Shown one piece after another: positions 1 through 64,000 of a stretch of 64,000 nt of DNA. The position numbers were made by a program, and so were the translations under genes. The DNA lies in the NCBI RefSeq assembly GCF_003386195.1, contig NZ_QRDX01000002.1:153844-217843 (forward strand). The letters are read 5' to 3'. Under the pieces are notes generated by a model that saw nothing but the letters and a program-made list of their open reading frames with translations, did not search any database and was not told where the DNA came from. The stretch comes from Seonamhaeicola aphaedonensis (GTDB taxonomy: Bacteria; Bacteroidota; Bacteroidia; Flavobacteriales; Flavobacteriaceae). Every line of letters starts with the position of its first letter. Position 1 is the stretch's first letter.

Positions 1-2
1 AT

Positions 3-694
3 CTCACAAATGATGACTGTAATGATAGTGTTGCTTCTATAAACCCAGGAGCTACAGATATTCCAGATAATGGCATAGATGAAGACTGCGATGGCGCTGA
101 TATAAAGACATGGTATTTAGATTCGGATAGTGATGGTTATGGCGACAATGCTAATTCAACCTTATCTAATACCCAACCTACGAATTACGTTTCAGACAAT
201 ACAGATTGTAATGATGCCAATGGGTCTATAAACCCTGGAGCTACAGAAATATGCAATGGTATAGATGATGATTGTGCTAATGGTGCTGATGATGGTTTAA
301 CCTTTATTACCTATTATATAGATATTGATGAGGATGGTTATGGGGATGAGAATGATTCAGGAACTAGTTTTTGTTCAGACCCAGGAACGGGTTATAGTCT
401 CACAAATGATGACTGTAATGATAGTGTTGCTTCTATAAACCCAGGAGCTACAGATATTCCAGATAATGGCATAGATGAAGACTGTGATGGCGCTGATATA
501 AAGACATGGTATTTAGATTCGGATAGTGATGGTTATGGCGACAATGCTAATTCAACCTTATCAAACACGCAACCGGCGAATTATGTTTCAGACAATACAG
601 ATTGTAATGATACCAATGGGTCTATAAACCCTGGAGCTACAGAAATATGCAATGGTATAGATGATGATTGTGATGGCGACATTGATGATGACGA
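3..694 (+). repeat. Two direct copies of a 396-bp period encoding MopE-like motifs
   Basis: The sequence from base 3 recurs from base 399 with only scattered substitutions for about 280-290 bases, which gives an in-frame period of 396 bp (132 codons). Each copy encodes two MopE-like motifs and one DSDSDGYGDN segment. The second copy ends at about base 690, where it diverges into IDDDDSSIVG. It is a recent in-frame duplication inside the gene. The first copy may continue left of the window. Confidence 0.85.
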
Positions 695-2825
695 TTCTAG
701 TATCGTTGGGCAAACCATTTGGTATGCGGATTTAGACGGTGATGGTTCTGGAGACCCTGATACAAGTATAACATCTTGTAATCAACCTGATAATTATGTT
801 GCAAATAGTAGCGACAACTGCCCAAACGATGTTAACAAGACTGAACCTGGTGACTGTGGTTGTGGTACATCAGATATGGACGCTGATGGTGACGGCACCC
901 CAGATTGTAATGATTTATGCCCAGGTTTTAATGATGCAGAAGATAATGATGGCGATGGAATACCTAATGGTTGTGATGATTGTGTTGGTGATCCAACAGA
1001 TAGTGATGGGGATGGGGTTGCAGATGCTTGTGATATTTGTTCTGGTTTTAATGATAATGAAGATAGTGATAATGATGGTGTTCCTGATGGCTGTGATATT
1101 TGTCCGGGAGAAGTGGATACTGATTCCGATGGTGATGGTATTTTAGATTGTAACGACAACTGTCCGAACGATGTCAACAAGACCGAACCTGGGGATTGTG
1201 GTTGTGGAGTAGCAGACACAGATTCCGATGGCGATGGTGTATCAGATTGTAATGACAACTGTCCGAACGATGTCAACAAGACTGAACCTGGGGATTGTGG
1301 TTGTGGAGTGTCCGATATAGATTCCGATGGGGATGGTGTATCAGATTGTAATGACAACTGTCCGAACGATGTCAACAAGACTGAACCTGGGGATTGTGGT
1401 TGTGGTGTGTCCGATATAGATTCCGATGGCGATGGTGTATCAGATTGTAATGACAACTGTCCGAACGATGTCAACAAGACTGAACCTGGGGATTGTGGTT
1501 GTGGAGTGTCCGATATAGATTCCGATGGCGATGGTGTATCAGATTGTAATGACAACTGTCCGAACGATGTTAACAAGACTGAACCTGGGGATTGTGGTTG
1601 TGGAGTGTCCGATATAGATTCCGATGGGGATGGTGTATCAGATTGTAATGACAACTGTCCGAACGATGTCAACAAGACTGAACCTGGGGATTGTGGTTGT
1701 GGTGTGTCCGATATAGATTCCGATGGGGATGGTGTATCAGATTGTAATGACAACTGTCCGAACGATGTTAACAAGACTGAACCTGGGGATTGTGGTTGTG
1801 GAGTGTCCGATATAGATTCCGATGGCGATGGTGTATCAGATTGTAATGACAACTGTCCAAACGATGTCAACAAGACCGAACCTGGGGATTGTGGTTGTGG
1901 AGTGTCCGATATAGATTCCGATGGCGATGGTGTATCAGATTGTAATGACAACTGTCCAAACGATGTCAACAAGACCGAACCTGGGGATTGTGGTTGTGGA
2001 GTGTCCGATATAGATTCCGATGGCGATGGTGTATCAGATTGTAATGACAACTGTCCAAACGATGTCAACAAGACTGAACCTGGGGATTGTGGTTGTGGAG
2101 TAGCAGACACAGATTCCGATGGCGATGGTGTATCAGATTGTAATGACAACTGTCCGAACGATGTCAACAAGACCGAACCTGGGGATTGTGGTTGTGGAGT
2201 AGCAGACACAGATTCCGATGGCGATGGTGTATCAGATTGTAATGACAATTGTCCGAACGATGTTAACAAGACCGAACCTGGGGATTGTGGTTGTGGTGTG
2301 TCCGATATAGATTCCGATGGGGATGGTGTATCAGATTGTAATGACAACTGTCCGAATGATGTGAATGATGACAGCGACGGTGATGGCGTCTGCGATTCTG
2401 AAGATACATGTTCAGGGTTTGACGATACAGCTGATGTCGATTCCGATGGTATTCCCGATGGTTGTGATAATTGTCCTAATCACCCTAATGTGGATCAAGC
2501 AGATTCCAATGGAAATGGTGTAGGGAATGCATGTGAGGGGCTGACTACTGAAAAAGTAGATGAATTAGATAATATAAAGATTTATCCTAACCCATTCAGT
2601 CATCAGGTAATTATTGATTTAGATTCAAAGTATAGTACTCAGAATTTAAACATAAAAATATTTGATATCAATGGTAGAATGGTTCATAATCATGATGTAG
2701 TTTCAGATAGAAAAGGACAAATTCTAATTAAAAATCTTCAAAATTTAGATGAAGCTGTATACTTTATCAAAATCTCATTAAATGCTTCTGAAGTATATAC
2801 TATTAAAAAAATAATTAAGCACTAA
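3..2825 (+). CDS. Large secreted Ca-binding-type repeat protein with T9SS sorting domain (5' end outside window)
   Basis: The reading frame is open from base 3, so the gene starts before the window. In order it holds four MopE-like metal-binding motifs (DCND...INPGATEICNGIDDDCDG type) in about residues 1-230 of the visible part. Then come aspartate-rich thrombospondin type 3 repeats (DSDGDGVSDCNDNCPND), twelve of them in a near-perfect 33-residue tandem array. The last 80 residues form a type IX secretion C-terminal sorting domain (IYPNPFS, then NLNIKIFDINGR, ending IKKIIKH). Such proteins are exported to the cell surface or medium and bind calcium through the Asp-rich loops, often in adhesion or gliding. 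Each 33-residue unit also has a CGCG cysteine pair. No catalytic domain is visible, so one may lie upstream of the window. Family assignment is firm; the role is inferred. Confidence 0.93.
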   Translation, partial: LTNDDCNDSVASINPGATDIPDNGIDEDCDGADIKTWYLDSDSDGYGDNANSTLSNTQPTNYVSDNTDCNDANGSINPGATEICNGIDDDCANGADDGLTFITYYIDIDEDGYGDENDSGTSFCSDPGTGYSLTNDDCNDSVASINPGATDIPDNGIDEDCDGADIKTWYLDSDSDGYGDNANSTLSNTQPANYVSDNTDCNDTNGSINPGATEICNGIDDDCDGDIDDDDSSIVGQTIWYADLDGDGSGDPDTSITSCNQPDNYVANSSDNCPNDVNKTEPGDCGCGTSDMDADGDGTPDCNDLCPGFNDAEDNDGDGIPNGCDDCVGDPTDSDGDGVADACDICSGFNDNEDSDNDGVPDGCDICPGEVDTDSDGDGILDCNDNCPNDVNKTEPGDCGCGVADTDSDGDGVSDCNDNCPNDVNKTEPGDCGCGVSDIDSDGDGVSDCNDNCPNDVNKTEPGDCGCGVSDIDSDGDGVSDCNDNCPNDVNKTEPGDCGCGVSDIDSDGDGVSDCNDNCPNDVNKTEPGDCGCGVSDIDSDGDGVSDCNDNCPNDVNKTEPGDCGCGVSDIDSDGDGVSDCNDNCPNDVNKTEPGDCGCGVSDIDSDGDGVSDCNDNCPNDVNKTEPGDCGCGVSDIDSDGDGVSDCNDNCPNDVNKTEPGDCGCGVSDIDSDGDGVSDCNDNCPNDVNKTEPGDCGCGVADTDSDGDGVSDCNDNCPNDVNKTEPGDCGCGVADTDSDGDGVSDCNDNCPNDVNKTEPGDCGCGVSDIDSDGDGVSDCNDNCPNDVNDDSDGDGVCDSEDTCSGFDDTADVDSDGIPDGCDNCPNHPNVDQADSNGNGVGNACEGLTTEKVDELDNIKIYPNPFSHQVIIDLDSKYSTQNLNIKIFDINGRMVHNHDVVSDRKGQILIKNLQNLDEAVYFIKISLNASEVYTIKKIIKH
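1122..2366 (+). repeat. 99-bp tandem array, 12 full units plus a partial 13th
   Basis: Units start at 1122 and follow every 99 bp to 2309, with a partial unit to 2366. Each encodes a 33-residue thrombospondin type 3 unit beginning DSDGDG. Units differ at a few sites (GGCGAT or GGGGAT, GTCAAC or GTTAAC, VSDI or VADT), and the variants are shared by scattered units. That pattern fits unequal exchange or gene conversion. An isolated related unit lies near 820-870. Copy number is likely to vary among strains and may be misjudged in short-read assemblies. Confidence 0.95.
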
Positions 2826-2879
2826 TTATTTAAGATATAGATAGGTTACAATAGTGTGGAAACTTAATACTTTAATGAT

Positions 2880-3734
2880 CTAAAGTTTGTAAACAAGTTG
2901 GTCATAATCAACAATTTCAGGAATGATATTAAGGTTTAAAAGTTCTTTTTGAACCTTTAGAATAGTGTCTTCATCAATTATATCTTGCGACCACTCGGTT
3001 AAACTTAACCATTCTTGAACATCTTCTAATTGTTGCTCATATCTATTAGCAATGGTTTTATCAATACTTGGGATATGTTTAAAGTCAATGGTGGTATTAT
3101 TAATAATGTTGAGAATAGTTCTTAAAGTTTCTTTTTCGTTTTCAATAAAATCTTCTCTAACCGCAATAACAAAACATGGCCAAGGTGATGGGCAATTGCC
3201 AATACTTCTGAAAGTTCCATCATCTACCAAGGGTTTTGTAGTAAACTTTTCCCAAAGAAAATAATCAGCAATGCCTTTTGTTAAACCTGCAACAGCCCCT
3301 TCTAGATTTTTAATTACTTCAAAATCTAAATCTTTTTCTAAATTCCAGTTATTGTTTTCAGCGTTTATATAGGCCATTAAATGAGAGCCCGAACCATATC
3401 TACTAATAGCTGCTTTGGTGCCTTTTATATCTTCAATGGTATTATAATTAGAATTTGCAGCCACGTGAATACCCCAAATAAGTGGCGATTGCACAAAGGT
3501 TTGTACAATCTTACTTGGGTTTCCAGCAATAATATCTTTTATAATGCCTTCAGTAAGTATTACAGCAATATCTATATCCTTATTTCTTAACGCCTTGCAC
3601 ATGGCTCCTGTACCACCATAATAATCGTGCCACCTCAAATCAATGTCCTTATCTTTATACTCCCCATTTTTTAGAGTTAGATACCATGCTAAATTAAAAT
3701 GCTCGGGAACGCCACCGATGTTTACTTGCTTCAT
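2880..3734 (-). CDS. Cytosolic substrate-binding-protein-fold protein (NMT1/SsuA-like)
   Basis: A 284-residue protein with the pattern of type 2 periplasmic binding proteins of the NMT1/TauA kind: VNIGGVPEHFN at the start, DIDIAVILTEG near residue 60, WGIHVAANSNYNTIEDIKGTKAAISRYGSGSH around 90-120, and PWPCFVIAVRED near 190. It has no signal peptide or lipobox, and no ABC permease or ATPase gene lies nearby, so import is unlikely. The ATG at 3734 overlaps the stop of the phosphorylase gene (TGATG), which favours it over the upstream TTG at 3737 and shows translational coupling. The fold without export resembles cytosolic enzymes such as MqnA/MqnD or orphan intracellular binding proteins. With a nucleoside phosphorylase next to it, a nucleobase, thiamine-precursor or futalosine-like substrate is possible but unproven. 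Confidence 0.8.
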   Translation of the reverse strand: MKQVNIGGVPEHFNLAWYLTLKNGEYKDKDIDLRWHDYYGGTGAMCKALRNKDIDIAVILTEGIIKDIIAGNPSKIVQTFVQSPLIWGIHVAANSNYNTIEDIKGTKAAISRYGSGSHLMAYINAENNNWNLEKDLDFEVIKNLEGAVAGLTKGIADYFLWEKFTTKPLVDDGTFRSIGNCPSPWPCFVIAVREDFIENEKETLRTILNIINNTTIDFKHIPSIDKTIANRYEQQLEDVQEWLSLTEWSQDIIDEDTILKVQKELLNLNIIPEIVDYDQLVYKL

Positions 3735-4609
3735 CAATCTATTTCTACAATTTTATTTAATGTATAAGTGATAAGATCTTCAATGGTTTTTGAAGGATTT
3801 CTACTAAAATTACCGGTAGCTCTATTGGCTATTATAGCATTAAGAGATACAGCATGATGTCCTAAAAGTTTAGCTAAGCCATAAATAGCAGATGTTTCCA
3901 TTTCTATATTGGTAACCCGAAGACCATGATAATTAAAGTGATTCATTTTATGGTTTAAATCAGGGTTTTTAATGGGTAATCTTAAAATACGCCCCTGTGG
4001 ACCATAAAATCCTGCCGCGGTGGCTGTCATACCTTTAAAAGTTTTATTGCTTTCTAGTTTTTTTTCTAACCACAGGCTATTTTTAACCACAATAGGCGAT
4101 GCTTTGTCTTTGCTCCAATGAGTTTGCTGAATAAATGCTTGTTCAATTTCAGGGGTTTTAATAGCGTCTATTTGATAGAAGTGTAGCATACCATTCAAAT
4201 CCAATCCGTACTCACTTAACACAAAAGAATCTACTGGAATATCTTTTTGAAGTGATCCAGAGGTTCCAACTCTAATAATATTGAGGCTTTGAAGAGTTTC
4301 TTTTGGTTTTCTGGTTTCTAAATCAATATTAACAAGCGCATCTAATTCATTTAAAACAATATCAATATTATCAGGGCCTATTCCTGTTGAAAGCACCGAT
4401 ATACGTTTACCTTTATAAAAACCAGTATGTGTTCTAAACTCACGTTTATGAATCTTAAACTCAATGGAATCAAAATGTTTGGAGATTTTTTCAACCCTAT
4501 CTTGATCACCAACTAAAATAATGGTATTGGCTATATGCTCAGGCTTTAAGCTTAGATGATAAAGACTACCATCAGGATTCAAAATCAATTCAGATTCTTT
4601 AATGGGCAT
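3734..4609 (-). CDS. Nucleoside phosphorylase (uridine phosphorylase-like)
   Basis: A 291-residue member of the PNP/UDP family, which cleaves nucleosides with phosphate to base and ribose-1-phosphate. Visible features are the N-terminal GDQDRVEKIS phosphate-binding segment, STGIGPDNIDIVLNEL near residue 80, the IIRVGTSGSLQ segment near 110, and NIEMETSAIYGLAKLLGHHA near 240, where MET is the ribose-binding motif. It lies in a tight operon: the ATG overlaps the end of the DUF1835 gene by 11 bp, and its stop overlaps the next start. The protein is longer than E. coli Udp (about 253 residues), mainly through an N-terminal extension. Substrate preference cannot be read from sequence. Confidence 0.88.
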   Translation of the reverse strand: MPIKESELILNPDGSLYHLSLKPEHIANTIILVGDQDRVEKISKHFDSIEFKIHKREFRTHTGFYKGKRISVLSTGIGPDNIDIVLNELDALVNIDLETRKPKETLQSLNIIRVGTSGSLQKDIPVDSFVLSEYGLDLNGMLHFYQIDAIKTPEIEQAFIQQTHWSKDKASPIVVKNSLWLEKKLESNKTFKGMTATAAGFYGPQGRILRLPIKNPDLNHKMNHFNYHGLRVTNIEMETSAIYGLAKLLGHHAVSLNAIIANRATGNFSRNPSKTIEDLITYTLNKIVEID

Positions 4610-5540
4610 TTATGACTGTTTTAACGAGCTTATTTTCTTGTTTGTTAAATTGAAAGTCTAGCTTTCTAACACCACCAAAAAATGATTGGTCATTTATTTC
4701 AGTAGAGAAATTATGTTGACCTAATAAAGCTTCGTGTCCTTTTCTGTTTAACTTGATGCCTTTCTTGTCTTCAGTATAAAATATGGCCAGTTGTTTAATA
4801 ATTCTGTTTAATTGCAAGTCTCCAAAACCATAAAATCCTTGATAGTTGAGAGCATAGCCTAAAAGGTGGTGTTGAGATTTTATAGTATTCCTGTCAATAA
4901 TTTCTAGTATGTTTTTTTCTAAGGTACTCAAGCCACTTTTGCTGTTTGGAAAGCGCTTTAAATGGGCTTTCAAACAATTACTCATATAGTCAAAAGATGA
5001 ACTTTTAACTATATAAGGTTTAAACAAGTTATGGTCTTTACCGTTATAAATTTGCCATAGTGTCTTTGCTAATTCTATGTCTTCATTATTGAGTTTAATT
5101 CTGTGGGTGTAATGAACAGCGAGTTCCTCGGTGCTAAGCTCTGTAAGTCCTTTAAGGTTTTTACTGCTGCTAACCCTCCCACTACAAACCAGAAAAAGAG
5201 GTAGTTTGATTCTCTTCTGTTGAATAAGACTAATAACAGCAATAAGATTGATATGACAAAACAAATCGTATTCAAACCAAAGCACAATTTCAGAATAACC
5301 ATCGACATTATCTAGTTTACTTATTTCTGATTTAAACGCTTCAATGTCAAGTTCAATATTATAAGATGCGCTAAAAAAATGGGCTCTAGTTTTTAAAAAA
5401 TCATCAGATAATAAATCCACATGTGTTGGTCCTTCACACAGCATTTCATGCCAAGTAATGATATCTCCACTATAACCAGTATCATTAAGATAATTAGTTA
5501 ATGCAGAGCCATTAGTGATATGTAATTGGTTTTTTTTCAA
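4599..5540 (-). CDS. DUF1835 domain protein
   Basis: A 313-residue protein. It opens with LHITNGSALTNYL, then DIITWHEMLCEGPTHVD near residue 30, and EIVLWFEYDLFCHINL near 85, which is the DUF1835 pattern. The C-terminal 150 residues are helical and rich in lysine, with no recognised motif. The start is a TTG at 5540: the conserved domain begins at once and the next in-frame ATG is 32 codons later, inside the domain. The TTG lies 2 bases after the stop of the SUI1-type gene, so the genes are coupled. Biochemical function of the family is not known to me. Its position between a translation factor and a nucleoside phosphorylase gives no clear clue. Confidence 0.82.
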   Translation of the reverse strand: MKKNQLHITNGSALTNYLNDTGYSGDIITWHEMLCEGPTHVDLLSDDFLKTRAHFFSASYNIELDIEAFKSEISKLDNVDGYSEIVLWFEYDLFCHINLIAVISLIQQKRIKLPLFLVCSGRVSSSKNLKGLTELSTEELAVHYTHRIKLNNEDIELAKTLWQIYNGKDHNLFKPYIVKSSSFDYMSNCLKAHLKRFPNSKSGLSTLEKNILEIIDRNTIKSQHHLLGYALNYQGFYGFGDLQLNRIIKQLAIFYTEDKKGIKLNRKGHEALLGQHNFSTEINDQSFFGGVRKLDFQFNKQENKLVKTVINAH

Positions 5541-5542
5541 GA

Positions 5543-5875
5543 TTAACCTCCTACACGTTTTACATTAAAACCTTTGCTTATAAGGATATTCATTATTTTA
5601 TCTCTATAATCGCCTTGAATAATGATTTTGTCACCTTTAAAAGTACCACCCACACTTAGTTTAGTCTTTAATTCTTTGGCAAGTTGTTTAAAGTCCTCTG
5701 CGGCCCCAGTATAACCTTCTAAAATAGTGATTGGCTTCCCTTTTCTTTTTTCATACTTACAAATTATGGGCTCGTCTTGAATCCATAAGCCATTACTATT
5801 ATCTTTATTGTCTTCTGAAAGATTTTCAGAAACATGATCTGGAAATAGGTTTTTAAGTTGATCTTGTAAATCCAT
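5543..5875 (-). CDS. SUI1/eIF1-like translation factor (YciH family)
   Basis: A 110-residue protein with the SUI1 domain in its C-terminal 75 residues: basic KYEKRKGKPITILEGYTG, then KQLAKELKTKLSVGGTFKGDKIIIQGD, ending KGFNVKRVGG. Bacterial YciH binds the small ribosomal subunit and affects initiation fidelity. The N-terminal 35 residues are acidic and low in conservation. It is the first gene of a four-gene minus-strand operon. The 80 bp upstream contain a heptad repeat array rather than an obvious promoter. Confidence 0.88.
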   Translation of the reverse strand: MDLQDQLKNLFPDHVSENLSEDNKDNSNGLWIQDEPIICKYEKRKGKPITILEGYTGAAEDFKQLAKELKTKLSVGGTFKGDKIIIQGDYRDKIMNILISKGFNVKRVGG

Positions 5876-5882
5876 TTGTTTT

Positions 5883-5943
5883 AGTATTCAGTTGCTAGTT
5901 ATTAGTAAGCAGTACTCAGTTGGTGTCTTACTGAATACTGAAG
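5883..5943. repeat. Heptad AGTNNNN repeat with inverted tail
   Basis: Six successive units of AGTNNNN occupy 5883-5924 (AGTATTC, AGTTGCT, AGTTATT, AGTAAGC, AGTACTC, AGTTGGT). They are followed by two units in inverted orientation (NNNNACT) to about 5939. The ends form a 10-bp inverted repeat (5883-5892 with 5930-5939). The array fills the gap between the yciH-like start and the oxygenase stop. The (AAACACT)7 array at 44478-44533 has the same heptad register on the opposite strand. Confidence 0.7.
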
Positions 5944-5955
5944 ACCATATATTGT

Positions 5956-6906
5956 CTAATTCTTTATCAGCCCAAGTTCAATTAATCTTTCGTTTAAAAA
6001 TGCTCCAGCTGTTATATCTTCAAATTGTTTGGGATTATTTTCATCCACGCAACTCTCAAGTACATTTAATTTCATATCACTAATGGGATGCATAAAGAAA
6101 GGAATAGAGTAACGCGATGTCCTCCAAAGCTCCTTTGGAGGGTTCACTACTCGGTGAATGGTAGATTTTAGTTTATTGTTAGAGTGTCTAGATAGCATAT
6201 CTCCAACATTTATCATTAATTCATCGGGTTGGGCAATAGCATCAATCCAATCGCCTTTGTGGTTTTGAACCTGTAGCCCTTTACCTTGGGCACCCATTAA
6301 AAGCGTAATTAAATTAATATCGCCATGAGCTGCAGCTCTAACTGCTTCTTTGGGCTCTACTGTAATTGGTGGATAATGAATGGGTCTTAAAATAGAATTT
6401 CCATTGTGGATATACTTGTCAAAATAAGTTTCTTCTAAACCTAGATGAAGCGCTAAGGCTCGTAATACATATTTCGCCGTTTTCTCAAGCATTCTATAAG
6501 CTTCTTTTCCAACTTTGTTAAATTCTGGTAGTTCTTCAACAATCACATTATCTGGGTATTCGGCTTTTAGCTTATCGTTATTTTCAACATATTGTCCAAA
6601 ATGCCAAAACTCTTTTAAATCCCCTTCTTTCTTGCCTTTAGCACTTTCCTTTCCAAAAGAAACATAACCTCTTTGTCCCCCAATTCCCGGAATTTCGTAT
6701 TTCTGCTTCGTTTCAACAGGTAAGCTAAAAAAGTTTTTAACTTCGGTATATAATTTTTTAACTAAAGCATCGTCTAAAAAATGACCTTTTAAAGCCACAA
6801 AACCAATCTCCTCGTAAGCCTTTCCTATAGCATCTACAAAGTTTTGTTTTCTAGAAGGATCATCAGAGAGAAAATCTTTTAAATTAACACTAGGGATACT
6901 ATCCAT
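5956..6906 (-). CDS. 2-oxoglutarate/Fe(II)-dependent oxygenase, isopenicillin N synthase family
   Basis: A 316-residue enzyme with the DIOX_N region at residues 1-115 (IPSVNLKDF, then AIGKAYEEIGFVALKGH) and the double-stranded beta-helix core at 170-290. The iron triad is visible as H194, D196 (AAHGDIN) and H251 (STIHRVV). The 2-oxoglutarate-binding R265 and S267 occur in RYS. It therefore has all catalytic residues and should couple oxidation of an unknown small molecule to decarboxylation of 2-oxoglutarate. It is monocistronic between the operon below and a divergent dehydrogenase gene. A -7 element TATTTTTG lies at 6936-6943 on the minus strand. Confidence 0.92.
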   Translation of the reverse strand: MDSIPSVNLKDFLSDDPSRKQNFVDAIGKAYEEIGFVALKGHFLDDALVKKLYTEVKNFFSLPVETKQKYEIPGIGGQRGYVSFGKESAKGKKEGDLKEFWHFGQYVENNDKLKAEYPDNVIVEELPEFNKVGKEAYRMLEKTAKYVLRALALHLGLEETYFDKYIHNGNSILRPIHYPPITVEPKEAVRAAAHGDINLITLLMGAQGKGLQVQNHKGDWIDAIAQPDELMINVGDMLSRHSNNKLKSTIHRVVNPPKELWRTSRYSIPFFMHPISDMKLNVLESCVDENNPKQFEDITAGAFLNERLIELGLIKN

Positions 6907-6935
6907 AAGATTATTTGTTTTTGAAAGTAGTATTA

Positions 6936-6943
6936 CAAAAATA
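6936..6943 (-). promoter_or_regulatory. -7 promoter element for the 2OG oxygenase gene
   Basis: TATTTTTG on the minus strand matches the Bacteroidota TAnnTTTG element and lies 29 bases before the ATG at 6906. No good TTG -33 element at the usual distance is evident. Confidence 0.5.
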
Positions 6944-7013
6944 CAAAAACAATGTTAAGTTTAATTCTAGTTTTTCTGGTTATCCGATGTGTTTTAGAAC
7001 GAAAAAAATACTG

Positions 7014-7021
7014 TACTTTTG
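7014..7021 (+). promoter_or_regulatory. -7 promoter element for the E1 dehydrogenase gene
   Basis: TACTTTTG matches TAnnTTTG and lies 19 bases before the ATG at 7041, a typical short leader. Confidence 0.55.
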
Positions 7022-7040
7022 ATTTGATTACTTTCATTTT

Positions 7041-9044
7041 ATGAACAACGATTTTTCTTTAAAACCGCTGCAGTATTCTTCAGGAAATCTTGAAAAAGAA
7101 ACATTAATTCAGTTGTATAAAAACATTCTGAAACCCAGATTGATAGAGGAGAAGATGTTGCTGCTACTACGGCAAGGAAAGGTAAGTAAGTGGTTTTCTG
7201 GAATAGGGCAGGAAGCTATTGCTGTTGGAGTAACCATGGCCTTAAATGATGATGAGTATATATTACCAATGCACAGAAATTTGGGAGTTTTTACCACACG
7301 AAAAATCCCATTATACAGGTTATTTGCACAATGGCAAGGAAAAATGTCGGGTTTTACAAAAGGCAGAGATAGGTCGTTTCATTTTGGGACTCAGCAATAC
7401 CATATTGTTGGTATGATTTCACATTTAGGACCTCAACTTGGCGTTGCAGATGGAATAGCGTTAGCAAGTAAATTAAAGAATAAAAGACAAGTAACAGCAG
7501 TTTTCACAGGTGAGGGGGGGAGCAGTGAAGGTGATTTTCACGAAGCTTTAAATGTAGCTTCGATATGGCAGTTACCGGTAATGTTTTGTGTTGAAAATAA
7601 TGGGTACGGACTATCAACTCCCACCAATGAACAGTATAATTGCGTTCATATTGCTGATAGGGGTATAGGTTATGGTATGGAATCTCATATTATTGATGGT
7701 AATAATATTTTAGAAGTTTACACCAAAGTTTCTGAAATAGCAGAAAGTATTCGCAATAATCCACACCCTGTTTTATTAGAGTTTAAAACATTCAGAGTGC
7801 GTGGACATGAAGAGGCTAGTGGTACTAAATATGTACCCCAAGAATTATTGGATTTATGGACTCAAAAAGACCCAGTAGAAAATTATCAGAAATTTTTAAT
7901 AGAAACGGGGGTTATTAATACTGTTTTTGAAACTGATATTAAGAATGAAATCAACCTTGAAATTAACGAACATTTAGATGTCGCTATACATGAAGAGCAT
8001 ATACTTTGTGATAAAACTAGTGAGTTAAATGATGTTTTTAAAGAGTTTAAATATCAGAGTGTTAAGAGTAATTCTATGTTAAAAGAAACAAGATTTGTTG
8101 ATGCTGTTTCTGAAGGATTAAAACAAAGCCTAGAGCGCTATGATGACCTAATTATTATGGGGCAAGATATAGCAGAATATGGCGGGGTATTTAAAATAAC
8201 CGAGGGCTTTGTAGAACAGTTTGGAAAAGAACGTATTCGTAATACACCTATTTGTGAATCGGCCATCATTGAAACCGCTATGGGCTTATCAATTGCAGGT
8301 ATGAAAGCGGTTGTAGAATTACAATTTGCGGACTTTATTAGTTCTGGGTTTAATCCGGTGGTTAACTATTTAGCGAAATCTTATTACCGCTGGAAACAAA
8401 ACGCCCACGTTGTTTTACGAATGCCTTGTGGTGGCGATGTTGGTGCGGGGCCGTTTCATTCACAAAGCAATGAAGCTTGGTTTACCAAAACGCCAGGATT
8501 GAAAGTGGTATATCCTGCATTCCCTTTTGATGCTAAAGGATTGTTAATCACTGCCATTAATGACCCAAATCCTGTGTTGTTTTTTGAACATAAAGCATTG
8601 TATAGAAGCATTAGTCAGGAAGTGCCAGCAGATTATTATACATTACCATTTGGAGAAGCATCTATTTTGCAAACGGGAGAAGATGTTACAATTATTTCAT
8701 ATGGAGCAGGGGTTCATTGGGTTTTGGAAACTTTAAGCAAGCATACCAATATATCGGCAGATGTTATTGATTTAAGAACACTTCAGCCTTTAGATACGGC
8801 ATCCATTTTTTCATCTGTTAAGAAAACTGGAAAAGCCATAGTACTTCAAGAAGACTCTCTTTTTGGAGGTATTGCAAGCGATATTTCAGCATTAATTACT
8901 GAAAATTGTTTTGAGTTTTTAGATGCTCCCGTAAAACGAGTTGCAAGTTTAGACACCCCCATACCTTTTGCTAAATCATTAGAAGATCAATATTTACCAA
9001 AGGCTAGGTTTGAAACGGAATTAATGGCTTTATTAGCTTATTGA
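7041..9044 (+). CDS. Fused E1 alpha/beta 2-oxoacid dehydrogenase (branched-chain type)
   Basis: A 667-residue fusion of both E1 subunits. Residues 1-325 are the alpha part with a thiamine diphosphate motif of GEG (157-159) and ENN (185-187) rather than the usual GDG. Residues 346-667 are the beta part (GQDIAEYGGVFKITEGF, then NTPICESAIIETAMG, then ADFISSGFNPVVN). It decarboxylates a 2-oxoacid and passes the acyl group to a lipoyl E2. Fused E1 of this kind is common in Bacteroidota and is usually annotated as 2-oxoisovalerate dehydrogenase. No E2 or E3 gene is adjacent, so the complex must be completed elsewhere. The Asp-to-Glu change in the first TPP motif is conservative. Confidence 0.9.
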   Translation: MNNDFSLKPLQYSSGNLEKETLIQLYKNILKPRLIEEKMLLLLRQGKVSKWFSGIGQEAIAVGVTMALNDDEYILPMHRNLGVFTTRKIPLYRLFAQWQGKMSGFTKGRDRSFHFGTQQYHIVGMISHLGPQLGVADGIALASKLKNKRQVTAVFTGEGGSSEGDFHEALNVASIWQLPVMFCVENNGYGLSTPTNEQYNCVHIADRGIGYGMESHIIDGNNILEVYTKVSEIAESIRNNPHPVLLEFKTFRVRGHEEASGTKYVPQELLDLWTQKDPVENYQKFLIETGVINTVFETDIKNEINLEINEHLDVAIHEEHILCDKTSELNDVFKEFKYQSVKSNSMLKETRFVDAVSEGLKQSLERYDDLIIMGQDIAEYGGVFKITEGFVEQFGKERIRNTPICESAIIETAMGLSIAGMKAVVELQFADFISSGFNPVVNYLAKSYYRWKQNAHVVLRMPCGGDVGAGPFHSQSNEAWFTKTPGLKVVYPAFPFDAKGLLITAINDPNPVLFFEHKALYRSISQEVPADYYTLPFGEASILQTGEDVTIISYGAGVHWVLETLSKHTNISADVIDLRTLQPLDTASIFSSVKKTGKAIVLQEDSLFGGIASDISALITENCFEFLDAPVKRVASLDTPIPFAKSLEDQYLPKARFETELMALLAY

Positions 9045-9206
9045 TGGCTTTATTAAAACTACCATATTTGCAAGTTAAATGAATGTAAATATGATAATAA
9101 TATTTGTTTTATGTATTGCTTAATCATTTTAAGATTAGCATATTTACTAAAGTAATGATTCTTAAAAGATTTTCGAAAAACATCTCAGTTTTATAGAGCA
9201 TATGAG

Positions 9207-9767
9207 CTACTTGGTCTCTGCTTCCGATAAAATAAAGGGATATGCTTCCCTTACTTGTTTAAACTCTTTTTTTGTTAAATCGTCAACTGACTTATGAAAT
9301 ATATTGTTAGCGTATGATTTTCTCAACTCATAATATGCTCTTGTGAGTTCGTTTTGAACTGCAATATATTGTCTATAGCTAGTTAATTTTGAGTTTTGTA
9401 ACGATATCACCGCTTCTTTGGGATTATCAGAAGAGGTAATGTCTTTTTTTCCATTGCAATAGTTACAAGAGCCATCACCATTATTGTCTAGAAAATCTTT
9501 GGCAATATCTTTTAAATCCTCAAGTTTAATAATGGTATTTCCTTCTACCATAATTTGATCCTTGTCGTTAATCATTACTTTTAAAATATTGCGTTTGTTA
9601 ATAGGAGGTGTACAATCTACTCCCTGCGGGCATTCTTTTTGAAGCATTCTATTGATACCTTCTTCTGTTGAAATAGTTGCTGTTACTAAGAAAAAAATAA
9701 GCAGTAGAAAGGCAATATCTGCCATAGACCCAGCATTAATTTCGGGTCTGAATTTTGAATGTCTCAT
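9207..9767 (-). CDS. ExbD/TolR-type biopolymer transport protein
   Basis: A 186-residue inner-membrane protein with one N-terminal transmembrane helix at residues 16-34, carrying the conserved membrane Asp in GSMADIAFLLLIFFLV, and a periplasmic domain. ExbD works with ExbB to power TonB or other envelope machines. The periplasmic part is longer than usual and holds two cysteine pairs (ECPQGVDC and CNYC near residue 95), possibly a disulfide or metal site. There is no exbB or tonB gene beside it, so the partner is elsewhere. Two short ORFs and a strong hairpin lie upstream at 9919-10180. Confidence 0.88.
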   Translation of the reverse strand: MRHSKFRPEINAGSMADIAFLLLIFFLVTATISTEEGINRMLQKECPQGVDCTPPINKRNILKVMINDKDQIMVEGNTIIKLEDLKDIAKDFLDNNGDGSCNYCNGKKDITSSDNPKEAVISLQNSKLTSYRQYIAVQNELTRAYYELRKSYANNIFHKSVDDLTKKEFKQVREAYPFILSEAETK

Positions 9768-9918
9768 AAAATTATAGTTTAAATGTTGCCTTTAGGCAGA
9801 CAGGTTAATGTGAGTACATTCACCAAAAACAATACCATAAGAAAAATTGATTTACAGGGATCTTTATAATGATTACATAAGAAGGACAATGCAAATCATT
9901 TTAGTTCTGGAAGTTATC

Positions 9919-10053
9919 TTAGTGGGCATAGCGCTTTGAGCCACTCCACACTATACCGTTTGAAGATTTAAAGTTAATATACCTTCTGGATGACAAGAAA
10001 GTTTCTTGTGTGATTTGATTTAAACGATTTGATATGTTTTGTACTGTTCGCAT
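9919..10053 (-). CDS. Candidate 44-residue small ORF upstream of the exbD-like gene
   Basis: An ATG at 10053 opens 44 codons ending TAA at 9919. The peptide starts MRTVQNISNRLNQITQ, is basic, and has no membrane helix or known motif. It lies between the hairpin at 10081 and the exbD-like gene on the same strand. Its first residues resemble the upstream 28-codon ORF (both start MRT). Evidence is only length, strand and context, so it may be chance. Confidence 0.25.
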   Translation of the reverse strand: MRTVQNISNRLNQITQETFLSSRRYINFKSSNGIVWSGSKRYAH

Positions 10054-10080
10054 TTTGATTGATGATTGATAAAAGTTAGT

Positions 10081-10112
10081 AAAAAGACGTTACTTATCTG
10101 TAACGTCTTTTT
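10081..10112. terminator. Perfect 13-bp hairpin with T/A tracts (terminator or attenuator)
   Basis: AAAAAGACGTTAC at 10081-10093 pairs perfectly with 10100-10112 across a 6-base loop, giving a bidirectional intrinsic terminator. On the minus strand the stop codon of a 28-codon ORF (10094-10180) lies in the loop, and its last codons form the first arm of the stem. This geometry would let a translating ribosome disturb the stem. Confidence 0.75.
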
Positions 10113-10180
10113 GTGTTCCAAGTGTAAGTTTTAGTGTTACTTAGGGTTCCTGAAATTTGATTGTTGTTTAAAGTTCTCAT
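10094..10180 (-). CDS. Candidate 28-residue leader-type peptide ending inside a hairpin
   Basis: ATG at 10180, stop TAA at 10094-10096. The peptide begins MRTLNNNQISGTLSN and ends TKRRYR. The codons for its last five residues lie in the stem and loop of the terminator-like hairpin at 10081-10112. An AT-rich stretch (10183-10215) precedes it. No homologue is known to me. The position suggests a leader peptide for the ExbD transcript, but coding status is unproven. Confidence 0.3.
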   Translation of the reverse strand: MRTLNNNQISGTLSNTKTYTWNTKRRYR

Positions 10181-10383
10181 AATGATTCGTTTTTTTATTG
10201 ATTATACTAGATAGACGACCATTTATTAATTTTGTTACAGTACTATGCATAGCAAAGTAGTAATTTAACATATTTTAACAAAAAAAGAAGGGTAGGTGTA
10301 TATTTTGGGTGACTTTTATCTGTTACGGAATAGTTTTTGAGTTAAAAAGAATACAAAATTTTATGCTTTTAAAGATTATGAAA

Positions 10384-10391
10384 TATCTTTG
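10384..10391 (+). promoter_or_regulatory. -7 element that fixes the start of the 10410 gene
   Basis: TATCTTTG matches TAnnTTTG, 18 bases before the ATG at 10410. It overlaps the TTG at 10389, so that codon cannot be the start. Confidence 0.5.
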
Positions 10392-10409
10392 AAACATCCA
10401 AAAGTTATC

Positions 10410-11099
10410 ATGTCACAACAAATAAGAACACATATTATTTTTTTTATTTTTCTATCGCTCTCTGTATCAATCCAGGCACAAATAGATTCAAAGAAGAAAA
10501 ATGTATCTATTCCTGCTATAGAAAATGACAAGGATACCTTAGATGCTTCACCAACAACGCCTGTAAAATCTTTAGGTAATATAGGTAACTTTGGTGGTAT
10601 TACCACACCAAAGCCAACTCCAAATCTTTCTATGCCTAAAAAGGAGTTCTCTATGTTTGGTGAAGATTTTGGAGACCCCGGTGAACTATATGCCGATAGG
10701 CTAAAGAAACACCAAAATTCTATTACTGATAAGTTAGAACTAGGTTCTAAAGGCAGTAAAGTAGATGTGTTTTTTGGTAATCACCGAACAAAATCAAAAA
10801 CCGTTCAGGTGCTTTACAGAGATTATGGTTTAGAGGATGGCGATTTAATTAGGGTCTCAGTCAATGATGAAATTGTTGAATATAGAGTTGGTTTAGTTAA
10901 TACCTTTAGAGGTTTTACAATTAAACTTAGGGAAGGTGTAAATAAAATTGAATTTTTAGCTTTAAATGAAGGCTATGCACTACCCAATACCGCTCACTTT
11001 AGAGTGGTTGATGAAAATAATAATATTGTTGCCGCCGATATGTGGGCGCTTTCTGTTAATGTGAAGGGGACGGTAAATATCATTAAAGATCCAAATTAA
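10410..11099 (+). CDS. Secreted or periplasmic protein of unknown function
   Basis: A 229-residue protein with a clear signal peptide (MSQQIRTHIIFFIFLSLS, cleavage after SIQA). A low-complexity Pro/Thr-rich linker covers about residues 40-80. A beta-rich C-terminal domain follows, with VDVFFGNHRTKSKTVQVLYRD near 110 and a VNEIVEYRVGLVN-like strand pattern. The repeated HFRVVDENNNIVAADMWAL segment near the end suggests an immunoglobulin-like fold. I do not recognise a family beyond Bacteroidota secreted hypotheticals. Its stop codon overlaps the stop of the convergent aldo/keto reductase gene. Confidence 0.75.
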   Translation: MSQQIRTHIIFFIFLSLSVSIQAQIDSKKKNVSIPAIENDKDTLDASPTTPVKSLGNIGNFGGITTPKPTPNLSMPKKEFSMFGEDFGDPGELYADRLKKHQNSITDKLELGSKGSKVDVFFGNHRTKSKTVQVLYRDYGLEDGDLIRVSVNDEIVEYRVGLVNTFRGFTIKLREGVNKIEFLALNEGYALPNTAHFRVVDENNNIVAADMWALSVNVKGTVNIIKDPN

Positions 11100-12109
11100 G
11101 AGACTATTGCATCAATTAGTTTTAATTCTTCGTTAGAGAATTCTAGGTTGTTTAAAGCCTTCACATTTTCTTTTAATTGATTTGCCGAACTTGCTCCCAA
11201 GAGCACAGAGGCGACAGCAGGTTGTCTTAATATCCATGCTATAGCCATTTGAGATAACTTTTGATTGCGTTCTTTTGCCATAACATTTAATTTTCTAATC
11301 TTTTCAATATTACTATAAACTGTATCAGTATTTAAGTAAGATAAACTTTTTGCGGCTCTAGAATCATTGGGAATACCATTTAAGTACTTATCGGTAAGCA
11401 TACCTTGTGCTAATGGCGAAAATGCAATACATCCTACACCATTTTTTTCTAAAGTATCTAGAAGTCCGTCTTCCACCCAACAGTCAAACATAGAGTATCG
11501 AGCTTGATGCAAAATAAAAGGAACGTTCAACTCTTTAAGAAGAGATGCTGCCTGTTGGGTTTCTTCTAATTTATAGTTTGAAATACCCACATACAAAGCT
11601 TTTCCTTGCCGTACAATATCTGCCAAAGCTACCATAGTCTCTTCTAAAGGGGTCTTAGTGTCTGGTCTATGATGGTAAAAGACATCAACATAATCTAATC
11701 TCATACGCTTTAAACTTTGGTCTATACTAGCCATCAAGTATTTTCTAGACCCAAAATTACCATAAGGTCCCGGCCACATATCATAACCAGCTTTGGTGGC
11801 AATAAAAAGTTCGTCTCTATAATTTTTAAAATCTTCCTTTAAAATAATTCCGAAATTTTTTTCTGCAGAGCCATAAGGTGGTCCATAATTGTTTGCTAAA
11901 TCAAAATGTGTAATTCCCAAATCGAAGGCACAACGAATGATATCTCTACCATTTTGAAGATTGTCTACAAATCCGAAGTTATGCCATAACCCTAAAGAAA
12001 TTGCGGGCAAAAGAACTCCGCTTTTCCCAGTACGATTATAGATCATTGACTCATAACGCTTTTGTGATGGTTTGTATTCTGTCACTTCAGATTTATCGTT
12101 GATTTCCAT
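11096..12109 (-). CDS. Aldo/keto reductase, YghZ/Gpr type (L-glyceraldehyde 3-phosphate reductase-like)
   Basis: A 337-residue NADPH-dependent reductase close to E. coli YghZ in pattern: LPAISLGLWHNFGFVDN, THFDLANNYGPPYGSAEKNFG (catalytic Asp and Tyr), TKAGYDMWPGPYG, VDVFYHHRPD with the catalytic His, and a C-terminal SVLLGASSANQL NADPH-binding segment. The N-terminal 20 residues before MIYNRTGKSG align with the YghZ leader, so the long ATG start is kept. YghZ detoxifies methylglyoxal and reduces L-glyceraldehyde 3-phosphate. It is monocistronic: a terminator at 12159-12189 separates it from the peptidase gene upstream. Confidence 0.9.
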   Translation of the reverse strand: MEINDKSEVTEYKPSQKRYESMIYNRTGKSGVLLPAISLGLWHNFGFVDNLQNGRDIIRCAFDLGITHFDLANNYGPPYGSAEKNFGIILKEDFKNYRDELFIATKAGYDMWPGPYGNFGSRKYLMASIDQSLKRMRLDYVDVFYHHRPDTKTPLEETMVALADIVRQGKALYVGISNYKLEETQQAASLLKELNVPFILHQARYSMFDCWVEDGLLDTLEKNGVGCIAFSPLAQGMLTDKYLNGIPNDSRAAKSLSYLNTDTVYSNIEKIRKLNVMAKERNQKLSQMAIAWILRQPAVASVLLGASSANQLKENVKALNNLEFSNEELKLIDAIVS

Positions 12110-12158
12110 AACTTGTTTATATTAAGTAAAAGTATAAATTAGTTTTGTAATAAAATAA

Positions 12159-12189
12159 AAAAGCCTTTAGAATGCATCTAAAGGCTTTT
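12159..12189. terminator. Intrinsic terminator after the S9 peptidase gene
   Basis: AAAAGCCTTTAGA (12159-12171) pairs perfectly with 12177-12189 across a 5-base loop and is flanked by A and T tracts. It ends the minus-strand peptidase transcript 20 bases past its stop. Confidence 0.85.
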
Positions 12190-12208
12190 CAATATTAAAT
12201 TAGATATA

Positions 12209-14512
12209 TTAATCTTTTAAAGGTGTTACGGGTTTTTTATTTAAATGCTTTGCATAAAAGCCCATCATAGCTTCATATAAGGCAATACGGTTTTCTTCTT
12301 TTCCAAAACCATGTCCTTCATCATATCTCACCATATAGGGTACGTCTACTCCCTTAGTTCTTAGTGCACTTACAATTTGATCTGATTCATCAATATTTAC
12401 TCTTGGGTCATTAGCGCCTTGAACAACAAATAGAGGCTTTTTAATCTTGTCTACATGAAATACCGGAGATACTTCCTCCATAATAGCTTTTTCTTCGGGA
12501 ATATCAGAATCGTACCAGATTTCCTTTACTATTTTTGTGTATGGCTTCCAATATTCTGGAAACGAATCAAAGAAGGTGAAAATATTTGACACCCCAACAT
12601 AATCAACACCACATGCATATAAATCTGGAGTTTTTGTTAAACCTCTTAATACAGCATAGCCTCCATGGCTTCCTCCATAAATAGCTGCATTGTCTCTATC
12701 TACCCAGCCTTGATCAATAACGTATTGAAGTCCATCTTCAACATCATCCATAGCTTTTCTTCCAATTTGCTTGAAACCTGATTCTAGGAACTCTCTACCA
12801 TACCCACCTGAAATTCTAAAATTAACCTGTAGTGTAGCGTAACCTCTGCTTGCAAATAGTTGAGCCTCTGGATTAAAGCTCCAAGAATCTCTAATTCCCT
12901 GCGGGCCTCCATGGGGATTAACTATTACAGGAACTTTTTTACCTTCCAATGCCTCTTTGGGTAATGTAATGTAGCCATGTATGGTTAATCCATCTCTACT
13001 CTTAAATGTAATTGGGCGCATTTCTGCCATGTCATCTTCTACAAGATTTGGCATTAAATTATATAGAAGTTCAAATTCATCTTTTGCAGTATCATAAGAA
13101 TAATAGGTACCATATAACTTATCACTTTGAATAAAAAACAAGTATTTGCTTTCATCATCAGTAATATCAGCTATTGAAATATTATAACCAGGGAATTTAT
13201 CAGTTAATTTTTTATGCATTTTTTTAGCATAATCACTTACTGGCACAATAACTCTTTTTTCGCCTTCATATGAAAAATAGTCTAGTTCATAATTTCTGTG
13301 CCTTGAAATACCAAGTCCTGAGATATCATAATCGTCATTTGAATAAAGCATTTTTATGACTTTATCTTCTTTTAAATCATATAAGAAAATTTGTGTTTTA
13401 TCTGTTTCAAGATTGGAGACTACATATGCTTCATGAGGGTTATCGGATGCATAATTGAAGGATGCAATACTAAAACTATCTTTCCAGGATAACTCCTTCT
13501 TTAAATCAAAATTTTCACCGTCTTCACTGTAATAAAAATCCATATGAACGCCGTTTCTCATTTTAACAAATCCACGTAAATTTCCATCTTTATCGAATAC
13601 ATAACTATTAATTGGATTCGAAGCATCTTCATTTTTATATAATTGTTCAACTTCGCCAGTTACAATATTAATTTTATAGGGCTCAAAAATTTGAGGGTTG
13701 TTCTGATTCATTGAAATAATCATATGGTCCTTATCATCTTTTAACCCGTTTAAGATATTAACCTTAACACCATCAAATGGTGTTAGTTCTTTTTGATTGG
13801 TACCATCTAAGTTTACCGCAAATAAATGATAGTCCTCATTTCCTCCCTTATCCATTATATAAACTAACCTAGCATTGTTTGCCCAACCAAAGCCTCTGAT
13901 AAGTTCCTCTTTTTCTTCAATCACTCTTAAAACCTCTCCGGTTTTTAGATTCTTTACGTAGACGTGATTTTTAGCATTTTCGTCCTTTTCTCTATATGAC
14001 ATATAATCTCCGTTGGGTGATAAATTAAAGGAACTTGCTTTTGGTCTTGCGAAATAATCTTTTACGGTGTATTTGTAATTAGTAGGATTCCAATTTGCCA
14101 ATTTTTCTAGCTCGGCATCTGAGGTAGGTAGGGAAGGGTCACCCGGTAGTGTTTTTTCAGTTTTTTCAAGTGTCAAAGGGAGTTCCATATCTCCTTGATA
14201 AAAAGTACCACTCAGAGTAGATTCATTCAAAGTTGCAATATATTTGACTCCCGCTTTTATGAACTTTATAGTTAAGGTATCATTGGTAAACGTAGTTTCA
14301 TCCATTGGAATACCCATGGCGCCTTGCGCAGGACTATCCATGGTAGAAGTAAAACCTTCATCACTACTTTTAATATCAAAAACTAATGGTAATTCGGTTC
14401 CTTGTACCGATAAATTTCCTTTCCACGATCCTGTGATGTCTTGGGCTTGTATTTGTGTAGTTAAAATAATGAAAAGAATAACTACTGTGCCTAATTTTGA
14501 AATTGTACTCAT
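12209..14512 (-). CDS. S9 family peptidase (acylaminoacyl/dipeptidyl type) with N-terminal lipocalin-like domain
   Basis: A 767-residue exported serine peptidase. A signal peptide ends near residue 23 (TQIQAQ). Residues 24-115 form a small beta domain (DITGSWKGNLSVQG) that is not part of the classic S9 fold. Residues 130-480 are the beta-propeller (repeated blades such as LVYIMDKGGNEDYHLFAVNLDG). The alpha/beta hydrolase domain runs from about 500, with HGGPQG, nucleophile Ser615 in GGSHGG, then QGANDPRVN (Asp) and DEGHGF (His). It cleaves oligopeptides in the periplasm. The gene is monocistronic with a strong terminator. Confidence 0.92.
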   Translation of the reverse strand: MSTISKLGTVVILFIILTTQIQAQDITGSWKGNLSVQGTELPLVFDIKSSDEGFTSTMDSPAQGAMGIPMDETTFTNDTLTIKFIKAGVKYIATLNESTLSGTFYQGDMELPLTLEKTEKTLPGDPSLPTSDAELEKLANWNPTNYKYTVKDYFARPKASSFNLSPNGDYMSYREKDENAKNHVYVKNLKTGEVLRVIEEKEELIRGFGWANNARLVYIMDKGGNEDYHLFAVNLDGTNQKELTPFDGVKVNILNGLKDDKDHMIISMNQNNPQIFEPYKINIVTGEVEQLYKNEDASNPINSYVFDKDGNLRGFVKMRNGVHMDFYYSEDGENFDLKKELSWKDSFSIASFNYASDNPHEAYVVSNLETDKTQIFLYDLKEDKVIKMLYSNDDYDISGLGISRHRNYELDYFSYEGEKRVIVPVSDYAKKMHKKLTDKFPGYNISIADITDDESKYLFFIQSDKLYGTYYSYDTAKDEFELLYNLMPNLVEDDMAEMRPITFKSRDGLTIHGYITLPKEALEGKKVPVIVNPHGGPQGIRDSWSFNPEAQLFASRGYATLQVNFRISGGYGREFLESGFKQIGRKAMDDVEDGLQYVIDQGWVDRDNAAIYGGSHGGYAVLRGLTKTPDLYACGVDYVGVSNIFTFFDSFPEYWKPYTKIVKEIWYDSDIPEEKAIMEEVSPVFHVDKIKKPLFVVQGANDPRVNIDESDQIVSALRTKGVDVPYMVRYDEGHGFGKEENRIALYEAMMGFYAKHLNKKPVTPLKD

Positions 14513-14614
14513 TTTTTAGATTAAAATTGATAATTAAACGTGTTTTTAGTCATTCAAAAACACATCATAACACGATGTTAATTCAGTTAGAGTATAAATT
14601 TCAAGATTCGTTAC

Positions 14615-14641
14615 AACATCAATGTAAATTTTAACATCAAT
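14615..14641. promoter_or_regulatory. 9-bp direct repeat upstream of the S9 peptidase gene
   Basis: AACATCAAT occurs at 14615-14623 and 14633-14641, an 18-bp (under two helical turns) spacing. It may be an operator for the divergent or downstream peptidase gene, or chance in AT-rich DNA. Confidence 0.25.
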
Positions 14642-14670
14642 TTAAGGTTTCTAATCTAGAAAGGAATTCT

Positions 14671-15324
14671 CTAAAGCAACTCTTGGTTAGACCTTTTTGG
14701 AATTATTTTTGCTTTCTCCAGAGCTTTGATAAGTTTTTGATTATATAATTTTATAGTTTTTTTTGAGTTGTTTGGGTCTATAAGGTCAAATGAAGCATGC
14801 CAAATTAAAGATTTGTCACTATTCGATTTTAGGTTATATATTGAAGTTTCAATACTATAAACTTTATAATTTCTGTTATCGTTTTGCTCAAAATACCTAT
14901 CCTGATAAAGCAAGTAATAGAGAAAAAAACGTTTTAAATGATAATGGGTTTTTGCAGATTCAAATCCATATGATAAATTATTATCTACACCTTTAACTAG
15001 TGAAACCAAAACGCTATCATAATTGTAAGCGATTAATTTATTCACTTCTGATTCAATATCTTTTTCAGTATGATTGGTGTCTTGAAATAAAGATTCAAAA
15101 ACTACATAACTCTGTAATGCGTTAATTCCTCTATTATTCAATTCAGTAACAAGTTGAAATTCAAATACTTTTCTAGAGTCGTGGTTAGGTGTTACACCAA
15201 TTACTAATACTTTATGAGGTTTATATTCTGTAAACTCTAGATTTTTCCAACTACTAATCATTTTAACGGTAGAACATCCCCAAAAAAGGGCAATTAATAA
15301 AATGTTAATTAATAGCGTCTTCAT
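14671..15324 (-). CDS. Lipoprotein of unknown function, paralogue 2
   Basis: A 217-residue protein with a lipoprotein signal (MKTLLINILLIALFWGC, Cys17). Next come ISSWKNLEFTEYKPHKVLVIGVTPNHDSRKVFE, the same opening as its neighbour, then a mixed alpha/beta domain and a C-terminal SLIWHASFDLIDPN segment. It overlaps the preceding paralogue by 20 bp, so the two are co-translated. The core resembles DUF4136-like lipoproteins only loosely. The tandem duplication is clear, but function is unknown. Confidence 0.8.
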   Translation of the reverse strand: MKTLLINILLIALFWGCSTVKMISSWKNLEFTEYKPHKVLVIGVTPNHDSRKVFEFQLVTELNNRGINALQSYVVFESLFQDTNHTEKDIESEVNKLIAYNYDSVLVSLVKGVDNNLSYGFESAKTHYHLKRFFLYYLLYQDRYFEQNDNRNYKVYSIETSIYNLKSNSDKSLIWHASFDLIDPNNSKKTIKLYNQKLIKALEKAKIIPKRSNQELL

Positions 15325-15973
15325 CAGGTTTGTTTTCTAAAATGTTTGAGTAAATGAGCTGCTGTTCTTCTAAAACAATAATTACTAACCTCACATACTC
15401 ATTTATGGTTTCGTTCATTGAATTTGGGTCCGTAATATCTATATACCCTTTCCATATAAGCTCTCTATTTTTAGAAGGACAAATGCAATACATAGAGGTT
15501 TCGGTATGATATATTGTGTATTCGTTATAATAGTCTGGATTGTAATATGCATCTTGATACCGTAAATAGTCTTCCTTGAACTTTATATAACTATTTTCAT
15601 AATCATTAAAATCTTCTCTATAGTCAATCTTATCTTCAATACCAATGACTTTAGATAAAATAATGGTATCAAATCCATTATATATAAGGCTGTCTTCAAG
15701 AGATTTGAGTTCTTCTTCAGTTTTCTTATACGATGTAAAGGTAGGTGATAAATAATCAATACTCATTACCGCTTCTATATCTCTTATTGTAAGTTCATCT
15801 CGTAATTGTTTTTCAAATTGTACTCTTGCTTCAATATTTGGAGTTATACCTAAAATTAAAACTTTACTAGGGCTATAGGTTTCAATATCTGGGTTTTTCC
15901 AATTTTCAATCAATTCTGTTGAAAAACAACTTATTACAAGTGAACTGATAAATAGTAAACATAGGTATCTCAT
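15305..15973 (-). CDS. Lipoprotein of unknown function, paralogue 1
   Basis: A 222-residue protein with lipobox VISC (Cys16) and the shared paralogue pattern: IENWKNPDIETYSPSKVLILGITPN near residue 20, TIILSKVIGIEDK in the middle and LIWKGYIDITDPN near 175. Both paralogues keep the order WKN, KVLxxGxTPN, Y-rich stretch, LIW...DPN, so they are old duplicates. It starts 12 bases after the stop of the broken gene at 15986. Confidence 0.8.
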   Translation of the reverse strand: MRYLCLLFISSLVISCFSTELIENWKNPDIETYSPSKVLILGITPNIEARVQFEKQLRDELTIRDIEAVMSIDYLSPTFTSYKKTEEELKSLEDSLIYNGFDTIILSKVIGIEDKIDYREDFNDYENSYIKFKEDYLRYQDAYYNPDYYNEYTIYHTETSMYCICPSKNRELIWKGYIDITDPNSMNETINEYVRLVIIVLEEQQLIYSNILENKPDEDAIN

Positions 15974-15985
15974 GGCCTTAGCGTT

Positions 15986-16429
15986 TTATTTTAATAAGCG
16001 CTTTTGTTTTGTTTCTTTTAAAATATCCTTAATGTGATTAAAGAGTTGTGATTTTTGTAATCTGTAATTTTTAAAAAACGTACTCACTTTATAAGCATAT
16101 TTTTCATGTGCTTTCTTATAAGCGCGCTCCTCTGGTAATTGGTCCATACCATCAACCATTATTTTAAGATCTCTGGCGTGTATTTTTATGATTTCTATCA
16201 ATTTGTCTGTTACTTTTTGAAGCTTACTTAGGTTATTTATAATGACTTTACTTTTGTTAAAATGTTTTGAATCTGTGAGTTGTAAGGTGTATGTTTTTAT
16301 TAAATCATTAAAAAACAATTGCTCATCTCTAGCAAATTCTAATTCAGATAACTATTTTTTTGAATCATTATGCATTACTTCTGGACTCAACCATACAAGG
16401 TATTTGTGATTGGTTTGTATTGTTTTCAT
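15986..16429 (-). pseudogene. Unknown 147-codon gene interrupted by an in-frame amber codon 26
   Basis: From an ATG at 16429 the frame runs for 25 codons (MKTIQTNHKYLVWLSPEV to SKK). It meets TAG at 16352-16354 and continues open in the same frame for 121 codons to 15986 (LSELEFARDEQLFFNDLIK onward). The frame before and after is the same, so one substitution, for example Trp TGG to TAG, would explain it. The downstream part has no ATG near its front, only a TTG at 16316-16318. The protein would be a small helical, lysine-rich cytosolic protein of unknown function. Possible explanations are a real nonsense mutation, a sequencing error, or a shorter product from the TTG. Confidence 0.7.
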
Positions 16430-16445
16430 GATATAAATTTTAAAG

Positions 16446-16478
16446 TTAAAAAAGGCAGAAAGTTTTACTCTTCCTGCC
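16446..16478 (-). terminator. Intrinsic terminator of hsp20
   Basis: On the minus strand GGCAGGAAG pairs with CTTTCTGCC (one G-U pair) across a 7-base loop, followed by a run of T. It lies 9 bases after the hsp20 stop, so hsp20 is mostly monocistronic, with possible read-through. Confidence 0.75.
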
Positions 16479-16487
16479 CGATACATT

Positions 16488-16982
16488 CTAAAGAACTTCT
16501 ATTACTTTTTTAGGAGGTTCTTTTACATTGGTTTCTTCCTTTTTCAAAAGATTTATTTTTAAAATACCGTTTTCATAGGTGGCTTTAATATTTTGGTCAA
16601 AATCAATTGATGGAGGCAGTAATAATGATTTTCTAAAGGATTTATAACTAAATTCTTTACGGGTAAAATCATCTTCTTTTTCCTCCTCTTCAATTTCTTT
16701 TTTTCCGCTTACATGAAGCACATCGTCTTCTATGGTTATTTCAAAATCATCTTTATTGTAGCTGGGTACCGCAAACTCAACTTCAAAATCTTTTTCATTT
16801 TCTTTAACATTCATTGCGGGCATTAAGCTATCTTCTTCTAAGAAATCACCATTAAAAATGTCACCAAACCTTGAAATATTACCCCAGTTTTTATCAAAAA
16901 TTCTGTTATCCCAAGGTGAAATTAATAGGTCTCTAAAGGGCGACAACCTATTTTTTCTTCTTTGTTTTAATAATGTTGTCAT
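16488..16982 (-). CDS. Small heat-shock protein (Hsp20/alpha-crystallin)
   Basis: A 164-residue ATP-independent holdase. The N-terminal region (SPWDNRIFDKNWGN) precedes the alpha-crystallin domain at residues 52-150 (AMNVKENEKDFEVEFAVPSY, then LHVSGKKE, then FRKSLLLPPSIDFDQNIKATYENGIL). The signature A-x-x-x-n-G-v-L appears as ATYENGILKI. The C-terminal IxV tail motif is present as VIEVL. A TGATATATATCA palindrome at 17049-17060 and its -7 element at 17018-17025 lie upstream and link it to the usp genes. Confidence 0.95.
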   Translation of the reverse strand: MTTLLKQRRKNRLSPFRDLLISPWDNRIFDKNWGNISRFGDIFNGDFLEEDSLMPAMNVKENEKDFEVEFAVPSYNKDDFEITIEDDVLHVSGKKEIEEEEKEDDFTRKEFSYKSFRKSLLLPPSIDFDQNIKATYENGILKINLLKKEETNVKEPPKKVIEVL

Positions 16983-17017
16983 GATATTAATTGTTTAGAT
17001 TAAACTTGATTCTAGCC

Positions 17018-17060
17018 CTAATGTATTTATAGAAATGGGTTTATGCAATGATATATATCA
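17018..17060 (-). promoter_or_regulatory. FNR/Crp-type box plus -7 element for hsp20
   Basis: Palindrome TGATATATATCA at 17049-17060, then exactly 23 bases, then TACATTAG at 17018-17025 on the minus strand. The 15-base context CAATGATATATATCA is identical to that of the usp operon at 21529. The leader to the ATG at 16982 is longer than in the other members, yet the box to -7 distance is unchanged. Confidence 0.75.
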
Positions 17061-17170
17061 GTCTGAAAATAAAGGAATTGTTTGATAGCTGAGATAGGAT
17101 GGAGTATTTTTTAAATAACTTTTGAAGTTTAAAAGCCTGATATAAATTAATCTATTACTAAATGATAATT

Positions 17171-18544
17171 CTATATCATTACTTTGTCAATTTGTAACAG
17201 CTTCGGGATAGTACAGTTCCATTTATAAACATGTTTTATTTTAAGTCTAAGGGCATCCAAAGCAGAAGGCTCTCCATGTGTTAAATAAACGGTTTCAGGG
17301 ATGTTTTTAATAAGCTTCATCCAATCAATTATTTCGTTTTGATCAGCGTGAGCCGATAGACTTTCTATAGTTCTAATGTTTGCCTTTACAGGATAATATT
17401 TTCCAAAGAATCGAATTTCATGAGCACCTTCTTGTAATTGTCTCCCTCTGGTTCCTTCAGCTTGATAACCTACCAATAAAACCGTTGTTGTAGGGTTGTC
17501 TATGATTTGTTGTAAATACGTAAGAACGCGTCCGCCAGTAACCATTCCACTTCCAGCAATTATAATTTTTGATCTTTTATCATCTATAGTTTCCCAAGTT
17601 TCTCTGTAAGATTGAATAATGTTTATGTGATAGCACATGGCATTATAATCTTGAGTTGATAATTTATGCCACTTTGGAAAGCGATTAAAGACTTCTAAGA
17701 CGTTATTGCCCATTGGACTATCTATAAAAATAGGGATGTTAGGTATTTTGTTTTTTTGATAAAGTCTCCATAGAATAAACATTAAAGTTTGTAAACGTTC
17801 TACTGCAAAGCTTGGAATAATTAGATTTCCTTTTTTTAAAATGACTTCATTTACAAGTTCAGTAAGTGTGTTTTCAATATTTTCCTTAGGGTGTAGTTTA
17901 TTGCCATAAGTACTTTCTAAAAATAAAAAATCTGCCCATTCTGGTTTCTTGGGGTCTTCTAACAAATAATCATTAGGTCTTCCAATATCTCCTGAAAAAA
18001 CAAAACGTTTACTGTTTATATCTAGTTCTACAAAAGTAGCTCCTATAATATGTCCGTTGTATTGAAAACGGTAGGAAATATTCTTAGACAACCTAACCCA
18101 TTTATCAATCATTTCAACATTAAATAGTGTTATTGTTTTTTCAACGTCTTCTTCAGTGAAAAATGGTAATGCAGGATGGTGCTTTGAATATTTTTCTTTG
18201 TTTGCTTTTTCAGTATGTTCTGCGTGTATTTTTGCACTGTCTTTTAGAATGATTTCTGCTATAGCCAAAGTGGGTGCCGTACCAATAATTTCACCTCTAA
18301 AGCCTTGTTTTACTAATCTTGGTAAATAACCAACATGATCTAGATGCCCGTGAGTTAATAAAACTACATCAATGGTTTGAACATCAAAAGGGATATTATT
18401 CCAGTTAAGATCTCGTAATTCTTTTAAACCCTGAAACATGCCGCAATCTATCAAGATGTTTTTTTCTGAAGTTTCTAATAAGAATTTAGAACCAGTAACT
18501 ACACCAGCGCCCCCTAAAAAGTGTATGTTTATATTTTTATTCAT
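17171..18544 (-). CDS. Metallo-beta-lactamase/beta-CASP nuclease-like protein
   Basis: A 457-residue protein of the RNA-processing beta-CASP group (YSH1/CPSF73-like). The zinc motif is HGHLDHVGYLPRL near residue 60, and SGDIGRPNDYLL near 165 gives the next ligand. The beta-CASP domain covers about 195-390, with FLESTYGN, IPSFAVERLQTLMFILW and the GSGMVTGGRVLTYL segment. The C-terminal motif is SAHADQNEIIDW, then YLTHGEPSALDALR. It should cleave RNA. The ATG at 18544 overlaps the stop of the upstream gene by 8 bp and is preferred over a GTG at 18559. It is third in an operon of unknown stress-type nucleic-acid proteins. Confidence 0.88.
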   Translation of the reverse strand: MNKNINIHFLGGAGVVTGSKFLLETSEKNILIDCGMFQGLKELRDLNWNNIPFDVQTIDVVLLTHGHLDHVGYLPRLVKQGFRGEIIGTAPTLAIAEIILKDSAKIHAEHTEKANKEKYSKHHPALPFFTEEDVEKTITLFNVEMIDKWVRLSKNISYRFQYNGHIIGATFVELDINSKRFVFSGDIGRPNDYLLEDPKKPEWADFLFLESTYGNKLHPKENIENTLTELVNEVILKKGNLIIPSFAVERLQTLMFILWRLYQKNKIPNIPIFIDSPMGNNVLEVFNRFPKWHKLSTQDYNAMCYHINIIQSYRETWETIDDKRSKIIIAGSGMVTGGRVLTYLQQIIDNPTTTVLLVGYQAEGTRGRQLQEGAHEIRFFGKYYPVKANIRTIESLSAHADQNEIIDWMKLIKNIPETVYLTHGEPSALDALRLKIKHVYKWNCTIPKLLQIDKVMI

Positions 18545-19391
18545 GATTTTGACTTTCACAAAGCATAACTATTTCATTCATAATCTTCTCTTTTCGTATT
18601 TCTGAAATTCCTAGATGATCGAGATAGAAAACATCTCCAATTAGTTCTCTACATAGTATTATGTCTCGGTTTATTAGAAATTGTTTTTCTCTTTTCGTTA
18701 ATAGTGTAGAAACCGTAATAGGGTAGAGTGCTAAACGATCTATACGGTCTTTTAAGCCGTCATTTTTTGGATAATCCCAACTGAGTAAGTACAGGTTAGC
18801 ACAACTACCATATTGTATGGCATCTTCTGTGAACCGTGTATTAGTTACTACCCATCCTTTGGTAAGCTTAGAAGTATTTTTGAAATTCCTGTTCCAATGT
18901 ACTTGTACATCTTTATAACGTGAATTAATATAAAGAGGGATTTTTACATTACAATTAAGTCCTTCTTCATTGTGAAATTTACATTCAACAATGGTAGTTT
19001 CATTATTTTTATGAGCTAATATATCTACTTCGTGAGTTACACATTGACCTTGCAATATCTTACCTACTTCTGTTCTATATCCTGAAAACTCTAAAATAGA
19101 ACTTACAAAACGTTCAAAAGGAAAACCTGTTGGCCCCAATTCATAGATTGCTTTTTTTAATTTGTATTTTGAGGCTAGATAACTTTTCTTTCTTTTAAGT
19201 AAGGCGTAAGCTCTGTTGTAAATTTCATTAGTAGAAATACCATGATATAATTCGTCTCTTACCTTATTGATTATTTCATCAATTGTTTGAGAATCTGCTC
19301 CGGTTCGGTTTAGTGAAGTTCTTAACTTATTTAATGAAAACTTAACTTTTGTACCAGATGTTTTTATAATATCAATTGTATTAGTTTCCAT
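18537..19391 (-). CDS. ATP-cone and PD-(D/E)XK nuclease-like fusion protein
   Basis: A 284-residue protein. Residues 5-90 match an ATP-cone (IIKTSGTKVKFSLNKLRTSL, then GISTNEIYNRAYALLKRK), the nucleotide-sensing module best known from ribonucleotide reductase. Residues 95-195 carry a PD-(D/E)XK restriction-like core: GFPFERFVSSILEFSGYRTE, then HEVDILAHKNN and TTIVECKFHN (Asp and E-x-K). The last 80 residues are unassigned. The ATG at 19391 is chosen because the ATP-cone starts at once; a TTG at 19457 would add 22 residues. An effector-gated nuclease is a reasonable reading, but the activity is unproven. Confidence 0.72.
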   Translation of the reverse strand: METNTIDIIKTSGTKVKFSLNKLRTSLNRTGADSQTIDEIINKVRDELYHGISTNEIYNRAYALLKRKKSYLASKYKLKKAIYELGPTGFPFERFVSSILEFSGYRTEVGKILQGQCVTHEVDILAHKNNETTIVECKFHNEEGLNCNVKIPLYINSRYKDVQVHWNRNFKNTSKLTKGWVVTNTRFTEDAIQYGSCANLYLLSWDYPKNDGLKDRIDRLALYPITVSTLLTKREKQFLINRDIILCRELIGDVFYLDHLGISEIRKEKIMNEIVMLCESQNHE

Positions 19392-19449
19392 TTTAGATAT
19401 ACTTTGTGAAGCAGCAGCACTTAGTGATTTTGGTAAAGCAAAGGATTGT

Positions 19450-19716
19450 TTAATCAAAGTAGGTTTTTACCCAAGCAATTACTTGATTATTAGTCATACT
19501 ATCTACCTTTATTAGATCTATGACTTTAGATTCCAAATCTTTGTAATTATTTGATAATTCCTTATGAAATTTTAATCCAGTTTCGGCAGGTCTAAAAAGA
19601 ACGATAGCCTTAGCATCTTTAACTTTCATTGCTAAATCTTTAAAATAGTCCTTTAATTGATGTTTCTCTCGTTCTAGATACTTACTGTCTTGTACAACAT
19701 CTATTTTGCGTTTCAT
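19450..19716 (-). CDS. Small unknown protein, eRF1-domain-like
   Basis: An 88-residue basic protein (MKRKIDVVQDSKYLEREKHQ...). The segment KAIVLFRPAETGLKFHKEL resembles the GPAE-K pattern of bacterial eRF1-like and host-attachment proteins, with R in place of the usual G. That similarity is from memory and weak. It opens the operon with the ATP-cone and beta-CASP genes and lies 78 bp after the usp gene at 19795, so read-through from the usp promoter is possible. If the eRF1 likeness holds, the three genes form a ribosome or RNA stress module. Confidence 0.55.
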   Translation of the reverse strand: MKRKIDVVQDSKYLEREKHQLKDYFKDLAMKVKDAKAIVLFRPAETGLKFHKELSNNYKDLESKVIDLIKVDSMTNNQVIAWVKTYFD

Positions 19717-19794
19717 TATTATCTATATCTTAATTTACTTGAAAAAAGCATCATTCAAACAACCATTGTCTATCTGTTTAGGTATTAGCGGTAC

Positions 19795-20625
19795 CTATGC
19801 AGGAATAACTAAAAAAGGTATGGTTGGATGAAATCCTAACTTTTTTATTATTGGCTCTTTGGTAAACTTTTCAATAATACTTTTTTTATAGTTTACCATG
19901 GCTAGAATATCAATGTTCAATTCCTCAATGAAATCATTAATCTCAGTTGTTTTATTTGCATAATTTGGCATCCAATGATATGAGTGCTCATAATTAGATA
20001 AGAATTTATCTAAAACAGATAAATTGCGTTCTTGATTATCATCTATATATTCTTTTTCTTCAATATGAAGAACCCTAATTTTAGAATTATACAGTTCAAC
20101 CAATTCTTTTAATGTGTTTAATTCTTTATCTGCATAAAGCCTATTAAAATCTGTGGGGAATGCAACTTGATGAGGTTTTACAAAATCAAATTCATCAGGA
20201 ACTACTAATAAAGGACAAAACGGATTACTTTTAATAACATGCACCGTATTGCTTCCAAAGAAGAACTCTTTTGAAGCTGTGCTGCCTTTAGTACCCATAA
20301 CAATCATATCAATATTTAAATCTTTAATAGCTTTTTTAATTGCAGTTGTTAAATCTAGTGTGCTCAATATTGTTTCAAATTCATGATTTGCGTTAGCATT
20401 ACTTGTTTCGGATAATTCCTTAAGTGCTTTTAACTCTTTTAAAGATTCCTTTTTCATTGTTTCCAATAGTTTATTAGAAAGGTTTGATATTACAGAAATC
20501 TTTATTACTTGTGAGTTTAGAAAGTAAAATGTGCATTCTACATCAGCATAAAGCTTCAGGGCATAAACTGCAGCACTCCAAGCATTATCTGAGAAATCTG
20601 TAGGTAGTAAAATATTTCTTTTCAT
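19795..20625 (-). CDS. Universal stress protein with two UspA domains
   Basis: A 276-residue tandem UspA protein. Domain 1 covers residues 1-145, starting KRNILLPTDFSDNAW and ending with the nucleotide-binding pattern MGTKGSTASKEFFFGSNTVHV and LLVVPDE. Domain 2 covers 150-276 and is degenerate: it has AFPTDFN but lacks a complete G-2x-G-9x-G(S/T) motif. Such proteins bind ATP or act in stress survival. It follows the next usp gene with a 12-bp gap, so the two share the promoter at 21498-21540. Confidence 0.9.
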   Translation of the reverse strand: MKRNILLPTDFSDNAWSAAVYALKLYADVECTFYFLNSQVIKISVISNLSNKLLETMKKESLKELKALKELSETSNANANHEFETILSTLDLTTAIKKAIKDLNIDMIVMGTKGSTASKEFFFGSNTVHVIKSNPFCPLLVVPDEFDFVKPHQVAFPTDFNRLYADKELNTLKELVELYNSKIRVLHIEEKEYIDDNQERNLSVLDKFLSNYEHSYHWMPNYANKTTEINDFIEELNIDILAMVNYKKSIIEKFTKEPIIKKLGFHPTIPFLVIPA

Positions 20626-20637
20626 ATTGTTTGGTTT

Positions 20638-21477
20638 TTATTGAGCAGGAATCACTAAGAAGGGAATATTTAAGTGGAAACCTATTTGATTAATTGTAGA
20701 TTTAAAAAATAAATTTTCAAAAAAGGAGTGTTTATTATTAATCATAACCAATAGATTGATATGTGCTTTTAATTGAAAATCACTAATGGCCTGAGGAACC
20801 GTTTGATTACTCACACTGTGGAATAAATATGATACACGATTAAGGTATGCCTCTAGTTTATTTTTATTTATATTTTGTTTTTCAGAGAGATCATAGCCGT
20901 AAGACACATTTAAAACATTAATTCTAGTTTCGTAAAGTGAAAGAATATCAATGATAGGTTTCATGTGAGTATCATCGAATTCAATCTCATAATCTGTAGG
21001 AAATAAAACTTCCTGGGGTGATTCAAATACATAATTTTCAGGTATTGCTAAAATGGGGCACTTAACATTTTTAAAAACATGAACAGTATTAGAGCCAAAC
21101 AAAATTTCTTCAATCCCAGAAGCCCCTTTAGTGCCCATAACTACATAATCTATATTTTTCTCTTTAACCATATCCTTTATTTCTGAAACTAGTGTGTTAA
21201 AAACAGCTTTAACCTCTATGGCATGCTTAGGGTTATTGTAGTTTAAATCAATTCGTTCTTTTAATTGGTCAAACTTTTTAAGCGCTCTTTCCATTACAGC
21301 GTCACCCAAACCATATTGAGTTGGATTGCCTAAAACAAACTCTGTGTGATATATCATTGGTGTATAAGTGTGTAGTAGATAGAATTTACAAGTTACATCT
21401 TTAAAAAGTTGCATAGCGTAGCTTATGGCATTCCAGGAATTGCTTGAAAAATCGGTAGGTAAAAGTATTTTTTTCAT
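20638..21477 (-). CDS. Universal stress protein with two UspA domains
   Basis: A 279-residue tandem UspA protein. Domain 1 starts KKILLPTDFSSNSW and keeps MGTKGASGIEEILFGSNTVHVF near residue 130, the ATP-binding type motif. Domain 2 (LFPTDYEIEFDD onward) is degenerate. The start is the ATG at 21477. A longer frame to 21528 (MCMCFEV) would put the start next to the regulatory palindrome and inside the -7 element at 21498-21505, and no Usp extends there. It leads an operon with the usp at 19795 and perhaps the three genes beyond. Confidence 0.92.
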   Translation of the reverse strand: MKKILLPTDFSSNSWNAISYAMQLFKDVTCKFYLLHTYTPMIYHTEFVLGNPTQYGLGDAVMERALKKFDQLKERIDLNYNNPKHAIEVKAVFNTLVSEIKDMVKEKNIDYVVMGTKGASGIEEILFGSNTVHVFKNVKCPILAIPENYVFESPQEVLFPTDYEIEFDDTHMKPIIDILSLYETRINVLNVSYGYDLSEKQNINKNKLEAYLNRVSYLFHSVSNQTVPQAISDFQLKAHINLLVMINNKHSFFENLFFKSTINQIGFHLNIPFLVIPAQ

Positions 21478-21497
21478 GGTTACTAATGCTTTATTAC

Positions 21498-21540
21498 CAA
21501 AGTTAGGTACCTCAAAACACATACACAATGATATATATCA
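21498..21540 (-). promoter_or_regulatory. FNR/Crp-type box plus -7 element for the usp operon
   Basis: TGATATATATCA at 21529-21540, 23 bases, then a consensus TAACTTTG at 21498-21505 on the minus strand. The ATG at 21477 is 20 bases further. This is the best-conserved member of the set and supports the shorter Usp start. Confidence 0.8.
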
Positions 21541-21591
21541 GATAGAATCTAAGCTATGAGGAGGGGTTAAGGTTTTGTTTATAATAAATTA

Positions 21592-21625
21592 AAAAAGGGA
21601 GTATTTATAAAAAAACTCCCTTTTT
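21592..21625. terminator. Hairpin with T/A tracts
   Basis: AAAAAGGGAGT (21592-21602) pairs with 21615-21625 across a 12-base loop, with flanking A and T runs, so it could terminate in either direction. On the minus strand it lies about 50 bases before the usp box. Confidence 0.65.
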
Positions 21626-21672
21626 CAATCACAATACAAGTTGTGAAATAATTAATAGCCATTAAATAAACA

Positions 21673-21700
21673 GAAACAGGAAGATAGAACTTCCTGTTTC
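21673..21700. terminator. Perfect 11-bp hairpin
   Basis: GAAACAGGAAG (21673-21683) pairs with 21690-21700 across a 6-base loop. The flanking T tract is short, so it may be a terminator or a structural RNA element. Confidence 0.5.
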
Positions 21701-21922
21701 CTTTATTGAAATATTTAATTCTTTTAAACATCCTTTTCTAATCATTAATATTTTCAATAGTTATATTAAATCTTTGGATATCTAATAGATTTAGATATTT
21801 CTAAAACAGTCTTTAGTATTTTGAAATCCAAAAACTGTTTTTATAAGGTAATCAATGTCATTGTTCAACTTTCGGTTTTCTTCAACATAAACTTTTTAAC
21901 TAAAAACTATGCTGATGTTTTC

Positions 21923-21971
21923 ATTTTAAACAATAGCATCAAACACCTTACTTTGTGTTATTGTTTAAAAT
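21923..21971. other. AT-rich inverted repeat, 13-bp perfect arms
   Basis: ATTTTAAACAATA (21923-21935) is exactly inverted at 21959-21971. Three more pairs (one G-U) extend the stem inward, leaving a 17-base loop. It lies about 100 bases past the stop of the membrane gene at 22075. It could be a terminator, an RNA stability element or a protein site. Confidence 0.5.
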
Positions 21972-22074
21972 AACACTTAGGCTTTTTCAATACGTAATAG
22001 AACTTTTTACTTATTGTACTAATATATGCTTGAAAATATTAATAATAAATGATATTCCTCAGTTTTAATGAAAT

Positions 22075-22461
22075 TTATGATGGAATAATTTCATAAGCAA
22101 TATTTAATAAAAATAGACCTGTAAATAACAGTAGAGTATAAATAACTTGCACTAGTTTAATATTCATGATTTGTAAGGCTGGTACTGCACGTTTTGGAAA
22201 CATAAATAGTGATAAGCCAATAAACAGCGATGACCAACCAATAACTGTGATTAAAAGTTTCCAGTTTGGTTCCCAGACATTATGGAATAAAATATTTATT
22301 AAGCCTACAATAATAGCTACAAATGCAGAGATAATTAAAAATTTCTCATCATGAAGATCATTAAAGATTTGTTTAATGCGCTTTGGGTTGAAACTTAGTA
22401 TCATGAAGAAAATGAGTAAATACCAACCCCAGAATTTTGCTAAAAAAATTGATATATCCAT
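22075..22461 (-). CDS. Four-helix membrane protein of unknown function
   Basis: A 128-residue hydrophobic protein with four predicted transmembrane helices, at about residues 8-26, 43-63, 70-87 and 103-124. Only a short polar loop (NPKRIKQIFNDLHDEK) lies between helices 1 and 2. No family motif is recognised. It starts 10 bases after the usp gene at 22472 and so belongs to its regulated operon, which suggests a membrane role in the same stress response. Confidence 0.78.
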   Translation of the reverse strand: MDISIFLAKFWGWYLLIFFMILSFNPKRIKQIFNDLHDEKFLIISAFVAIIVGLINILFHNVWEPNWKLLITVIGWSSLFIGLSLFMFPKRAVPALQIMNIKLVQVIYTLLLFTGLFLLNIAYEIIPS

Positions 22462-22471
22462 AGTGTTTTAA

Positions 22472-23314
22472 TTATTCATGTAACACCAAAAAAGGTGTTT
22501 CTGTATTATAACTTATTTGTTCTACTTTAGAATGAAATAGAATTTGTTGAAAGTAGTTAAGGTTTTTTGCTACCATACAAATCATGTCTGTATTTCTACT
22601 TTCAACAAAACATTGTATGGCATCCTCAACTTTTTTATTGGTTAAATAGTGGAAACTATGACTAAAATGTGCAAAATAATCCTCTAATAAATCCCTATTT
22701 CTATTTTGTTCTCTATTTAAATTCACTCCATTCTTAGAGATATGGAGAATTCTTAATGATGATGGGTGTTTTTCTAAAATTTCAGTTATGGGTTCTAAAA
22801 TGCTAATATCATATGTTAATGAAAAATCTGTAGGGAAAGCAATTTCTTTAATTCCTGAAAAATTAGCAAGCTCAGGAACTGCCAGAATAGTACATTTTAC
22901 TTTTGTTATAACACTTCCTGTATTACTTCCCACTATAACTTTTCTTAGTCCAGAGGCACCTTTGGTACCCATCACAATACAATCTATTTTTTTTTCTTCT
23001 ACATGGTTTCGAATAGATTCAATAAAAAATCCGTAATCTGAAATAGTATAAAACTTATGCTTATTATTTGCAGTAAATTGTTTTGTAATACGTTTTAACA
23101 CCTTGCGTAACTCTAATTTACCTGTTAAGGTGTGGACGTCATTTATAGTATCCTCTTCAGCAATAAAATGAGAGTTATCAGTCGTGAAGTTATCAAACCT
23201 ATTTATATGTAGTAAATAAAAATTACATATTTCGTCTCCAAAAAAATTAATAGCATATTTAATTGCATTCCAAGAGTTTTCTGAAAAATCTGTAGGAAGT
23301 AGTAAATTTTTCAT
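22472..23314 (-). CDS. Universal stress protein with two UspA domains
   Basis: A 280-residue tandem UspA protein. It starts KNLLLPTDFSENSWNAIKYA, with MGTKGASGLRKVIVGSNTGSVI near residue 120 as the nucleotide-binding pattern. The second half (AFPTDFSLTYDIS) lacks that motif. It is a paralogue of the proteins at 19795 and 20638. It leads an operon with the membrane protein at 22075 and is preceded by its own box and -7 element. Confidence 0.92.
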   Translation of the reverse strand: MKNLLLPTDFSENSWNAIKYAINFFGDEICNFYLLHINRFDNFTTDNSHFIAEEDTINDVHTLTGKLELRKVLKRITKQFTANNKHKFYTISDYGFFIESIRNHVEEKKIDCIVMGTKGASGLRKVIVGSNTGSVITKVKCTILAVPELANFSGIKEIAFPTDFSLTYDISILEPITEILEKHPSSLRILHISKNGVNLNREQNRNRDLLEDYFAHFSHSFHYLTNKKVEDAIQCFVESRNTDMICMVAKNLNYFQQILFHSKVEQISYNTETPFLVLHE

Positions 23315-23334
23315 CTGCTAGTATTTTACTTACA

Positions 23335-23377
23335 CTAATATATTTAGTAGACACTTAAAAGGAAATGATATCGGTCA
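23335..23377 (-). promoter_or_regulatory. FNR/Crp-type box plus -7 element for the second usp operon
   Basis: On the minus strand TGACCGATATCA (23366-23377), 23 bases, then TATATTAG (23335-23342). The ATG at 23314 is 20 bases on, matching the first usp operon. Confidence 0.72.
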
Positions 23378-23397
23378 TTTTAAGCTCATTAAGCTAG

Positions 23398-24438
23398 CTA
23401 ACAGATTTTTTTAAGCTTTTCAATATCAATTACTTTAATGTTTCTGCCATCTGCTTTAATGATGCCTTCTTTTTTAAAAATTGATAAAGTTCTAATAAAT
23501 GTTTCGGGAGATATACCAGCAACACTAGCTAAATCATTTCTTGATATTTTAATGAGTTTATCTGGATTGCGGTTCATTTTTTCAGCAAATTTCAAAATGG
23601 TAGCTGCCGTTTTCTTGTTGACAGAGCTATAAGCCATTTGAATGAGTTCTTTCTTTACAGTAGACAGATTATCAGCCAGTAATTCAATAAGCTCAATAGC
23701 CACTTTGTGGTTTTCATCGAGGATTTTCTTAAACTCTAAAATAGAAATCCCAACTAATTTGGTGTCCTCAATTGCGGAGGCCGTTTCTCTATGAGGTGAG
23801 TTTTGTGTGAAATAATTGTATCCAAATAAATCATCTTCTTTATATAAGGCTGTAACAAGTTCTTTGCCTAATTCGTTTATTTGATAACATTTTACTGCCC
23901 CTTTGCTTATTAAGTAAATATAGTTAGAGTGGTCTCCTTCACGATATATAATTTCTTCTTTGTTAAAAGCAAATTCGTCTCCATAATCATCAAAAAAAAT
24001 CTTTAAATCGTTAAGTGTTTTTATTTTTTCATCATCTTCTTTGGGTTGTTTATCCCTTTCTTTTAGAATAGACACTTTTGCCAAACGACTTTCAATAGCA
24101 CTTATGAGATCATCTTCAGAGAATGGTTTTGTAATGTAGTCATCGGCTCCCAAATTCATGCCTTTTCTAATATCTTCGTGCTCTGTTTTGGCAGACAAGA
24201 ATATGAAAGGGATATACTTTGTTAAATTACTTTTATAGAGTTTTTTTAGAACGCCGTAGCCGTCAAGTTCTGGCATCATAATATCGCATACAATAATGTC
24301 TGGCTGGTGTTTTTTTGCAAATGTTACCCCCGTTTTACCATTTGATGCAGTTAAGACTTTATAGTTATTCAGTTCTAAAAGTTCGGCCGTATTTTCTCTT
24401 AAAACAACATCATCTTCTATTAATAAAATTGTTTTCAT
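23398..24438 (-). CDS. Response regulator fused to a Crp/Fnr DNA-binding module
   Basis: A 346-residue regulator. The receiver domain covers residues 1-122, with acidic ED at 8-9, phospho-acceptor Asp52 (IIVCDIMMPELDGYG), Ser98/Lys100-type SAKTEHED and KPF near 108. A cyclic-nucleotide-binding-like domain covers about 155-260 (EEIIYREGDHSNYIYLISKG), and it lacks the usual cAMP-contact RE pair. The Crp HTH covers 275-340. The recognition helix ISPETFIRTL has Glu312 and Arg316, the E-x-x-x-R pair that reads TGA/TCA half-sites in Crp and Fnr. It follows the LOV kinase gene by 14 bases and is very likely its partner. It lacks the Fnr iron-sulfur cysteines. Confidence 0.9.
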   Translation of the reverse strand: MKTILLIEDDVVLRENTAELLELNNYKVLTASNGKTGVTFAKKHQPDIIVCDIMMPELDGYGVLKKLYKSNLTKYIPFIFLSAKTEHEDIRKGMNLGADDYITKPFSEDDLISAIESRLAKVSILKERDKQPKEDDEKIKTLNDLKIFFDDYGDEFAFNKEEIIYREGDHSNYIYLISKGAVKCYQINELGKELVTALYKEDDLFGYNYFTQNSPHRETASAIEDTKLVGISILEFKKILDENHKVAIELIELLADNLSTVKKELIQMAYSSVNKKTAATILKFAEKMNRNPDKLIKISRNDLASVAGISPETFIRTLSIFKKEGIIKADGRNIKVIDIEKLKKIC

Positions 24439-24452
24439 GAGTTTGAATTTTA

Positions 24453-26366
24453 TTAGTTTGTGCCTTCAAGGTTGTATTCCATATGGATTTGTTCAGCATT
24501 ATTTGGAAAGCTAATTTTGAACGTAGAACCAATATTTTCTTCACTTTCAAATTTTATAGTGCCTCCCAAATTTTCTAAATGGTTTTTTACAATATTTAAT
24601 CCTATGCCAGTTCCTTGAGTGTTCATGACATTATCAGCTCTAAAGTATCTTTGGAATATTCTTGCTTGATCTTTTTCAGGAATACCAATACCTTTGTCTG
24701 TTATTTTTAAAGTTGTAAACCCATCATGCTGTTTAATGTTTAAATCTATACAGCTTTCTTCAGGTGAATATTTAATGGCATTGTGTAATAGGTTAGAAAA
24801 AATTAACTGAATAATCTTTTCATCTTGGTAAACCGATATGTCATCAATATCCTCTGGATAATTTATTTTTTGTCCTTCTTTTAATAACATATTGTAATCA
24901 TAAACGACCTCATTAACAACCTTACTTAATTTAAAATGGGAATACTTGTAATTTACCTTACCAGATTCTAATTTTTCAATAGATAAAAAGTCATTTAAAA
25001 TATTATTTAAAAAATGTACTTTGTCAGTAATTATATTTATGTGCTTATTTCTTTTTTCTTGATGTTCGGACAATTGGTATTTACTTAAGAGTTGTGTAGA
25101 AGTTAATATGCCACTTAAAGGTGTTTTGAATTCATGAGATACTAGAGATAGGAATTTAGATTTTAATTCATTTAGCTCTTTCTCTTTACTTAAAGCAATT
25201 TCTAATTGTTGTGTTCTTATCTCTACTTCGTTTTCAAGTTTGGTGGTGTAATTTTTCCTATCCGTTATATCTAAAACAATAGCAACAAATACTTTTTTTT
25301 CTCCTAAGTCTGAAATTTGTAAATGAACCTCCACAGGATAGGTTGAGCCATCTTTACGTTGATGTACTGTTTCAAACTCAATTTTATCCATATTTCTATT
25401 TAATAAGGTGTTAATAGATTCTTTTAAATTAGACACATTGCTTTTAGTAGTAATTTCTAAAGGGGTCATTACTTGCAATTCATCTAAACTAAAGCCTATG
25501 TTCTTTTTAGCTCCGTAATTAGCATTTATAAACTTTAATGTTTCAACATCAAATACATAAATTTCGTTTAAAGATTCATCAAAAATAGTGGCTAGATGAT
25601 GTCGTTCTTCTTCTACCTGTTTACGTTGGGTAACATCGTTTTGTATACCTATGAAATTTGTTACAATACCCTTTGTATTCGTTATTGGAAAAACATAAAG
25701 ATCATTCCAAAACATAGTGCCATCTTTTTTATAATTACGAAGTGTTGCCTGACAGCTTTCACCTTTTTTAATAGCTTCTCTTAGTTTTTTAAGTGGTGCT
25801 TGGTCTCTATCTTTACCTTGCAAAAATCGGCAATTGTGATTGAGTATTTCTGTATTAGAATATCCGGTAAGATCTTGAAAGGCTGAATTGAAAAATACCA
25901 CAGGGTTATCGTCTTTTAAGGCATCAGTTATTATTATACCATTTCTAGCAGATTGCAATGCTTTGGTTCTAAGCATTAGGCTTTCTTCAATCTTTTTTCT
26001 TTCAGAAATATCCCTAATCAAAGCCATTACATAGGTTTTGTTGTATATTGAAAATGGATTCAATTCAATATCCATTGGAAAAATAGCGCCATCTTTTTTT
26101 AAGCCATAAATATTTTTGGTTTCTCCCATTTTTCTGCGAGTCCCCCTTTTTAAAAAAATGTTGAAAAAAGTAGTGTGTTTTTTACGATAATCTGCCGGAA
26201 GAAGTAAACTTAGTTTTTTATCAATCAACTCATTTTTAGAATATCCGAAAATGTTTTCAGCAGCCAGATTAACCTCCATGATTTTTTGTTGATTATCAAC
26301 AATAATAACACCTTCAAAAACGGCCTCCAATAAAATATTAAATATCTCTTGATCCTGATTGAACAT
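24453..26366 (-). CDS. LOV-domain PAS histidine kinase (putative blue-light or flavin sensor)
   Basis: A 637-residue soluble kinase with no membrane segment. PAS1 is at residues 5-121. A LOV-type PAS is at about 136-248 and carries NHNCRFLQG with photo-adduct Cys179, plus the flavin-contact positions Asn178, Gln183, Asn211, Asn221 and Gln242 (NYKKDGTMFWND and FIGIQNDV). The pattern is very close to Bacillus YtvA. PAS3 is at about 252-371. A short coiled linker leads to HisKA with His411 (SHEFKTP) and HATPase with Asn529 (NLLHNAIKYS), then GIGIPEKDQARIFQRYFR and GTGIGLNIVKNHL. It is co-transcribed with the receiver-Crp regulator, and its own promoter has the shared box. Light sensing is inferred from the residues present. 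Confidence 0.92.
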   Translation of the reverse strand: MFNQDQEIFNILLEAVFEGVIIVDNQQKIMEVNLAAENIFGYSKNELIDKKLSLLLPADYRKKHTTFFNIFLKRGTRRKMGETKNIYGLKKDGAIFPMDIELNPFSIYNKTYVMALIRDISERKKIEESLMLRTKALQSARNGIIITDALKDDNPVVFFNSAFQDLTGYSNTEILNHNCRFLQGKDRDQAPLKKLREAIKKGESCQATLRNYKKDGTMFWNDLYVFPITNTKGIVTNFIGIQNDVTQRKQVEEERHHLATIFDESLNEIYVFDVETLKFINANYGAKKNIGFSLDELQVMTPLEITTKSNVSNLKESINTLLNRNMDKIEFETVHQRKDGSTYPVEVHLQISDLGEKKVFVAIVLDITDRKNYTTKLENEVEIRTQQLEIALSKEKELNELKSKFLSLVSHEFKTPLSGILTSTQLLSKYQLSEHQEKRNKHINIITDKVHFLNNILNDFLSIEKLESGKVNYKYSHFKLSKVVNEVVYDYNMLLKEGQKINYPEDIDDISVYQDEKIIQLIFSNLLHNAIKYSPEESCIDLNIKQHDGFTTLKITDKGIGIPEKDQARIFQRYFRADNVMNTQGTGIGLNIVKNHLENLGGTIKFESEENIGSTFKISFPNNAEQIHMEYNLEGTN

Positions 26367-26406
26367 GATACACTATGTTTTTCTAATAATTACAAATTAT
26401 TATTTA

Positions 26407-26480
26407 TAAAGTTACGAATTGTTCATTTGGATTTGACTGATTTTTGTCATATGAAAAAAGCTAATAAGTGTCTAGTTTTA
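26407..26480. promoter_or_regulatory. Bidirectional FNR/Crp-type box with two -7 elements
   Basis: TGATTTTTGTCA at 26438-26449 is shared by divergent promoters. On the plus strand TAGTTTTA (26473-26480) follows 23 bases after the box and serves the TerB-like gene. On the minus strand TAACTTTA (26407-26414) follows 23 bases after the box and serves the LOV kinase operon. The second arrangement would make the regulator autoregulated. Confidence 0.72.
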
Positions 26481-26501
26481 TTAAAACTAAATTTTGTAGA
26501 C

Positions 26502-26909
26502 ATGAAAACTCAAAAAAGGATGACACTCAAGTTCTATCAAAGTCTTGGCAGGTTATTCTATGCCATAGCCGCCGCTGACAAGCAGGTAAGAAAAGTAGAA
26601 TTTAATAAGCTTAAGGAGTTAGTTAGAGAACAGTGGTTACCTTTAGATTCTACAGAAGATGAGTATCATTCAGATGCCGCTTATCAAATAGAAATTGTTT
26701 TTGATTGGCTGAATAATGAAGAAAACTTAAATGCTCAAGCTTGCTATGATGCCTTTATAAATTACAAAAATGAACAGCCTCATTTATTTACTGAAGAGGT
26801 AAATAGTCTCATTCTTAAAACAGGTAATACAATTGCCAACGCATTTGCAGGTATAAATAAATCAGAACTAATGATGCTAGCCAATTTAAGTATAGAATTA
26901 AAGAAATAG
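26502..26909 (+). CDS. TerB-like helical protein
   Basis: A 135-residue all-helical protein. RLFYAIAAADKQVRKVEFNKLKELVREQW resembles the TerB or DUF533 metal-binding helical pattern, with the acidic second helix segment VDSTEDEYHSD-like and the C-terminal GNTIANAFAGINKSELMMLANLS. The ATG at 26502 lies 52 bases past the box; in-frame ATGs further upstream would start inside the promoter region. TerB-like proteins are linked to stress and envelope processes. It lacks a signal peptide. The domain call is moderate. Confidence 0.65.
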   Translation: MKTQKRMTLKFYQSLGRLFYAIAAADKQVRKVEFNKLKELVREQWLPLDSTEDEYHSDAAYQIEIVFDWLNNEENLNAQACYDAFINYKNEQPHLFTEEVNSLILKTGNTIANAFAGINKSELMMLANLSIELKK

Positions 26910-27048
26910 GTTAAGACTAAGTTTTCTTATATAAAATGCTCCATTGAAGGTAATATTTACTTGACCTATTAATTGTTATTACATCAAAAATTGATTTGAA
27001 AAACAAGAGATTACTTGGTTTATAACCCTTTTTTAAATAATTATTGAA

Positions 27049-27933
27049 ATGTCATTTATAGACTATTATAAAATACTAGGTGTGTCAAAAACTGCCACTG
27101 AGGCAGACATTAAAAAGGCCTACCGGAAATTGGCACGAAAATACCATCCAGATTTAAATCCAAATGATACGGTAGCCGAAAAAAAATTCAAAGAAATTAA
27201 TGAAGCTAATGAAGTATTGAGTCATCCTGAAAACAGGAAGAAATATGATCAATATGGAGAACACTGGCAACATGCTGAAGAATTTGAGAAGGCCAAACAG
27301 CAAGAGCAAAGCAAAGGCAGTTATACTAGTTCTGATGGGTATTCAGAAGAGGATTTTTCAGATTTTTTTGAACATATGTTTGGAGGTACATCTTCAAGAG
27401 CCAGAGGAGGACAAGTAAAATTTAGAGGACAAGACTATAATGCAGAATTACAACTAAGCCTTCAAGATGTTTATACAACTCATAAACGTACACTAACAGT
27501 AAACAATAAAAATATACGTATTACTATACCTGCTGGTGTAGAAAACGGACAAATAATTAAAATTAAGGGCCATGGTGGCAAAGGTGTAAATGGAGGTCCA
27601 AATGGTGATTTGTATATCCAGTTTTCAATTTCAAACCATACCAATTTTAAAAGAGATAAAAACAATCTTTATGTTGATGTAGATTTAGATTTATATATAG
27701 CTCTACTAGGAGGAGAGATTACCATTGATACATTTAACGGTAAAGTTAAACTTAACATAAAACCAGAAACTCAAAATAGAACTAAAGTCAAGTTGAAGGG
27801 CAAGGGTTTTCCTAAATATAGAAAAGAAGGACAATTTGGAGACCTTTATGTTACTTACTATATTAAGATACCTACCAACTTAACCACTCAAGAAAAGGAG
27901 TTAATAAAGGCGTTACAAAATATAAGAAAATAA
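27049..27933 (+). CDS. cbpA: DnaJ/CbpA-type co-chaperone
   Basis: A 294-residue J-domain protein. The J-domain is at residues 4-68 with HPD at about 35-37 ([10 protein letters not shown]). A Gly/Phe-poor linker ([12 protein letters not shown]) follows, then C-terminal beta domains CTD I and II ([19 protein letters not shown], then [20 protein letters not shown]). It has no zinc-finger CxxCxGxG repeats, which makes it CbpA rather than DnaJ. It overlaps the next gene by one base (TAATG). CbpA stimulates DnaK and is held by CbpM, whose homologue is the next gene. Its promoter has no copy of the island box. Confidence 0.92.
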
Positions 27934-28223
27934 TGAAAGAGCAAGATTTAATATCAGTACAGTTGCTTTGTAAGCGTTATAATGTTCCAAATTCGTTCAT
28001 AGAAAAATTACAGGAATATCAACTCATTGAAGTCATTGTTAGGCAAGAAGATTTTTTTATTCATGTAGCACAAATAAAAAAAGTTGAGAAACTAATGCGT
28101 TTACATTTTGACCTAAATATTAATTTAGAAGGCGTAGATGTTATATATAATTTATTGAAACAAGTAGAGGATTTACAAGAAGAAATTAAGTCTCTCAAAA
28201 ACAAGTTAAACCGTTATGAGTAA
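27933..28223 (+). CDS. CbpM-like chaperone modulator
   Basis: A 96-residue protein with a MerR-like HTH fold: LLCKRYNVPNSFIEKLQEYQLIEVI, a hydrophobic VRQEDFFIHVAQIKKVEKLMRLHFDLNINLEGVDVIYNLL, and a coiled C-terminus. In E. coli CbpM binds the CbpA J-domain and inhibits it. The one-base overlap with the cbpA-like gene (TAATG) supports this pairing more than sequence alone. Confidence 0.8.
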   Translation: MKEQDLISVQLLCKRYNVPNSFIEKLQEYQLIEVIVRQEDFFIHVAQIKKVEKLMRLHFDLNINLEGVDVIYNLLKQVEDLQEEIKSLKNKLNRYE

Positions 28224-28234
28224 TATATTATAAA

Positions 28235-28831
28235 ATGCTCACGTTTAAAAACTTTAACATAGCAGATTGGTTTTCATTTTACCGTATATTGGCTGCTCCA
28301 TTTTTGTTGGTACTTATCTGGTTTGACTTACAATTGGTTTTTACCTGGTTTTTATTGGTAAGTTATGTTACAGATGCTCTTGATGGTTATTTAGCTAGAA
28401 AATTAAAAATTACAAGCCCAAGAGGATCTCAGCTTGATTCTATGGGGGATCAAATAACACTGACCGTAGGTTTAATAGGGTTATTCTATTTTGAAACACA
28501 ATTCATAAAAACAAATCTTGTTTTAATAATAATTGCTTTTGTACCTTATATTTTACAAATGTTTTTAGCCTATTTTAAATATGGTAAAGCCACCGCTTTT
28601 CATACATATTTGGCTAAGCTTTCAGCATTACTACAAAGTCTTTTTATCTTATGGTCTTTGTTTTTTTCTCCTGAGTATATATTATTCTATGTCATGATAG
28701 TTGTTGGACTACTGGAAACTTTTGAAGAAATAACACTCATTTTTATGTATGATAATTGGGTGTCTGATGTTAAAGGTGTTTATTGGGCTTTGCGTGATAA
28801 ACGTAGGTTAAAGAATGATAATTCCAAATAA
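28235..28831 (+). CDS. CDP-alcohol phosphatidyltransferase family protein
   Basis: A 198-residue integral membrane enzyme with the catalytic pattern DALDGYLARKLKITSPRGSQLDSMGDQ near residues 47-73, matching D-G-x2-A-R-x8-G-x3-D-x3-D. About six hydrophobic segments follow. It should transfer a phosphatidyl group from CDP-diacylglycerol to an alcohol. The specific lipid (phosphatidylglycerol, phosphatidylinositol or other) cannot be read. It starts 11 bases after the CbpM-like gene and overlaps the next ORF, so it is in the chaperone operon. Confidence 0.87.
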   Translation: MLTFKNFNIADWFSFYRILAAPFLLVLIWFDLQLVFTWFLLVSYVTDALDGYLARKLKITSPRGSQLDSMGDQITLTVGLIGLFYFETQFIKTNLVLIIIAFVPYILQMFLAYFKYGKATAFHTYLAKLSALLQSLFILWSLFFSPEYILFYVMIVVGLLETFEEITLIFMYDNWVSDVKGVYWALRDKRRLKNDNSK

Positions 28832-30050
28832 TTATAATATGCGCAGCTACTCAATATTTGCCATATTACTTTTATGTTTATTGATTTTAGGTGTAGATAT
28901 TTTGGCTTTTTACTGGCTACAATCTATTACTAAATTATTGCCTTCATTTTTTAAAGTACTAATACATATTTTATTCTGGGTTTTTGCCCTAGGACTAGTA
29001 TCAGCTATTTTAATACTTAAAGTAACTTTAGATGATATTTCTCCAATACGAAAGCATGTGTTTATATCGTCGCTATACGGTCTTACTGTAGCCTCATTTA
29101 TTCCCAAAATTATTTTTGTGGTAGTAATATCCATATTGTTTTTTACTAACTATGTGTTTTCAGAACAGACATCTGTTTTTGTCATACCCCTAATTGGTTT
29201 GCTATCTGGTGTAGTGCCATTTTTAGCTGTATTGTATGCTATTTTTAAAGCAGTACATCGATTTAAAATACATCATCATAAAATACGTTTTAATACCCTA
29301 CCAAAAGTGTTCAATGGTTTGAAAATAGTTCATATATCAGATTTACATTTAGGAAGTTTCAATTACCGATATAAGATCTTAAATGCTGCAATTAAACTCA
29401 TTAATAATCTTTATCCAGATTTAATCTTTTTTACAGGAGATTTGGTAAATAACTATGCTTGGGAACTTGTTGGTTGGGAAAATATTTTTAATAAACTAAA
29501 AGCAAAAAGTGGAAAATATGCGGTTTTAGGAAATCATGATTATGGAGATTATTCCAATTGGAACACTGACCAAGAGAAGATTGAAAACTTTAATAAAATT
29601 ACCCAATTCTATAAAGATATAGGTTTTTCACTTCTCCTTAATGACTCCGATACTATTAGGAGAAATTGTGATGAAATAGCTATTGTAGGTGTTGAGAATT
29701 GGGGAAAACCACCCTTTAAGCAATATGGCGATATTGCTGTTGCCTTGAAAAACTGTAAGGATACCCCTTTTAAAATTCTATTATCTCACGACCCTACTTT
29801 TTGGAAAGAAGTTGTTGTTAAAGAAACAAATATTTCCCTTACGCTTTCTGGTCATACACATGGTATGCAGCTTGGTTTTGAGTTTAAGAACTTGAAATGG
29901 AGCCCTATAAAATACAAGTATAAATATTGGGCTGGTTTATATGAAAAAAACAAGCAATTCTTGTATGTGAATAGGGGGTTGGGGTGGTTAGGTTTCCCGG
30001 GTAGATTGGGTATGCGTCCAGAAATTACTTGTTTAGAACTAATTGTTTAA
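28815..30050 (+). CDS. Membrane-anchored metallophosphoesterase
   Basis: A 411-residue calcineurin-like phosphoesterase (YkoQ/YaeI type). About four hydrophobic helices occupy residues 12-150. The catalytic domain has HISDLHLGSFN, FFTGDLVNN, VLGNHDYG, LLSHDP and LSGHTHGMQ, which supply all metal ligands. The ATG at 28815 overlaps the preceding gene by 17 bp; an ATG at 28839 (MRSYSIFAIL) would clear it, and the choice is open. Such enzymes often hydrolyse UDP-diacylglucosamine or similar envelope intermediates. It is the last gene of the cbpA operon. Confidence 0.87.
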   Translation: MIIPNNYNMRSYSIFAILLLCLLILGVDILAFYWLQSITKLLPSFFKVLIHILFWVFALGLVSAILILKVTLDDISPIRKHVFISSLYGLTVASFIPKIIFVVVISILFFTNYVFSEQTSVFVIPLIGLLSGVVPFLAVLYAIFKAVHRFKIHHHKIRFNTLPKVFNGLKIVHISDLHLGSFNYRYKILNAAIKLINNLYPDLIFFTGDLVNNYAWELVGWENIFNKLKAKSGKYAVLGNHDYGDYSNWNTDQEKIENFNKITQFYKDIGFSLLLNDSDTIRRNCDEIAIVGVENWGKPPFKQYGDIAVALKNCKDTPFKILLSHDPTFWKEVVVKETNISLTLSGHTHGMQLGFEFKNLKWSPIKYKYKYWAGLYEKNKQFLYVNRGLGWLGFPGRLGMRPEITCLELIV

Positions 30051-30064
30051 ACAAATTGAACAAC

Positions 30065-30107
30065 TGACTTTTATCATTGTTCTAGTTTTAAAAATAAGTT
30101 AGTTTCA
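30065..30107 (+). promoter_or_regulatory. FNR/Crp-type box plus -7 element for the PNPOx-like gene
   Basis: TGACTTTTATCA at 30065-30076, 23 bases, then TAGTTTCA at 30100-30107. The start at 30187 is 79 bases beyond, so the leader would be longer than in the usp genes. The half-site TGAC and the -7 element are less perfect. Confidence 0.5.
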
Positions 30108-30186
30108 TCTTACTAATTCAACAAAATCTTAGTTTTCTGTTGAGTTATGATGCTGTTATTCTGAAAAAACGAAACTATATAATTAA

Positions 30187-30636
30187 ATGAAAGATTTAAA
30201 TAAATTTGAAAGTTCTTGTATTCTAAAGAACAATTATATTGGCTACTTGTCATATATAAGCAAAGGCAAACCTTATGTTGTTCCAATCACTTATTATTAT
30301 TCCGAGGAAGGAGATTATATAATTAGCTATTCAGGAGAAGGTCACAAGATAGATGCAATGCGTTCAAATGATTTGGTGTCTTTTTGTGTAACCGAAATAG
30401 ATAATGTAAATAAATGGGAGTCAGTAATGGTACAGGGTAAATTTCAACAACTTCAAGGAGCATATGCTAAGCAACAATTGCATAAGTTTGTTTTGGGAGT
30501 AAAAAAAATGATTTTTAAGGAAAGTAATAAATATCCAGATTTGATAAGTGATTTTTCTAGTAAAGTAACCTCAGGAATACCCATAGTATACACCATAAAA
30601 GTAATGGATATAACTGGGAAAAGCAGAGAGTACTAG
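30187..30636 (+). CDS. Pyridoxamine 5'-phosphate oxidase-fold protein
   Basis: A 149-residue FMN-binding split-barrel protein: NNYIGYLSYISKGKPYVVPITYYYSEEGDYIISYSGEGHKIDAMRSN is the flavin-binding first half, and VMVQGKFQQL follows. Members include nitroimidazole reductases and heme-degrading proteins. It lacks a full PNPOx catalytic signature, so substrate is unknown. It is monocistronic and convergent with the mlaD-like gene. A weak AT hairpin at 30651-30671 sits between the stops. Confidence 0.82.
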   Translation: MKDLNKFESSCILKNNYIGYLSYISKGKPYVVPITYYYSEEGDYIISYSGEGHKIDAMRSNDLVSFCVTEIDNVNKWESVMVQGKFQQLQGAYAKQQLHKFVLGVKKMIFKESNKYPDLISDFSSKVTSGIPIVYTIKVMDITGKSREY

Positions 30637-30650
30637 GTAATACAATGGTT

Positions 30651-30671
30651 AATAATTACATTCTAATTATT
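30651..30671. terminator. Weak AT-only hairpin between convergent genes
   Basis: AATAATTA (30651-30658) pairs with 30664-30671 across a 5-base loop. It overlaps the stop of the mlaD-like gene. The stem has no G or C, so its strength is doubtful. Confidence 0.3.
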
Positions 30672-31656
30672 CCATATTTGTTTTAGCTTCTCGTTTTTGC
30701 TTTCTTTCTAATTTTCTAAAGTATCCTCGGGTCAAAAAATTATGTTTCAAGGCCTCCATGTTTTTGTTAAATTTATCTGCTCCGTTATTGATGTTTTTTA
30801 TGGCTTTATCTAGATTTTTAACAAATTCGGGGTCATTAGCCAAATAGTTCATTGCACCATCTCCATCTTTTATATTTAACAAGGTTTCGTTTAAATTGAT
30901 GACTACCTCATTAATATTTTTACTTGAGACTTCGAGATTGTTAATAACCTGTTTAACTTTTTGAGTTTCTAAGGTGTCTTTTAATAACACTCCCGCAATA
31001 CTTTCATCTATATTTAAAGCATTCACAAGTTCATTTATTTCTCCCATAGTTCTATTGGCTTCTATACTTGTTAGTTTCAAATTGTTTATGGTTTTCTGAA
31101 TATTTTTAGCTGTAATAGAATCATTTATTAGCATACCTATAGTGCCATTTCCGTTAGTTATTGAGTTTGCAATATCTAGTAGTTTTGCTGTTAAAAGGGC
31201 TGCATTTTCGTTGGTTACATTCAGCGTATTAAGCATGTCGTCTGTACCAATTTTAGAATATGATTTGATAGTGTCCCCTTTAGAAATGACAGTAGCATTA
31301 CCATTACCTGGTGTAATATTAACGAGCATGTTTCCTACCAATCCATCGGTCCCTATAGTAGCAATAGCATCTTTCTTAATATGTGTTACCATTTTTTCGT
31401 CTATGATCATTATTACGTTAATAGTTGAATCGTTGATCATGTTGATTCTTTTAACTGTACCAACATTTATCCCTGAATATCTAACATTATTGCCCTGTAA
31501 AAGTCCGTTTACATTGTTAAAATTGGCACTTATTGTAAAAGTTTTAGTGAACATATTTTTACGTTGTCCTATTAAGTAAATAGCAGCAATAAAAAGAAGT
31601 AGTCCAACAATAACAAAGACACCTAATTTTAATTTTTCATCGGTTGTATTTTTCAT
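30667..31656 (-). CDS. MlaD/MCE family lipid-transfer protein
   Basis: A 329-residue protein with one N-terminal transmembrane helix (residues 10-27) and an MCE domain at about 37-115 (FTISANFNNVNGLLQGNNVRYSGINVGTVKRI). A long helical region of about 180 residues with repeated LNxx patterns follows and ends in a lysine-rich tail. MCE proteins form hexameric lipid channels between membranes. The Bacteroidota order E-F-D is seen here, with the permease and ATPase genes just upstream. Confidence 0.9.
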   Translation of the reverse strand: MKNTTDEKLKLGVFVIVGLLLFIAAIYLIGQRKNMFTKTFTISANFNNVNGLLQGNNVRYSGINVGTVKRINMINDSTINVIMIIDEKMVTHIKKDAIATIGTDGLVGNMLVNITPGNGNATVISKGDTIKSYSKIGTDDMLNTLNVTNENAALLTAKLLDIANSITNGNGTIGMLINDSITAKNIQKTINNLKLTSIEANRTMGEINELVNALNIDESIAGVLLKDTLETQKVKQVINNLEVSSKNINEVVINLNETLLNIKDGDGAMNYLANDPEFVKNLDKAIKNINNGADKFNKNMEALKHNFLTRGYFRKLERKQKREAKTNME

Positions 31657-31670
31657 GACTGTAGTTTTAA

Positions 31671-32426
31671 TTATTTAAAAAACGCTCTTACTTTTTCATC
31701 TTTATAAGCTTCTAGTTCTTTAAAAGTGCCTTCAGCATAGTTTACACCATCTACAAGTAGAATCATGCGTTCAGATATGACCCGTGCACAATCTACATCG
31801 TGCGTTATTATTAAGGATGAGGTATTATATTGTTTTTGAACACGTCTCATGAGTTCAATAATTTCTTTTGATGTTATTGGGTCTAAACCACTTGTAGGTT
31901 CGTCATACAAAATAATTTTAGGTTTTAATATGAGTGTTCTAGCTAAGGCTATTCTACGTTTCATGCCTCCCGAAAGTTCTGAAGGCATTAAATCGATTGC
32001 TTTTAACAATCCAACACTTTTCAATGTTTCTTCCACAAGAGGTGTAGTATCTTTTAAATTGCCAAACTTATTTTTGTGTCTACGCAATGGAAATTCAAGG
32101 TTTTCTCTAACTGTCATAGAATCATATAAGGCGCTACCTTGAAATAAGAAGCCTATATTGATGCGTAGCGCATCTAATTCTAATTGGTTGAGGTTTAATA
32201 AGTTTTTTCCCAAAACATGGATGCTTCCAGAGTCGGGCTCCATCAATCCTACCAAACATTTTATCATAACAGACTTTCCAGATCCCGATTTACCCATAAT
32301 TACAAGATTTTCGCCTTCAAAAAGCTCTAAATTAAATCCGTTCAAAACATGATTATCACCAAAGCTTTTTCGTAAATCTTTAATTTTTAATATCGACTTC
32401 TTTTGTATGTTTCCAGTGTTGGTCAT
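31671..32426 (-). CDS. MlaF-type ABC transporter ATPase
   Basis: A 251-residue ATPase. Walker A is MGKSGSGKSVM near residue 43, the Q-loop is FLFQGSALYDSMTV, the signature is LSGGMKRRIALART, Walker B is IILYDEPTSGLDPI and the switch is ITHDV. The GMKRR form of the signature is typical for Mla-type ATPases. It lies between the permease and MCE genes with gaps of 3 and 14 bases. Confidence 0.93.
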   Translation of the reverse strand: MTNTGNIQKKSILKIKDLRKSFGDNHVLNGFNLELFEGENLVIMGKSGSGKSVMIKCLVGLMEPDSGSIHVLGKNLLNLNQLELDALRINIGFLFQGSALYDSMTVRENLEFPLRRHKNKFGNLKDTTPLVEETLKSVGLLKAIDLMPSELSGGMKRRIALARTLILKPKIILYDEPTSGLDPITSKEIIELMRRVQKQYNTSSLIITHDVDCARVISERMILLVDGVNYAEGTFKELEAYKDEKVRAFFK

Positions 32427-32429
32427 CTC

Positions 32430-33200
32430 TTAAGTTTCAAAAAATAAATCTGTCACAAACACTGCTATAAAATCTAAAACAAAAAGCAGCATTGATGAAA
32501 AAACCACAGCAGAATTGGCCGCATCACCAACACCAACGGTACCTTTATCACAATAATAGCCTTTATAACAACCCACAAGACCAATGGCAAATCCAAAGAA
32601 AAAAGTTTTAATGGTAGCAGGAATGATATCGCCAAAGGCTATGGAATTAAAAACTTTGTTAAAGTATAATTGAAAAGACACATCTCCTTTTATATTTTCT
32701 ATTAAATATGAACCATATAAGGCAATAGCATCTCCAAAGATTACTAAAATAGGTAAGGTAAGCGTGGCAGCTAAAACCCTAGTAACAACTAAAAATTTAA
32801 AAGGATTTGTTCCAGAAACTTCCATAGCATCTATTTGCTCTGTAACTCGCATAGAGCCTAATTCAGCACCTATTCCAGAAGCAATTCTACCTGCAAATGT
32901 TAACGCTATTATAACGGGACCAATTTCTCTGATTATAGAAATACTTACCATTGAAGGCATCCATGACTCTGCACCAAATTCTTCTAGCGTAGGGCGAGTT
33001 TGTAGTGTAATAACTAAGCCGATAATAAAACCAGTTATACTAACTAATAATAGCGATTTGTAGCCTATAGCGAAACACTGTTTAATGAGTGCTTTGAGCT
33101 CAAAAGGTTTTGAGATTAGTTCTCTGAAGAACCGAAGAGCAAAATATGTAAGCTCACCTATTTCTATAAAAAAAGACTTTATAAGACTTGATTTTGACAT
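32430..33200 (-). CDS. MlaE-type ABC transporter permease
   Basis: A 256-residue permease with the MlaE pattern: LLVSITGFIIGLVITLQ, ISIIREIGPVIIALTFAGRIASGIGAELGSMRVTEQIDAMEVSG near residue 95-135, and five hydrophobic segments. It forms the membrane part of the phospholipid transporter that keeps outer-membrane lipid asymmetry. A TGATAAATATCA box with a -7 element lies just upstream, which places the lipid transporter in the same regulon as the Usp proteins. Confidence 0.92.
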   Translation of the reverse strand: MSKSSLIKSFFIEIGELTYFALRFFRELISKPFELKALIKQCFAIGYKSLLLVSITGFIIGLVITLQTRPTLEEFGAESWMPSMVSISIIREIGPVIIALTFAGRIASGIGAELGSMRVTEQIDAMEVSGTNPFKFLVVTRVLAATLTLPILVIFGDAIALYGSYLIENIKGDVSFQLYFNKVFNSIAFGDIIPATIKTFFFGFAIGLVGCYKGYYCDKGTVGVGDAANSAVVFSSMLLFVLDFIAVFVTDLFFET

Positions 33201-33221
33201 AACATGTAATCTCCAATCTAC

Positions 33222-33264
33222 TAAATTTAGATATTAAATGGCAGATACTGAATGATAAATATCA
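33222..33264 (-). promoter_or_regulatory. FNR/Crp-type box plus -7 element for the mlaEFD-like operon
   Basis: TGATAAATATCA at 33253-33264, 23 bases, then TAAATTTA at 33222-33229 on the minus strand, 21 bases before the ATG at 33200. The half-sites are perfect TGAT and ATCA. Confidence 0.75.
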
Positions 33265-33596
33265 TATTGGAACATTAAGTTAATTACATTTAATGTGTTT
33301 TGTAAAGTTGAATATATCAGTAATAAATCGGCTTTTGATTCTGTGAGAGTTATGTCTGTGATACTCACAAAAAGATTTATAAATACTAGTCATGTCATTA
33401 TATTTAGTTGTTATGTAGGTGTTTGTCCTTACTTAAATATCAATACCTTAAATATTTGAATTGCAAGAAACTAATGAATAAAACAAATAGATCAATAAAG
33501 GGATATTTTCTGTTCTTAACTTTCAAGTTTATGAATAGTTTAAAACTTCATTAATATTTTTAAGGTATTCTTTCGTCAAAAACCTTTTAAAGATGT
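33265..33596. other. 332-bp AT-rich intergenic stretch without a gene
   Basis: I see no ORF with codon bias, no tRNA and no strong hairpin here. It separates the minus-strand mla operon from the plus-strand helicase. Confidence 0.6.
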
Positions 33597-33604
33597 TATT
33601 TTTG
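33597..33604 (+). promoter_or_regulatory. -7 element that fixes the helicase start
   Basis: TATTTTTG matches TAnnTTTG, 19 bases before the ATG at 33624. It lies just before the alternative TTG at 33606, which would leave no leader. Confidence 0.55.
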
Positions 33605-33623
33605 CTTGGTCAAAATTATTTGC

Positions 33624-35180
33624 ATGTCCGTTATATCTCAAATCGAATTAGAAGAAAGAAAAACCGGTAAAGATCTTTACAGCTATCAAAAAGGCGCTAT
33701 CGATAAAATTTTCAAAAGTTTTGATGAATCGCCTTCAGATTACCACTTACTATATCAATTGCCAACAGGAGGAGGTAAAACAGTAATTTTTTCTGAAATA
33801 GTTAGACAATACCTTAAAAATCATCAGAAAAAAGTTTTAGTGATGACACACCGTATTGAGTTGTGTAAACAAACATCTAGAATGCTTACGGAGTTTGGTG
33901 TGGTGAATAAAGTGGTTGATAGTAAAGCAGATTTGAGTGATCAAGCCCAATACAGCTGTTTTGTGGCGATGGTAGAAACCTTAAATAACAGGTTACATGA
34001 CGATAAGCTTGATATATCTGATATTGGTTTGGTGATTATTGATGAAGCTCATTACAATTCATTTACAAAACTATTTAAATTTTTTAGTCAGTCTTTTGTT
34101 TTAGGTGTTACAGCAACACCTTTAAGCTCCAGCATAGAACTGCCAATGACAGATAATTATGACGAGTTAATTGTAGGTGAAAGCATTGAATCTTTAATTG
34201 AAAATGGGTTTTTAGCAAGAGCTGAAATGTTTAGCTATAATGTAGGCTTAACCTCTTTGGTTGTTGGAGCTAATGGTGATTATACGGTTAAGTCTTCAGA
34301 AGATTTATATACCGATGATAATATGCTTACCAAGCTTTTAAGGGCTTATGAAGAGCGATCAAAAGGTAAAAAAACATTAATCTTTAATAATGGTATTAAT
34401 ACATCTTTACATGTTTATGATACTTTTAGAAGAGCAGGTTACCCCATTGCACATTTAGATAATACAAACTCTAAAAGAGAACGAGCTAAAATTTTAAAGT
34501 GGTTTAAAAACACACCAGATGCTATTTTAACATCAGTTAGTATTTTAACAACAGGTTTTGATGAACCCACCGTTGAAAGTATTATTTTAAATAGAGCTAC
34601 CAAATCACTTACCTTATACTACCAAATGATAGGTAGAGGTTCTAGGGTGTTAGAAAATAAAAAAACATTCCAAGTCATTGATTTAGGAAATAACTTTCAT
34701 CGTTTTGGACCTTGGGGAGATAATTTAGATTGGCAACGTATTTTTAAATCGCCTAATTACTATTTAGATTCCTTGTTAAGTGATGAAGAATTAGAAAGTA
34801 ACTTTAGGTACGAAATGCCAGATGACCTCAGGGAAGAATTTGCTAATTCTGATGATGTTCATTTTGATATTCAAAAAACCTATGTAGATTCTATAAGAGC
34901 AGGCGAGTCCTCTAAAGTAGTACTGGAACGTTCCATTGCACAACACGGTCATATTTGTATTGAAAATAGTGAAGACGTTTATGATGCTTTAACTTTGGCT
35001 AGAAAATTAGGTGATGATATAGATTTTAGAATCAACCGTTATACCAAGTGTATTAGTAAAAGCACCTATAATTTTGTAGAGTGGTTAAAAGGTGAGTATA
35101 GAAAAAAGCTTAATTCATATATTCGTGTAAACTTTGATAAGGTTTTTGAAAGCATTCACGGATACCCACCTGAAGACTAA
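33624..35180 (+). CDS. DEAD/DEAH-box helicase (superfamily 2)
   Basis: A 518-residue SF2 helicase of the type III restriction-like (ResIII/SSL2) group. A Q-like motif SYQKGAIDKIF is at about 21. Walker A is LPTGGGKT, motif Ia is VMTHRIELCKQT, motif II is IDEAHYNS, motif III is GVTATP, motif V is VSILTTGFDEPTVE and motif VI is YYQMIGRGSR. The C-terminal 110 residues are unassigned. No nuclease or methylase gene is adjacent, so it is not a restriction subunit here. It probably remodels nucleic acid, with unknown target. Confidence 0.9.
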   Translation: MSVISQIELEERKTGKDLYSYQKGAIDKIFKSFDESPSDYHLLYQLPTGGGKTVIFSEIVRQYLKNHQKKVLVMTHRIELCKQTSRMLTEFGVVNKVVDSKADLSDQAQYSCFVAMVETLNNRLHDDKLDISDIGLVIIDEAHYNSFTKLFKFFSQSFVLGVTATPLSSSIELPMTDNYDELIVGESIESLIENGFLARAEMFSYNVGLTSLVVGANGDYTVKSSEDLYTDDNMLTKLLRAYEERSKGKKTLIFNNGINTSLHVYDTFRRAGYPIAHLDNTNSKRERAKILKWFKNTPDAILTSVSILTTGFDEPTVESIILNRATKSLTLYYQMIGRGSRVLENKKTFQVIDLGNNFHRFGPWGDNLDWQRIFKSPNYYLDSLLSDEELESNFRYEMPDDLREEFANSDDVHFDIQKTYVDSIRAGESSKVVLERSIAQHGHICIENSEDVYDALTLARKLGDDIDFRINRYTKCISKSTYNFVEWLKGEYRKKLNSYIRVNFDKVFESIHGYPPED

Positions 35181-35209
35181 TAATTTATACCTATTTAAAA
35201 CTAAAGCTA

Positions 35210-36058
35210 TTGGATATTAAAAAGGCTTTAAAATTTATGCTCATTAGTACATTGTCTTTTGCTTGTATGAACAGTATTGTAAAGTATTTAGTCCATTTTA
35301 GCGCTTATCAAATAGTGTTTTTTAGATCTGTTTCTACCTTGGCTTTCACCATGGTATTTCTTCTCAGAAATCGTATTCCTATTTTGGGAAATAACAAAAA
35401 GATTTTAGTTTTAAGAGGATTGGTAGGTGTTACCTCAATGACACTCTTTTTTATGTCTACTAAGTATTTACCTATAGGAACCGCAGTTTCATTACGATAT
35501 TTAGCACCTATTTTTGCAGCTATTTTTGCTATTTTATTTTTAAAAGAAACGGTGAAACCCATGCAATGGCTCTTCTTTTTAATGGCCTTTAGTGGTGTTG
35601 TTATCTTAAAAGGCTTTGATATGGAACTTAATAGCTATGGGCTCATGCTTATATTAATTTCAGCCATATTTAGCGGCTTAGTTTATGTTGTTCTAAGTAA
35701 GATAGGAAAGAGCGAGCATCCGGTTGTAGTGGTCAATTATTTCATGGCAGTATCCACTTTGGCTGGAGGTTTTTTATCAATTGGTAGTTGGGTAAACCCT
35801 ATTGGTGTTGAATGGTCATTATTACTTGGTTTAGGTGTTTTTGGGTATTTTGGACAAGTATATATGACCAAAGCTTTTCAAACGGTATCATCTACAAGTC
35901 AAATAGCACCACTTAAATATATGGAAACCATTTTCACTTTACTTCTTGGAATCCTTGTTTTTGCTGAAGTTTATACATTCTGGAGTTTGTTGGGTATTTC
36001 ATTAATCATTTTAGGATTAGTCTTGAATACCCAGTTTAGGGAAAAATTAAGAAGTTAG
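35210..36058 (+). CDS. EamA/DMT superfamily transporter
   Basis: A 282-residue inner-membrane protein with about ten helices in two EamA repeats (residues 5-130 and 140-275). It has VKYLVHFSAYQIVFFRS in the first repeat and PLKYMETIFTLLLGILVFAE in the second. The TTG at 35210 is taken as start because helix 1 begins by residue 7; the first ATG is at 35238. Substrate is unknown; such proteins export amino acids or metabolites. It follows the helicase by 29 bases and is followed 6 bases on by the MFS gene. Confidence 0.85.
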   Translation: MDIKKALKFMLISTLSFACMNSIVKYLVHFSAYQIVFFRSVSTLAFTMVFLLRNRIPILGNNKKILVLRGLVGVTSMTLFFMSTKYLPIGTAVSLRYLAPIFAAIFAILFLKETVKPMQWLFFLMAFSGVVILKGFDMELNSYGLMLILISAIFSGLVYVVLSKIGKSEHPVVVVNYFMAVSTLAGGFLSIGSWVNPIGVEWSLLLGLGVFGYFGQVYMTKAFQTVSSTSQIAPLKYMETIFTLLLGILVFAEVYTFWSLLGISLIILGLVLNTQFREKLRS

Positions 36059-36064
36059 AAGTAT

Positions 36065-37366
36065 ATGGATAGAGCAAACAAGTATTCGTTTATAGAACCT
36101 AAAAAATCTCCTGTATTCTATGGATATGTTATTCTCTTTTTTGGAACCATAGGGGTTCTAGCTAGTATACCAGGTCAAACCGTGGGAGTTTCTGTATTTA
36201 CAGACCCTGTAAAAGACGCTTTGGGGCTTACCAGAAATCAATTTAGTAATGCTTATATGATTGGAACATTATCCAGCTCATTACTAATAGGAAGTGCTGG
36301 AAAGTGGTTTGATATATATGGTTCTCGTTTTGTGGCTTTTTTTGCGGCATTATTACTTGGGTTTTCACTTATCTTATGTTCATTTTCAGTTAATATAAGT
36401 GAAACTTTTTCCTTGCTATTTAATATCCAGTCTTGGTTTGTACCGTTTACGGTTATGACCATGTTATTTTTTTTAATTCGATTTAGTGGACAAGGCGTGA
36501 TTACTATGGCATCAAGAAACATGATTATGCTTTGGTTTGATAAAAATAGGGGTAAAGTAAACTCTATAAGTAGCATAGCGGTGTCTCTTGGTTTTTCAAT
36601 TTCCCCTATAGTTTTCAGTTATTTAATAGATAATTATGGTTGGGAAAAAAGCTGGCAAATACTGGCACTTTGTTTGCTTACTTTTAGCATTTTTATAATG
36701 CAGTTTTACAGAGATAAACCAGAGGATTTTAATTTAATACCCGATGGTTTTTCTGCTAATAAACAAGACTCAAACAAAATTTCGGTTAAAAGAGATTTTA
36801 CGCTTACTGAAGCTAAAAAAACAAGAGCTTTTTGGATTATAGGTTTCATTTTAGCCTTTAATAGTTTTTTTATAACGGGTTTTACGTTTCATGTGGTTTC
36901 AATTTTTGAAAGTCAAGGGTTTCCAAAATCTCAAGCTATAGCTGTTTTTGTACCCATTTCAATAATCGCCATTATAGTTTCAACGCTATGTAATATTTTA
37001 AGTGATTACATTAAGCACAGAATATATATCTTACTCATGATTATTAGTGGGTTTTTAGCGTCATTTGGGTTGTTGTTTTTGTCAGAAATGATAGGGGTGT
37101 ACCTTTTAATACTAGGCTGTGGGGTTTTAGGAGGTTTGTTTGCCGTGGTAAATGCCGTAACATGGCCAAAATATTTTGGAAGAAAACATTTGGGTGCCAT
37201 AACGGGTAAAGTCATGAGTTTTTTAGTTGTTGCTAGTGCCATAGCACCTACAATATTCAGTTATTCCTATAGTAGTTTAGGAACTTATGAATTTATAAGT
37301 TTAATTAATATGATGTTTTTAACTGTTCTTTTTATTGGATTTTTTAAGGTAAAGAACCCACAATAA
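36065..37366 (+). CDS. Major facilitator superfamily transporter
   Basis: A 433-residue, 12-helix transporter. The loop motif between helices 2 and 3 appears as GKWFDIYGSRF, and a second copy-like NRGKVNSISSIAVSLGFS follows near residue 160. A long cytoplasmic loop lies near residue 215-245. The pattern is like the oxalate/formate and monocarboxylate branch, but substrate cannot be assigned. It lies 6 bases after the DMT transporter and may share its message. Confidence 0.86.
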   Translation: MDRANKYSFIEPKKSPVFYGYVILFFGTIGVLASIPGQTVGVSVFTDPVKDALGLTRNQFSNAYMIGTLSSSLLIGSAGKWFDIYGSRFVAFFAALLLGFSLILCSFSVNISETFSLLFNIQSWFVPFTVMTMLFFLIRFSGQGVITMASRNMIMLWFDKNRGKVNSISSIAVSLGFSISPIVFSYLIDNYGWEKSWQILALCLLTFSIFIMQFYRDKPEDFNLIPDGFSANKQDSNKISVKRDFTLTEAKKTRAFWIIGFILAFNSFFITGFTFHVVSIFESQGFPKSQAIAVFVPISIIAIIVSTLCNILSDYIKHRIYILLMIISGFLASFGLLFLSEMIGVYLLILGCGVLGGLFAVVNAVTWPKYFGRKHLGAITGKVMSFLVVASAIAPTIFSYSYSSLGTYEFISLINMMFLTVLFIGFFKVKNPQ

Positions 37367-37451
37367 AAGGTGGTATTTAGAGTGTTTTTTACTTTGATTA
37401 ACCCACGATATTTGTACTTTTAGATGCTTTAAATATTAGATTATTAGAAAC

Positions 37452-38498
37452 ATGACCTTTAAATCGCGCATAAATAGTTTTAGGAGAAAATTAATGAAAG
37501 GGCTAACCAAAAATATTGGTAGTGTTTCTGTAGAGCCTAAAAAGGGAGATCTAAAAAAAGAAGAAGTAAAAAACGTTTTAATTATTCGCCCTAATCATCG
37601 TTTAGGTAATCAATTATTACTCACGCCACTTGTGCAGGAGGTCTTAAACACGTTTCCCAGTTGTCAAGTAGATTTGTTTGTAAAGGGTGGAGTAGCACAT
37701 CCTGTTTTTCAAAATTATGATAGGGTAGACAAAATTATAAAGCTACCTAGAAAGCCTTTTGATAATTTGTTTAGATATGCTAAAAGTTGGTTGTCCATAA
37801 AGGGTAAGTCTTATGATTTAGTTATAAATGGGGATAAGAATTCTTCTTCTGGTAGGCTGTTAACTAAAATGGCTAAAGCCAAATTCAAAATTTTTGGAGA
37901 ATCAATCGAAGTTGTTAAAAATGAGTATGATGATTACAAACATATTTCTAAATATCCTATCTATAATTTGCGTTATTATTTAAAAAAGGTGGGTTATGAC
38001 TTCAACGGTATAGCTTTACCTCTTCTAGATATTAAATTAAATAAAAATGAAATAGCTGCTGGTAAAAAGATTCTTGATGATTTAGTGAAGAATAATAAAA
38101 AGACCATTTGTATTTATACCAATGCCACAGGAGATAAGTGCTATTCTGAAACGTGGTGGGAAACATTTTATCAAAGGTTATTAAAAGAGTTTCCAGATTA
38201 TAATATTATAGAAATGTTACCCATAGAAAACATTTCAAAAATTAATTTTAAAGCTCCAAATTTCTATAGTAAAGATATAAGGGAAATGGGAGGCGTGCTT
38301 AGTAATACAGCTATTTTTATAGCCGCTGATAATGGCGTTATGCATTTAGCCAGTGCATCGTTAGTGCCTACCGTTGGCTTTTTTTCAGTAACAAAAGAAG
38401 AGGTTTATGGGTCTTATGGAAACGGTAGTTTGGCTCTAAATACCAATAATACCAATATAGATGATTGGTTTAAAAGTATTAAAGGTATTTTAAGCTAG
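37452..38498 (+). CDS. Glycosyltransferase family 9 (heptosyltransferase-like)
   Basis: A 348-residue GT9 protein. The N-terminal NVLIIRPNHRLGNQLLLTPLVQEVLNTFP is the usual opening, and FIAADNGVMHLASASLVPTVGFFS near residue 285-305 is the nucleotide-sugar-binding segment. It should add a sugar such as heptose to lipopolysaccharide core. It has no operon partner close by. The first 40 residues are basic and not part of the domain; an internal ATG at 37494 (MKGLTKN) is an alternative start. Confidence 0.87.
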   Translation: MTFKSRINSFRRKLMKGLTKNIGSVSVEPKKGDLKKEEVKNVLIIRPNHRLGNQLLLTPLVQEVLNTFPSCQVDLFVKGGVAHPVFQNYDRVDKIIKLPRKPFDNLFRYAKSWLSIKGKSYDLVINGDKNSSSGRLLTKMAKAKFKIFGESIEVVKNEYDDYKHISKYPIYNLRYYLKKVGYDFNGIALPLLDIKLNKNEIAAGKKILDDLVKNNKKTICIYTNATGDKCYSETWWETFYQRLLKEFPDYNIIEMLPIENISKINFKAPNFYSKDIREMGGVLSNTAIFIAADNGVMHLASASLVPTVGFFSVTKEEVYGSYGNGSLALNTNNTNIDDWFKSIKGILS

Positions 38499-38563
38499 TT
38501 GAATTTTTCACATTTTTTTGATGGAATTTAATAACAATTACTGATAAATAATGGAAATTAGTT

Positions 38564-38607
38564 TGACGGACGTCATAATAAATCTTATTTTAGAATTCAT
38601 ATTTGTA
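38564..38607 (+). promoter_or_regulatory. Crp-type palindrome upstream of the crp-like gene
   Basis: TGACGGACGTCA at 38564-38575 has perfect TGACG/CGTCA arms and lies 37 bases before the ATG at 38613. A loose -7 element (TATTTGTA) follows at 38600-38607, 24 bases on. It could mediate autoregulation. It differs from the stress-island box in sequence and spacing and is treated separately. Confidence 0.4.
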
Positions 38608-38612
38608 AATGA

Positions 38613-39188
38613 ATGAATCCAAACTTAGCTTTTTTAAATTCTTTTATTAGTGTTTCAGAGGGCACTTTTACAGAATTAGAGGCCATAACAAGTTTTAGAA
38701 GAGTTCCAGCAGGTACAGAATTGGTAGGATTGGGCGACGTTCCGTCAAAAATATACATGCTAGTGTCTGGAATTGTAAGATGTTATTTAACTACTGAGTC
38801 TGGTAAAGAATTTAATAAAAGTTTTTACCTGCCAACATGTTTCTTTGCTTCCCTAACAGCCTTAATTAGAAAAAAACCATCAATATTTGTTTTTGAAACT
38901 ATATCAGATTGTAAAATTTATGAAATTGACTATTATAAATTCAGAGGACTTTGTAAAATTGACGATTCAATAAATACCCTTTATTCTAAAGTTTTGGAAG
39001 GGGTATATATGAAGTATGAAAGTCGCCTTGTAGAACTCATATCGCTTGATGCCAAAGACAGATATTTAGCCTTAAGAGAGCAAACACCAAATGTAGATGA
39101 GTTAATTCCACAGTATCATATTGCTTCTTATTTAGGGATAACAGCCGTACAATTAAGTAGAATTAGAAAAAAAATAGACGAAAGTTAA
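38613..39188 (+). CDS. Crp/Fnr family transcriptional regulator
   Basis: A 191-residue regulator with a cyclic-nucleotide-binding-like domain at residues 20-125 (FRRVPAGTELVGLGDVPSKIYMLVSGIVRCYL) and a short C-terminal HTH (HIASYLGITAVQLSRIRKK). It has no Fnr cysteines and lacks the full cAMP-binding motif, as is usual in Bacteroidota. It may be autoregulated through the palindrome upstream. A terminator follows at 39282-39311. Confidence 0.88.
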   Translation: MNPNLAFLNSFISVSEGTFTELEAITSFRRVPAGTELVGLGDVPSKIYMLVSGIVRCYLTTESGKEFNKSFYLPTCFFASLTALIRKKPSIFVFETISDCKIYEIDYYKFRGLCKIDDSINTLYSKVLEGVYMKYESRLVELISLDAKDRYLALREQTPNVDELIPQYHIASYLGITAVQLSRIRKKIDES

Positions 39189-39281
39189 CATTTGTTAATA
39201 GTTAACAAAATGTTAAATAATATATTTGAATGATTTCCTTTCGCAATTACGAAATATAAAGGATTGATAGCTAACCAACCA

Positions 39282-39311
39282 AAAAAACAGGTAAATATTT
39301 ACCTGTTTTTT
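39282..39311. terminator. Bidirectional intrinsic terminator between crp-like gene and fumC
   Basis: A 30-base perfect palindrome (AAAAAACAGGTAAAT with its inverse) flanked by A and T tracts sits between the two convergent genes. Confidence 0.88.
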
Positions 39312-39335
39312 CTTTTTTATATTATTACTGTTTTT

Positions 39336-40733
39336 TTATTTCATACTGCCAACCATGTCTTCGGGTCTTACCCAATCGTCATATTCTTCGGCAGTAACAT
39401 ACCCTAGGTTAATAGCTTCCTCCTTTAAAGTAGTACCATTTTTGTGAGCGGTATTTGCAATTTCAGCGGCTTTGTAATAGCCAATTTTTGTGTTTAAAGC
39501 TGTAACTAGCATTAGTGAATTATTAAGTAATTCTTTAATAATAGTATAATTGGGTTCTATTCCTATAGCACAATTAACATCAAAACTTACACAGGCATCA
39601 CCAATTAGTTGTGCAGATTGTAATACATTAGCTGCCATAACAGGCTTAAATACATTCAATTCATAATGCCCTTGTGTGCCACCAACAGAAACGGTAACAT
39701 CGTTACCAATAACTTGAGCACATACCATAGTCATGGCTTCACACTGGGTAGGGTTCACTTTACCTGGCATGATAGAACTTCCCGGTTCATTGGCAGGAAT
39801 TATTATTTCACCAATACCGCTTCTAGGGCCAGAGGCCATCATTCTAATATCATTGGCTATTTTATTTAAAGAAACAGCCAATTGTTTCAATGCTCCATGA
39901 GTTTCAACCAAAGCATCATGAGCAGCTAAAGCTTCAAATTTATTGGGTGCTGTTATAAATGGTAAGTTGGTAAATTTGGCTATGTACTCTGCCACGCGTT
40001 TGTCATAACCTTTGGGAGTATTTAGCCCCGTACCAACAGCAGTTCCTCCCAAAGCTAATTCACTTAAATGTGGTAACGTATTTTCAAGGGCCTTAATCCC
40101 GTGGTCTAACTGCGCTACATACCCCGAAATCTCTTGTCCTAAGGTTAATGGCGTAGCATCCATTAAGTGGGTTCTACCTATTTTTACAACATCTTTAAAA
40201 GCTTCAGATTTTTTCTTTAATGTATCTCTTAACTGTCTAACTCCCGGAATGGTAACTTCTACAATTTTCTTATAAGCTGCAATATGCATTCCAGTAGGGA
40301 AAGTATCATTAGACGATTGTGATTTATTAACATCATCATTAGGCTGGATGGTTTTTTCGCCCTCACCAATAACTTTGCCAGCCAATTGATGTGCTCTGTT
40401 AGCTATAACTTCGTTAACATTCATGTTGCTTTGAGTACCAGAGCCCGTTTGCCAAATAACCAACGGAAATTGGTCGTCATGTTTTCCTTCCAGAATCTCA
40501 TCACAAACCTGAGCTATTAAATCGCGCTTTTCAATAGGTAATACTCCTAACTCACAATTGGTGAATGCAGCAGCTTTTTTTAAGTAAGCAAAACCATAAA
40601 TTACTTCCAAAGGCATTGATGCTGAATGTCCAATTTTAAAGTTATTTCTAGATCTCTCTGTTTGGGCTCCCCAAAGTTTGTCGGCAGGAACTTTTACCTC
40701 ACCCATCGTATCTTTTTCTATTCTGAAACTCAT
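39336..40733 (-). CDS. fumC: Class II fumarase
   Basis: A 465-residue full-length fumarate hydratase. It begins with [29 protein letters not shown], has the [14 protein letters not shown] substrate loop near residue 100, TGLNTPKGY near 235 and the fumarase signature [11 protein letters not shown] near 320. It converts fumarate to malate in the citric acid cycle. It is monocistronic, with a -7 element on the minus strand at 40760-40767. Confidence 0.97.
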
Positions 40734-40759
40734 TGTAATTTATTATTAATAATGAAGCA

Positions 40760-40767
40760 CAAAGTTA
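40760..40767 (-). promoter_or_regulatory. -7 element for fumC
   Basis: TAACTTTG on the minus strand, 26 bases before the ATG at 40733, matches TAnnTTTG. Confidence 0.5.
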
Positions 40768-40870
40768 CCTTTTTTTAAGTGGTTATTGATAAGATTTTTG
40801 TTAGTTTTTCAGCTATCCTTTCATGAAGCTCGTGTAGTGGAAAACTCTGTTAATAAATTTAAATTACATG

Positions 40871-40901
40871 TTGTATAACAAATGGCTTTGCATTATCTTT
40901 G
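40871..40901 (+). promoter_or_regulatory. Bacteroidota promoter (-33 TTG, -7 TATCTTTG)
   Basis: TTG at 40871-40873 and TATCTTTG at 40894-40901, with 20 bases between, match the Flavobacterium promoter consensus. It lies 31 bases before the ATG at 40933 and shows that an upstream in-frame ATG at 40882 lies inside the promoter and is not used. Confidence 0.65.
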
Positions 40902-40932
40902 CAAGAGATTTATAAAAATACAACCAAAAATT

Positions 40933-41100
40933 ATGTTTGAATTTGACCAATATTTAGGATTTTTAGCTTTTTTAACTATTTTGACCATTGGGTTTTGGTT
41001 AATGATTTTTTTGTTAACATTCGTAATTCCATATTGGATTGGTGGTGCGTTTATTGAAAGAATGAAAGAAATAAAAGAAGCCAAGAAAGCTAAGCGCTAA
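40933..41100 (+). CDS. Small single-span membrane protein
   Basis: A 55-residue protein (MFEFDQYLGFLAFLTILT...) with one or two hydrophobic helices at residues 7-37 and a basic C-terminal tail (IKEAKKAKR). The start is the ATG at 40933, since the promoter at 40871-40901 overlaps the longer reading. A good terminator follows at 41132-41160. Function unknown; the gene is complete with its own promoter and terminator, so it is probably expressed. Confidence 0.72.
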   Translation: MFEFDQYLGFLAFLTILTIGFWLMIFLLTFVIPYWIGGAFIERMKEIKEAKKAKR

Positions 41101-41131
41101 AAACGTTTAATAAATTTTTTAAATAAATATT

Positions 41132-41160
41132 AAAAAGGAAGCTAATTTAGCTTCCTTTTT
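41132..41160. terminator. Intrinsic terminator of the small membrane protein gene
   Basis: AAAAAGGAAGCTA pairs with TAGCTTCCTTTTT over a 3-base loop and is followed by more T residues. Confidence 0.85.
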
Positions 41161-41271
41161 TTTGTTAGATAAAACTCCTGCCTTTACAAGAGTCCTTATT
41201 TTTTTATTAAATACAATTATTAGTATTCCTTTAAAAATAAATTTTAAATCCTATTTTGTTTTATTACAAAA

Positions 41272-41613
41272 TTAAATTATATCAAGAATTTTTTCCGTGG
41301 GCCTTCCAATAACGGCTTTGTTGCCATATACAACTATGGGTCTTTCAATGAGTTTAGGATTTTCTACCATGGCGGTAATAATTTCAGAATCCGTTAAATC
41401 TTTGCCTTTGTATTGCTCTTTCCAAACAGCTTCGCTTTTTCTAACAAGCGCTATAGGTTTAATACCTAAAAGATTGATAATATTCTGTAATTCGTTTTTA
41501 CTTGGAATATCTTCTAAATATTTTACAATTTCAAAATCTTTACCAGATGCTTCTAATACTGCAACCCCCAAACGTGATTTACTGCAGCGATTGTTGTGAT
41601 ATATTTTAATCAT
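41272..41613 (-). CDS. ArsC-family thioredoxin-fold reductase
   Basis: A 113-residue glutaredoxin-type arsenate reductase-like protein (ArsC/Spx group). It has the catalytic Cys9 in YHNNRCSKSR, KYLEDIPSKNELQNI near 31, and the substrate loop IERPIVVYGNKAVIGRP at 91-107. Whether it reduces arsenate is unknown; no ars genes are near. Its ATG overlaps the stop of the HAD gene by one base. Confidence 0.87.
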   Translation of the reverse strand: MIKIYHNNRCSKSRLGVAVLEASGKDFEIVKYLEDIPSKNELQNIINLLGIKPIALVRKSEAVWKEQYKGKDLTDSEIITAMVENPKLIERPIVVYGNKAVIGRPTEKILDII

Positions 41614-42230
41614 TACAAATTGATGTTGTATGGTTTTAAATCTTCAATTAGTTGCTCTGGACTTTTAAATCTAATACCATTAATCCCCAAATTATTTGCT
41701 GCTTCAATATTTCGAGCATTATCATCAATAAAAATTGATTTTTCTGGTTTTATATTAAAACGATTTAAAGTTAAATGGTAAATTTCATCAAAGGGTTTTC
41801 TGGTTTTTTCTTCTCCCGAAACAATAATGCCCTCAAACCATTGTAAAAATTCAAACCTATCTAGTGCTATTGGAAAAGTTTCTGCACTCCAATTAGTTAA
41901 AGCCACAACTTTATAGTTGTTAGAATTTATGATTTTTTTCAAAATTTCAACGGTACCTGATATGGAATCTCCCAACATATCTACCCATCGACCATAAAAC
42001 ATTCTAATGAGTTCTTCGTGTTCTGGAAACATGGCTACACGCTCTTCAGTAGCTTTTGCCATAGGGTAACCAGCATCTTGGTTTTCATTCCAGTTGTTTG
42101 TACAAATGTTATCAAAAAACCATTGCATTTTGTCTCTATCACCATTGAATTCATCAAGGTAAACATATTCTGGATTCCAATCTATAAGAACACCACCAAG
42201 GTCGAAAATAAATGTATCTATTTTATGCAT
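41613..42230 (-). CDS. HAD-superfamily hydrolase (YihX-like)
   Basis: A 205-residue HAD-IA protein. Motif I is FIFDLGGVLIDWNP (nucleophile Asp9; Gly replaces the usual second Asp, as in YihX). Motif II is VVALTNWS near 112, motif III is the RKPFDEIY lysine and motif IV is FIDDNARNIEAANNLG. YihX removes phosphate from glucose-1-phosphate. It lies 1 base after prfB, in the order prfB, HAD, arsC-like. Confidence 0.87.
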   Translation of the reverse strand: MHKIDTFIFDLGGVLIDWNPEYVYLDEFNGDRDKMQWFFDNICTNNWNENQDAGYPMAKATEERVAMFPEHEELIRMFYGRWVDMLGDSISGTVEILKKIINSNNYKVVALTNWSAETFPIALDRFEFLQWFEGIIVSGEEKTRKPFDEIYHLTLNRFNIKPEKSIFIDDNARNIEAANNLGINGIRFKSPEQLIEDLKPYNINL

Positions 42231-42231
42231 A

Positions 42232-43342
42232 TTATAATTGGTCTGTTTCTTCTTGTTTTTGTCCCATACTCATTAAATAGGATTTTAAAAATGAATTAAT
42301 ATCGCCATTCATTACCGCATCTACATTACCAGTTTCATGACCCGTGCGCACATCTTTTACCAATTTATAAGGATGCATCACGTAATTTCGTATTTGGCTA
42401 CCCCATTCAATTTTCATTTTACTCGCCTCAATGTCATCTCTTTGGGCACGTTGCTTTTCTAGTTCTATTTCGTACAGTTGAGAGCGCAACATTTGCATAG
42501 CACGTTCTCTGTTATCATGCTGAGAACGCGTTTCAGAACATGAAATTTGAATACCAGTAGGTTTGTGAACTAACTGTACTTTGGTTTCAACTTTGTTAAC
42601 GTTTTGTCCGCCGGCACCACTAGAACGAGCCGTAGTTATTTCAATATCGGCAGGATTTATTTCTATTTCAATCGTATCATCCACCAATGGATATACATAC
42701 ACTGAGGCAAAGCTTGTATGCCGTTTGGCATTGCTATCAAATGGGGAAATCCGCACTAGCCTGTGTACACCGTTCTCACCTTTCAGCCAACCAAAAGCAA
42801 AATCACCATCAATTTCAAGCGTCACTGTTTTTATGCCAGCAACATCCCCTTCTTGATAATTTAGTTCCTTGACTTTATAACCGCTCTTCTCGGCATACAT
42901 TAAATACATACGCATGAGCATACTGGCCCAGTCACAACTTTCAGTACCTCCAGCACCAGCAGTAATTTGAAGCACAGCACTTAATCCATCACCTTCATCA
43001 GATAACATATTTTTAAACTCAATATCTTCTAGAAATGTGGCAGATTTATTAAAATGCAATTCAATTTCTTCGGCAGGAGTTTCTCCTTCTTTGTAGAACT
43101 CGTAAAGTACTTCTAAATCTTCAATTTGAGCCTTAATTGTGTTATAATCTTCAACCCACTTCTTTTTTACTCGAAGTGATTTCATAACTACTTCGGCAGA
43201 TTTAGGGTCATCCCAGAAATTAGGATCAAAGGTTTGTTCTTCTTCGTTTTGAATTTCAATAAGCTTCCTATCTATGTCAAAGATAGTGCCTTAGTTTGTC
43301 AAGGCGGGTATTAAGATCTTTAATTTGATCTGATGTAATCAT
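42232..43342 (-). CDS. prfB: Peptide chain release factor 2, programmed +1 frameshift
   Basis: The gene starts at the ATG at 43342 and runs 21 codons ([17 protein letters not shown]...). It meets TGA at 43277-43279 in the sequence CTT TGA C, where the ribosome shifts +1 and continues in frame to 42232, giving a 369-residue factor. This is the classic RF2 autoregulatory site: low RF2 gives slow UGA reading and more shifting. A purine-rich stimulator (AAGG) lies a few bases upstream. The GGQ motif is in [15 protein letters not shown], and the SPF-type tripeptide is in [18 protein letters not shown]2 releases peptides at UAA and UGA. Confidence 0.95.
43273..43288 (-). promoter_or_regulatory. RF2 +1 recoding site
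   Basis: The sequence TATCTTTGACATA on the minus strand has the stop TGA at 43277-43279 in zero frame and GAC at 43276-43278 after the shift. CTTTGAC is the standard slippery heptamer of bacterial prfB. Confidence 0.93.
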
Positions 43343-43360
43343 AGTTGTATTTGTTTGGAA

Positions 43361-43368
43361 CAAAAATA
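43361..43368 (-). promoter_or_regulatory. -7 element for prfB
   Basis: TATTTTTG on the minus strand, 18 bases before the ATG at 43342, matches TAnnTTTG. Confidence 0.55.
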
Positions 43369-43457
43369 TAATTAATAGTGATTAGCTGAAATAACTTCGT
43401 ATATTTTTTTAGATTTAACTCTTTAACAAGAGAATAACTTTCTATAAATTATTCAAT

Positions 43458-44489
43458 ATGAAAATTGATTTAAGAAGTGATACAGTTACAAAACCAACAA
43501 AAGCTATGTTGGATTATATGATTCAAGCAAATGTTGGTGATGATGTTTTTAGAGAAGATGAGACTGTTAATTTATTGGAAGAACGAATAGCAAATATGTT
43601 TGGAAAAGATAAAGCCTTGTTTTTTCCTAGTGGAACCATGGCAAACCAAACAGCTGTTAAACTACATACTAAACCTGGTGATCAAATTATTTCTGATAAA
43701 TACGCCCATATTTATAATTATGAATCGGGTGGTGTTGCTTTTAATAGTGGTGTTTCCTGCAAATTGCTAAATGGAAATAGAGGTATGTTTACAGCAAAAC
43801 AGGTTGATGAAGCTATTAATCCTAGTGACTATTGGTATGCACCTACAAGTATGGTAGCCATTGAAAATACAACTAATAAAGGTGGCGGGGCTTGTTGGGA
43901 TTATGATGAACTACTAAAGATTAAAGATATTTGTTTAAATAATAATTTAGGGATTCATTTAGATGGAGCCAGATTGTGGAATGCATTAGTTGCTAAAAAA
44001 GAAACAACACAGCAATATGGAGAAATTTTCGATACTATTTCGGTGTGCTTAAGTAAAGGATTAGGTTGTCCTGTGGGGTCTGTTTTAGTTGGAAATGAAA
44101 CTATCATGCAAAATGCATTAAGACTTAGAAAAGTTTTTGGAGGCAACATGCGGCAGGTAGGTTATTTGGCTGCGGCGGGTATCTATGCTATAGAAAACAA
44201 TATGGATAGATTAGCCGAAGATCATAAAAAAGCTAAAGACATAGGAGGTGTGCTTTCTAAACTATCCTGCATAAAAAAGGTAGAACCTGTAGAAACTAAT
44301 ATTGTGATTTTTGAACTAAATGATGATGTAAATGAAAATGAATTTGTTCAAAAGTTAGCCAACAAAAACATACACATCATTAGTATGGGAGGTCATAAAC
44401 TAAGAGTAGTCACCCATTTAGATTACACAAATAATATGCATGAAAAATTTTTACGTTTGCTAAATAAAATTGATTTCACTAAACACTAA
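43458..44489 (+). CDS. ltaE: Low-specificity L-threonine aldolase
   Basis: A 343-residue PLP enzyme of fold type I. It opens KIDLRSDTVTKPTKAM, has FFPSGTMANQTAVKLH near residue 55, HLDGARLWNA near 170 and the PLP lysine in SVCLSKGLGCPVGS near 197-200. It splits threonine or allo-threonine to glycine and acetaldehyde. Its last codons lie in the heptad array at 44478-44533, which also supplies the stop codon. Confidence 0.93.
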   Translation: MKIDLRSDTVTKPTKAMLDYMIQANVGDDVFREDETVNLLEERIANMFGKDKALFFPSGTMANQTAVKLHTKPGDQIISDKYAHIYNYESGGVAFNSGVSCKLLNGNRGMFTAKQVDEAINPSDYWYAPTSMVAIENTTNKGGGACWDYDELLKIKDICLNNNLGIHLDGARLWNALVAKKETTQQYGEIFDTISVCLSKGLGCPVGSVLVGNETIMQNALRLRKVFGGNMRQVGYLAAAGIYAIENNMDRLAEDHKKAKDIGGVLSKLSCIKKVEPVETNIVIFELNDDVNENEFVQKLANKNIHIISMGGHKLRVVTHLDYTNNMHEKFLRLLNKIDFTKH

Positions 44490-44533
44490 ACACTAAACAC
44501 TAAACACTAAACACTAAACACTAAACACTAATC
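44478..44533. repeat. (ACTAAAC)7 heptanucleotide array between convergent stops
   Basis: Seven perfect copies of ACTAAAC (44478-44526) and one imperfect copy (44527-44533) fill the gap between ltaE and the YbaB-type gene. Read on the other strand the unit is AGTGTTT, in the same AGTNNNN register as the array at 5883. The first units provide the last codons (Thr, Lys, His) and the stop of ltaE. Confidence 0.9.
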
Positions 44534-44534
44534 A

Positions 44535-44858
44535 CTATTTAAACATGTCCATTCCAGGAATATTAGGCATGCCTTCTTTGGCTACTGCTGCCAGTTCAGT
44601 TTCATTTACTTTCGTTGCTTTTTCAATCGCTTTATTTAGTGTTAATATTAAGTAATCTTCAAGTTGCTCCTTATCTTGTAGTAGTTCATCATCAATACAA
44701 ATAGATTTTATCTCTCTGTTAGCCGTAAGGGTTACACTTAATTTACCATCAGAACTTTTTTCTTCAACTAAAACGGTATCTAAACGTTTTTTTGTCTCTT
44801 CAACTTTTCTTTGGGTTTCCTTTAGCTTACCCATCATATTCATCATATCTCCAAACAT
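44535..44858 (-). CDS. YbaB/EbfC family nucleoid-associated protein
   Basis: A 107-residue DNA-binding protein. It has the [18 protein letters not shown] opening helix, [26 protein letters not shown] in the middle strands and [18 protein letters not shown] at the end. YbaB dimers bind DNA and alter local structure. It is not next to recR or dnaX as it often is elsewhere. The start ATG is at 44858. Confidence 0.9.
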
Positions 44859-44924
44859 AAATCTTAATTTTAATGGTTAGAAGTACAAATTTAATAGGTA
44901 AATTAATGACATAGAAATTTTAAA

Positions 44925-47063
44925 ATGAAAAGTTGGAGTTTTATTTTATTCTTAAGTATTATTTTTGCGCTTTCGTGTAAAGAAGAAACTAAAATGACAG
45001 AACCTAATATTCTGGATGATGCACCTGTTGCCATAAAAAAACCTAAAAAACTAACAATTCATAACGATGTTAGAATTGATAACTATTATTGGTTAAACCA
45101 GCGAGAAAATAAAGAAGTTATTGATTATTTAAATGCTGAAAATGCATATACTAAAAAAGTAATGCAACATACAGAATCTTTTCAAAAAATATTATTTGAA
45201 GAGATGAAATCTAGGATAAAAGAAGAAGATACTACCGTTCCTTATAAACTGAATGGGTATTGGTATATGACACGTTATGAAAAAGGAAAAGATTATCCTG
45301 TTTATGTCAGAAAAAAAGAATCCCTAGAAGCCCCAGAGGAATTGCTGTTTAATTGTAATGATATGGCCAAGGAACACGCGTATTTCAAGTTAGGGGGGAT
45401 TGCTATAAGTCCAGATAACAAGTTAGCAGCATTTTCGACAGATGTAGTAAGTAGGAGACAATATACCATTCAAATTAAAAACTTAGAAACTGGTGAGATT
45501 TTAGAAGACAACATTAAAAACACTACAGGTAGTGTAACTTGGGCAAATGACAACAAGACCTTGTTTTACACCACGAAAGATGAAGTGACACTGCGCTCTC
45601 ACAAAATATTCAAACACAAGTTAGGTTCTAAAGTTGAGAAAGACATTGAAGTATATCATGAAGCAGATGATACTTTTAACACCTTTGTTTATAAATCAAA
45701 ATCCAGACAATACATCATCATTGGTTCATCTAGCACCCTGTCAACAGAGTATAGATTTTTGAATGCTAATGACCCCGATGGTTCGTTTAAAGTGTTTCAG
45801 GAGCGTCAAAAAAAATTAGAGTACAGTATAGCTCACTATAATGGCTGTTTTTACATAATGACCAATGCCAATGGCGCCACAAATTTTAAATTAATGAAAA
45901 CTGATGAGAATAACACTTCTATAAACCATTGGGAAGAAGTTATTCCACACCGAAATGATGTTTTGCTAGAAGATATTGAGATTTTCAAAAACCACTTAGT
46001 GGTTAATGAGCGTGAAAATGGATTGAATAAATTACGAATCATGAGTTGGAATGGAACCGAAGATTATTATCTGCCATTCGAGTCTGAAACTTACACCGTT
46101 TATATAGGTAATAATCCAGATTTTGATAGTGAGTTTCTTCGATATTCCTACAACTCCTTAACAACCCCTAGCTCTGTTATAGATTACAATTTTAAAACAA
46201 AACAAAGTGAGATTAAAAAAGAACAAGAAGTTTTAGGTGGAAAATTTAATAAAAACAACTATGAGTCTAAAAGAATTTGGGCAACAGCAAGAGATGGTGT
46301 ACAAGTTCCTATTTCATTGGTTTACAAAAAAGGAATAAAATTAGATGGTTCCAATCCATTATTACAATATGCTTATGGTTCCTATGGCTCTACAATAGAT
46401 CCATCCTTCTCAACCATTAGGCTGAGTTTATTAGATCGTGGCTTTATATATGCCATTTCACATGTAAGAGGAGGTGAATATTTAGGGAGAAGTTGGTATG
46501 AGAACGGTAAATTACTAACTAAAAAGAACACATTCTTTGATTTTATTGATTGTTCTAAATATTTAATTCAAAAAAAATACACGTCTAAACATCATTTATA
46601 CGCTTATGGAGGATCTGCAGGAGGTCTTTTAATGGGTGCTGTGATAAATTTAAATCCTGAATTGTATAAAGGGGTCTTAGCTGCTGTTCCATTTGTAGAT
46701 GTTGTCACAACCATGTTAGATGATAGCATTCCTTTAACAACAGGAGAATATGATGAATGGGGAGACCCTAATAAAAAAGAGTATTATCATTATATGAAAT
46801 CGTATTCACCCTATGATAATATTGAAGCTAAAGACTACCCAAATATGCTGGTTACAACAGGTTTACACGATTCTCAAGTTCAATATTGGGAGCCTGCCAA
46901 GTGGGTTGCAAAATTACGTGAACTGAAAACAGACTCCAACATACTTTTGTTGCATACCGACATGGATTCTGGTCATGGTGGCGCATCTGGAAGATTTGAA
47001 AGCTTAAAAGAAGTAGCTCTAGAATATGCATTTTTGTTAGATTTAGAGGGTATTAATAATTAA
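44925..47063 (+). CDS. S9A prolyl oligopeptidase/oligopeptidase B lipoprotein
   Basis: A 712-residue serine peptidase with a lipoprotein signal (LSIIFALSC, Cys18). The beta-propeller is at about residues 60-440, and the alpha/beta hydrolase domain follows. The nucleophile is Ser564 in YGGSAGG, with the TGLHDSQVQYWEP Asp region near 645 and DMDSGHGG His near 685. The N-terminal helical part (DVRIDNYYWLNQRENKEV) is typical of PtrB. It cleaves peptides after basic or proline residues in the periplasm. Confidence 0.92.
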   Translation: MKSWSFILFLSIIFALSCKEETKMTEPNILDDAPVAIKKPKKLTIHNDVRIDNYYWLNQRENKEVIDYLNAENAYTKKVMQHTESFQKILFEEMKSRIKEEDTTVPYKLNGYWYMTRYEKGKDYPVYVRKKESLEAPEELLFNCNDMAKEHAYFKLGGIAISPDNKLAAFSTDVVSRRQYTIQIKNLETGEILEDNIKNTTGSVTWANDNKTLFYTTKDEVTLRSHKIFKHKLGSKVEKDIEVYHEADDTFNTFVYKSKSRQYIIIGSSSTLSTEYRFLNANDPDGSFKVFQERQKKLEYSIAHYNGCFYIMTNANGATNFKLMKTDENNTSINHWEEVIPHRNDVLLEDIEIFKNHLVVNERENGLNKLRIMSWNGTEDYYLPFESETYTVYIGNNPDFDSEFLRYSYNSLTTPSSVIDYNFKTKQSEIKKEQEVLGGKFNKNNYESKRIWATARDGVQVPISLVYKKGIKLDGSNPLLQYAYGSYGSTIDPSFSTIRLSLLDRGFIYAISHVRGGEYLGRSWYENGKLLTKKNTFFDFIDCSKYLIQKKYTSKHHLYAYGGSAGGLLMGAVINLNPELYKGVLAAVPFVDVVTTMLDDSIPLTTGEYDEWGDPNKKEYYHYMKSYSPYDNIEAKDYPNMLVTTGLHDSQVQYWEPAKWVAKLRELKTDSNILLLHTDMDSGHGGASGRFESLKEVALEYAFLLDLEGINN

Positions 47064-47078
47064 TTTAAAAAAAAACCT

Positions 47079-47086
47079 TACTTTTG
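47079..47086 (+). promoter_or_regulatory. -7 element for the CBS-like PLP gene
   Basis: TACTTTTG matches TAnnTTTG and lies 54 bases before the ATG at 47141. Confidence 0.5.
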
Positions 47087-47140
47087 TCAGGTTTTAAGAC
47101 GTGTATTAATTAGTATATTGCGGCTTATAAAATTCATTTA

Positions 47141-48181
47141 ATGAAACAAGAGAATAAGGTTTATAGCAGTGTATTAGACTTAATAGGTAATACGCCACTT
47201 GTTAAGCTTAATAGAATAACCTCTAAATTTAAAGGTGATTTTTACGCTAAAATTGAATCCTTTAATCCTGGACACTCGTCAAAAGATAGAATAGCACTTT
47301 ACATTATTGAACAAGCCGAAAAACAGGGCATTTTAAAACCAGGTGACACTATCATAGAAACCACCTCTGGTAATACAGGGTTTAGTTTAGCTATGGTTAG
47401 TATCATTAAAGGTTATGAATGTGTTTTGGCAGTAAGTTCTAAATCATCGCCAGACAAGATAGACATGCTCAAAACCATGGGAGCAAAGGTTTATGTATGT
47501 CCTGCGCATGTTAGTGCAGATGACCCTAGGTCATATTATGAAGTTGCTAAAAGATTACACGAAGAAAGAAAAGGTTCTGTTTACATCAATCAATATTTTA
47601 ATCAATTAAATATTGATGCCCATTATCATTCAACGGGTGCTGAGATTTGGAATCAAACAGAAGGAAAGATTACACATCTTGTAGCTTGTAGTGGAACGGG
47701 TGGTACCATTAGTGGCACAGCAAAGTATTTAAAAGAACAAAATCCAAATATTAAAGTTATTGGTGTAGATGCTTTTGGTTCTGTAATTAAAAAATACCAT
47801 GAGACCAGAGAATTTGATGCTAATGAAATATACCCCTATAGAATTGAAGGCTTAGGAAAAAACCTAATTCCAACAGCCACAGATTTTGACACTATAGATG
47901 AGTTTATTAAAGTAACCGATGAAGACAGTGCTCATACAGCAAGAGAAATAGCAAGAACAGAAGGTATGTTTGTTGGCTATACGTCTGGAGCTGCTGTTCA
48001 GGCTTTAAAACAACTTAGTGAGGCTGGTGAGTTTAAAAATAGTGATAAGGTTGTAGTGATATTTCCAGACCATGGCTCCAGATACATGAGTAAAGTTTAC
48101 AGTGATAAATGGATGAATGACCAAGGGTTTTTTGATAGTATTCATGAAGAATCCATACAGAAGGTTCAGTACATAAAATAA
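47141..48181 (+). CDS. Cystathionine/cysteine synthase-type PLP enzyme (possible cysteate synthase)
   Basis: A 346-residue fold type II PLP enzyme. [13 protein letters not shown] opens it, the PLP lysine is in HSSKDRIA near residue 48, [12 protein letters not shown] follows, and [13 protein letters not shown] near 195 is the phosphate loop. The segment [33 protein letters not shown] resembles eukaryotic-type cystathionine beta-synthase more than CysK, but there is no CBS regulatory pair. Next to an alpha-oxoamine synthase and a GNAT acyltransferase, a cysteate synthase role in sulfonolipid synthesis is plausible. Cysteine synthase or cystathionine beta-synthase activity is the alternative. 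Confidence 0.85.
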
Positions 48182-48194
48182 AAATATTTTTTAC

Positions 48195-48244
48195 AAAAAA
48201 AGAGGTTGGGTTTTGTTATAATGCAGAATTTAATCTCTTTTTTT
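48195..48244 (+). terminator. Probable terminator after the CBS-like gene
   Basis: AAAAAAAGAGGTT (48195-48207) pairs with AATCTCTTTTTTT (48232-48244) with one G-U pair across a 24-base loop, ending in a T tract. Confidence 0.55.
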
Positions 48245-48295
48245 GTTTTACGAATAATTGGGCTTTAAAAATTATGGTTAAATCATTTAAATAGT

Positions 48296-48303
48296 TAATT
48301 TTG
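48296..48303 (+). promoter_or_regulatory. -7 element candidate for the alpha-oxoamine synthase gene
   Basis: TAATTTTG matches TAnnTTTG but lies 123 bases before the ATG at 48427, so the leader would be long. Confidence 0.4.
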
Positions 48304-48426
48304 CACGAACTAACTAAGGACTATTTTTTGATAATTTCGTATAAATAAGACATTGTTCAGTTGACTTATAATGCACTTCCTTTTTTAGTTATATCATATA
48401 GTTTTATAGCATTTAGATTTATATAA

Positions 48427-49686
48427 ATGAAAGATTTATTTGAAAAAATTTATAGAGATAAAGGGCCATTAGGTAAATGGGCATCTCAAGCAGAAGGATA
48501 TTTTGTATTTCCTAAGTTAGAAGGAGAGATTTCAAATAGAATGAAGTTTCAGGGCAAAGAAGTTATTACGTGGAGCATTAACGATTATCTGGGGCTAGCA
48601 AACCATCCTGAAGTTAGAAAAGTGGATGCCGAAGCTGCTGCTCAATATGGTTCAGCTTATCCAATGGGTGCTAGAATGATGTCTGGTCACACAGACTTAC
48701 ATGAAAAGCTTCAAAATGAATTAGCTTCATTTGTAAACAAAGAAGCTGCTTATCTTTTAAATTTTGGATATCAAGGCATGGTGTCAACTATTGATGCGCT
48801 TGTTGCAAAAGATGATATTATTGTATATGATGTTGATGCACATGCATGTATTATAGATGGTGTACGTTTGCATATGGGGAAACGCTTTACCTATAAACAC
48901 AATGATGTTGAAAGTTTAGAGAAAAACTTAGAACGCGCCAGTAAAATGGCAGAACAAACTGGTGGAGGCATTCTAGTTATCAGTGAAGGTGTTTTTGGAA
49001 TGCGTGGAGAGCAAGGTCGTTTAAAAGAAATTGTAGCCTTAAAGAAAAAATTCAATTTTAGATTATTTGTTGACGATGCCCATGGTTTTGGAACCTTAGG
49101 AGCTACCGGAGCAGGAGCAGGAGAAGAGCAAGGGGTTCAAGATGATATTGATGTTTATTTTGCAACTTTTGCTAAATCTTTGGCTAGTACAGGAGCATTT
49201 ATTGCAGGAGACAAAGAAATTATAGATTATTTAAAATATAATTTAAGATCTCAAATGTTTGCTAAATCGCTTCAAATGCAATTAGTAGTTGGAGCACTAA
49301 AGCGTTTAGAAATGCTTAAAACCATGCCAGAATTAAAGGCTAAGTTATGGGAAAATGTAAACGCCTTACAGTCTGGTTTAAAAAAACGTGGATTTGATAT
49401 TGGAACTACACAAAGTTGTGTAACACCAGTATACTTAAAAGGAAGTATTCCAGAGGCTATGGCTTTAGTGAAGGATTTACGTGAAAATTACGGAATCTTC
49501 TGTTCTATAGTAGTTTATCCTGTAATACCTAAAGGAATGATTCTACTACGTTTAATCCCTACGGCTACTCATACTTTAGAAGATGTTAATGAAACATTAG
49601 CCGCTTTTGAAGGTATTAGAGATAGACTTGAAAATGGCACCTACAAGCGGTTGTCAGCTGCAGTTATGGCTGCTATGGGTGAATAA
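48427..49686 (+). CDS. Alpha-oxoamine synthase (serine palmitoyltransferase/cysteate acyltransferase type)
   Basis: A 419-residue PLP enzyme of the class II aminotransferase group that joins an acyl-CoA (or acyl-ACP) to an amino acid with loss of CO2. Key segments are NDYLGLANHPEV, GARMMSGHTDLHEKLQ, NFGYQGMVS, YDVDAHACIIDG (His stacking on PLP), VDDAHGFGTLG and the PLP lysine in FATFAKSLASTGAF near residue 240-250. The lysine context is more like serine palmitoyltransferases than KBL or BioF. It therefore probably makes the sphingoid or capnoid base. Exact amino acid (Ser or cysteate) cannot be read. Confidence 0.88.
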   Translation: MKDLFEKIYRDKGPLGKWASQAEGYFVFPKLEGEISNRMKFQGKEVITWSINDYLGLANHPEVRKVDAEAAAQYGSAYPMGARMMSGHTDLHEKLQNELASFVNKEAAYLLNFGYQGMVSTIDALVAKDDIIVYDVDAHACIIDGVRLHMGKRFTYKHNDVESLEKNLERASKMAEQTGGGILVISEGVFGMRGEQGRLKEIVALKKKFNFRLFVDDAHGFGTLGATGAGAGEEQGVQDDIDVYFATFAKSLASTGAFIAGDKEIIDYLKYNLRSQMFAKSLQMQLVVGALKRLEMLKTMPELKAKLWENVNALQSGLKKRGFDIGTTQSCVTPVYLKGSIPEAMALVKDLRENYGIFCSIVVYPVIPKGMILLRLIPTATHTLEDVNETLAAFEGIRDRLENGTYKRLSAAVMAAMGE

Positions 49687-49714
49687 AATATTGTAGATAT
49701 TGTATTAGAAAAAT

Positions 49715-49743
49715 AAAAAGTCCGATTTACCATCGGACTTTTT
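49715..49743. terminator. Terminator between convergent lipid genes
   Basis: AAAAAGTCCGAT (49715-49726) pairs with ATCGGACTTTTT (49732-49743) across a 5-base loop. It abuts the stop of the acyltransferase gene and serves both convergent genes. Confidence 0.88.
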
Positions 49744-50865
49744 TTATGACAAGGTTTTTTTAAAAGTTTTTCGTCGCCGGTATATAACTGGGTCAAAATG
49801 TTTCCAGATTTTTTGAATAGCTATATTGTCTTCCAGTTCTGGGGTTCTGTAACAGTATTCAATGCCTTTTTCTGTAAAAGTATTATAATACTCATTAAAA
49901 ATGACAGCGTGAACCCCTTTCTTTTGGTATTCTGGATGAATGCCAATAAGGTAGAAATTAACATCTTTACTGTGCTTTTTTGCTTTCAAAATATGTAAAA
50001 AACCGAAAGGAAAAAGTTTGCCTTTAGCTTTTTGTAGTGCTTTAGAGAAAGAAGGCATCACTATAGCAAATCCAATTAAATTATCATCTTTATCAATTAC
50101 AAACTTTATGTATTCTGGATTTACAAAACTGATAAACTTCTTTTTAAAATATTCTTTTTGAATATCTGTTATAGCTACAAATGATGATAGAGATGCGTAA
50201 CTTTCGTTAAACAAATCAAACATTTTATCAACATAAGGCATCACCTCAGATGTTTTGGTAAAATTTAAAGCTGTTAATTGGTAACGTTTCTTTATAAGTG
50301 CTTGTGCTTTCTCAAAGGTTTCAGGTTTAACATTGCTAAATGGAAATTCACTTTCTATATAGCCTTTTTCTATCTTATAGCCAGCGGCTTCGTAATGTTT
50401 TGCATAATAAGGGTAATTGTACCATGTTACCATAGGAGAATCATGTTCAAAACCCTCGGTAACAACCCCAACTTTATCAAGGTTAGAAAATCCTACAGGG
50501 CCCTCGGTATATTCAAGGCTATGTGTTTTACCAATAGCTTCAACCTCTTTTAATAATGCATTAGATACTTCTAAATCATCAATAAAATCAAACCAGCCAA
50601 AACGCATTTTTCTTTGATTCTGATCTTTCACTTCCAACCAATTAATAATGGCAGCCACTCTACCAACTATTTCATTGTTTTTATAAGCTAGAAATAGCCT
50701 AGCCTCAGCATCATTGAATACGGGATTTTCGTCTTTATCAAAGGTTTTTAATTCTTGACTTATAATTGGTGGCGTCCAATATTTGGAGTCCTTGTATAGC
50801 TTAAAAGGGAATTTTACAAATGCCTTTAAATCTTTTTTAGAGCCAACTTCTTTAATAGTAATCAT
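49744..50865 (-). CDS. GNAT-fold N-acyltransferase (possible bacterial ceramide synthase-like)
   Basis: A 373-residue protein with a degenerate double GNAT fold: ITIKEVGSKKDLKAFVKFPFKLY at the start, RVAAIINWLEVK near 70, and VNFYLIGIHPEYQKKGVHAVIFNEYYNTF near 310 as the acyl-CoA-binding beta4-alpha3 region with a Q-x-x-G-V pattern. It lies next to the alpha-oxoamine synthase. Caulobacter ceramide synthase is a GNAT-family acyltransferase of similar length, so N-acylation of a sphingoid or sulfonolipid base is plausible. The general fold is firm; the substrate is inferred. Confidence 0.75.
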   Translation of the reverse strand: MITIKEVGSKKDLKAFVKFPFKLYKDSKYWTPPIISQELKTFDKDENPVFNDAEARLFLAYKNNEIVGRVAAIINWLEVKDQNQRKMRFGWFDFIDDLEVSNALLKEVEAIGKTHSLEYTEGPVGFSNLDKVGVVTEGFEHDSPMVTWYNYPYYAKHYEAAGYKIEKGYIESEFPFSNVKPETFEKAQALIKKRYQLTALNFTKTSEVMPYVDKMFDLFNESYASLSSFVAITDIQKEYFKKKFISFVNPEYIKFVIDKDDNLIGFAIVMPSFSKALQKAKGKLFPFGFLHILKAKKHSKDVNFYLIGIHPEYQKKGVHAVIFNEYYNTFTEKGIEYCYRTPELEDNIAIQKIWKHFDPVIYRRRKTFKKTLS

Positions 50866-50902
50866 GTATAGTTAAAGTCTTTGGTTGGTTGAATTGGTTT
50901 AT

Positions 50903-51901
50903 TTAATCGAAATCTATTGCTTTCTTTTTACGCTTGTTTATTTTATTATCACTGGAATCTTTATTTTTTCTGGATGATTTATTTCTTTTGGTAGGCTTAA
51001 ATGAGTTATCATTTGTATTTTCTGCTTCGGGGTCTCTGTGAAAATCTAACCTGTAGGAAGCTCCCAAACTTGCATTAAAAACAGAAGGCGTGTCTTTTGT
51101 GTTGAATGTAATAGCAGCATCTAACTGAAAATCTTTACTTAGCAAGTGAGCACCACCAACTCTAAAAAGATTGTCTGCATAAAATTCACTTTGAATCCCT
51201 TGGGTTTCACCAAAAATGACCCACTTTGGGTTAAAAGAATGTGTAAGTGTTAAGATATATTGAAAATCAGATTGGTTTGTTCCAATCCTATCTTTTATTA
51301 AATTCATAACGAGCACCCAACCACCAGAAAAATTGTTTTGTGTAGCAATCATTATTTTAGGACTAAACCCCTCAATACCAGGAGCTGTGTAAGGGTTGTT
51401 TTTTGTGTCATAATTAATGCCGGCATACACTGCTATTGCTGGGATTAAATCGTTCCATTTGAAGCCATGATTAGCTTTCCAACTGTATAGATTTGGTTTG
51501 TTAGCTTCTTCATTCTTGTAGGGATCATAAACTAAGTATTTAGCACCAAAAGAAAGGTGTTTAAAATTAGCCCGTTTATCTTCTGCATCAGCATTATAGG
51601 TGTATTTTTTAATATCATTTTGATAATTGCCTTCAATGTTAATCTCTAATTCCTCAAATAATAAGCCATACCTAGCTGCAAAATCTGCGCCTAAACCAGA
51701 CACTTCGTAAGTAGTCGCAGGGGTTCGTTTCTCTTTAACAAAGTAAGGGCCTATTTCAAATTGAACTACGTTTTTACCTACGGAAAAGGCACTTCTTGAG
51801 ACTCCGGGGCGATTGGAGTTAATAACCTCTGTATATTGACTAAAGCAGCAGGTTGTAATTAAACAGAATAAAATGAATAGGGTAGATTTGAAAGGCTTCA
51901 T
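50903..51901 (-). CDS. Outer-membrane beta-barrel protein (phenol-degradation MetA-like), basic tail
   Basis: A 332-residue exported protein. The signal peptide is MKPFKSTLFILFCLITTCC with cleavage before QYTE. Alternating strands with aromatic ends follow (NVVQFEIGPYFV, then HLSFGAKYLVYDP, and final LGASYRLDF), as in the PF13557-type barrel. The last 45 residues are lysine-rich and probably lie outside the barrel. The ATG at 51901 is chosen; a longer frame to 51946 would precede the signal peptide with a basic stretch. It could be a porin or a metabolite channel. Confidence 0.8.
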   Translation of the reverse strand: MKPFKSTLFILFCLITTCCFSQYTEVINSNRPGVSRSAFSVGKNVVQFEIGPYFVKEKRTPATTYEVSGLGADFAARYGLLFEELEINIEGNYQNDIKKYTYNADAEDKRANFKHLSFGAKYLVYDPYKNEEANKPNLYSWKANHGFKWNDLIPAIAVYAGINYDTKNNPYTAPGIEGFSPKIMIATQNNFSGGWVLVMNLIKDRIGTNQSDFQYILTLTHSFNPKWVIFGETQGIQSEFYADNLFRVGGAHLLSKDFQLDAAITFNTKDTPSVFNASLGASYRLDFHRDPEAENTNDNSFKPTKRNKSSRKNKDSSDNKINKRKKKAIDFD

Positions 51902-52024
51902 GATTAATTTTTTATGTTTTAATAAGCTTAAAAACTTTACAAACACATTGTCAATGTGCTACCAAAGATAGATATTTTATACTTTTTTTATCATTTTTAA
52001 ACGTTTTTTAAGCAAGTAGAATTG

Positions 52025-52032
52025 TATTTTTG
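52025..52032 (+). promoter_or_regulatory. -7 element that fixes the DUF4834 start
   Basis: TATTTTTG matches TAnnTTTG and lies 15 bases before the ATG at 52048. It overlaps the upstream TTG at 52030, ruling that start out. Confidence 0.55.
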
Positions 52033-52047
52033 CTAAAAAGAAATTTT

Positions 52048-52335
52048 ATGCTTCAATATGCGTCGGCAGTGGGTTTAGTTAGAACAATACTTATCATTTT
52101 ATTAATATATTTTGGGGTGAAGATAATAGCACGCTTATTATCTCCTTTTTTAATACGCTTTGTTGCAAAAAAAGCTGAAGAGCGTTTTGGTCAGCAATTT
52201 GGAGGACAGTTCCAAAGGAATCAAAAACATGATAAACCAAAAAAAGAAGGTGAAGTGAGTATTGATAAAATACCTAAGCAAAAGACTTCCAATAAAAATG
52301 TAGGTGATTATGTAGATTTCGAAGAAATTGATTAA
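52048..52335 (+). CDS. DUF4834 family protein
   Basis: A 95-residue protein with one N-terminal transmembrane helix (residues 6-25, VGLVRTILIILLIYFGV) and a basic then acidic tail (KKAEERFGQQFGGQFQRNQKHDK, ending YVDFEEID). It has the DUF4834 pattern common in Flavobacteria. It is 31 bases before the YfhO gene. Function unknown. Confidence 0.82.
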   Translation: MLQYASAVGLVRTILIILLIYFGVKIIARLLSPFLIRFVAKKAEERFGQQFGGQFQRNQKHDKPKKEGEVSIDKIPKQKTSNKNVGDYVDFEEID

Positions 52336-52366
52336 TTTCACCATCATTTGATTTTAAAGCACTTTC

Positions 52367-54811
52367 ATGCCAATTTCATTTAAAAAAATCTTACCTCACA
52401 TTCTAATTTTATTGGGGTTTGTAGCGATTTCATTAGCTTATTTTAGTCCAGTTTTACAAGGGAAAGCTATTTTTCAAAATGACATCAAGCAGTACATTGG
52501 GATGTCTAAACAACAAAAGGATTTTAGAGCCGAAACCGGTGAGGAAACCTATTGGACTAACAGTGCTTTTGGAGGGATGCCTACCTACCAATTGGGTGCT
52601 ATTTATCCAAATAACTACATTAAAAAATTAGACCTAGCCTTGAGGTTTCTGCCAAGGCCAGCAGATTATTTATTTTTGTATTTATTAAGTTTTTACATAT
52701 TACTTTTAGTGTTAAAAGTCGATTTTAAACTGGCTGCTATTGGCGCTTTAGCCTTCGGATTTTCAACTTATTTAATTATTATTTTAGGAGTAGGTCACAA
52801 TAGTAAAGCACATGCCATTGCTTATATGCCCATGGTTTTAAGTGGCATTTTGCTCACCTTCCAACGAAAATACTTTACTGGTTTTCTACTTACCACGATA
52901 GCTATGGGATTAGAAATTGTTTCTAATCATTTTCAAATGACTTATTATTTGTTACTGCTAGTTATTGTTTTGGGTTTGGTTTATTTAATTGATGCTTACA
53001 AAAAGAAGGTGTTGTCGCATTATTTCAAATCTGTTGGAATACTCGTGTTAGCTGTTTTTTTATCCATTGGATTAAATGCTACAGGTGTTTTAGCTACTAA
53101 AGAATATGTAAAGGAAAGCACCAGAGGTAAAAGTGAATTAACTATAAATCCAGATGGATCGCCAAAGGAAGTAACTTCTGGTTTAGACAGAGATTATATT
53201 ACTCAATTTAGTTATGGTTTGGTAGAGACTTTTAATCTTTTTATTCCAAGATTTATGGGTGGAGGTAATTCTGAAAATCTTGGAAAAGACTCCAATACCT
53301 ATGAGGCGTATAGAAAATTAGGAGCCTCTCATACACAAGCACTTGAAGCGGCCGAATATGCACCCATGTACTGGGGAAAACAGCCTATTGTAGAGGCGCC
53401 TGCCTATGTTGGGGCTGTGGTTTTGTTTTTGTTTGTTCTAGGATTGTTTTTGGTAAAAGGACGATTGAAATGGTGGTTGGTTGGCGGTACAATTTTATCA
53501 TTATTGCTTTCTTATGGTAAAAATTTAAGTTTTTTAACTAATTTCTTTATTGATTATGTACCGTTGTACAATAAGTTTAGAGCGGTAAGCTCTATTCAGG
53601 TACTCTTAGAATTATGTGTTCCTGTATTGGCAGTATTTAGTTTGGTAAAGCTCTTAAATAATTTTGAAAAAGACGAAGAAAAGTTAAAAGCATTAAAGTA
53701 CACTACAGTTATAACAGGAGGTTTAGCAATATTATTTTTACTTTTAAAAGATACGTTGTTTAATTTCTCTGGAGCTTCTGATGGTGTTTATATACAGAAT
53801 TACGGGCAAGATTTTATCAGATCCATAAAAGAGGATAGGCGGGCTATTTTTACTTCAGATACTATAAGAACACTAGTTTTGGTATTACTTTCTGCTGCAA
53901 CTATTTACTATTATTTAAAAGGCAAGCTCAAAGAACAGTGGTTGCTTGTGATTTTTGGAGTGCTCATTCTTTTCGATTTGATTGGTGTTAATCGACGTTA
54001 TGTCAATAATGATGACTTTGTCCCCGCCATTACTATGAATAAACCATTTAATGCCAATGCGGCTGATAAGGAAATACTTAAAGATAAATCGCATTTCAGA
54101 GTATTTGATATTTCCAATGAGGGTCTTCAAAATAGAACAAAGGCGTCCTATTTTCATAACTCTCTTAATGGATATAATGCTGCCGAATTAAAGCGATACA
54201 GAGAAGTTTTTGACTTTTATGTATCAAAGAACAACATTAACGTTCTAAACATGCTAAACACCAAATATATCATTGCCGACAGTGAAGAAGGCATCATATC
54301 TTACGTAAATGACAAAGCTAATGGTAATGCTTGGTTTGTTAAAAAATTAAAAGTTGTTGAAACTGCCAACGAAGAAATTTTAGCGCTAGATAGTTTAGAT
54401 AACAAGAACGTGGCAACCATACACAAATCTCAACTAAAAGCTTCAGTCTTTAAACCAGAAAACAATCTTAGTTTTGAAGTAGATTCTTTAACTTCAATCA
54501 CTTTAAAAGAAGTAAAACCCAATTATTTAAAATACGCGTCCAACAACTCAAATGATGGTTTTGCGGTGTTTTCTGAGATTTATTACGGTAATGGATGGAA
54601 AACATATATCAATGGAGCGCCAACTAATCATGTGCGCGTAAACTACACCTTACGTGGTATGAATATCCCAAAGGGTCAACACGTCATCGAATTCAAATTT
54701 GACCCCGATGTAGTAAAAACGGGTAGCACTATTGCTTTAGCTAGTTCTGTATTATTGGTATTATTAGTTCTAGGAGGTTTATTTTTTGAGTTTAAACAAA
54801 ACAAAACGTAA
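52367..54811 (+). CDS. YfhO-family membrane protein
   Basis: An 814-residue protein with about 12 N-terminal and middle transmembrane helices (for example residues 9-29, 100-118, 160-230) and a large C-terminal periplasmic domain followed by a final helix (VLLVLLVLGGLFFEF). It has the YfhO (PF09586) pattern, including the DIKQYIGMSKQQKDFR and FGGMPTYQLG segments near residue 40-75. YfhO-type proteins belong to the GT-C glycosyltransferase superfamily. It lies next to a GT4 glycosyltransferase and a flippase. Confidence 0.88.
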   Translation: MPISFKKILPHILILLGFVAISLAYFSPVLQGKAIFQNDIKQYIGMSKQQKDFRAETGEETYWTNSAFGGMPTYQLGAIYPNNYIKKLDLALRFLPRPADYLFLYLLSFYILLLVLKVDFKLAAIGALAFGFSTYLIIILGVGHNSKAHAIAYMPMVLSGILLTFQRKYFTGFLLTTIAMGLEIVSNHFQMTYYLLLLVIVLGLVYLIDAYKKKVLSHYFKSVGILVLAVFLSIGLNATGVLATKEYVKESTRGKSELTINPDGSPKEVTSGLDRDYITQFSYGLVETFNLFIPRFMGGGNSENLGKDSNTYEAYRKLGASHTQALEAAEYAPMYWGKQPIVEAPAYVGAVVLFLFVLGLFLVKGRLKWWLVGGTILSLLLSYGKNLSFLTNFFIDYVPLYNKFRAVSSIQVLLELCVPVLAVFSLVKLLNNFEKDEEKLKALKYTTVITGGLAILFLLLKDTLFNFSGASDGVYIQNYGQDFIRSIKEDRRAIFTSDTIRTLVLVLLSAATIYYYLKGKLKEQWLLVIFGVLILFDLIGVNRRYVNNDDFVPAITMNKPFNANAADKEILKDKSHFRVFDISNEGLQNRTKASYFHNSLNGYNAAELKRYREVFDFYVSKNNINVLNMLNTKYIIADSEEGIISYVNDKANGNAWFVKKLKVVETANEEILALDSLDNKNVATIHKSQLKASVFKPENNLSFEVDSLTSITLKEVKPNYLKYASNNSNDGFAVFSEIYYGNGWKTYINGAPTNHVRVNYTLRGMNIPKGQHVIEFKFDPDVVKTGSTIALASSVLLVLLVLGGLFFEFKQNKT

Positions 54812-54812
54812 A

Positions 54813-56090
54813 GTGCGTAAAAAGGCACTCATAATCACCTATTATTGGCCTCCAGCTGGTGGTCCAGGAGTACAACGTTGGTTAAAATTTGTAAAGTATT
54901 TACCAGATTTTAATATAGAGCCTGTTGTATTTATACCTGAAAACCCTAATTATGCTTTAATTGATGAAACTTTAACTGATGACGTTTCTAAAGATGTAGC
55001 TATTTTGAAGCTACCCATAAAAGAGCCTTATAAATTGGCGAGATTCCTTTCTAAAAAGAAATCAAATACGATAAGTAAAGGTATTATTTCAGATGAGCAA
55101 ACACAGAGTTTAACTGAAAGGATTATGCTTTACATACGTGGAAATTTCTTTATTCCAGACGCTAGAAAGCATTGGGTAGCACCATCGGTTAAGTTTCTTT
55201 CTGAGTATATTAAAAGAGAAAATATCGAAACCATTATTACTACGGGACCACCTCATAGCCTACATTTAATTGGTATACAGCTTAAAGAAAATTTAAAGGT
55301 TAAATGGATTGCAGATTTCAGAGATCCATGGACAACCATTGGATATCATAAAAAATTGAAGCTTTCCAAGCGTTCCAGAAAAAAGCATTTGTTTTTAGAA
55401 AAAAGCGTATTGAATAGCGCCAATCAAATTATTGTAACCAGTTTTGTTACCAAAGATGAATTTTCTAAAATCACCTCAAAACCCATTGAAGTCATTACTA
55501 ATGGATATGATTATGAATCTGTTGCCCCTGTAGTATTAGACTCTAAATTTAGTTTATCACACATTGGGTCTTTACTGTCAAAACGAAATCCCAAAGTTTT
55601 ATGGAAAGCTTTGAGTGATTTGATAAAGGAAGAACCTAATTTTTCAACAGACTTGCAAATTAATTTTGTTGGCTCAATAAGCAACGAAGTGCTTGAGTCT
55701 CTTGAAAAACATGATTTAACAAGTTATATAAGTAATGTGGGTTATGTGTCGCATAAAGAAGCACTGAAATATCAGAAAAAGTCTCAAGTTTTATTGCTCA
55801 TTGAAATCAATTCCAAAGAAACTAAGGGCATAATTCCTGGAAAACTTTTTGAATATATGATATCTAATAGGCCTATAATTGCATTAGGTCCTAAAGGCTC
55901 TGATGTAGAAAAAATAGTAAAGGATACCAATACCGGGAACTACTTTAGCTATGATGATTACACTTTGTTAAAAACAACTATATTGAGTCATTACAAGGCC
56001 TATAAAAATGAAGCGTTACAATCATTTCCTATTGGTTTACAAAAATATAGCAGAAAGAAATTAACAGAATCATTATCTAAATTAATCTAA
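54813..56090 (+). CDS. Glycosyltransferase, family 4-like
   Basis: A 425-residue GT-B enzyme. It opens KALIITYYWPPAGGPGVQRWLKF, has WIADFRDPWTTIGY near residue 165, and the nucleotide-sugar segment KLFEYMISNRPIIALGPKGSDV near 345-365. A GTG at 54813, one base after the YfhO stop, is the likely start; a TTG at 54786 lies inside yfhO. It probably builds a polysaccharide or glycolipid with the adjacent flippase, with which it overlaps by one base (TAATG). Confidence 0.85.
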   Translation: MRKKALIITYYWPPAGGPGVQRWLKFVKYLPDFNIEPVVFIPENPNYALIDETLTDDVSKDVAILKLPIKEPYKLARFLSKKKSNTISKGIISDEQTQSLTERIMLYIRGNFFIPDARKHWVAPSVKFLSEYIKRENIETIITTGPPHSLHLIGIQLKENLKVKWIADFRDPWTTIGYHKKLKLSKRSRKKHLFLEKSVLNSANQIIVTSFVTKDEFSKITSKPIEVITNGYDYESVAPVVLDSKFSLSHIGSLLSKRNPKVLWKALSDLIKEEPNFSTDLQINFVGSISNEVLESLEKHDLTSYISNVGYVSHKEALKYQKKSQVLLLIEINSKETKGIIPGKLFEYMISNRPIIALGPKGSDVEKIVKDTNTGNYFSYDDYTLLKTTILSHYKAYKNEALQSFPIGLQKYSRKKLTESLSKLI

Positions 56091-57550
56091 TGGGTATTGT
56101 TGCTTCACAATCTTTTAAAAATGTTATCACTACTTATTTGGGGTTTTTGATTGGAGCCATTAACACCTTGTTTTTATATACTGAATTTCTAAGTGATGCT
56201 TACTACGGAATGGTTGGGTTTATGTTGTCTGCAGCTTACGTTATGATGCCTTTAATGGCTTTTGGTACACATAATACCCTAGTAAAGTTTTATTCATCGT
56301 TTAAAACACGTGTATCATTGCATAGCTTTTTAACTTTGATGATTTTCTTACCATTGGCTATTATGCTTCCTGTAAGCGTTATTGGGTATATCTGTCATGA
56401 ATCAATTGGAGCGTTTCTGTCAACAGAAAATACCATCATAAAAAACTACTTATGGCATACTTTGCTCATAGCCATAGCATTAGCATACTTTGAGGTATTT
56501 TTTGCTTGGGCGAAAGTACAAATGAAAACGGTTTTTGGAAACTTTATGAAAGAGGTCTTTCATAGAGTAGGCACCATGATTCTACTGTTGTCACTTTACA
56601 TTGATATAATTAATGTAGAGCAGTTTATGGTGGGATTGGTGGTAGTTTATTTGATAAGGACTTTCATAATGATGTTTTTTGCTTTTAGCATTAAATTGCC
56701 TGTTATAGTTTTTAAAAAAATTAGCAATTTAAGGAGTATATTAAAATATTCTTCACTAATAATTATTGCAGGTTCTGTAGCTACAGTTTTATTAGATGTT
56801 GATAAAGTAATGCTCGGAAAATATATACCAATAGAGCAGATAGCCTACTATAATGTGGCCATATTTATAGCAACAGTCATAGCGGTTCCCCAAAGATCTA
56901 TGCATCAAATTTTATTACCTCTCGCAGCTACTTATTTAAATGAAAAAGATTATGATGCTTTAGAAAATTTGTATCAAAAAAGTTCTTTAAACTTGTTGGT
57001 AATAAGTGGATTGGTTTTTTTATTGATTATTTTAAATATCAATGAGTTGTATCTTTTAATTGATGTAGCATTTAGCTCGGGCTTAAACGTGGTCTTACTG
57101 ATTAGTGTAGCAAAACTTTACGACTCCCTTTTAGGTAGTAATAATGCCATTTTATTTAATAGCGATTATTACAAAATAGTTTTAATTTTAGGAGTTGTTT
57201 TAGTTGTATCAATGATAGTTCTTAATATGATTTTTATTCCTTTGTATGGTATTAATGGTGCAGCTCTGGCCACTTTTTTAGCCATTTTTTTCTACAATAC
57301 TGGCAAATTGTTTTTTGTGTATCGATACTTTAAAATGTTACCTTTTACGATGCATAGTTTAAGGGCAGGAGGCCTTATTATAGTAATGGCTTTACTCTTT
57401 TATTTTTGGGATTTTTCTTTTAGTCCTGTTATTAATATAGGACTGAAATCAATACTGATTTGTGTAAGTTATCTTCTAGTCGTTTATAAGTTTAACTTGT
57501 CTAGTGATATTTCGAGTATCATAAGTAAGTCTATCAAAAGAAATCAGTAA
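56090..57550 (+). CDS. Polysaccharide flippase (Wzx/MurJ-like, MATE-like fold)
   Basis: A 486-residue protein with 12-14 transmembrane helices and the polysaccharide biosynthesis/flippase pattern: FKNVITTYLGFLIGAINTLFLYTEFL at the start, DVDKVMLGKYIPIEQIAYYNVA near 235 and FIPLYGINGAALATFLA near 385. It moves lipid-linked sugars to the periplasm. With YfhO and the GT4 gene it makes a three-gene glycan unit. Confidence 0.9.
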   Translation: MGIVASQSFKNVITTYLGFLIGAINTLFLYTEFLSDAYYGMVGFMLSAAYVMMPLMAFGTHNTLVKFYSSFKTRVSLHSFLTLMIFLPLAIMLPVSVIGYICHESIGAFLSTENTIIKNYLWHTLLIAIALAYFEVFFAWAKVQMKTVFGNFMKEVFHRVGTMILLLSLYIDIINVEQFMVGLVVVYLIRTFIMMFFAFSIKLPVIVFKKISNLRSILKYSSLIIIAGSVATVLLDVDKVMLGKYIPIEQIAYYNVAIFIATVIAVPQRSMHQILLPLAATYLNEKDYDALENLYQKSSLNLLVISGLVFLLIILNINELYLLIDVAFSSGLNVVLLISVAKLYDSLLGSNNAILFNSDYYKIVLILGVVLVVSMIVLNMIFIPLYGINGAALATFLAIFFYNTGKLFFVYRYFKMLPFTMHSLRAGGLIIVMALLFYFWDFSFSPVINIGLKSILICVSYLLVVYKFNLSSDISSIISKSIKRNQ

Positions 57551-57621
57551 AAGAGAAAATCCCACGACGTTGCTTTGAGGCAAACATATCGCAGGACTTT
57601 CCAACTAACCAACCAAAACGG

Positions 57622-58875
57622 TTATGATCTTCTTCTAGATAGAGTAGATCTTGTATCTCTACTAGAGGAACCTCTACTTTGAGTTGCTCTAGAGTTATTG
57701 TCTTTTGATGATCTAGATACCGATGATTTTTGCGGCGAACTAGATTTTCTCGGTGTACTTAGTCTAGAAGCTATGTTTTCTTGTGATCTTGAAGATCTAT
57801 TAACAACTTGAGGTGTTCTCCTAGAACTAGTACTATTATAATTACGAGACTTTGTACTTTTTGGTTTTTCAATTTTTGAATTATTTCTATCTCGCGTTAT
57901 AGAATGTGATGACCTATTAGTTGTTGCGGGTCTTGTTGTTCTACTAACGTTTTCTCTCATTCCTTTAGTATTTGCAATTTGAGAATTTCTTCTATTTTCA
58001 GGCTTTGTTACTATGGTATTGTTTCTTCCAGAACTATTTCCTCTAACAATTTTTGAATCATGACTTCTTGTGCTTCTGTTAGTAACAGCATTTCTTCCTG
58101 AAGTTGTTGCATATCTGGAATCGTTTACTTTAGCAAATCCTCTTCTACTTACATTTCTATTAATGCTAGTAACGTTTCTGGAACTTCTATTAACCGTGGC
58201 ATAATTTCTATTTCTTATAATACTGGTACCTCTTCTACTAGCAACAGATGTTATAGGTCTATAATTGTTATAGAAAGGTCTAGAATATACATATCTAACT
58301 GGGTTATAAAATCTTCTATAGGGTCTGTTATATACTACGCAATAATTTACAGAAGGAATGGCATAAAACCTGTGCCAAGGTCTAAAAACATAGTGTCTAT
58401 TGTATATGTTTATAAATCCTGTACAATGTGAGAATACATTATATCTATTATAGTGTACATACAAACCTCCAACCCTGTTAACGTAGCCAAAATTGTTGTA
58501 ATGAATGTTCACATTTCCTGCCTGAACAATACGCCCGTAGTAATCATAAAAAATAGGTGTATTTTCAATTTGAATTACGGCGCCAAATTCATCATACTGA
58601 ACAAAAGCATTATAATCATAGCCTGAATTGAAGCTAATGCTAACATGAGGTGAATTAAATGAGGCATTAAAACGAGAATTACCCCTTAAAATATTGAAAT
58701 CAAATTGTCCATCCGGAAACACAGAAAATTCAATACCATTTTCTACAAATATGAAAGAATTACCATAACCTCCAATATAAGTAGATGTTATTAAATTATT
58801 TGAATTGGTGGTTGACGCGTTAACAGTTAATCCTGTAAGGATAAAACCTGCTATAAAGAATAGTAAATTTTTCAT
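57622..58875 (-). CDS. Secreted protein with Tyr/Asn-rich domain and very basic Arg/Ser/Asn tail
   Basis: A 417-residue protein with a signal peptide (MKNLLFFIAGFILTGLTVNA). Residues 25-215 form a Tyr, Phe and Asn-rich domain of short repeated strands (FDEFGAVIQIENTPIFYDYYGRI-like). Residues 215-417 are low-complexity and strongly basic, mostly Arg, Ser, Asn and Thr with almost no acidic residues (SRRGTSIIRNRNYATVNRSSRN and so on). No known domain. The tail could bind nucleic acid, LPS or acidic polysaccharide outside the cell. Codon use looks normal, so transfer is not suggested. Confidence 0.8.
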   Translation of the reverse strand: MKNLLFFIAGFILTGLTVNASTTNSNNLITSTYIGGYGNSFIFVENGIEFSVFPDGQFDFNILRGNSRFNASFNSPHVSISFNSGYDYNAFVQYDEFGAVIQIENTPIFYDYYGRIVQAGNVNIHYNNFGYVNRVGGLYVHYNRYNVFSHCTGFINIYNRHYVFRPWHRFYAIPSVNYCVVYNRPYRRFYNPVRYVYSRPFYNNYRPITSVASRRGTSIIRNRNYATVNRSSRNVTSINRNVSRRGFAKVNDSRYATTSGRNAVTNRSTRSHDSKIVRGNSSGRNNTIVTKPENRRNSQIANTKGMRENVSRTTRPATTNRSSHSITRDRNNSKIEKPKSTKSRNYNSTSSRRTPQVVNRSSRSQENIASRLSTPRKSSSPQKSSVSRSSKDNNSRATQSRGSSSRDTRSTLSRRRS

Positions 58876-59139
58876 AATCGTAAAATTTTAATGTGAATAC
58901 ATTTAAATGTTACCAAACAGCGTGCCAAAAAAAAGTAAGGCGCTTGTAAGCCTTATTATTAAAGGGTTAATCGTTATTTTTTATTTGAGAAGTTATTTGA
59001 ATTACTACTATCAATTTATTTTTTTAGAATATTTCATTTAAAAAGGGCAATACTATTCTTTGAAAATATTTATAAACTTAATATAACTGTGCTAGTCTTA
59101 TTCTAAAAACTTTCATATTTTTATGAAAACTGGTTTAAT

Positions 59140-60219
59140 TTGACGAGGAATTCTACAATCATTTGCAAAAATTGTGAAAACACCTTTGAAAAGTGCTTCA
59201 AATTTTGTCCGCATTGTGGGCAACAAGCAAAAGATAATCTTACGGTGGGTGTATTGTTTTATAATACCATAAGCAACTATTTTTCTTTTGATGCCCGATT
59301 TTTTAAAAGTTTTCTACCCTTAATGCTGAAACCAGGGTATTTAGCGAAAAAATTTGTTGGAGGTAAACGTTTGCTCTATCTACATCCTGCACAATTATAT
59401 TTATTTATATCGGTAATTTTTTTCTTTTTAATGTCAACACTAATAGTTAGGGAAAACGTTCAAAACATTGATAAAGCTCTTAAAAATGCTGCAGTTGAGC
59501 CTTACGTGTTAGATAGTTTAAAAACAGAGACCACCAAGGTTTTAGATTCGGTAAAAATTGATAGTGTCCTAACGCCGTTAAATAACATTAGTTTTAAGGA
59601 GATTAACAATGATAATGTAAAAGTTTTAGATTCTTTAATTAAAACTGAAGTCGAAGGAGGTTCTGTTTTGCAATCAGATTTTGGATATAATTTTAGAAAC
59701 GTGGATTCGCTTGTTGCTTCTGGTGCCTCAGATAAAGAGATTTATAAAGTCATGGGGATGGAAGATAACGCTGGCTACTTAAAGCGAAAGTTTTATGCGC
59801 AGACTTTAAAGTTTCTAAAGCAACGAAATGGCGGTCAAATAGTTCAAGCTGCTTATGACGCCATACCAGTGGCATTGTTTATTTTATTACCAATTTTTGC
59901 ATTAATTCTTAAAATGCTCTTTTACAGGAAAGGTACTTATGCCTATCATTTAGTATTTAGCTTTTATTATTTTGCATTTTTATTTACTGTTTTTAGTGTC
60001 ATACTAGTAGTAAATACCATGATTGACATTCCCGGTTGGATAGAATCACTTGTAATATTATCAACTTTCTTTTATTTATTAGTTGCAGTAAAACAATTTT
60101 ATGAAAACGGATGGCTATCTAGTTTTATTAAAACGTGGCTTATTTCATTTTTATATTTAAGTTTTGTGCTTCCAATAGCCTTTTTGGTCTTAATATTTGT
60201 TGGCTTTTTGTTTTACTAG
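59140..60219 (+). CDS. DUF3667 membrane protein with zinc ribbon
   Basis: A 359-residue protein. The N-terminal zinc ribbon CKNCENTFEKCFKFCPHC at residues 9-26 is followed by the DUF3667 pattern (FDARFFKSFLPLMLKPGYLAKKF, LLYLHPAQLYLFISVIFFFLM). A coiled polar region (residues 110-220) and four C-terminal helices complete it. The start is a TTG at 59140, since no ATG is in frame upstream of the ribbon. It is convergent with uvrA, with 7 bases between the stops. Confidence 0.87.
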   Translation: MTRNSTIICKNCENTFEKCFKFCPHCGQQAKDNLTVGVLFYNTISNYFSFDARFFKSFLPLMLKPGYLAKKFVGGKRLLYLHPAQLYLFISVIFFFLMSTLIVRENVQNIDKALKNAAVEPYVLDSLKTETTKVLDSVKIDSVLTPLNNISFKEINNDNVKVLDSLIKTEVEGGSVLQSDFGYNFRNVDSLVASGASDKEIYKVMGMEDNAGYLKRKFYAQTLKFLKQRNGGQIVQAAYDAIPVALFILLPIFALILKMLFYRKGTYAYHLVFSFYYFAFLFTVFSVILVVNTMIDIPGWIESLVILSTFFYLLVAVKQFYENGWLSSFIKTWLISFLYLSFVLPIAFLVLIFVGFLFY

Positions 60220-60226
60220 AAAAAAC

Positions 60227-63016
60227 TCAATGTAGCTTGCTTTTAAGGTATTTCCCAGTGACCGAATTTGTGTTTTTAATGATTTCTTCAGGAGTTCCAA
60301 AAGCTACTAGGTTTCCGCCGTGTTCACCGCCTTCAGGACCTAAATCTATGATGTGGTCTGCACATTTAATGAGTTCTATATTGTGCTCTACTACTATAAT
60401 GGAGTGTCCATTGTCTATTAAGGCATTAAACGATTTTAACAACTTCTGAATATCATGAAAATGTAAGCCCGTTGTAGGTTCATCGAAAATAAATAAAGCT
60501 TTGTCTTTATTGTTTCCCTTTCCCAAAAACGATGCTAATTTAATACGTTGGGCTTCACCGCCCGAAAGCGTAGAAGAACTTTGACCTAAAGTTACATAGC
60601 CCAAACCAACATCTTGTAATGGTTGAAGTTTATGCTTAATTTTAGTTTGATTATTGGTTTCAAAAAAAGCAATGGCGTCATCTATGGTCAAGTTTAAAAT
60701 GTCATCAATATTTTTACCTGCAAACGTTACCTCTAAAACTTCTTTCTTAAAACGTTTTCCTTTACAGGTTTCGCATTCTAAATGCACATCGGCCATAAAT
60801 TGCATTTCAATAGTAACTTCGCCTTCGCCTTTACAAGTTTCGCACCTCCCGCCATCTACATTAAATGAAAAATGTTTTGCTTTGTAGTTTCTTATTCTAC
60901 TAAGTTTTTGATTAGCAAATAGTGCTCTAATATCATCATAAGCTTTAATGTAAGTAACAGGATTAGATCTTGAAGAGCGCCCAATAGGGTTTTGGTCTAC
61001 AAATTCAATATTTTTTAAATTGCCAAAATTACCATTTAGTGCCGTGAACTGCCCAGGTCTATCACCAAAGTCTGTTAATTGTTTTTGTAATGCTGGAAAT
61101 AAAATCTTTTTCACCAGTGTGCTTTTACCACTACCAGATACACCCGTAACAACCGTTAACATACCTAAAGGAAACGTTACATTGATGTTTTTAAGATTGT
61201 TCTCTCTAGCTCCAATAACATCAACATGGTACTTTGAAGACCGTCTGGTTTTGGGAATTTCAATTCTTAGTGATTCATTAAGGTATTGTGCAGTTAACGA
61301 GTCTGAAGCTAAAATATCTTCATAGTTGCCATTTGCAACCACGCTACCACCAAAGGTGCCTGCTTCGGGGCCAATATCAATGATGCTATCAGAGGCTTTC
61401 ATGATGTCTTCGTCATGCTCAACAACAATAACCGTATTGCCTAAATCTCTCAACGACTTTAAAACAGAAATTAATTTTTCAGTGTCTTTTGGATGAAGCC
61501 CAATACTTGGTTCGTCTAATATATACATAGAACCTACCAAGCTACTTCCCAGTGAGGTTGCTAAATTAATTCTTTGACTTTCTCCTCCAGACAAGGTGTT
61601 TGAACGTCTATTAAGAGTTAAATAATCTAATCCTACATTAGATAAAAATAAAAGGCGGTTATTTATTTCCTTTAGCAATCTTGAAGCAATTTGAGTCTCA
61701 TAATCATTAAGCTCTAGTTGTTTAAAGAAATTAGACAAGGTCTTTAATGGCATTTCTACTAGGTCTGTTATGGTAACACCCCCAACTTTTACATAATTAG
61801 CTTCTACACGTAAACGTTTCCCTTTACAGGCTTTGCATTTGGTCTTCCCGCGATAACGAGATAACATCACCCGATTTTGAATTTTATAGGCTTTTGACTC
61901 TAATTCTGTAAAAAATGAGTTGAGACCTTCAAAATATTGATTCCCATCCCAAACAAGTTGTTTTTGTTCTTGAGTTAATTCGAAATATGGCTTGTGAATT
62001 GGAAAATTAAATTTGTGTGAATTATTGACCAATTGATCTTTATACCAACTCATACTGTCTCCGCGCCATGGAAAAATAGCATTTTCATAAACAGAAAGCC
62101 CTGTGTTGGGTATCACCAAATCTTCATCTATTCCTATGATATCACCATAGCCTTCGCATTTAGGGCAAGCACCATAAGGATTATTAAAGCTGAATAGATG
62201 TACATTAGGCTCTAAAAAAGTAATGCCATCTAATTCAAATCGGTTACTAAAAACACGTTGATTGTTACTTTTAAGTGTTTCAATGATGCATTCGCCATTG
62301 CCTTCAAAAAAAGCAGTTTGTACGGCATCGGCTAATCGGTTAAAAAAATCCGCTTCATTTTTTGTAATAACTCTATCAACTACTAAATAAATATCCTTTG
62401 CATTCTTATCTGAAAGGTCTATTTCATCAATTCTTACCACCTTTGTATCTACTTTAATTCTTGCATAACCTTGTTGATTCAAGACTTTTAATTTGTCTTT
62501 TAAAGCTCTTCCAGATTCTAGATGAATAGGAGCAAGAAGTAACAGTTTTTCACCCTCATCAAAAGTTTTTACGTAGTTTAATACATCAGTAACAGTTTCC
62601 TTTTTAACTTCATGACCCGAAATGGGTGAATAGGTTTTACCAATTCTAGCAAATAATAACTTAAGGTAATCATATATTTCGGTAGTGGTGCCTACCGTAG
62701 ATCTGGGATTGGTAGAATTTACCTTTTGTTCAATCGCAATAGCAGGAGCTATGCCTTTTATATAATCAACTTTCGGTTTATTAAGCCTTCCTAAAAATTG
62801 GCGTGCATAACTTGATAAACTTTCAACATAACGTCTTTGACCTTCAGCATACAGTGTATCAAACGCTAAACTTGATTTACCAGAACCCGATAAGCCTGTT
62901 ATAACCACCAATTGGTTTCTTGGTATCACCACATCAATATTTTTTAAATTGTGCAATTTAGCACCTTTAATAATGATGTTTTCCTTAGGGTTAACGTTCA
63001 AAATATTAGTATTCAT
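60227..63016 (-). CDS. uvrA: Excinuclease ABC subunit A
   Basis: A 929-residue full-length UvrA with two ABC modules. Walker A motifs are GLSGSGKSSLAFDT near 40 and GVSGSGKSTLVKKI near 630. Signatures are LSGGESQRI and LSGGEAQRI. Zinc-binding CxxC pairs are present (CPKCEGYGD, CKACKGKR, CETCKGEGEV and CETCKGKR). It finds bulky DNA damage for nucleotide excision repair with UvrB. It is monocistronic, with a -7 element TATCTTTG on the minus strand at 63041-63048. Confidence 0.97.
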   Translation of the reverse strand: MNTNILNVNPKENIIIKGAKLHNLKNIDVVIPRNQLVVITGLSGSGKSSLAFDTLYAEGQRRYVESLSSYARQFLGRLNKPKVDYIKGIAPAIAIEQKVNSTNPRSTVGTTTEIYDYLKLLFARIGKTYSPISGHEVKKETVTDVLNYVKTFDEGEKLLLLAPIHLESGRALKDKLKVLNQQGYARIKVDTKVVRIDEIDLSDKNAKDIYLVVDRVITKNEADFFNRLADAVQTAFFEGNGECIIETLKSNNQRVFSNRFELDGITFLEPNVHLFSFNNPYGACPKCEGYGDIIGIDEDLVIPNTGLSVYENAIFPWRGDSMSWYKDQLVNNSHKFNFPIHKPYFELTQEQKQLVWDGNQYFEGLNSFFTELESKAYKIQNRVMLSRYRGKTKCKACKGKRLRVEANYVKVGGVTITDLVEMPLKTLSNFFKQLELNDYETQIASRLLKEINNRLLFLSNVGLDYLTLNRRSNTLSGGESQRINLATSLGSSLVGSMYILDEPSIGLHPKDTEKLISVLKSLRDLGNTVIVVEHDEDIMKASDSIIDIGPEAGTFGGSVVANGNYEDILASDSLTAQYLNESLRIEIPKTRRSSKYHVDVIGARENNLKNINVTFPLGMLTVVTGVSGSGKSTLVKKILFPALQKQLTDFGDRPGQFTALNGNFGNLKNIEFVDQNPIGRSSRSNPVTYIKAYDDIRALFANQKLSRIRNYKAKHFSFNVDGGRCETCKGEGEVTIEMQFMADVHLECETCKGKRFKKEVLEVTFAGKNIDDILNLTIDDAIAFFETNNQTKIKHKLQPLQDVGLGYVTLGQSSSTLSGGEAQRIKLASFLGKGNNKDKALFIFDEPTTGLHFHDIQKLLKSFNALIDNGHSIIVVEHNIELIKCADHIIDLGPEGGEHGGNLVAFGTPEEIIKNTNSVTGKYLKSKLH

Positions 63017-63040
63017 GGGCTTTTAAAGGAATAATCTTGC

Positions 63041-63048
63041 AAAGATAC
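63041..63048 (-). promoter_or_regulatory. -7 element for uvrA
   Basis: TATCTTTG on the minus strand, 24 bases before the ATG at 63016, matches TAnnTTTG. Confidence 0.5.
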
Positions 63049-63255
63049 TATAAGTATTTGAACTTTTAAAGTGTCGACCAACTACAATATTGTGTGAAAA
63101 AAATCTTTAAAATCTTGCTTATTAGGAATGATTGTTGTTATATTTGATACATCAATCATAAGTATTAATCAACTTTTCGCCTATAGCATAACATTACTTT
63201 TACAAAAATAACCCCAAGCAAAGAAGCCTAACTTCTTGCATTAAAAGTAATCATT

Positions 63256-63840
63256 ATGCAAAATACCCCTAAAACAGACGCTACGCTTGTTAAAAATTAT
63301 ATAAATGGCGATGAATATGCGCTAGAAACCCTTGTTTACAAACACAAACAAAAGGTTTACAGTTTTATCTATTCTAAAGTATATGACAGAGATGTTGCCG
63401 AAGATATTTTTCAAGACACTTTTATAAAAGTGATAAGAACCCTAAAAGCAGGTTCTTACAACGAAGAAGGTAAGTTTTTACCATGGGTTATGCGTATTGC
63501 TCATAATTTGGTAATAGATTTCTTTAGAAAGAATAGCCGCATGCCCAAATTTGACAATGCTGGTGAATTTAGTATTTTCTCTGTATTGAGTGATTCAAGT
63601 TTAAACGCAGAAAAATCCATTATTAAAGAACAGGTTGAAAGTGATGTAAGACGTTTAGTAGATGAACTTCCAGATGATCAAAAAGAGGTGCTATTAATGC
63701 GTATGTACAATGACATGAGTTTTAAAGAAATATCTGAAAGAACAGGTGTTAGCATTAATACTGCCTTAGGTAGAATGCGCTACGCTCTTATTAATCTGCG
63801 TAAAATTATTGAAAAGCACAATATAGTGCTCACTAATTAG
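63256..63840 (+). CDS. RNA polymerase ECF-type sigma factor
   Basis: A 194-residue sigma-70 family factor. Region 2 (residues 25-95) has the VAEDIFQDTFIKVIR segment and the FLPWVMRIAHNLVIDFFRK helix for promoter melting. Region 4 (residues 130-185) has LPDDQKEVLLMRMYNDMSFKEISERTGVSINTALGRMRYAL. No anti-sigma gene is visible. The next ORF at 63898 is 57 bases on and may be its partner. Confidence 0.92.
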   Translation: MQNTPKTDATLVKNYINGDEYALETLVYKHKQKVYSFIYSKVYDRDVAEDIFQDTFIKVIRTLKAGSYNEEGKFLPWVMRIAHNLVIDFFRKNSRMPKFDNAGEFSIFSVLSDSSLNAEKSIIKEQVESDVRRLVDELPDDQKEVLLMRMYNDMSFKEISERTGVSINTALGRMRYALINLRKIIEKHNIVLTN

Positions 63841-63897
63841 TACAATAAACTAAATTTTGTTGCGTTATCTTTTAAGATTAACCCTTAAATTAAGATA

Positions 63898-64000
63898 ATG
63901 GCAAAACTTTACACTGAGAAACATTTTATTAAAAATGAACTAGAACCGAGAGAAGAAACGGTTAAATTTCTTCTAGATTACTCAAAAGCTTTAAGTGTTG
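63898..64000 (+). CDS. Start of a small unknown protein (runs off the window)
   Basis: ATG at 63898 opens MAKLYTEKHFIKNELEPR and continues to the window end with no stop (34 codons seen). It is a charged, helical cytosolic start. It lies 57 bases past the sigma factor in the same direction and may be co-transcribed, but nothing identifies its role. Confidence 0.55.
   Translation, partial: MAKLYTEKHFIKNELEPREETVKFLLDYSKALSV

Follow-up and report, generated by a model that had tools for sequence, protein, structure and literature searches.

A palindromic box at a rigid distance from the promoter marks a putative Crp/Fnr-type survival regulon and a candidate structured RNA in Flavobacteriaceae

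The FixL-FixJ-FixK2 cascade of rhizobia relies on separate FixJ and FixK proteins, FNR holds a 4Fe-4S in its N-terminal cysteine cluster, and the mycobacterial regulator DosR carries an output domain of the LuxR/NarL type. Proteins of the Crp/Fnr family read TGA through the E and R of their recognition helix. Here we describe a locus of Seonamhaeicola aphaedonensis in which a response regulator made of receiver, cNMP and HTH_Crp domains (receiver-Crp; 23398-24438, minus strand) adjoins its partner histidine kinase (24453-26366, minus strand) and is proposed to read a palindromic box recurring across the window, that is, the whole 64-kb stretch of DNA analyzed.

The receiver-Crp has the Crp/Fnr fold (cNMP_binding, PF00027, 1e-16; HTH_Crp_2, PF13545, 6.5e-14) and a receiver domain (Response_reg, PF00072, 7.5e-29) in which alignment with PhoB located the acceptor Asp, the Thr/Ser, and the Lys. 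It is not FNR proper, since it starts with the receiver domain and has three scattered Cys instead of an N-terminal cysteine cluster, nor the cAMP-dependent CRP proper (72 bits to the NCBIfam CRP equivalog, with a cut-off of 266). Alignment placed its recognition helix against SRETVGR of CRP, and in 80 of 80 orthologs the corresponding positions read E-[TS]-[LF]-[IV]-R. The kinase combines a FixL/DosP-like first PAS (25977-26366), a PAS with a LOV motif, a third PAS stretch, HisKA, and HATPase (Pfam). The best 13 PDB sequences for the first PAS were FixL or DosP heme sensors, and the NCBIfam YtvA and FixL models scored below cut-off against this kinase. The His that serves as heme ligand in FixL is kept (as in 76 of the 80 kinases, the window's included), and the position of the FixL distal Arg, R220 of BjFixL, is occupied by K, so that oxygen may no longer be sensed here, or may be sensed differently. 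Arg is found at this position in 55 of the 57 kinases without the LOV motif versus 5 of the 23 that have it. The LOV cysteine motif of the window kinase reads NCRFLQG, in agreement with the NCRFLQ pattern; it occurs in the kinases of 20 of 80 loci by a strict definition and in 23 of 80 kinases, window included, by a looser one.

The initial annotation had placed TGA-N6-TCA palindromes at 17049, 21529, 23366, 26438, 30065, and 33253, each exactly 23 bases before a TAnnTT hexamer, in seven promoter directions. All six palindromes and all seven spacings are there, as is the 15-mer TGATATATATCATTG common to 17049 and 21529 on the minus strand. The palindrome by itself occurs 29 times in the window, with 20 expected; the loose pattern with its hexamer matched 11 times, with 0.47 expected and none of 100 shuffles reaching 11, which bears out the view that such a fixed spacing is hard to obtain by chance. 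With a weight matrix (PWM) trained only on 417 sites from other genomes, six of the seven directions were the six top places in the 64 kb (scores of 24.6 to 31.6), and one strand of each of 20 sequences simulated under a Markov-1 model gave, in total, a single place above 12 (23.2). The seventh-best place (21.3) was a box at 22050-22061, which had been overlooked. Three further loose matches, at 24667, 34850, and 45658, scored 1.1 to 5.8 and look like chance.

The best site (17020-17060, minus strand, PWM 31.6) faces hsp20 (16488-16982; HSP20 in Pfam), a placement that recurs in 16 of 80 related loci. The next (21500-21540, minus strand, 31.1) faces two usp genes (20638-21528 and 19795-20625; Usp in Pfam); for the former, the internal ATG at 21477 is the more probable start. 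A third (23337-23377, minus strand, 26.4) precedes another usp (22472-23314, Usp in Pfam), followed by a 128-amino-acid gene with no Pfam match (22075-22461); the gene most like this usp is preceded by a box in 76 of the 80 loci. On the plus strand, the site at 26438-26478 (26.0) lies before a gene at 26502-26909 that the initial annotation named TerB-like and that had no Pfam match (recurring in 41 of 80), and the site at 30065-30105 (24.6) before a PNPOx/Nim-like gene (30187-30636, Pyridox_ox_2; 16 of 80). The site at 33224-33264 (minus strand, 25.2) faces the mla genes (33200-30667; MlaE and MlaD in Pfam), and a box before MlaE was seen in 2 of the 80 loci, none of which reaches further than 10 kb from the regulator. 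Conservation before orthologous genes holds chiefly for usp and the TerB-like gene. The seventh box (22021-22061, minus strand, 21.3), with a first half of TGAG, one step from the symmetric form, faces a stretch without any called gene.

The box has the consensus mTGAY-N4-RTCAT and stands before the Bacteroidetes promoter TAnnTTTG. In the text of PMC9723704, the -7 box of F. psychrophilum spans -12 to -5; with the hexamer placed accordingly at -12, the center of the box is predicted at -41.5, the class II activator position, in line with the earlier estimate near -41. Genome-wide, 44 units of box and hexamer were found in the organism itself against 5 for the reversed control (6 were flagged inside open frames longer than 400 bases, two of them being the divergent pair at 26438). 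The 80 loci from relatives contained 417 units, with 0 in the control, at a density of 258 per Mb that rose to 1,000 per Mb directly after the regulator. A spacing of 23 bases was the only one strongly enriched (417, versus 16 at 22 and 20 at 24), TAnnTTTG stood there 133 times compared with a mean of 0.28 over the other 129 spacings of 1 to 130, and among TGA-Nk-TCA at this distance, k = 6 gave 440 matches and the other k of 2 to 12 gave 10 to 30. C or A precedes TGA in 93% of cases. Far from occurring at random throughout the genome, the pattern is also kept upstream of orthologs, and these data support a real regulon of rigid, presumably class II geometry that related genera share and that exceeds chance expectation by far.

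Elsewhere in the genome, boxes precede genes for a ccoN-type oxidase (COX1), pyruvate formate-lyase, a radical-SAM protein, phosphotransacetylase, and PFOR, as well as ribonucleotide reductase and a hibernation factor. These come from 35 downstream genes outside the window, for which Pfam was run without L005, L009, L011, L026, and L128 (inside other genes or tiny).

Facing the seventh box, we predict an RNA of ca. 350 to 435 nucleotides (21665-22014, minus strand; ends estimated, possibly reaching ~21580) that is strongly folded (z of -8.87) and covarying. It consists of a hairpin (21950-21983), module A (21835-21953), and module B (21668-21806), the latter ended by a terminator-like hairpin (21672-21701). 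The box also precedes the corresponding RNA in relatives, where the architecture varies from one to four repeated modules, and in 15 of the 20 genomes with the RNA it lies beside the receiver-Crp gene. Compensatory changes were found in 150 cells, versus 42.5 in shuffles. The fold computed from six sequences describes its own input, and conserved folding and covariation rest on an independent test. Four longer RNAs, aligned with MAFFT, revealed extra modules, and this alignment was excluded from the pair counts; set A4, mixed with matches of the terminator-like hairpin on the opposite strand (two above 40 bits), was left uncounted, and set A6 was built from 16 of 20 given loci. None of 4,227 Rfam families reached gathering over 14000-37000, the best at 21500-22100 having 22.6 bits for a cut-off of 55.8.

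As to the reader of the box, we surveyed one genome from each of 149 genera, which share ancestry, with statistics that ignore kinship; on this basis, box number rises by about 23 with the receiver-Crp and, separately, by about 12 with an Fnr-like paralog linked to ccoN. Genomes with both regulators (36) averaged 39.6 sites, those with the receiver-Crp and, at the cut-offs applied, no match to either of two Fnr-like paralogs (25) had 22.9 versus 1.9 for the control, those with the Fnr-like paralog only (45) had 16.6 versus 2.7, with 44 of the 45 exceeding their own control, and those with none of the three paralogs (27) had 6.3. Among the last, the 17 that were at least 90% complete averaged 4.0 sites against 2.5 in the control, and two below 90% completeness were box rich (G048, 34 versus 3; G147, 36 versus 5). 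One genome, G002, matched the receiver alone and was removed from the receiver-Crp set. Outside the family, 152 genomes ranked the groups alike (G202 and G288 dropped as fragments; five Flavobacteriaceae and G168, a member of their taxonomic order, excluded from the class count). We rejected as reader a third paralog of the Crp/Fnr type, encoded next to a globin-like gene (L032), whose regression effect was -1.1 with a standard error of 2.8 in 126 genomes at least 90% complete. The inner bases failed to separate receiver-Crp from Fnr-like sites (TGAC in 8 of 40 and 11 of 35, P = 0.30; GTCA in 14 of 40 and 16 of 35, P = 0.36) among the 75 TCAT-ending sites of 101 typed, from two receiver-Crp-only genomes (one, G143, with 26 sites listed of 36) and three Fnr-only genomes, of which G072 also has the third paralog.

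The receiver-Crp had been put forward as the reader, and box number, crowding around its gene, and its helix all argue that it is one; that it is the sole reader is not supported, because genomes with the Fnr-like paralog alone also carry boxes. The converse, that only the Fnr-like paralog uses the boxes and the receiver-Crp sits among Fnr targets and binds something else, would suit the Fnr-type genes among the targets (COX1, pyruvate formate-lyase, radical-SAM, PFOR), the site numbers of the Fnr-like-only genomes, and the E-x-x-I-R helix present in both proteins. We consider it improbable given the boxes of the receiver-Crp-only genomes, even if other Crp/Fnr proteins may exist there, and given that in G143 9 of the 26 listed sites are no more than 15 kb away from the receiver-Crp gene. 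Still less credible is a private, autoregulated receiver-Crp circuit, as originally proposed. The 26438 palindrome does have TAnnTT at 23 bases both ways. Boxes abound in Fnr-only genomes, and the kinase-facing direction (26409-26449, minus strand) scored a weak 14.8, below the 10% quantile of related sites (21.7), with the conserved T after TCA missing. Among 79 relatives with the kinase gene, the spacing of 23 toward the kinase occurs in 6, no more commonly than 24 (8) or 29 (6), compared with 53 palindromes in 52 loci toward the divergent gene. We therefore rejected conserved autoregulation at this spacing, and the case for self-regulation of the operon is weak; a palindrome does lie within 300 bases upstream of the kinase gene in 60 of the 79, so an effect on the operon from another distance may exist.

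That the boxes are repressor operators is likewise very unlikely: the box abuts the -33 region and binding there could block polymerase, yet a repressor needs no exact distance, and the counts collapse one base to either side of 23. The RNA at the seventh box could, instead of standing alone, belong to usp as its 5' leader or be a coding repeat that has decayed; we find neither alternative probable. A Usp-like gene, identified by eye, follows the RNA in 13 of 18 loci of one set and in most of the further loci, but all 13 of these usp genes have their own box and terminator-like hairpins stand in between. Frames of 53 to 74 amino acids persist in some stretches, but translated frames are short and not common to the loci, and the coding repeat was set aside after the covariation results.

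Overall, it is likely that the boxes act as class II activator sites in a regulon of the Crp/Fnr type for hypoxia and survival, in which the kinase acts on the receiver-Crp, the Fnr-like paralog co-reads, and the RNA is a target. The kinase, whose FixL/DosP-like PAS is joined here by a LOV domain, would phosphorylate the receiver-Crp, a one-piece counterpart of FixJ plus FixK, with oxygen as the presumed signal. Once phosphorylated, the regulator would bind the box and contact RNA polymerase, and the ccoN-linked Fnr-like paralog would read the same box, so that two inputs would add. Predicted targets are usp, hsp20, the TerB-like and PNPOx-like genes, the ccoN-type oxidase, pyruvate formate-lyase, phosphotransacetylase, PFOR, ribonucleotide reductase, the hibernation factor, and the RNA, putatively transcribed from the seventh box. 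More tentatively, this might be a compressed FixL-(FixJ-FixK) oxygen relay of Flavobacteriaceae whose receiver-Crp shares its promoter code with Fnr, with the neighboring RNA a new box-activated modular family serving as trans-acting arm of the hypoxia/dormancy response, and a swap from heme PAS to LOV re-wiring the regulon from oxygen to light.

A marine bacterium appears to activate survival genes and a structured RNA through one DNA signal at a fixed distance. Our literature search found no account of the box, the receiver-Crp regulon, or the RNA in Flavobacteriaceae, and the words Crp and Fnr are absent from the main text of PMC9723704. The outcome is a promoter code that can be tested, a list of genes, two candidate regulators whose contributions can be told apart, and a structured RNA whose promoter is predictable. 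With the spacing of 23 bases as a rule, the candidate regulon can be listed for any genome of this family, common in the sea, and kinases with and without the LOV motif on the same output offer a natural experiment in input switching.

Compared with FixL-FixJ-FixK2, a FixL-like PAS kinase also adjoins the regulator, the output is of Crp/Fnr type, a ccoN-type oxidase carries the box, and a Crp-like site is predicted at the class II position. However, receiver and Crp module form one polypeptide here, which implies one transcription step fewer, the box is TGAY-N4-RTCA before a Bacteroidetes promoter, and in many of the kinases another residue stands in for the FixL arginine and a LOV motif is present. 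With FNR/ANR regulons, the locus shares TGA half-sites six bases apart, at a predicted -41.5, and COX1, pyruvate formate-lyase, phosphotransacetylase, ribonucleotide reductase, and usp as predicted targets, but the receiver-Crp lacks the N-terminal cysteine cluster, the box seems common to two regulators, and in 93% of cases TGA follows C or A, not T. The heme-sensor-type kinase, and the joint presence of hsp20, several usp, a CBS protein, ribonucleotide reductase, and a hibernation factor, recall the DosS/DosT-DosR dormancy regulon of mycobacteria, a likeness of function and not of descent, as the output domain here is Crp instead of LuxR/NarL. Finally, as with FnrS and PhrS, the low-oxygen small RNAs of Gammaproteobacteria, an RNA lies downstream of an Fnr-type box, although the one predicted here is longer, is built of one to four repeated modules, and has no Rfam match.

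All six TGA-N6-TCA palindromes and the seven 23-base spacings to a TAnnTT −7 element claimed in the initial annotation were found in the window sequence as stated. The window has 11 matches to this loose pattern where 0.47 would be expected by chance, and the symmetric form TGAY-N4-RTCA-N23-TAnnTT (the box) gave 44 sites across the 3.5-Mb genome (41 contigs) against five for the reversed pattern, so that random occurrence, the alternative named at the time, is excluded. The comparison with related genera that had also been proposed covered 80 loci (ca. 1.6 Mb) around the best 80 orthologs of the receiver-Crp gene (23398-24438, minus strand; receiver, cNMP, and HTH_Crp domains) from named Flavobacteriaceae genomes and MAGs, some of which contributed two loci. 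These hold 417 sites and none of the reversed control, each locus carrying at least one box (median, six). The promoter code is real and strongly conserved.

When TAnnTT was counted at distances of 0 to 60 bases past the palindrome in these loci, 417 cases fell at 23, 16 at 22, and 20 at 24; the peak at distance 0 (86) we read as a product of the T-rich stretch after the box, and a T directly follows TCA in 97% of the sites. The full −7 box TAnnTTTG with an extra T gave 133 matches at distance 23 and a mean of 0.28 over the other 129 distances of 1 to 130. The inner gap shows the same strictness, with 440 matches for a gap of six bases and 10 to 30 for gaps of 2 to 5 or 7 to 12. A minor second excess appeared at spacing 29 (34 versus about 15 in L037 to L116, the same 80 loci; none with the full TAnnTTTG). 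By analogy with Flavobacterium psychrophilum, for which PMC9723704 places the TAnnTTTG box at −12 to −5, the center of the palindrome would fall at −41.5, the class II position.

Box density was 258 per Mb across the 80 loci and 1,000 per Mb within the kilobase directly after the receiver-Crp gene. Genes downstream of the 417 sites were matched to those of the window, the loci extending up to 10 kb from the regulator. Genes nearest to the window's usp stand behind 168 sites (89 Usp_C, 68 Usp_A, and 11 Usp_B), and other window-type targets were TerB-like (41), Hsp20 (16), PNPOx-like (16), CbpA-like (10), kinase (6), and MlaE (2). Five sites precede other window genes, one each, 30 have no called gene, and 123 precede other genes, 22 of these forming one cluster that we named ccoN-like by eye and that resembles the COX1-family box gene of the S. 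aphaedonensis genome. The leader after TAnnTT has a median of 26 bases. Elsewhere in this genome, a scan of 30 box-downstream genes against Pfam gave a family for 22 of them at 1e-5, including citrate synthase, Hsp20, CBS, phosphotransacetylase, cytochrome c, pyruvate:ferredoxin oxidoreductase, thioredoxin, Usp, CitMHS transporter, hibernation factor (Ribosomal_S30AE), ribonucleotide reductase, Pyr_redox_2, MBL-rhodanese, TonB, PPDK, pyruvate formate-lyase, COX1, and a radical-SAM protein (HemN-like by eye), among others, which we read as a low-oxygen and survival set.

Within the window, a CbpA-like DnaJ and MerR_2 (CbpM-like) pair (27049-28223, plus strand) lies beside the TerB-like gene, the CbpA-like gene being boxed in 10 of the 80 loci. 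Downstream of hsp20 there is a beta-CASP metallo-hydrolase (17171-18559, minus strand), whose top NCBIfam models, type VII Cas14 and aCPSF1, both score far under cut-off, and the hsp20-usp stretch also encodes a protein that combines an ATP-cone domain and an Mrr-type nuclease domain in one chain (18537-19457, minus strand).

In 79 of the 80 loci, receiver-Crp is preceded by a gene with the type or the length of a kinase (24453-26366, minus strand, in the window), the lone exception (L088) beginning 151 bases before the regulator, and 78 kinases have a recognizable HisKA motif. The annotation had the regulator control itself through the palindrome at 26438 facing the kinase, a feature whose conservation is not supported. 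Read in this direction, the site scores 14.8 and lacks the conserved T. Of the 79 relatives in which the kinase gene is present, 60 carry a palindrome in the 300 bases before it, and the 23-base spacing is directed toward the divergent gene in 52 and toward the kinase in 6, not above the kinase-facing spacings of 24 (eight loci) or 29 (six).

The nearest PDB sequences to the first PAS domain of the kinase are the heme sensors FixL and DosP (the entry named yddU we take to be DosP). They make up the best 13 of 18 matches for the window kinase (2.9e-13 to 5.7e-11; next, 1.3e-6) and the best 13 of 14 for that of a relative, L074 (1.8e-15 to 7.6e-10; next, 4.2e-7). The heme-ligand histidine is present in 76 of the 80 kinases, window included. 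The distal (FixL-type) arginine is found in 55 of the 57 kinases without a LOV motif versus 5 of the 23 with one, which suggests that the input changed while the output remained the same. Since the window kinase has a K at this position, its oxygen sensing may have been traded for blue light or redox.

The annotation took receiver-Crp as the reader of the regulon. The genome holds six HTH_Crp matches and, by eye, the recognition-helix motif E-x-x-I-R is common to three of them: receiver-Crp (ETFIR), an Fnr-like protein linked to ccoN (ESAIR, N-terminal CxxC), and a third Crp/Fnr paralog (EQVIR, CxxC). We set the number of boxes per genome against the regulators present in 149 Flavobacteriaceae genomes, one per genus, a comparison that, like the wider one below, ignores shared ancestry. 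Mean numbers of sites were 39.6 (control, 3.0) in the 36 genomes with receiver-Crp and Fnr-like, 22.9 (1.9) in 25 with receiver-Crp alone, 16.6 (2.7) in 45 with Fnr-like alone, 30.6 in five with receiver-Crp and the third paralog, and 18.4 in ten with Fnr-like and the third; the single genome with the third alone had 8. The 27 genomes with none of the three averaged 6.3 (2.6), and the 17 of them at least 90% complete 4.0 (2.5), while two incomplete ones still carry 34 and 36 sites. A linear fit restricted to the 126 genomes with a completeness of 90% or more assigned +22.8 sites to receiver-Crp (standard error, 2.2), +11.6 to Fnr-like (2.4), and −1.1 to the third paralog (2.8). The same order was found in 152 genomes from the class but from other families, with 16.6 sites for both regulators (n = 30), 8.4 (n = 42) or 8.2 (n = 33) for only one, and 3.8 versus a control of 2.1 for neither (n = 47). 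In G143, a genome with no match to Fnr-like or the third paralog and 36 sites in total, 9 of the 26 sites listed lie within 15 kb of receiver-Crp. Box number rises with receiver-Crp, which supports it as one reader, and the box seems to be common to this two-component regulator and the Fnr-like paralog. The third paralog (L032, G000:C9), whose presence does not track the box, has an N-terminal CNICGSANC and adjoins a globin-like gene (by eye).

The promoter code also seems to extend to a structured RNA that the annotation overlooked. A seventh box (22050-22061), with a first half (TGAG) one step from the symmetric form, faces a stretch (22020-21541) with open frames of at most 50 amino acids. 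Here lies a candidate box-linked modular structured RNA (21665-22014, minus strand) without a match to any Rfam family. The fold of 22017-21650 reaches −100.3 kcal/mol versus −56.0 when shuffled (z, −8.9), two relatives gave z values of −8.0 (L038) and −7.8 (L042), and an alignment of six sequences has 103 pairs, 20 with compensatory change. Each module combines a long hairpin with a GAAACAGGAAG..CTTCCTGTTTC-type hairpin and ends in a terminator-like hairpin; modules of at least 40 bits number one to three per locus in the named relatives and up to four consecutive ones in other genomes.

A search with a model of the 3′ module (R1) picked out 18 of the 80 loci by plus-strand matches scoring 40 bits or more, and in all 18 a loose-form box lies upstream at a distance of up to 450 bases (0.06 expected per place from density), including 13 loci outside R1 training, several of them first spotted through a box-led search. 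Twelve sequences outside the training, trimmed at R1 matches and aligned without the model, form the same three helices with compensatory change in 20 of 30 pairs; controls on this fold gave 47 cells versus 16.7 when shuffled, and sliding dropped pairing from 92.5% to 43 to 53%. Thirty model matches fitted to the model, which represent 16 of the 20 loci supplied, had 150 cells with compensatory change versus 42.5. In 13 of the 18 loci the gene that follows was judged by eye to be a Usp gene and, because all 13 of these genes have their own box, the RNA appears to form a unit apart from them.

A wider model (R2) matched 17 of the 80 loci (E up to 0.001), on the plus strand only, and 20 of the 149 genomes (E up to 1e-4). 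Receiver-Crp is present in 19 of these 20 versus 66 of the 149 overall (Fisher P = 5e-7), R1 and R2 having been trained mostly on RNAs adjoining receiver-Crp, which biases toward such cases. In 15 of the 20 genomes, no more than 2.2 kb separates the RNA from a receiver-Crp gene, in a few cases a less alike paralog, and the distance is greater in G125 (480 kb) and in G111, G119, and G108 (9 to 43 kb); G138 has the RNA and lacks receiver-Crp. The box was found at all 11 further RNA loci (the window's own, L131, left out), at least two of which duplicate loci of the named set. Two more modules (G061:C1:549733-550220) lie 1.4 kb from a second receiver-Crp paralog (43% identical). We found no description of the combination or of the RNA family in the literature searched; taken singly, the elements are all of known kind.
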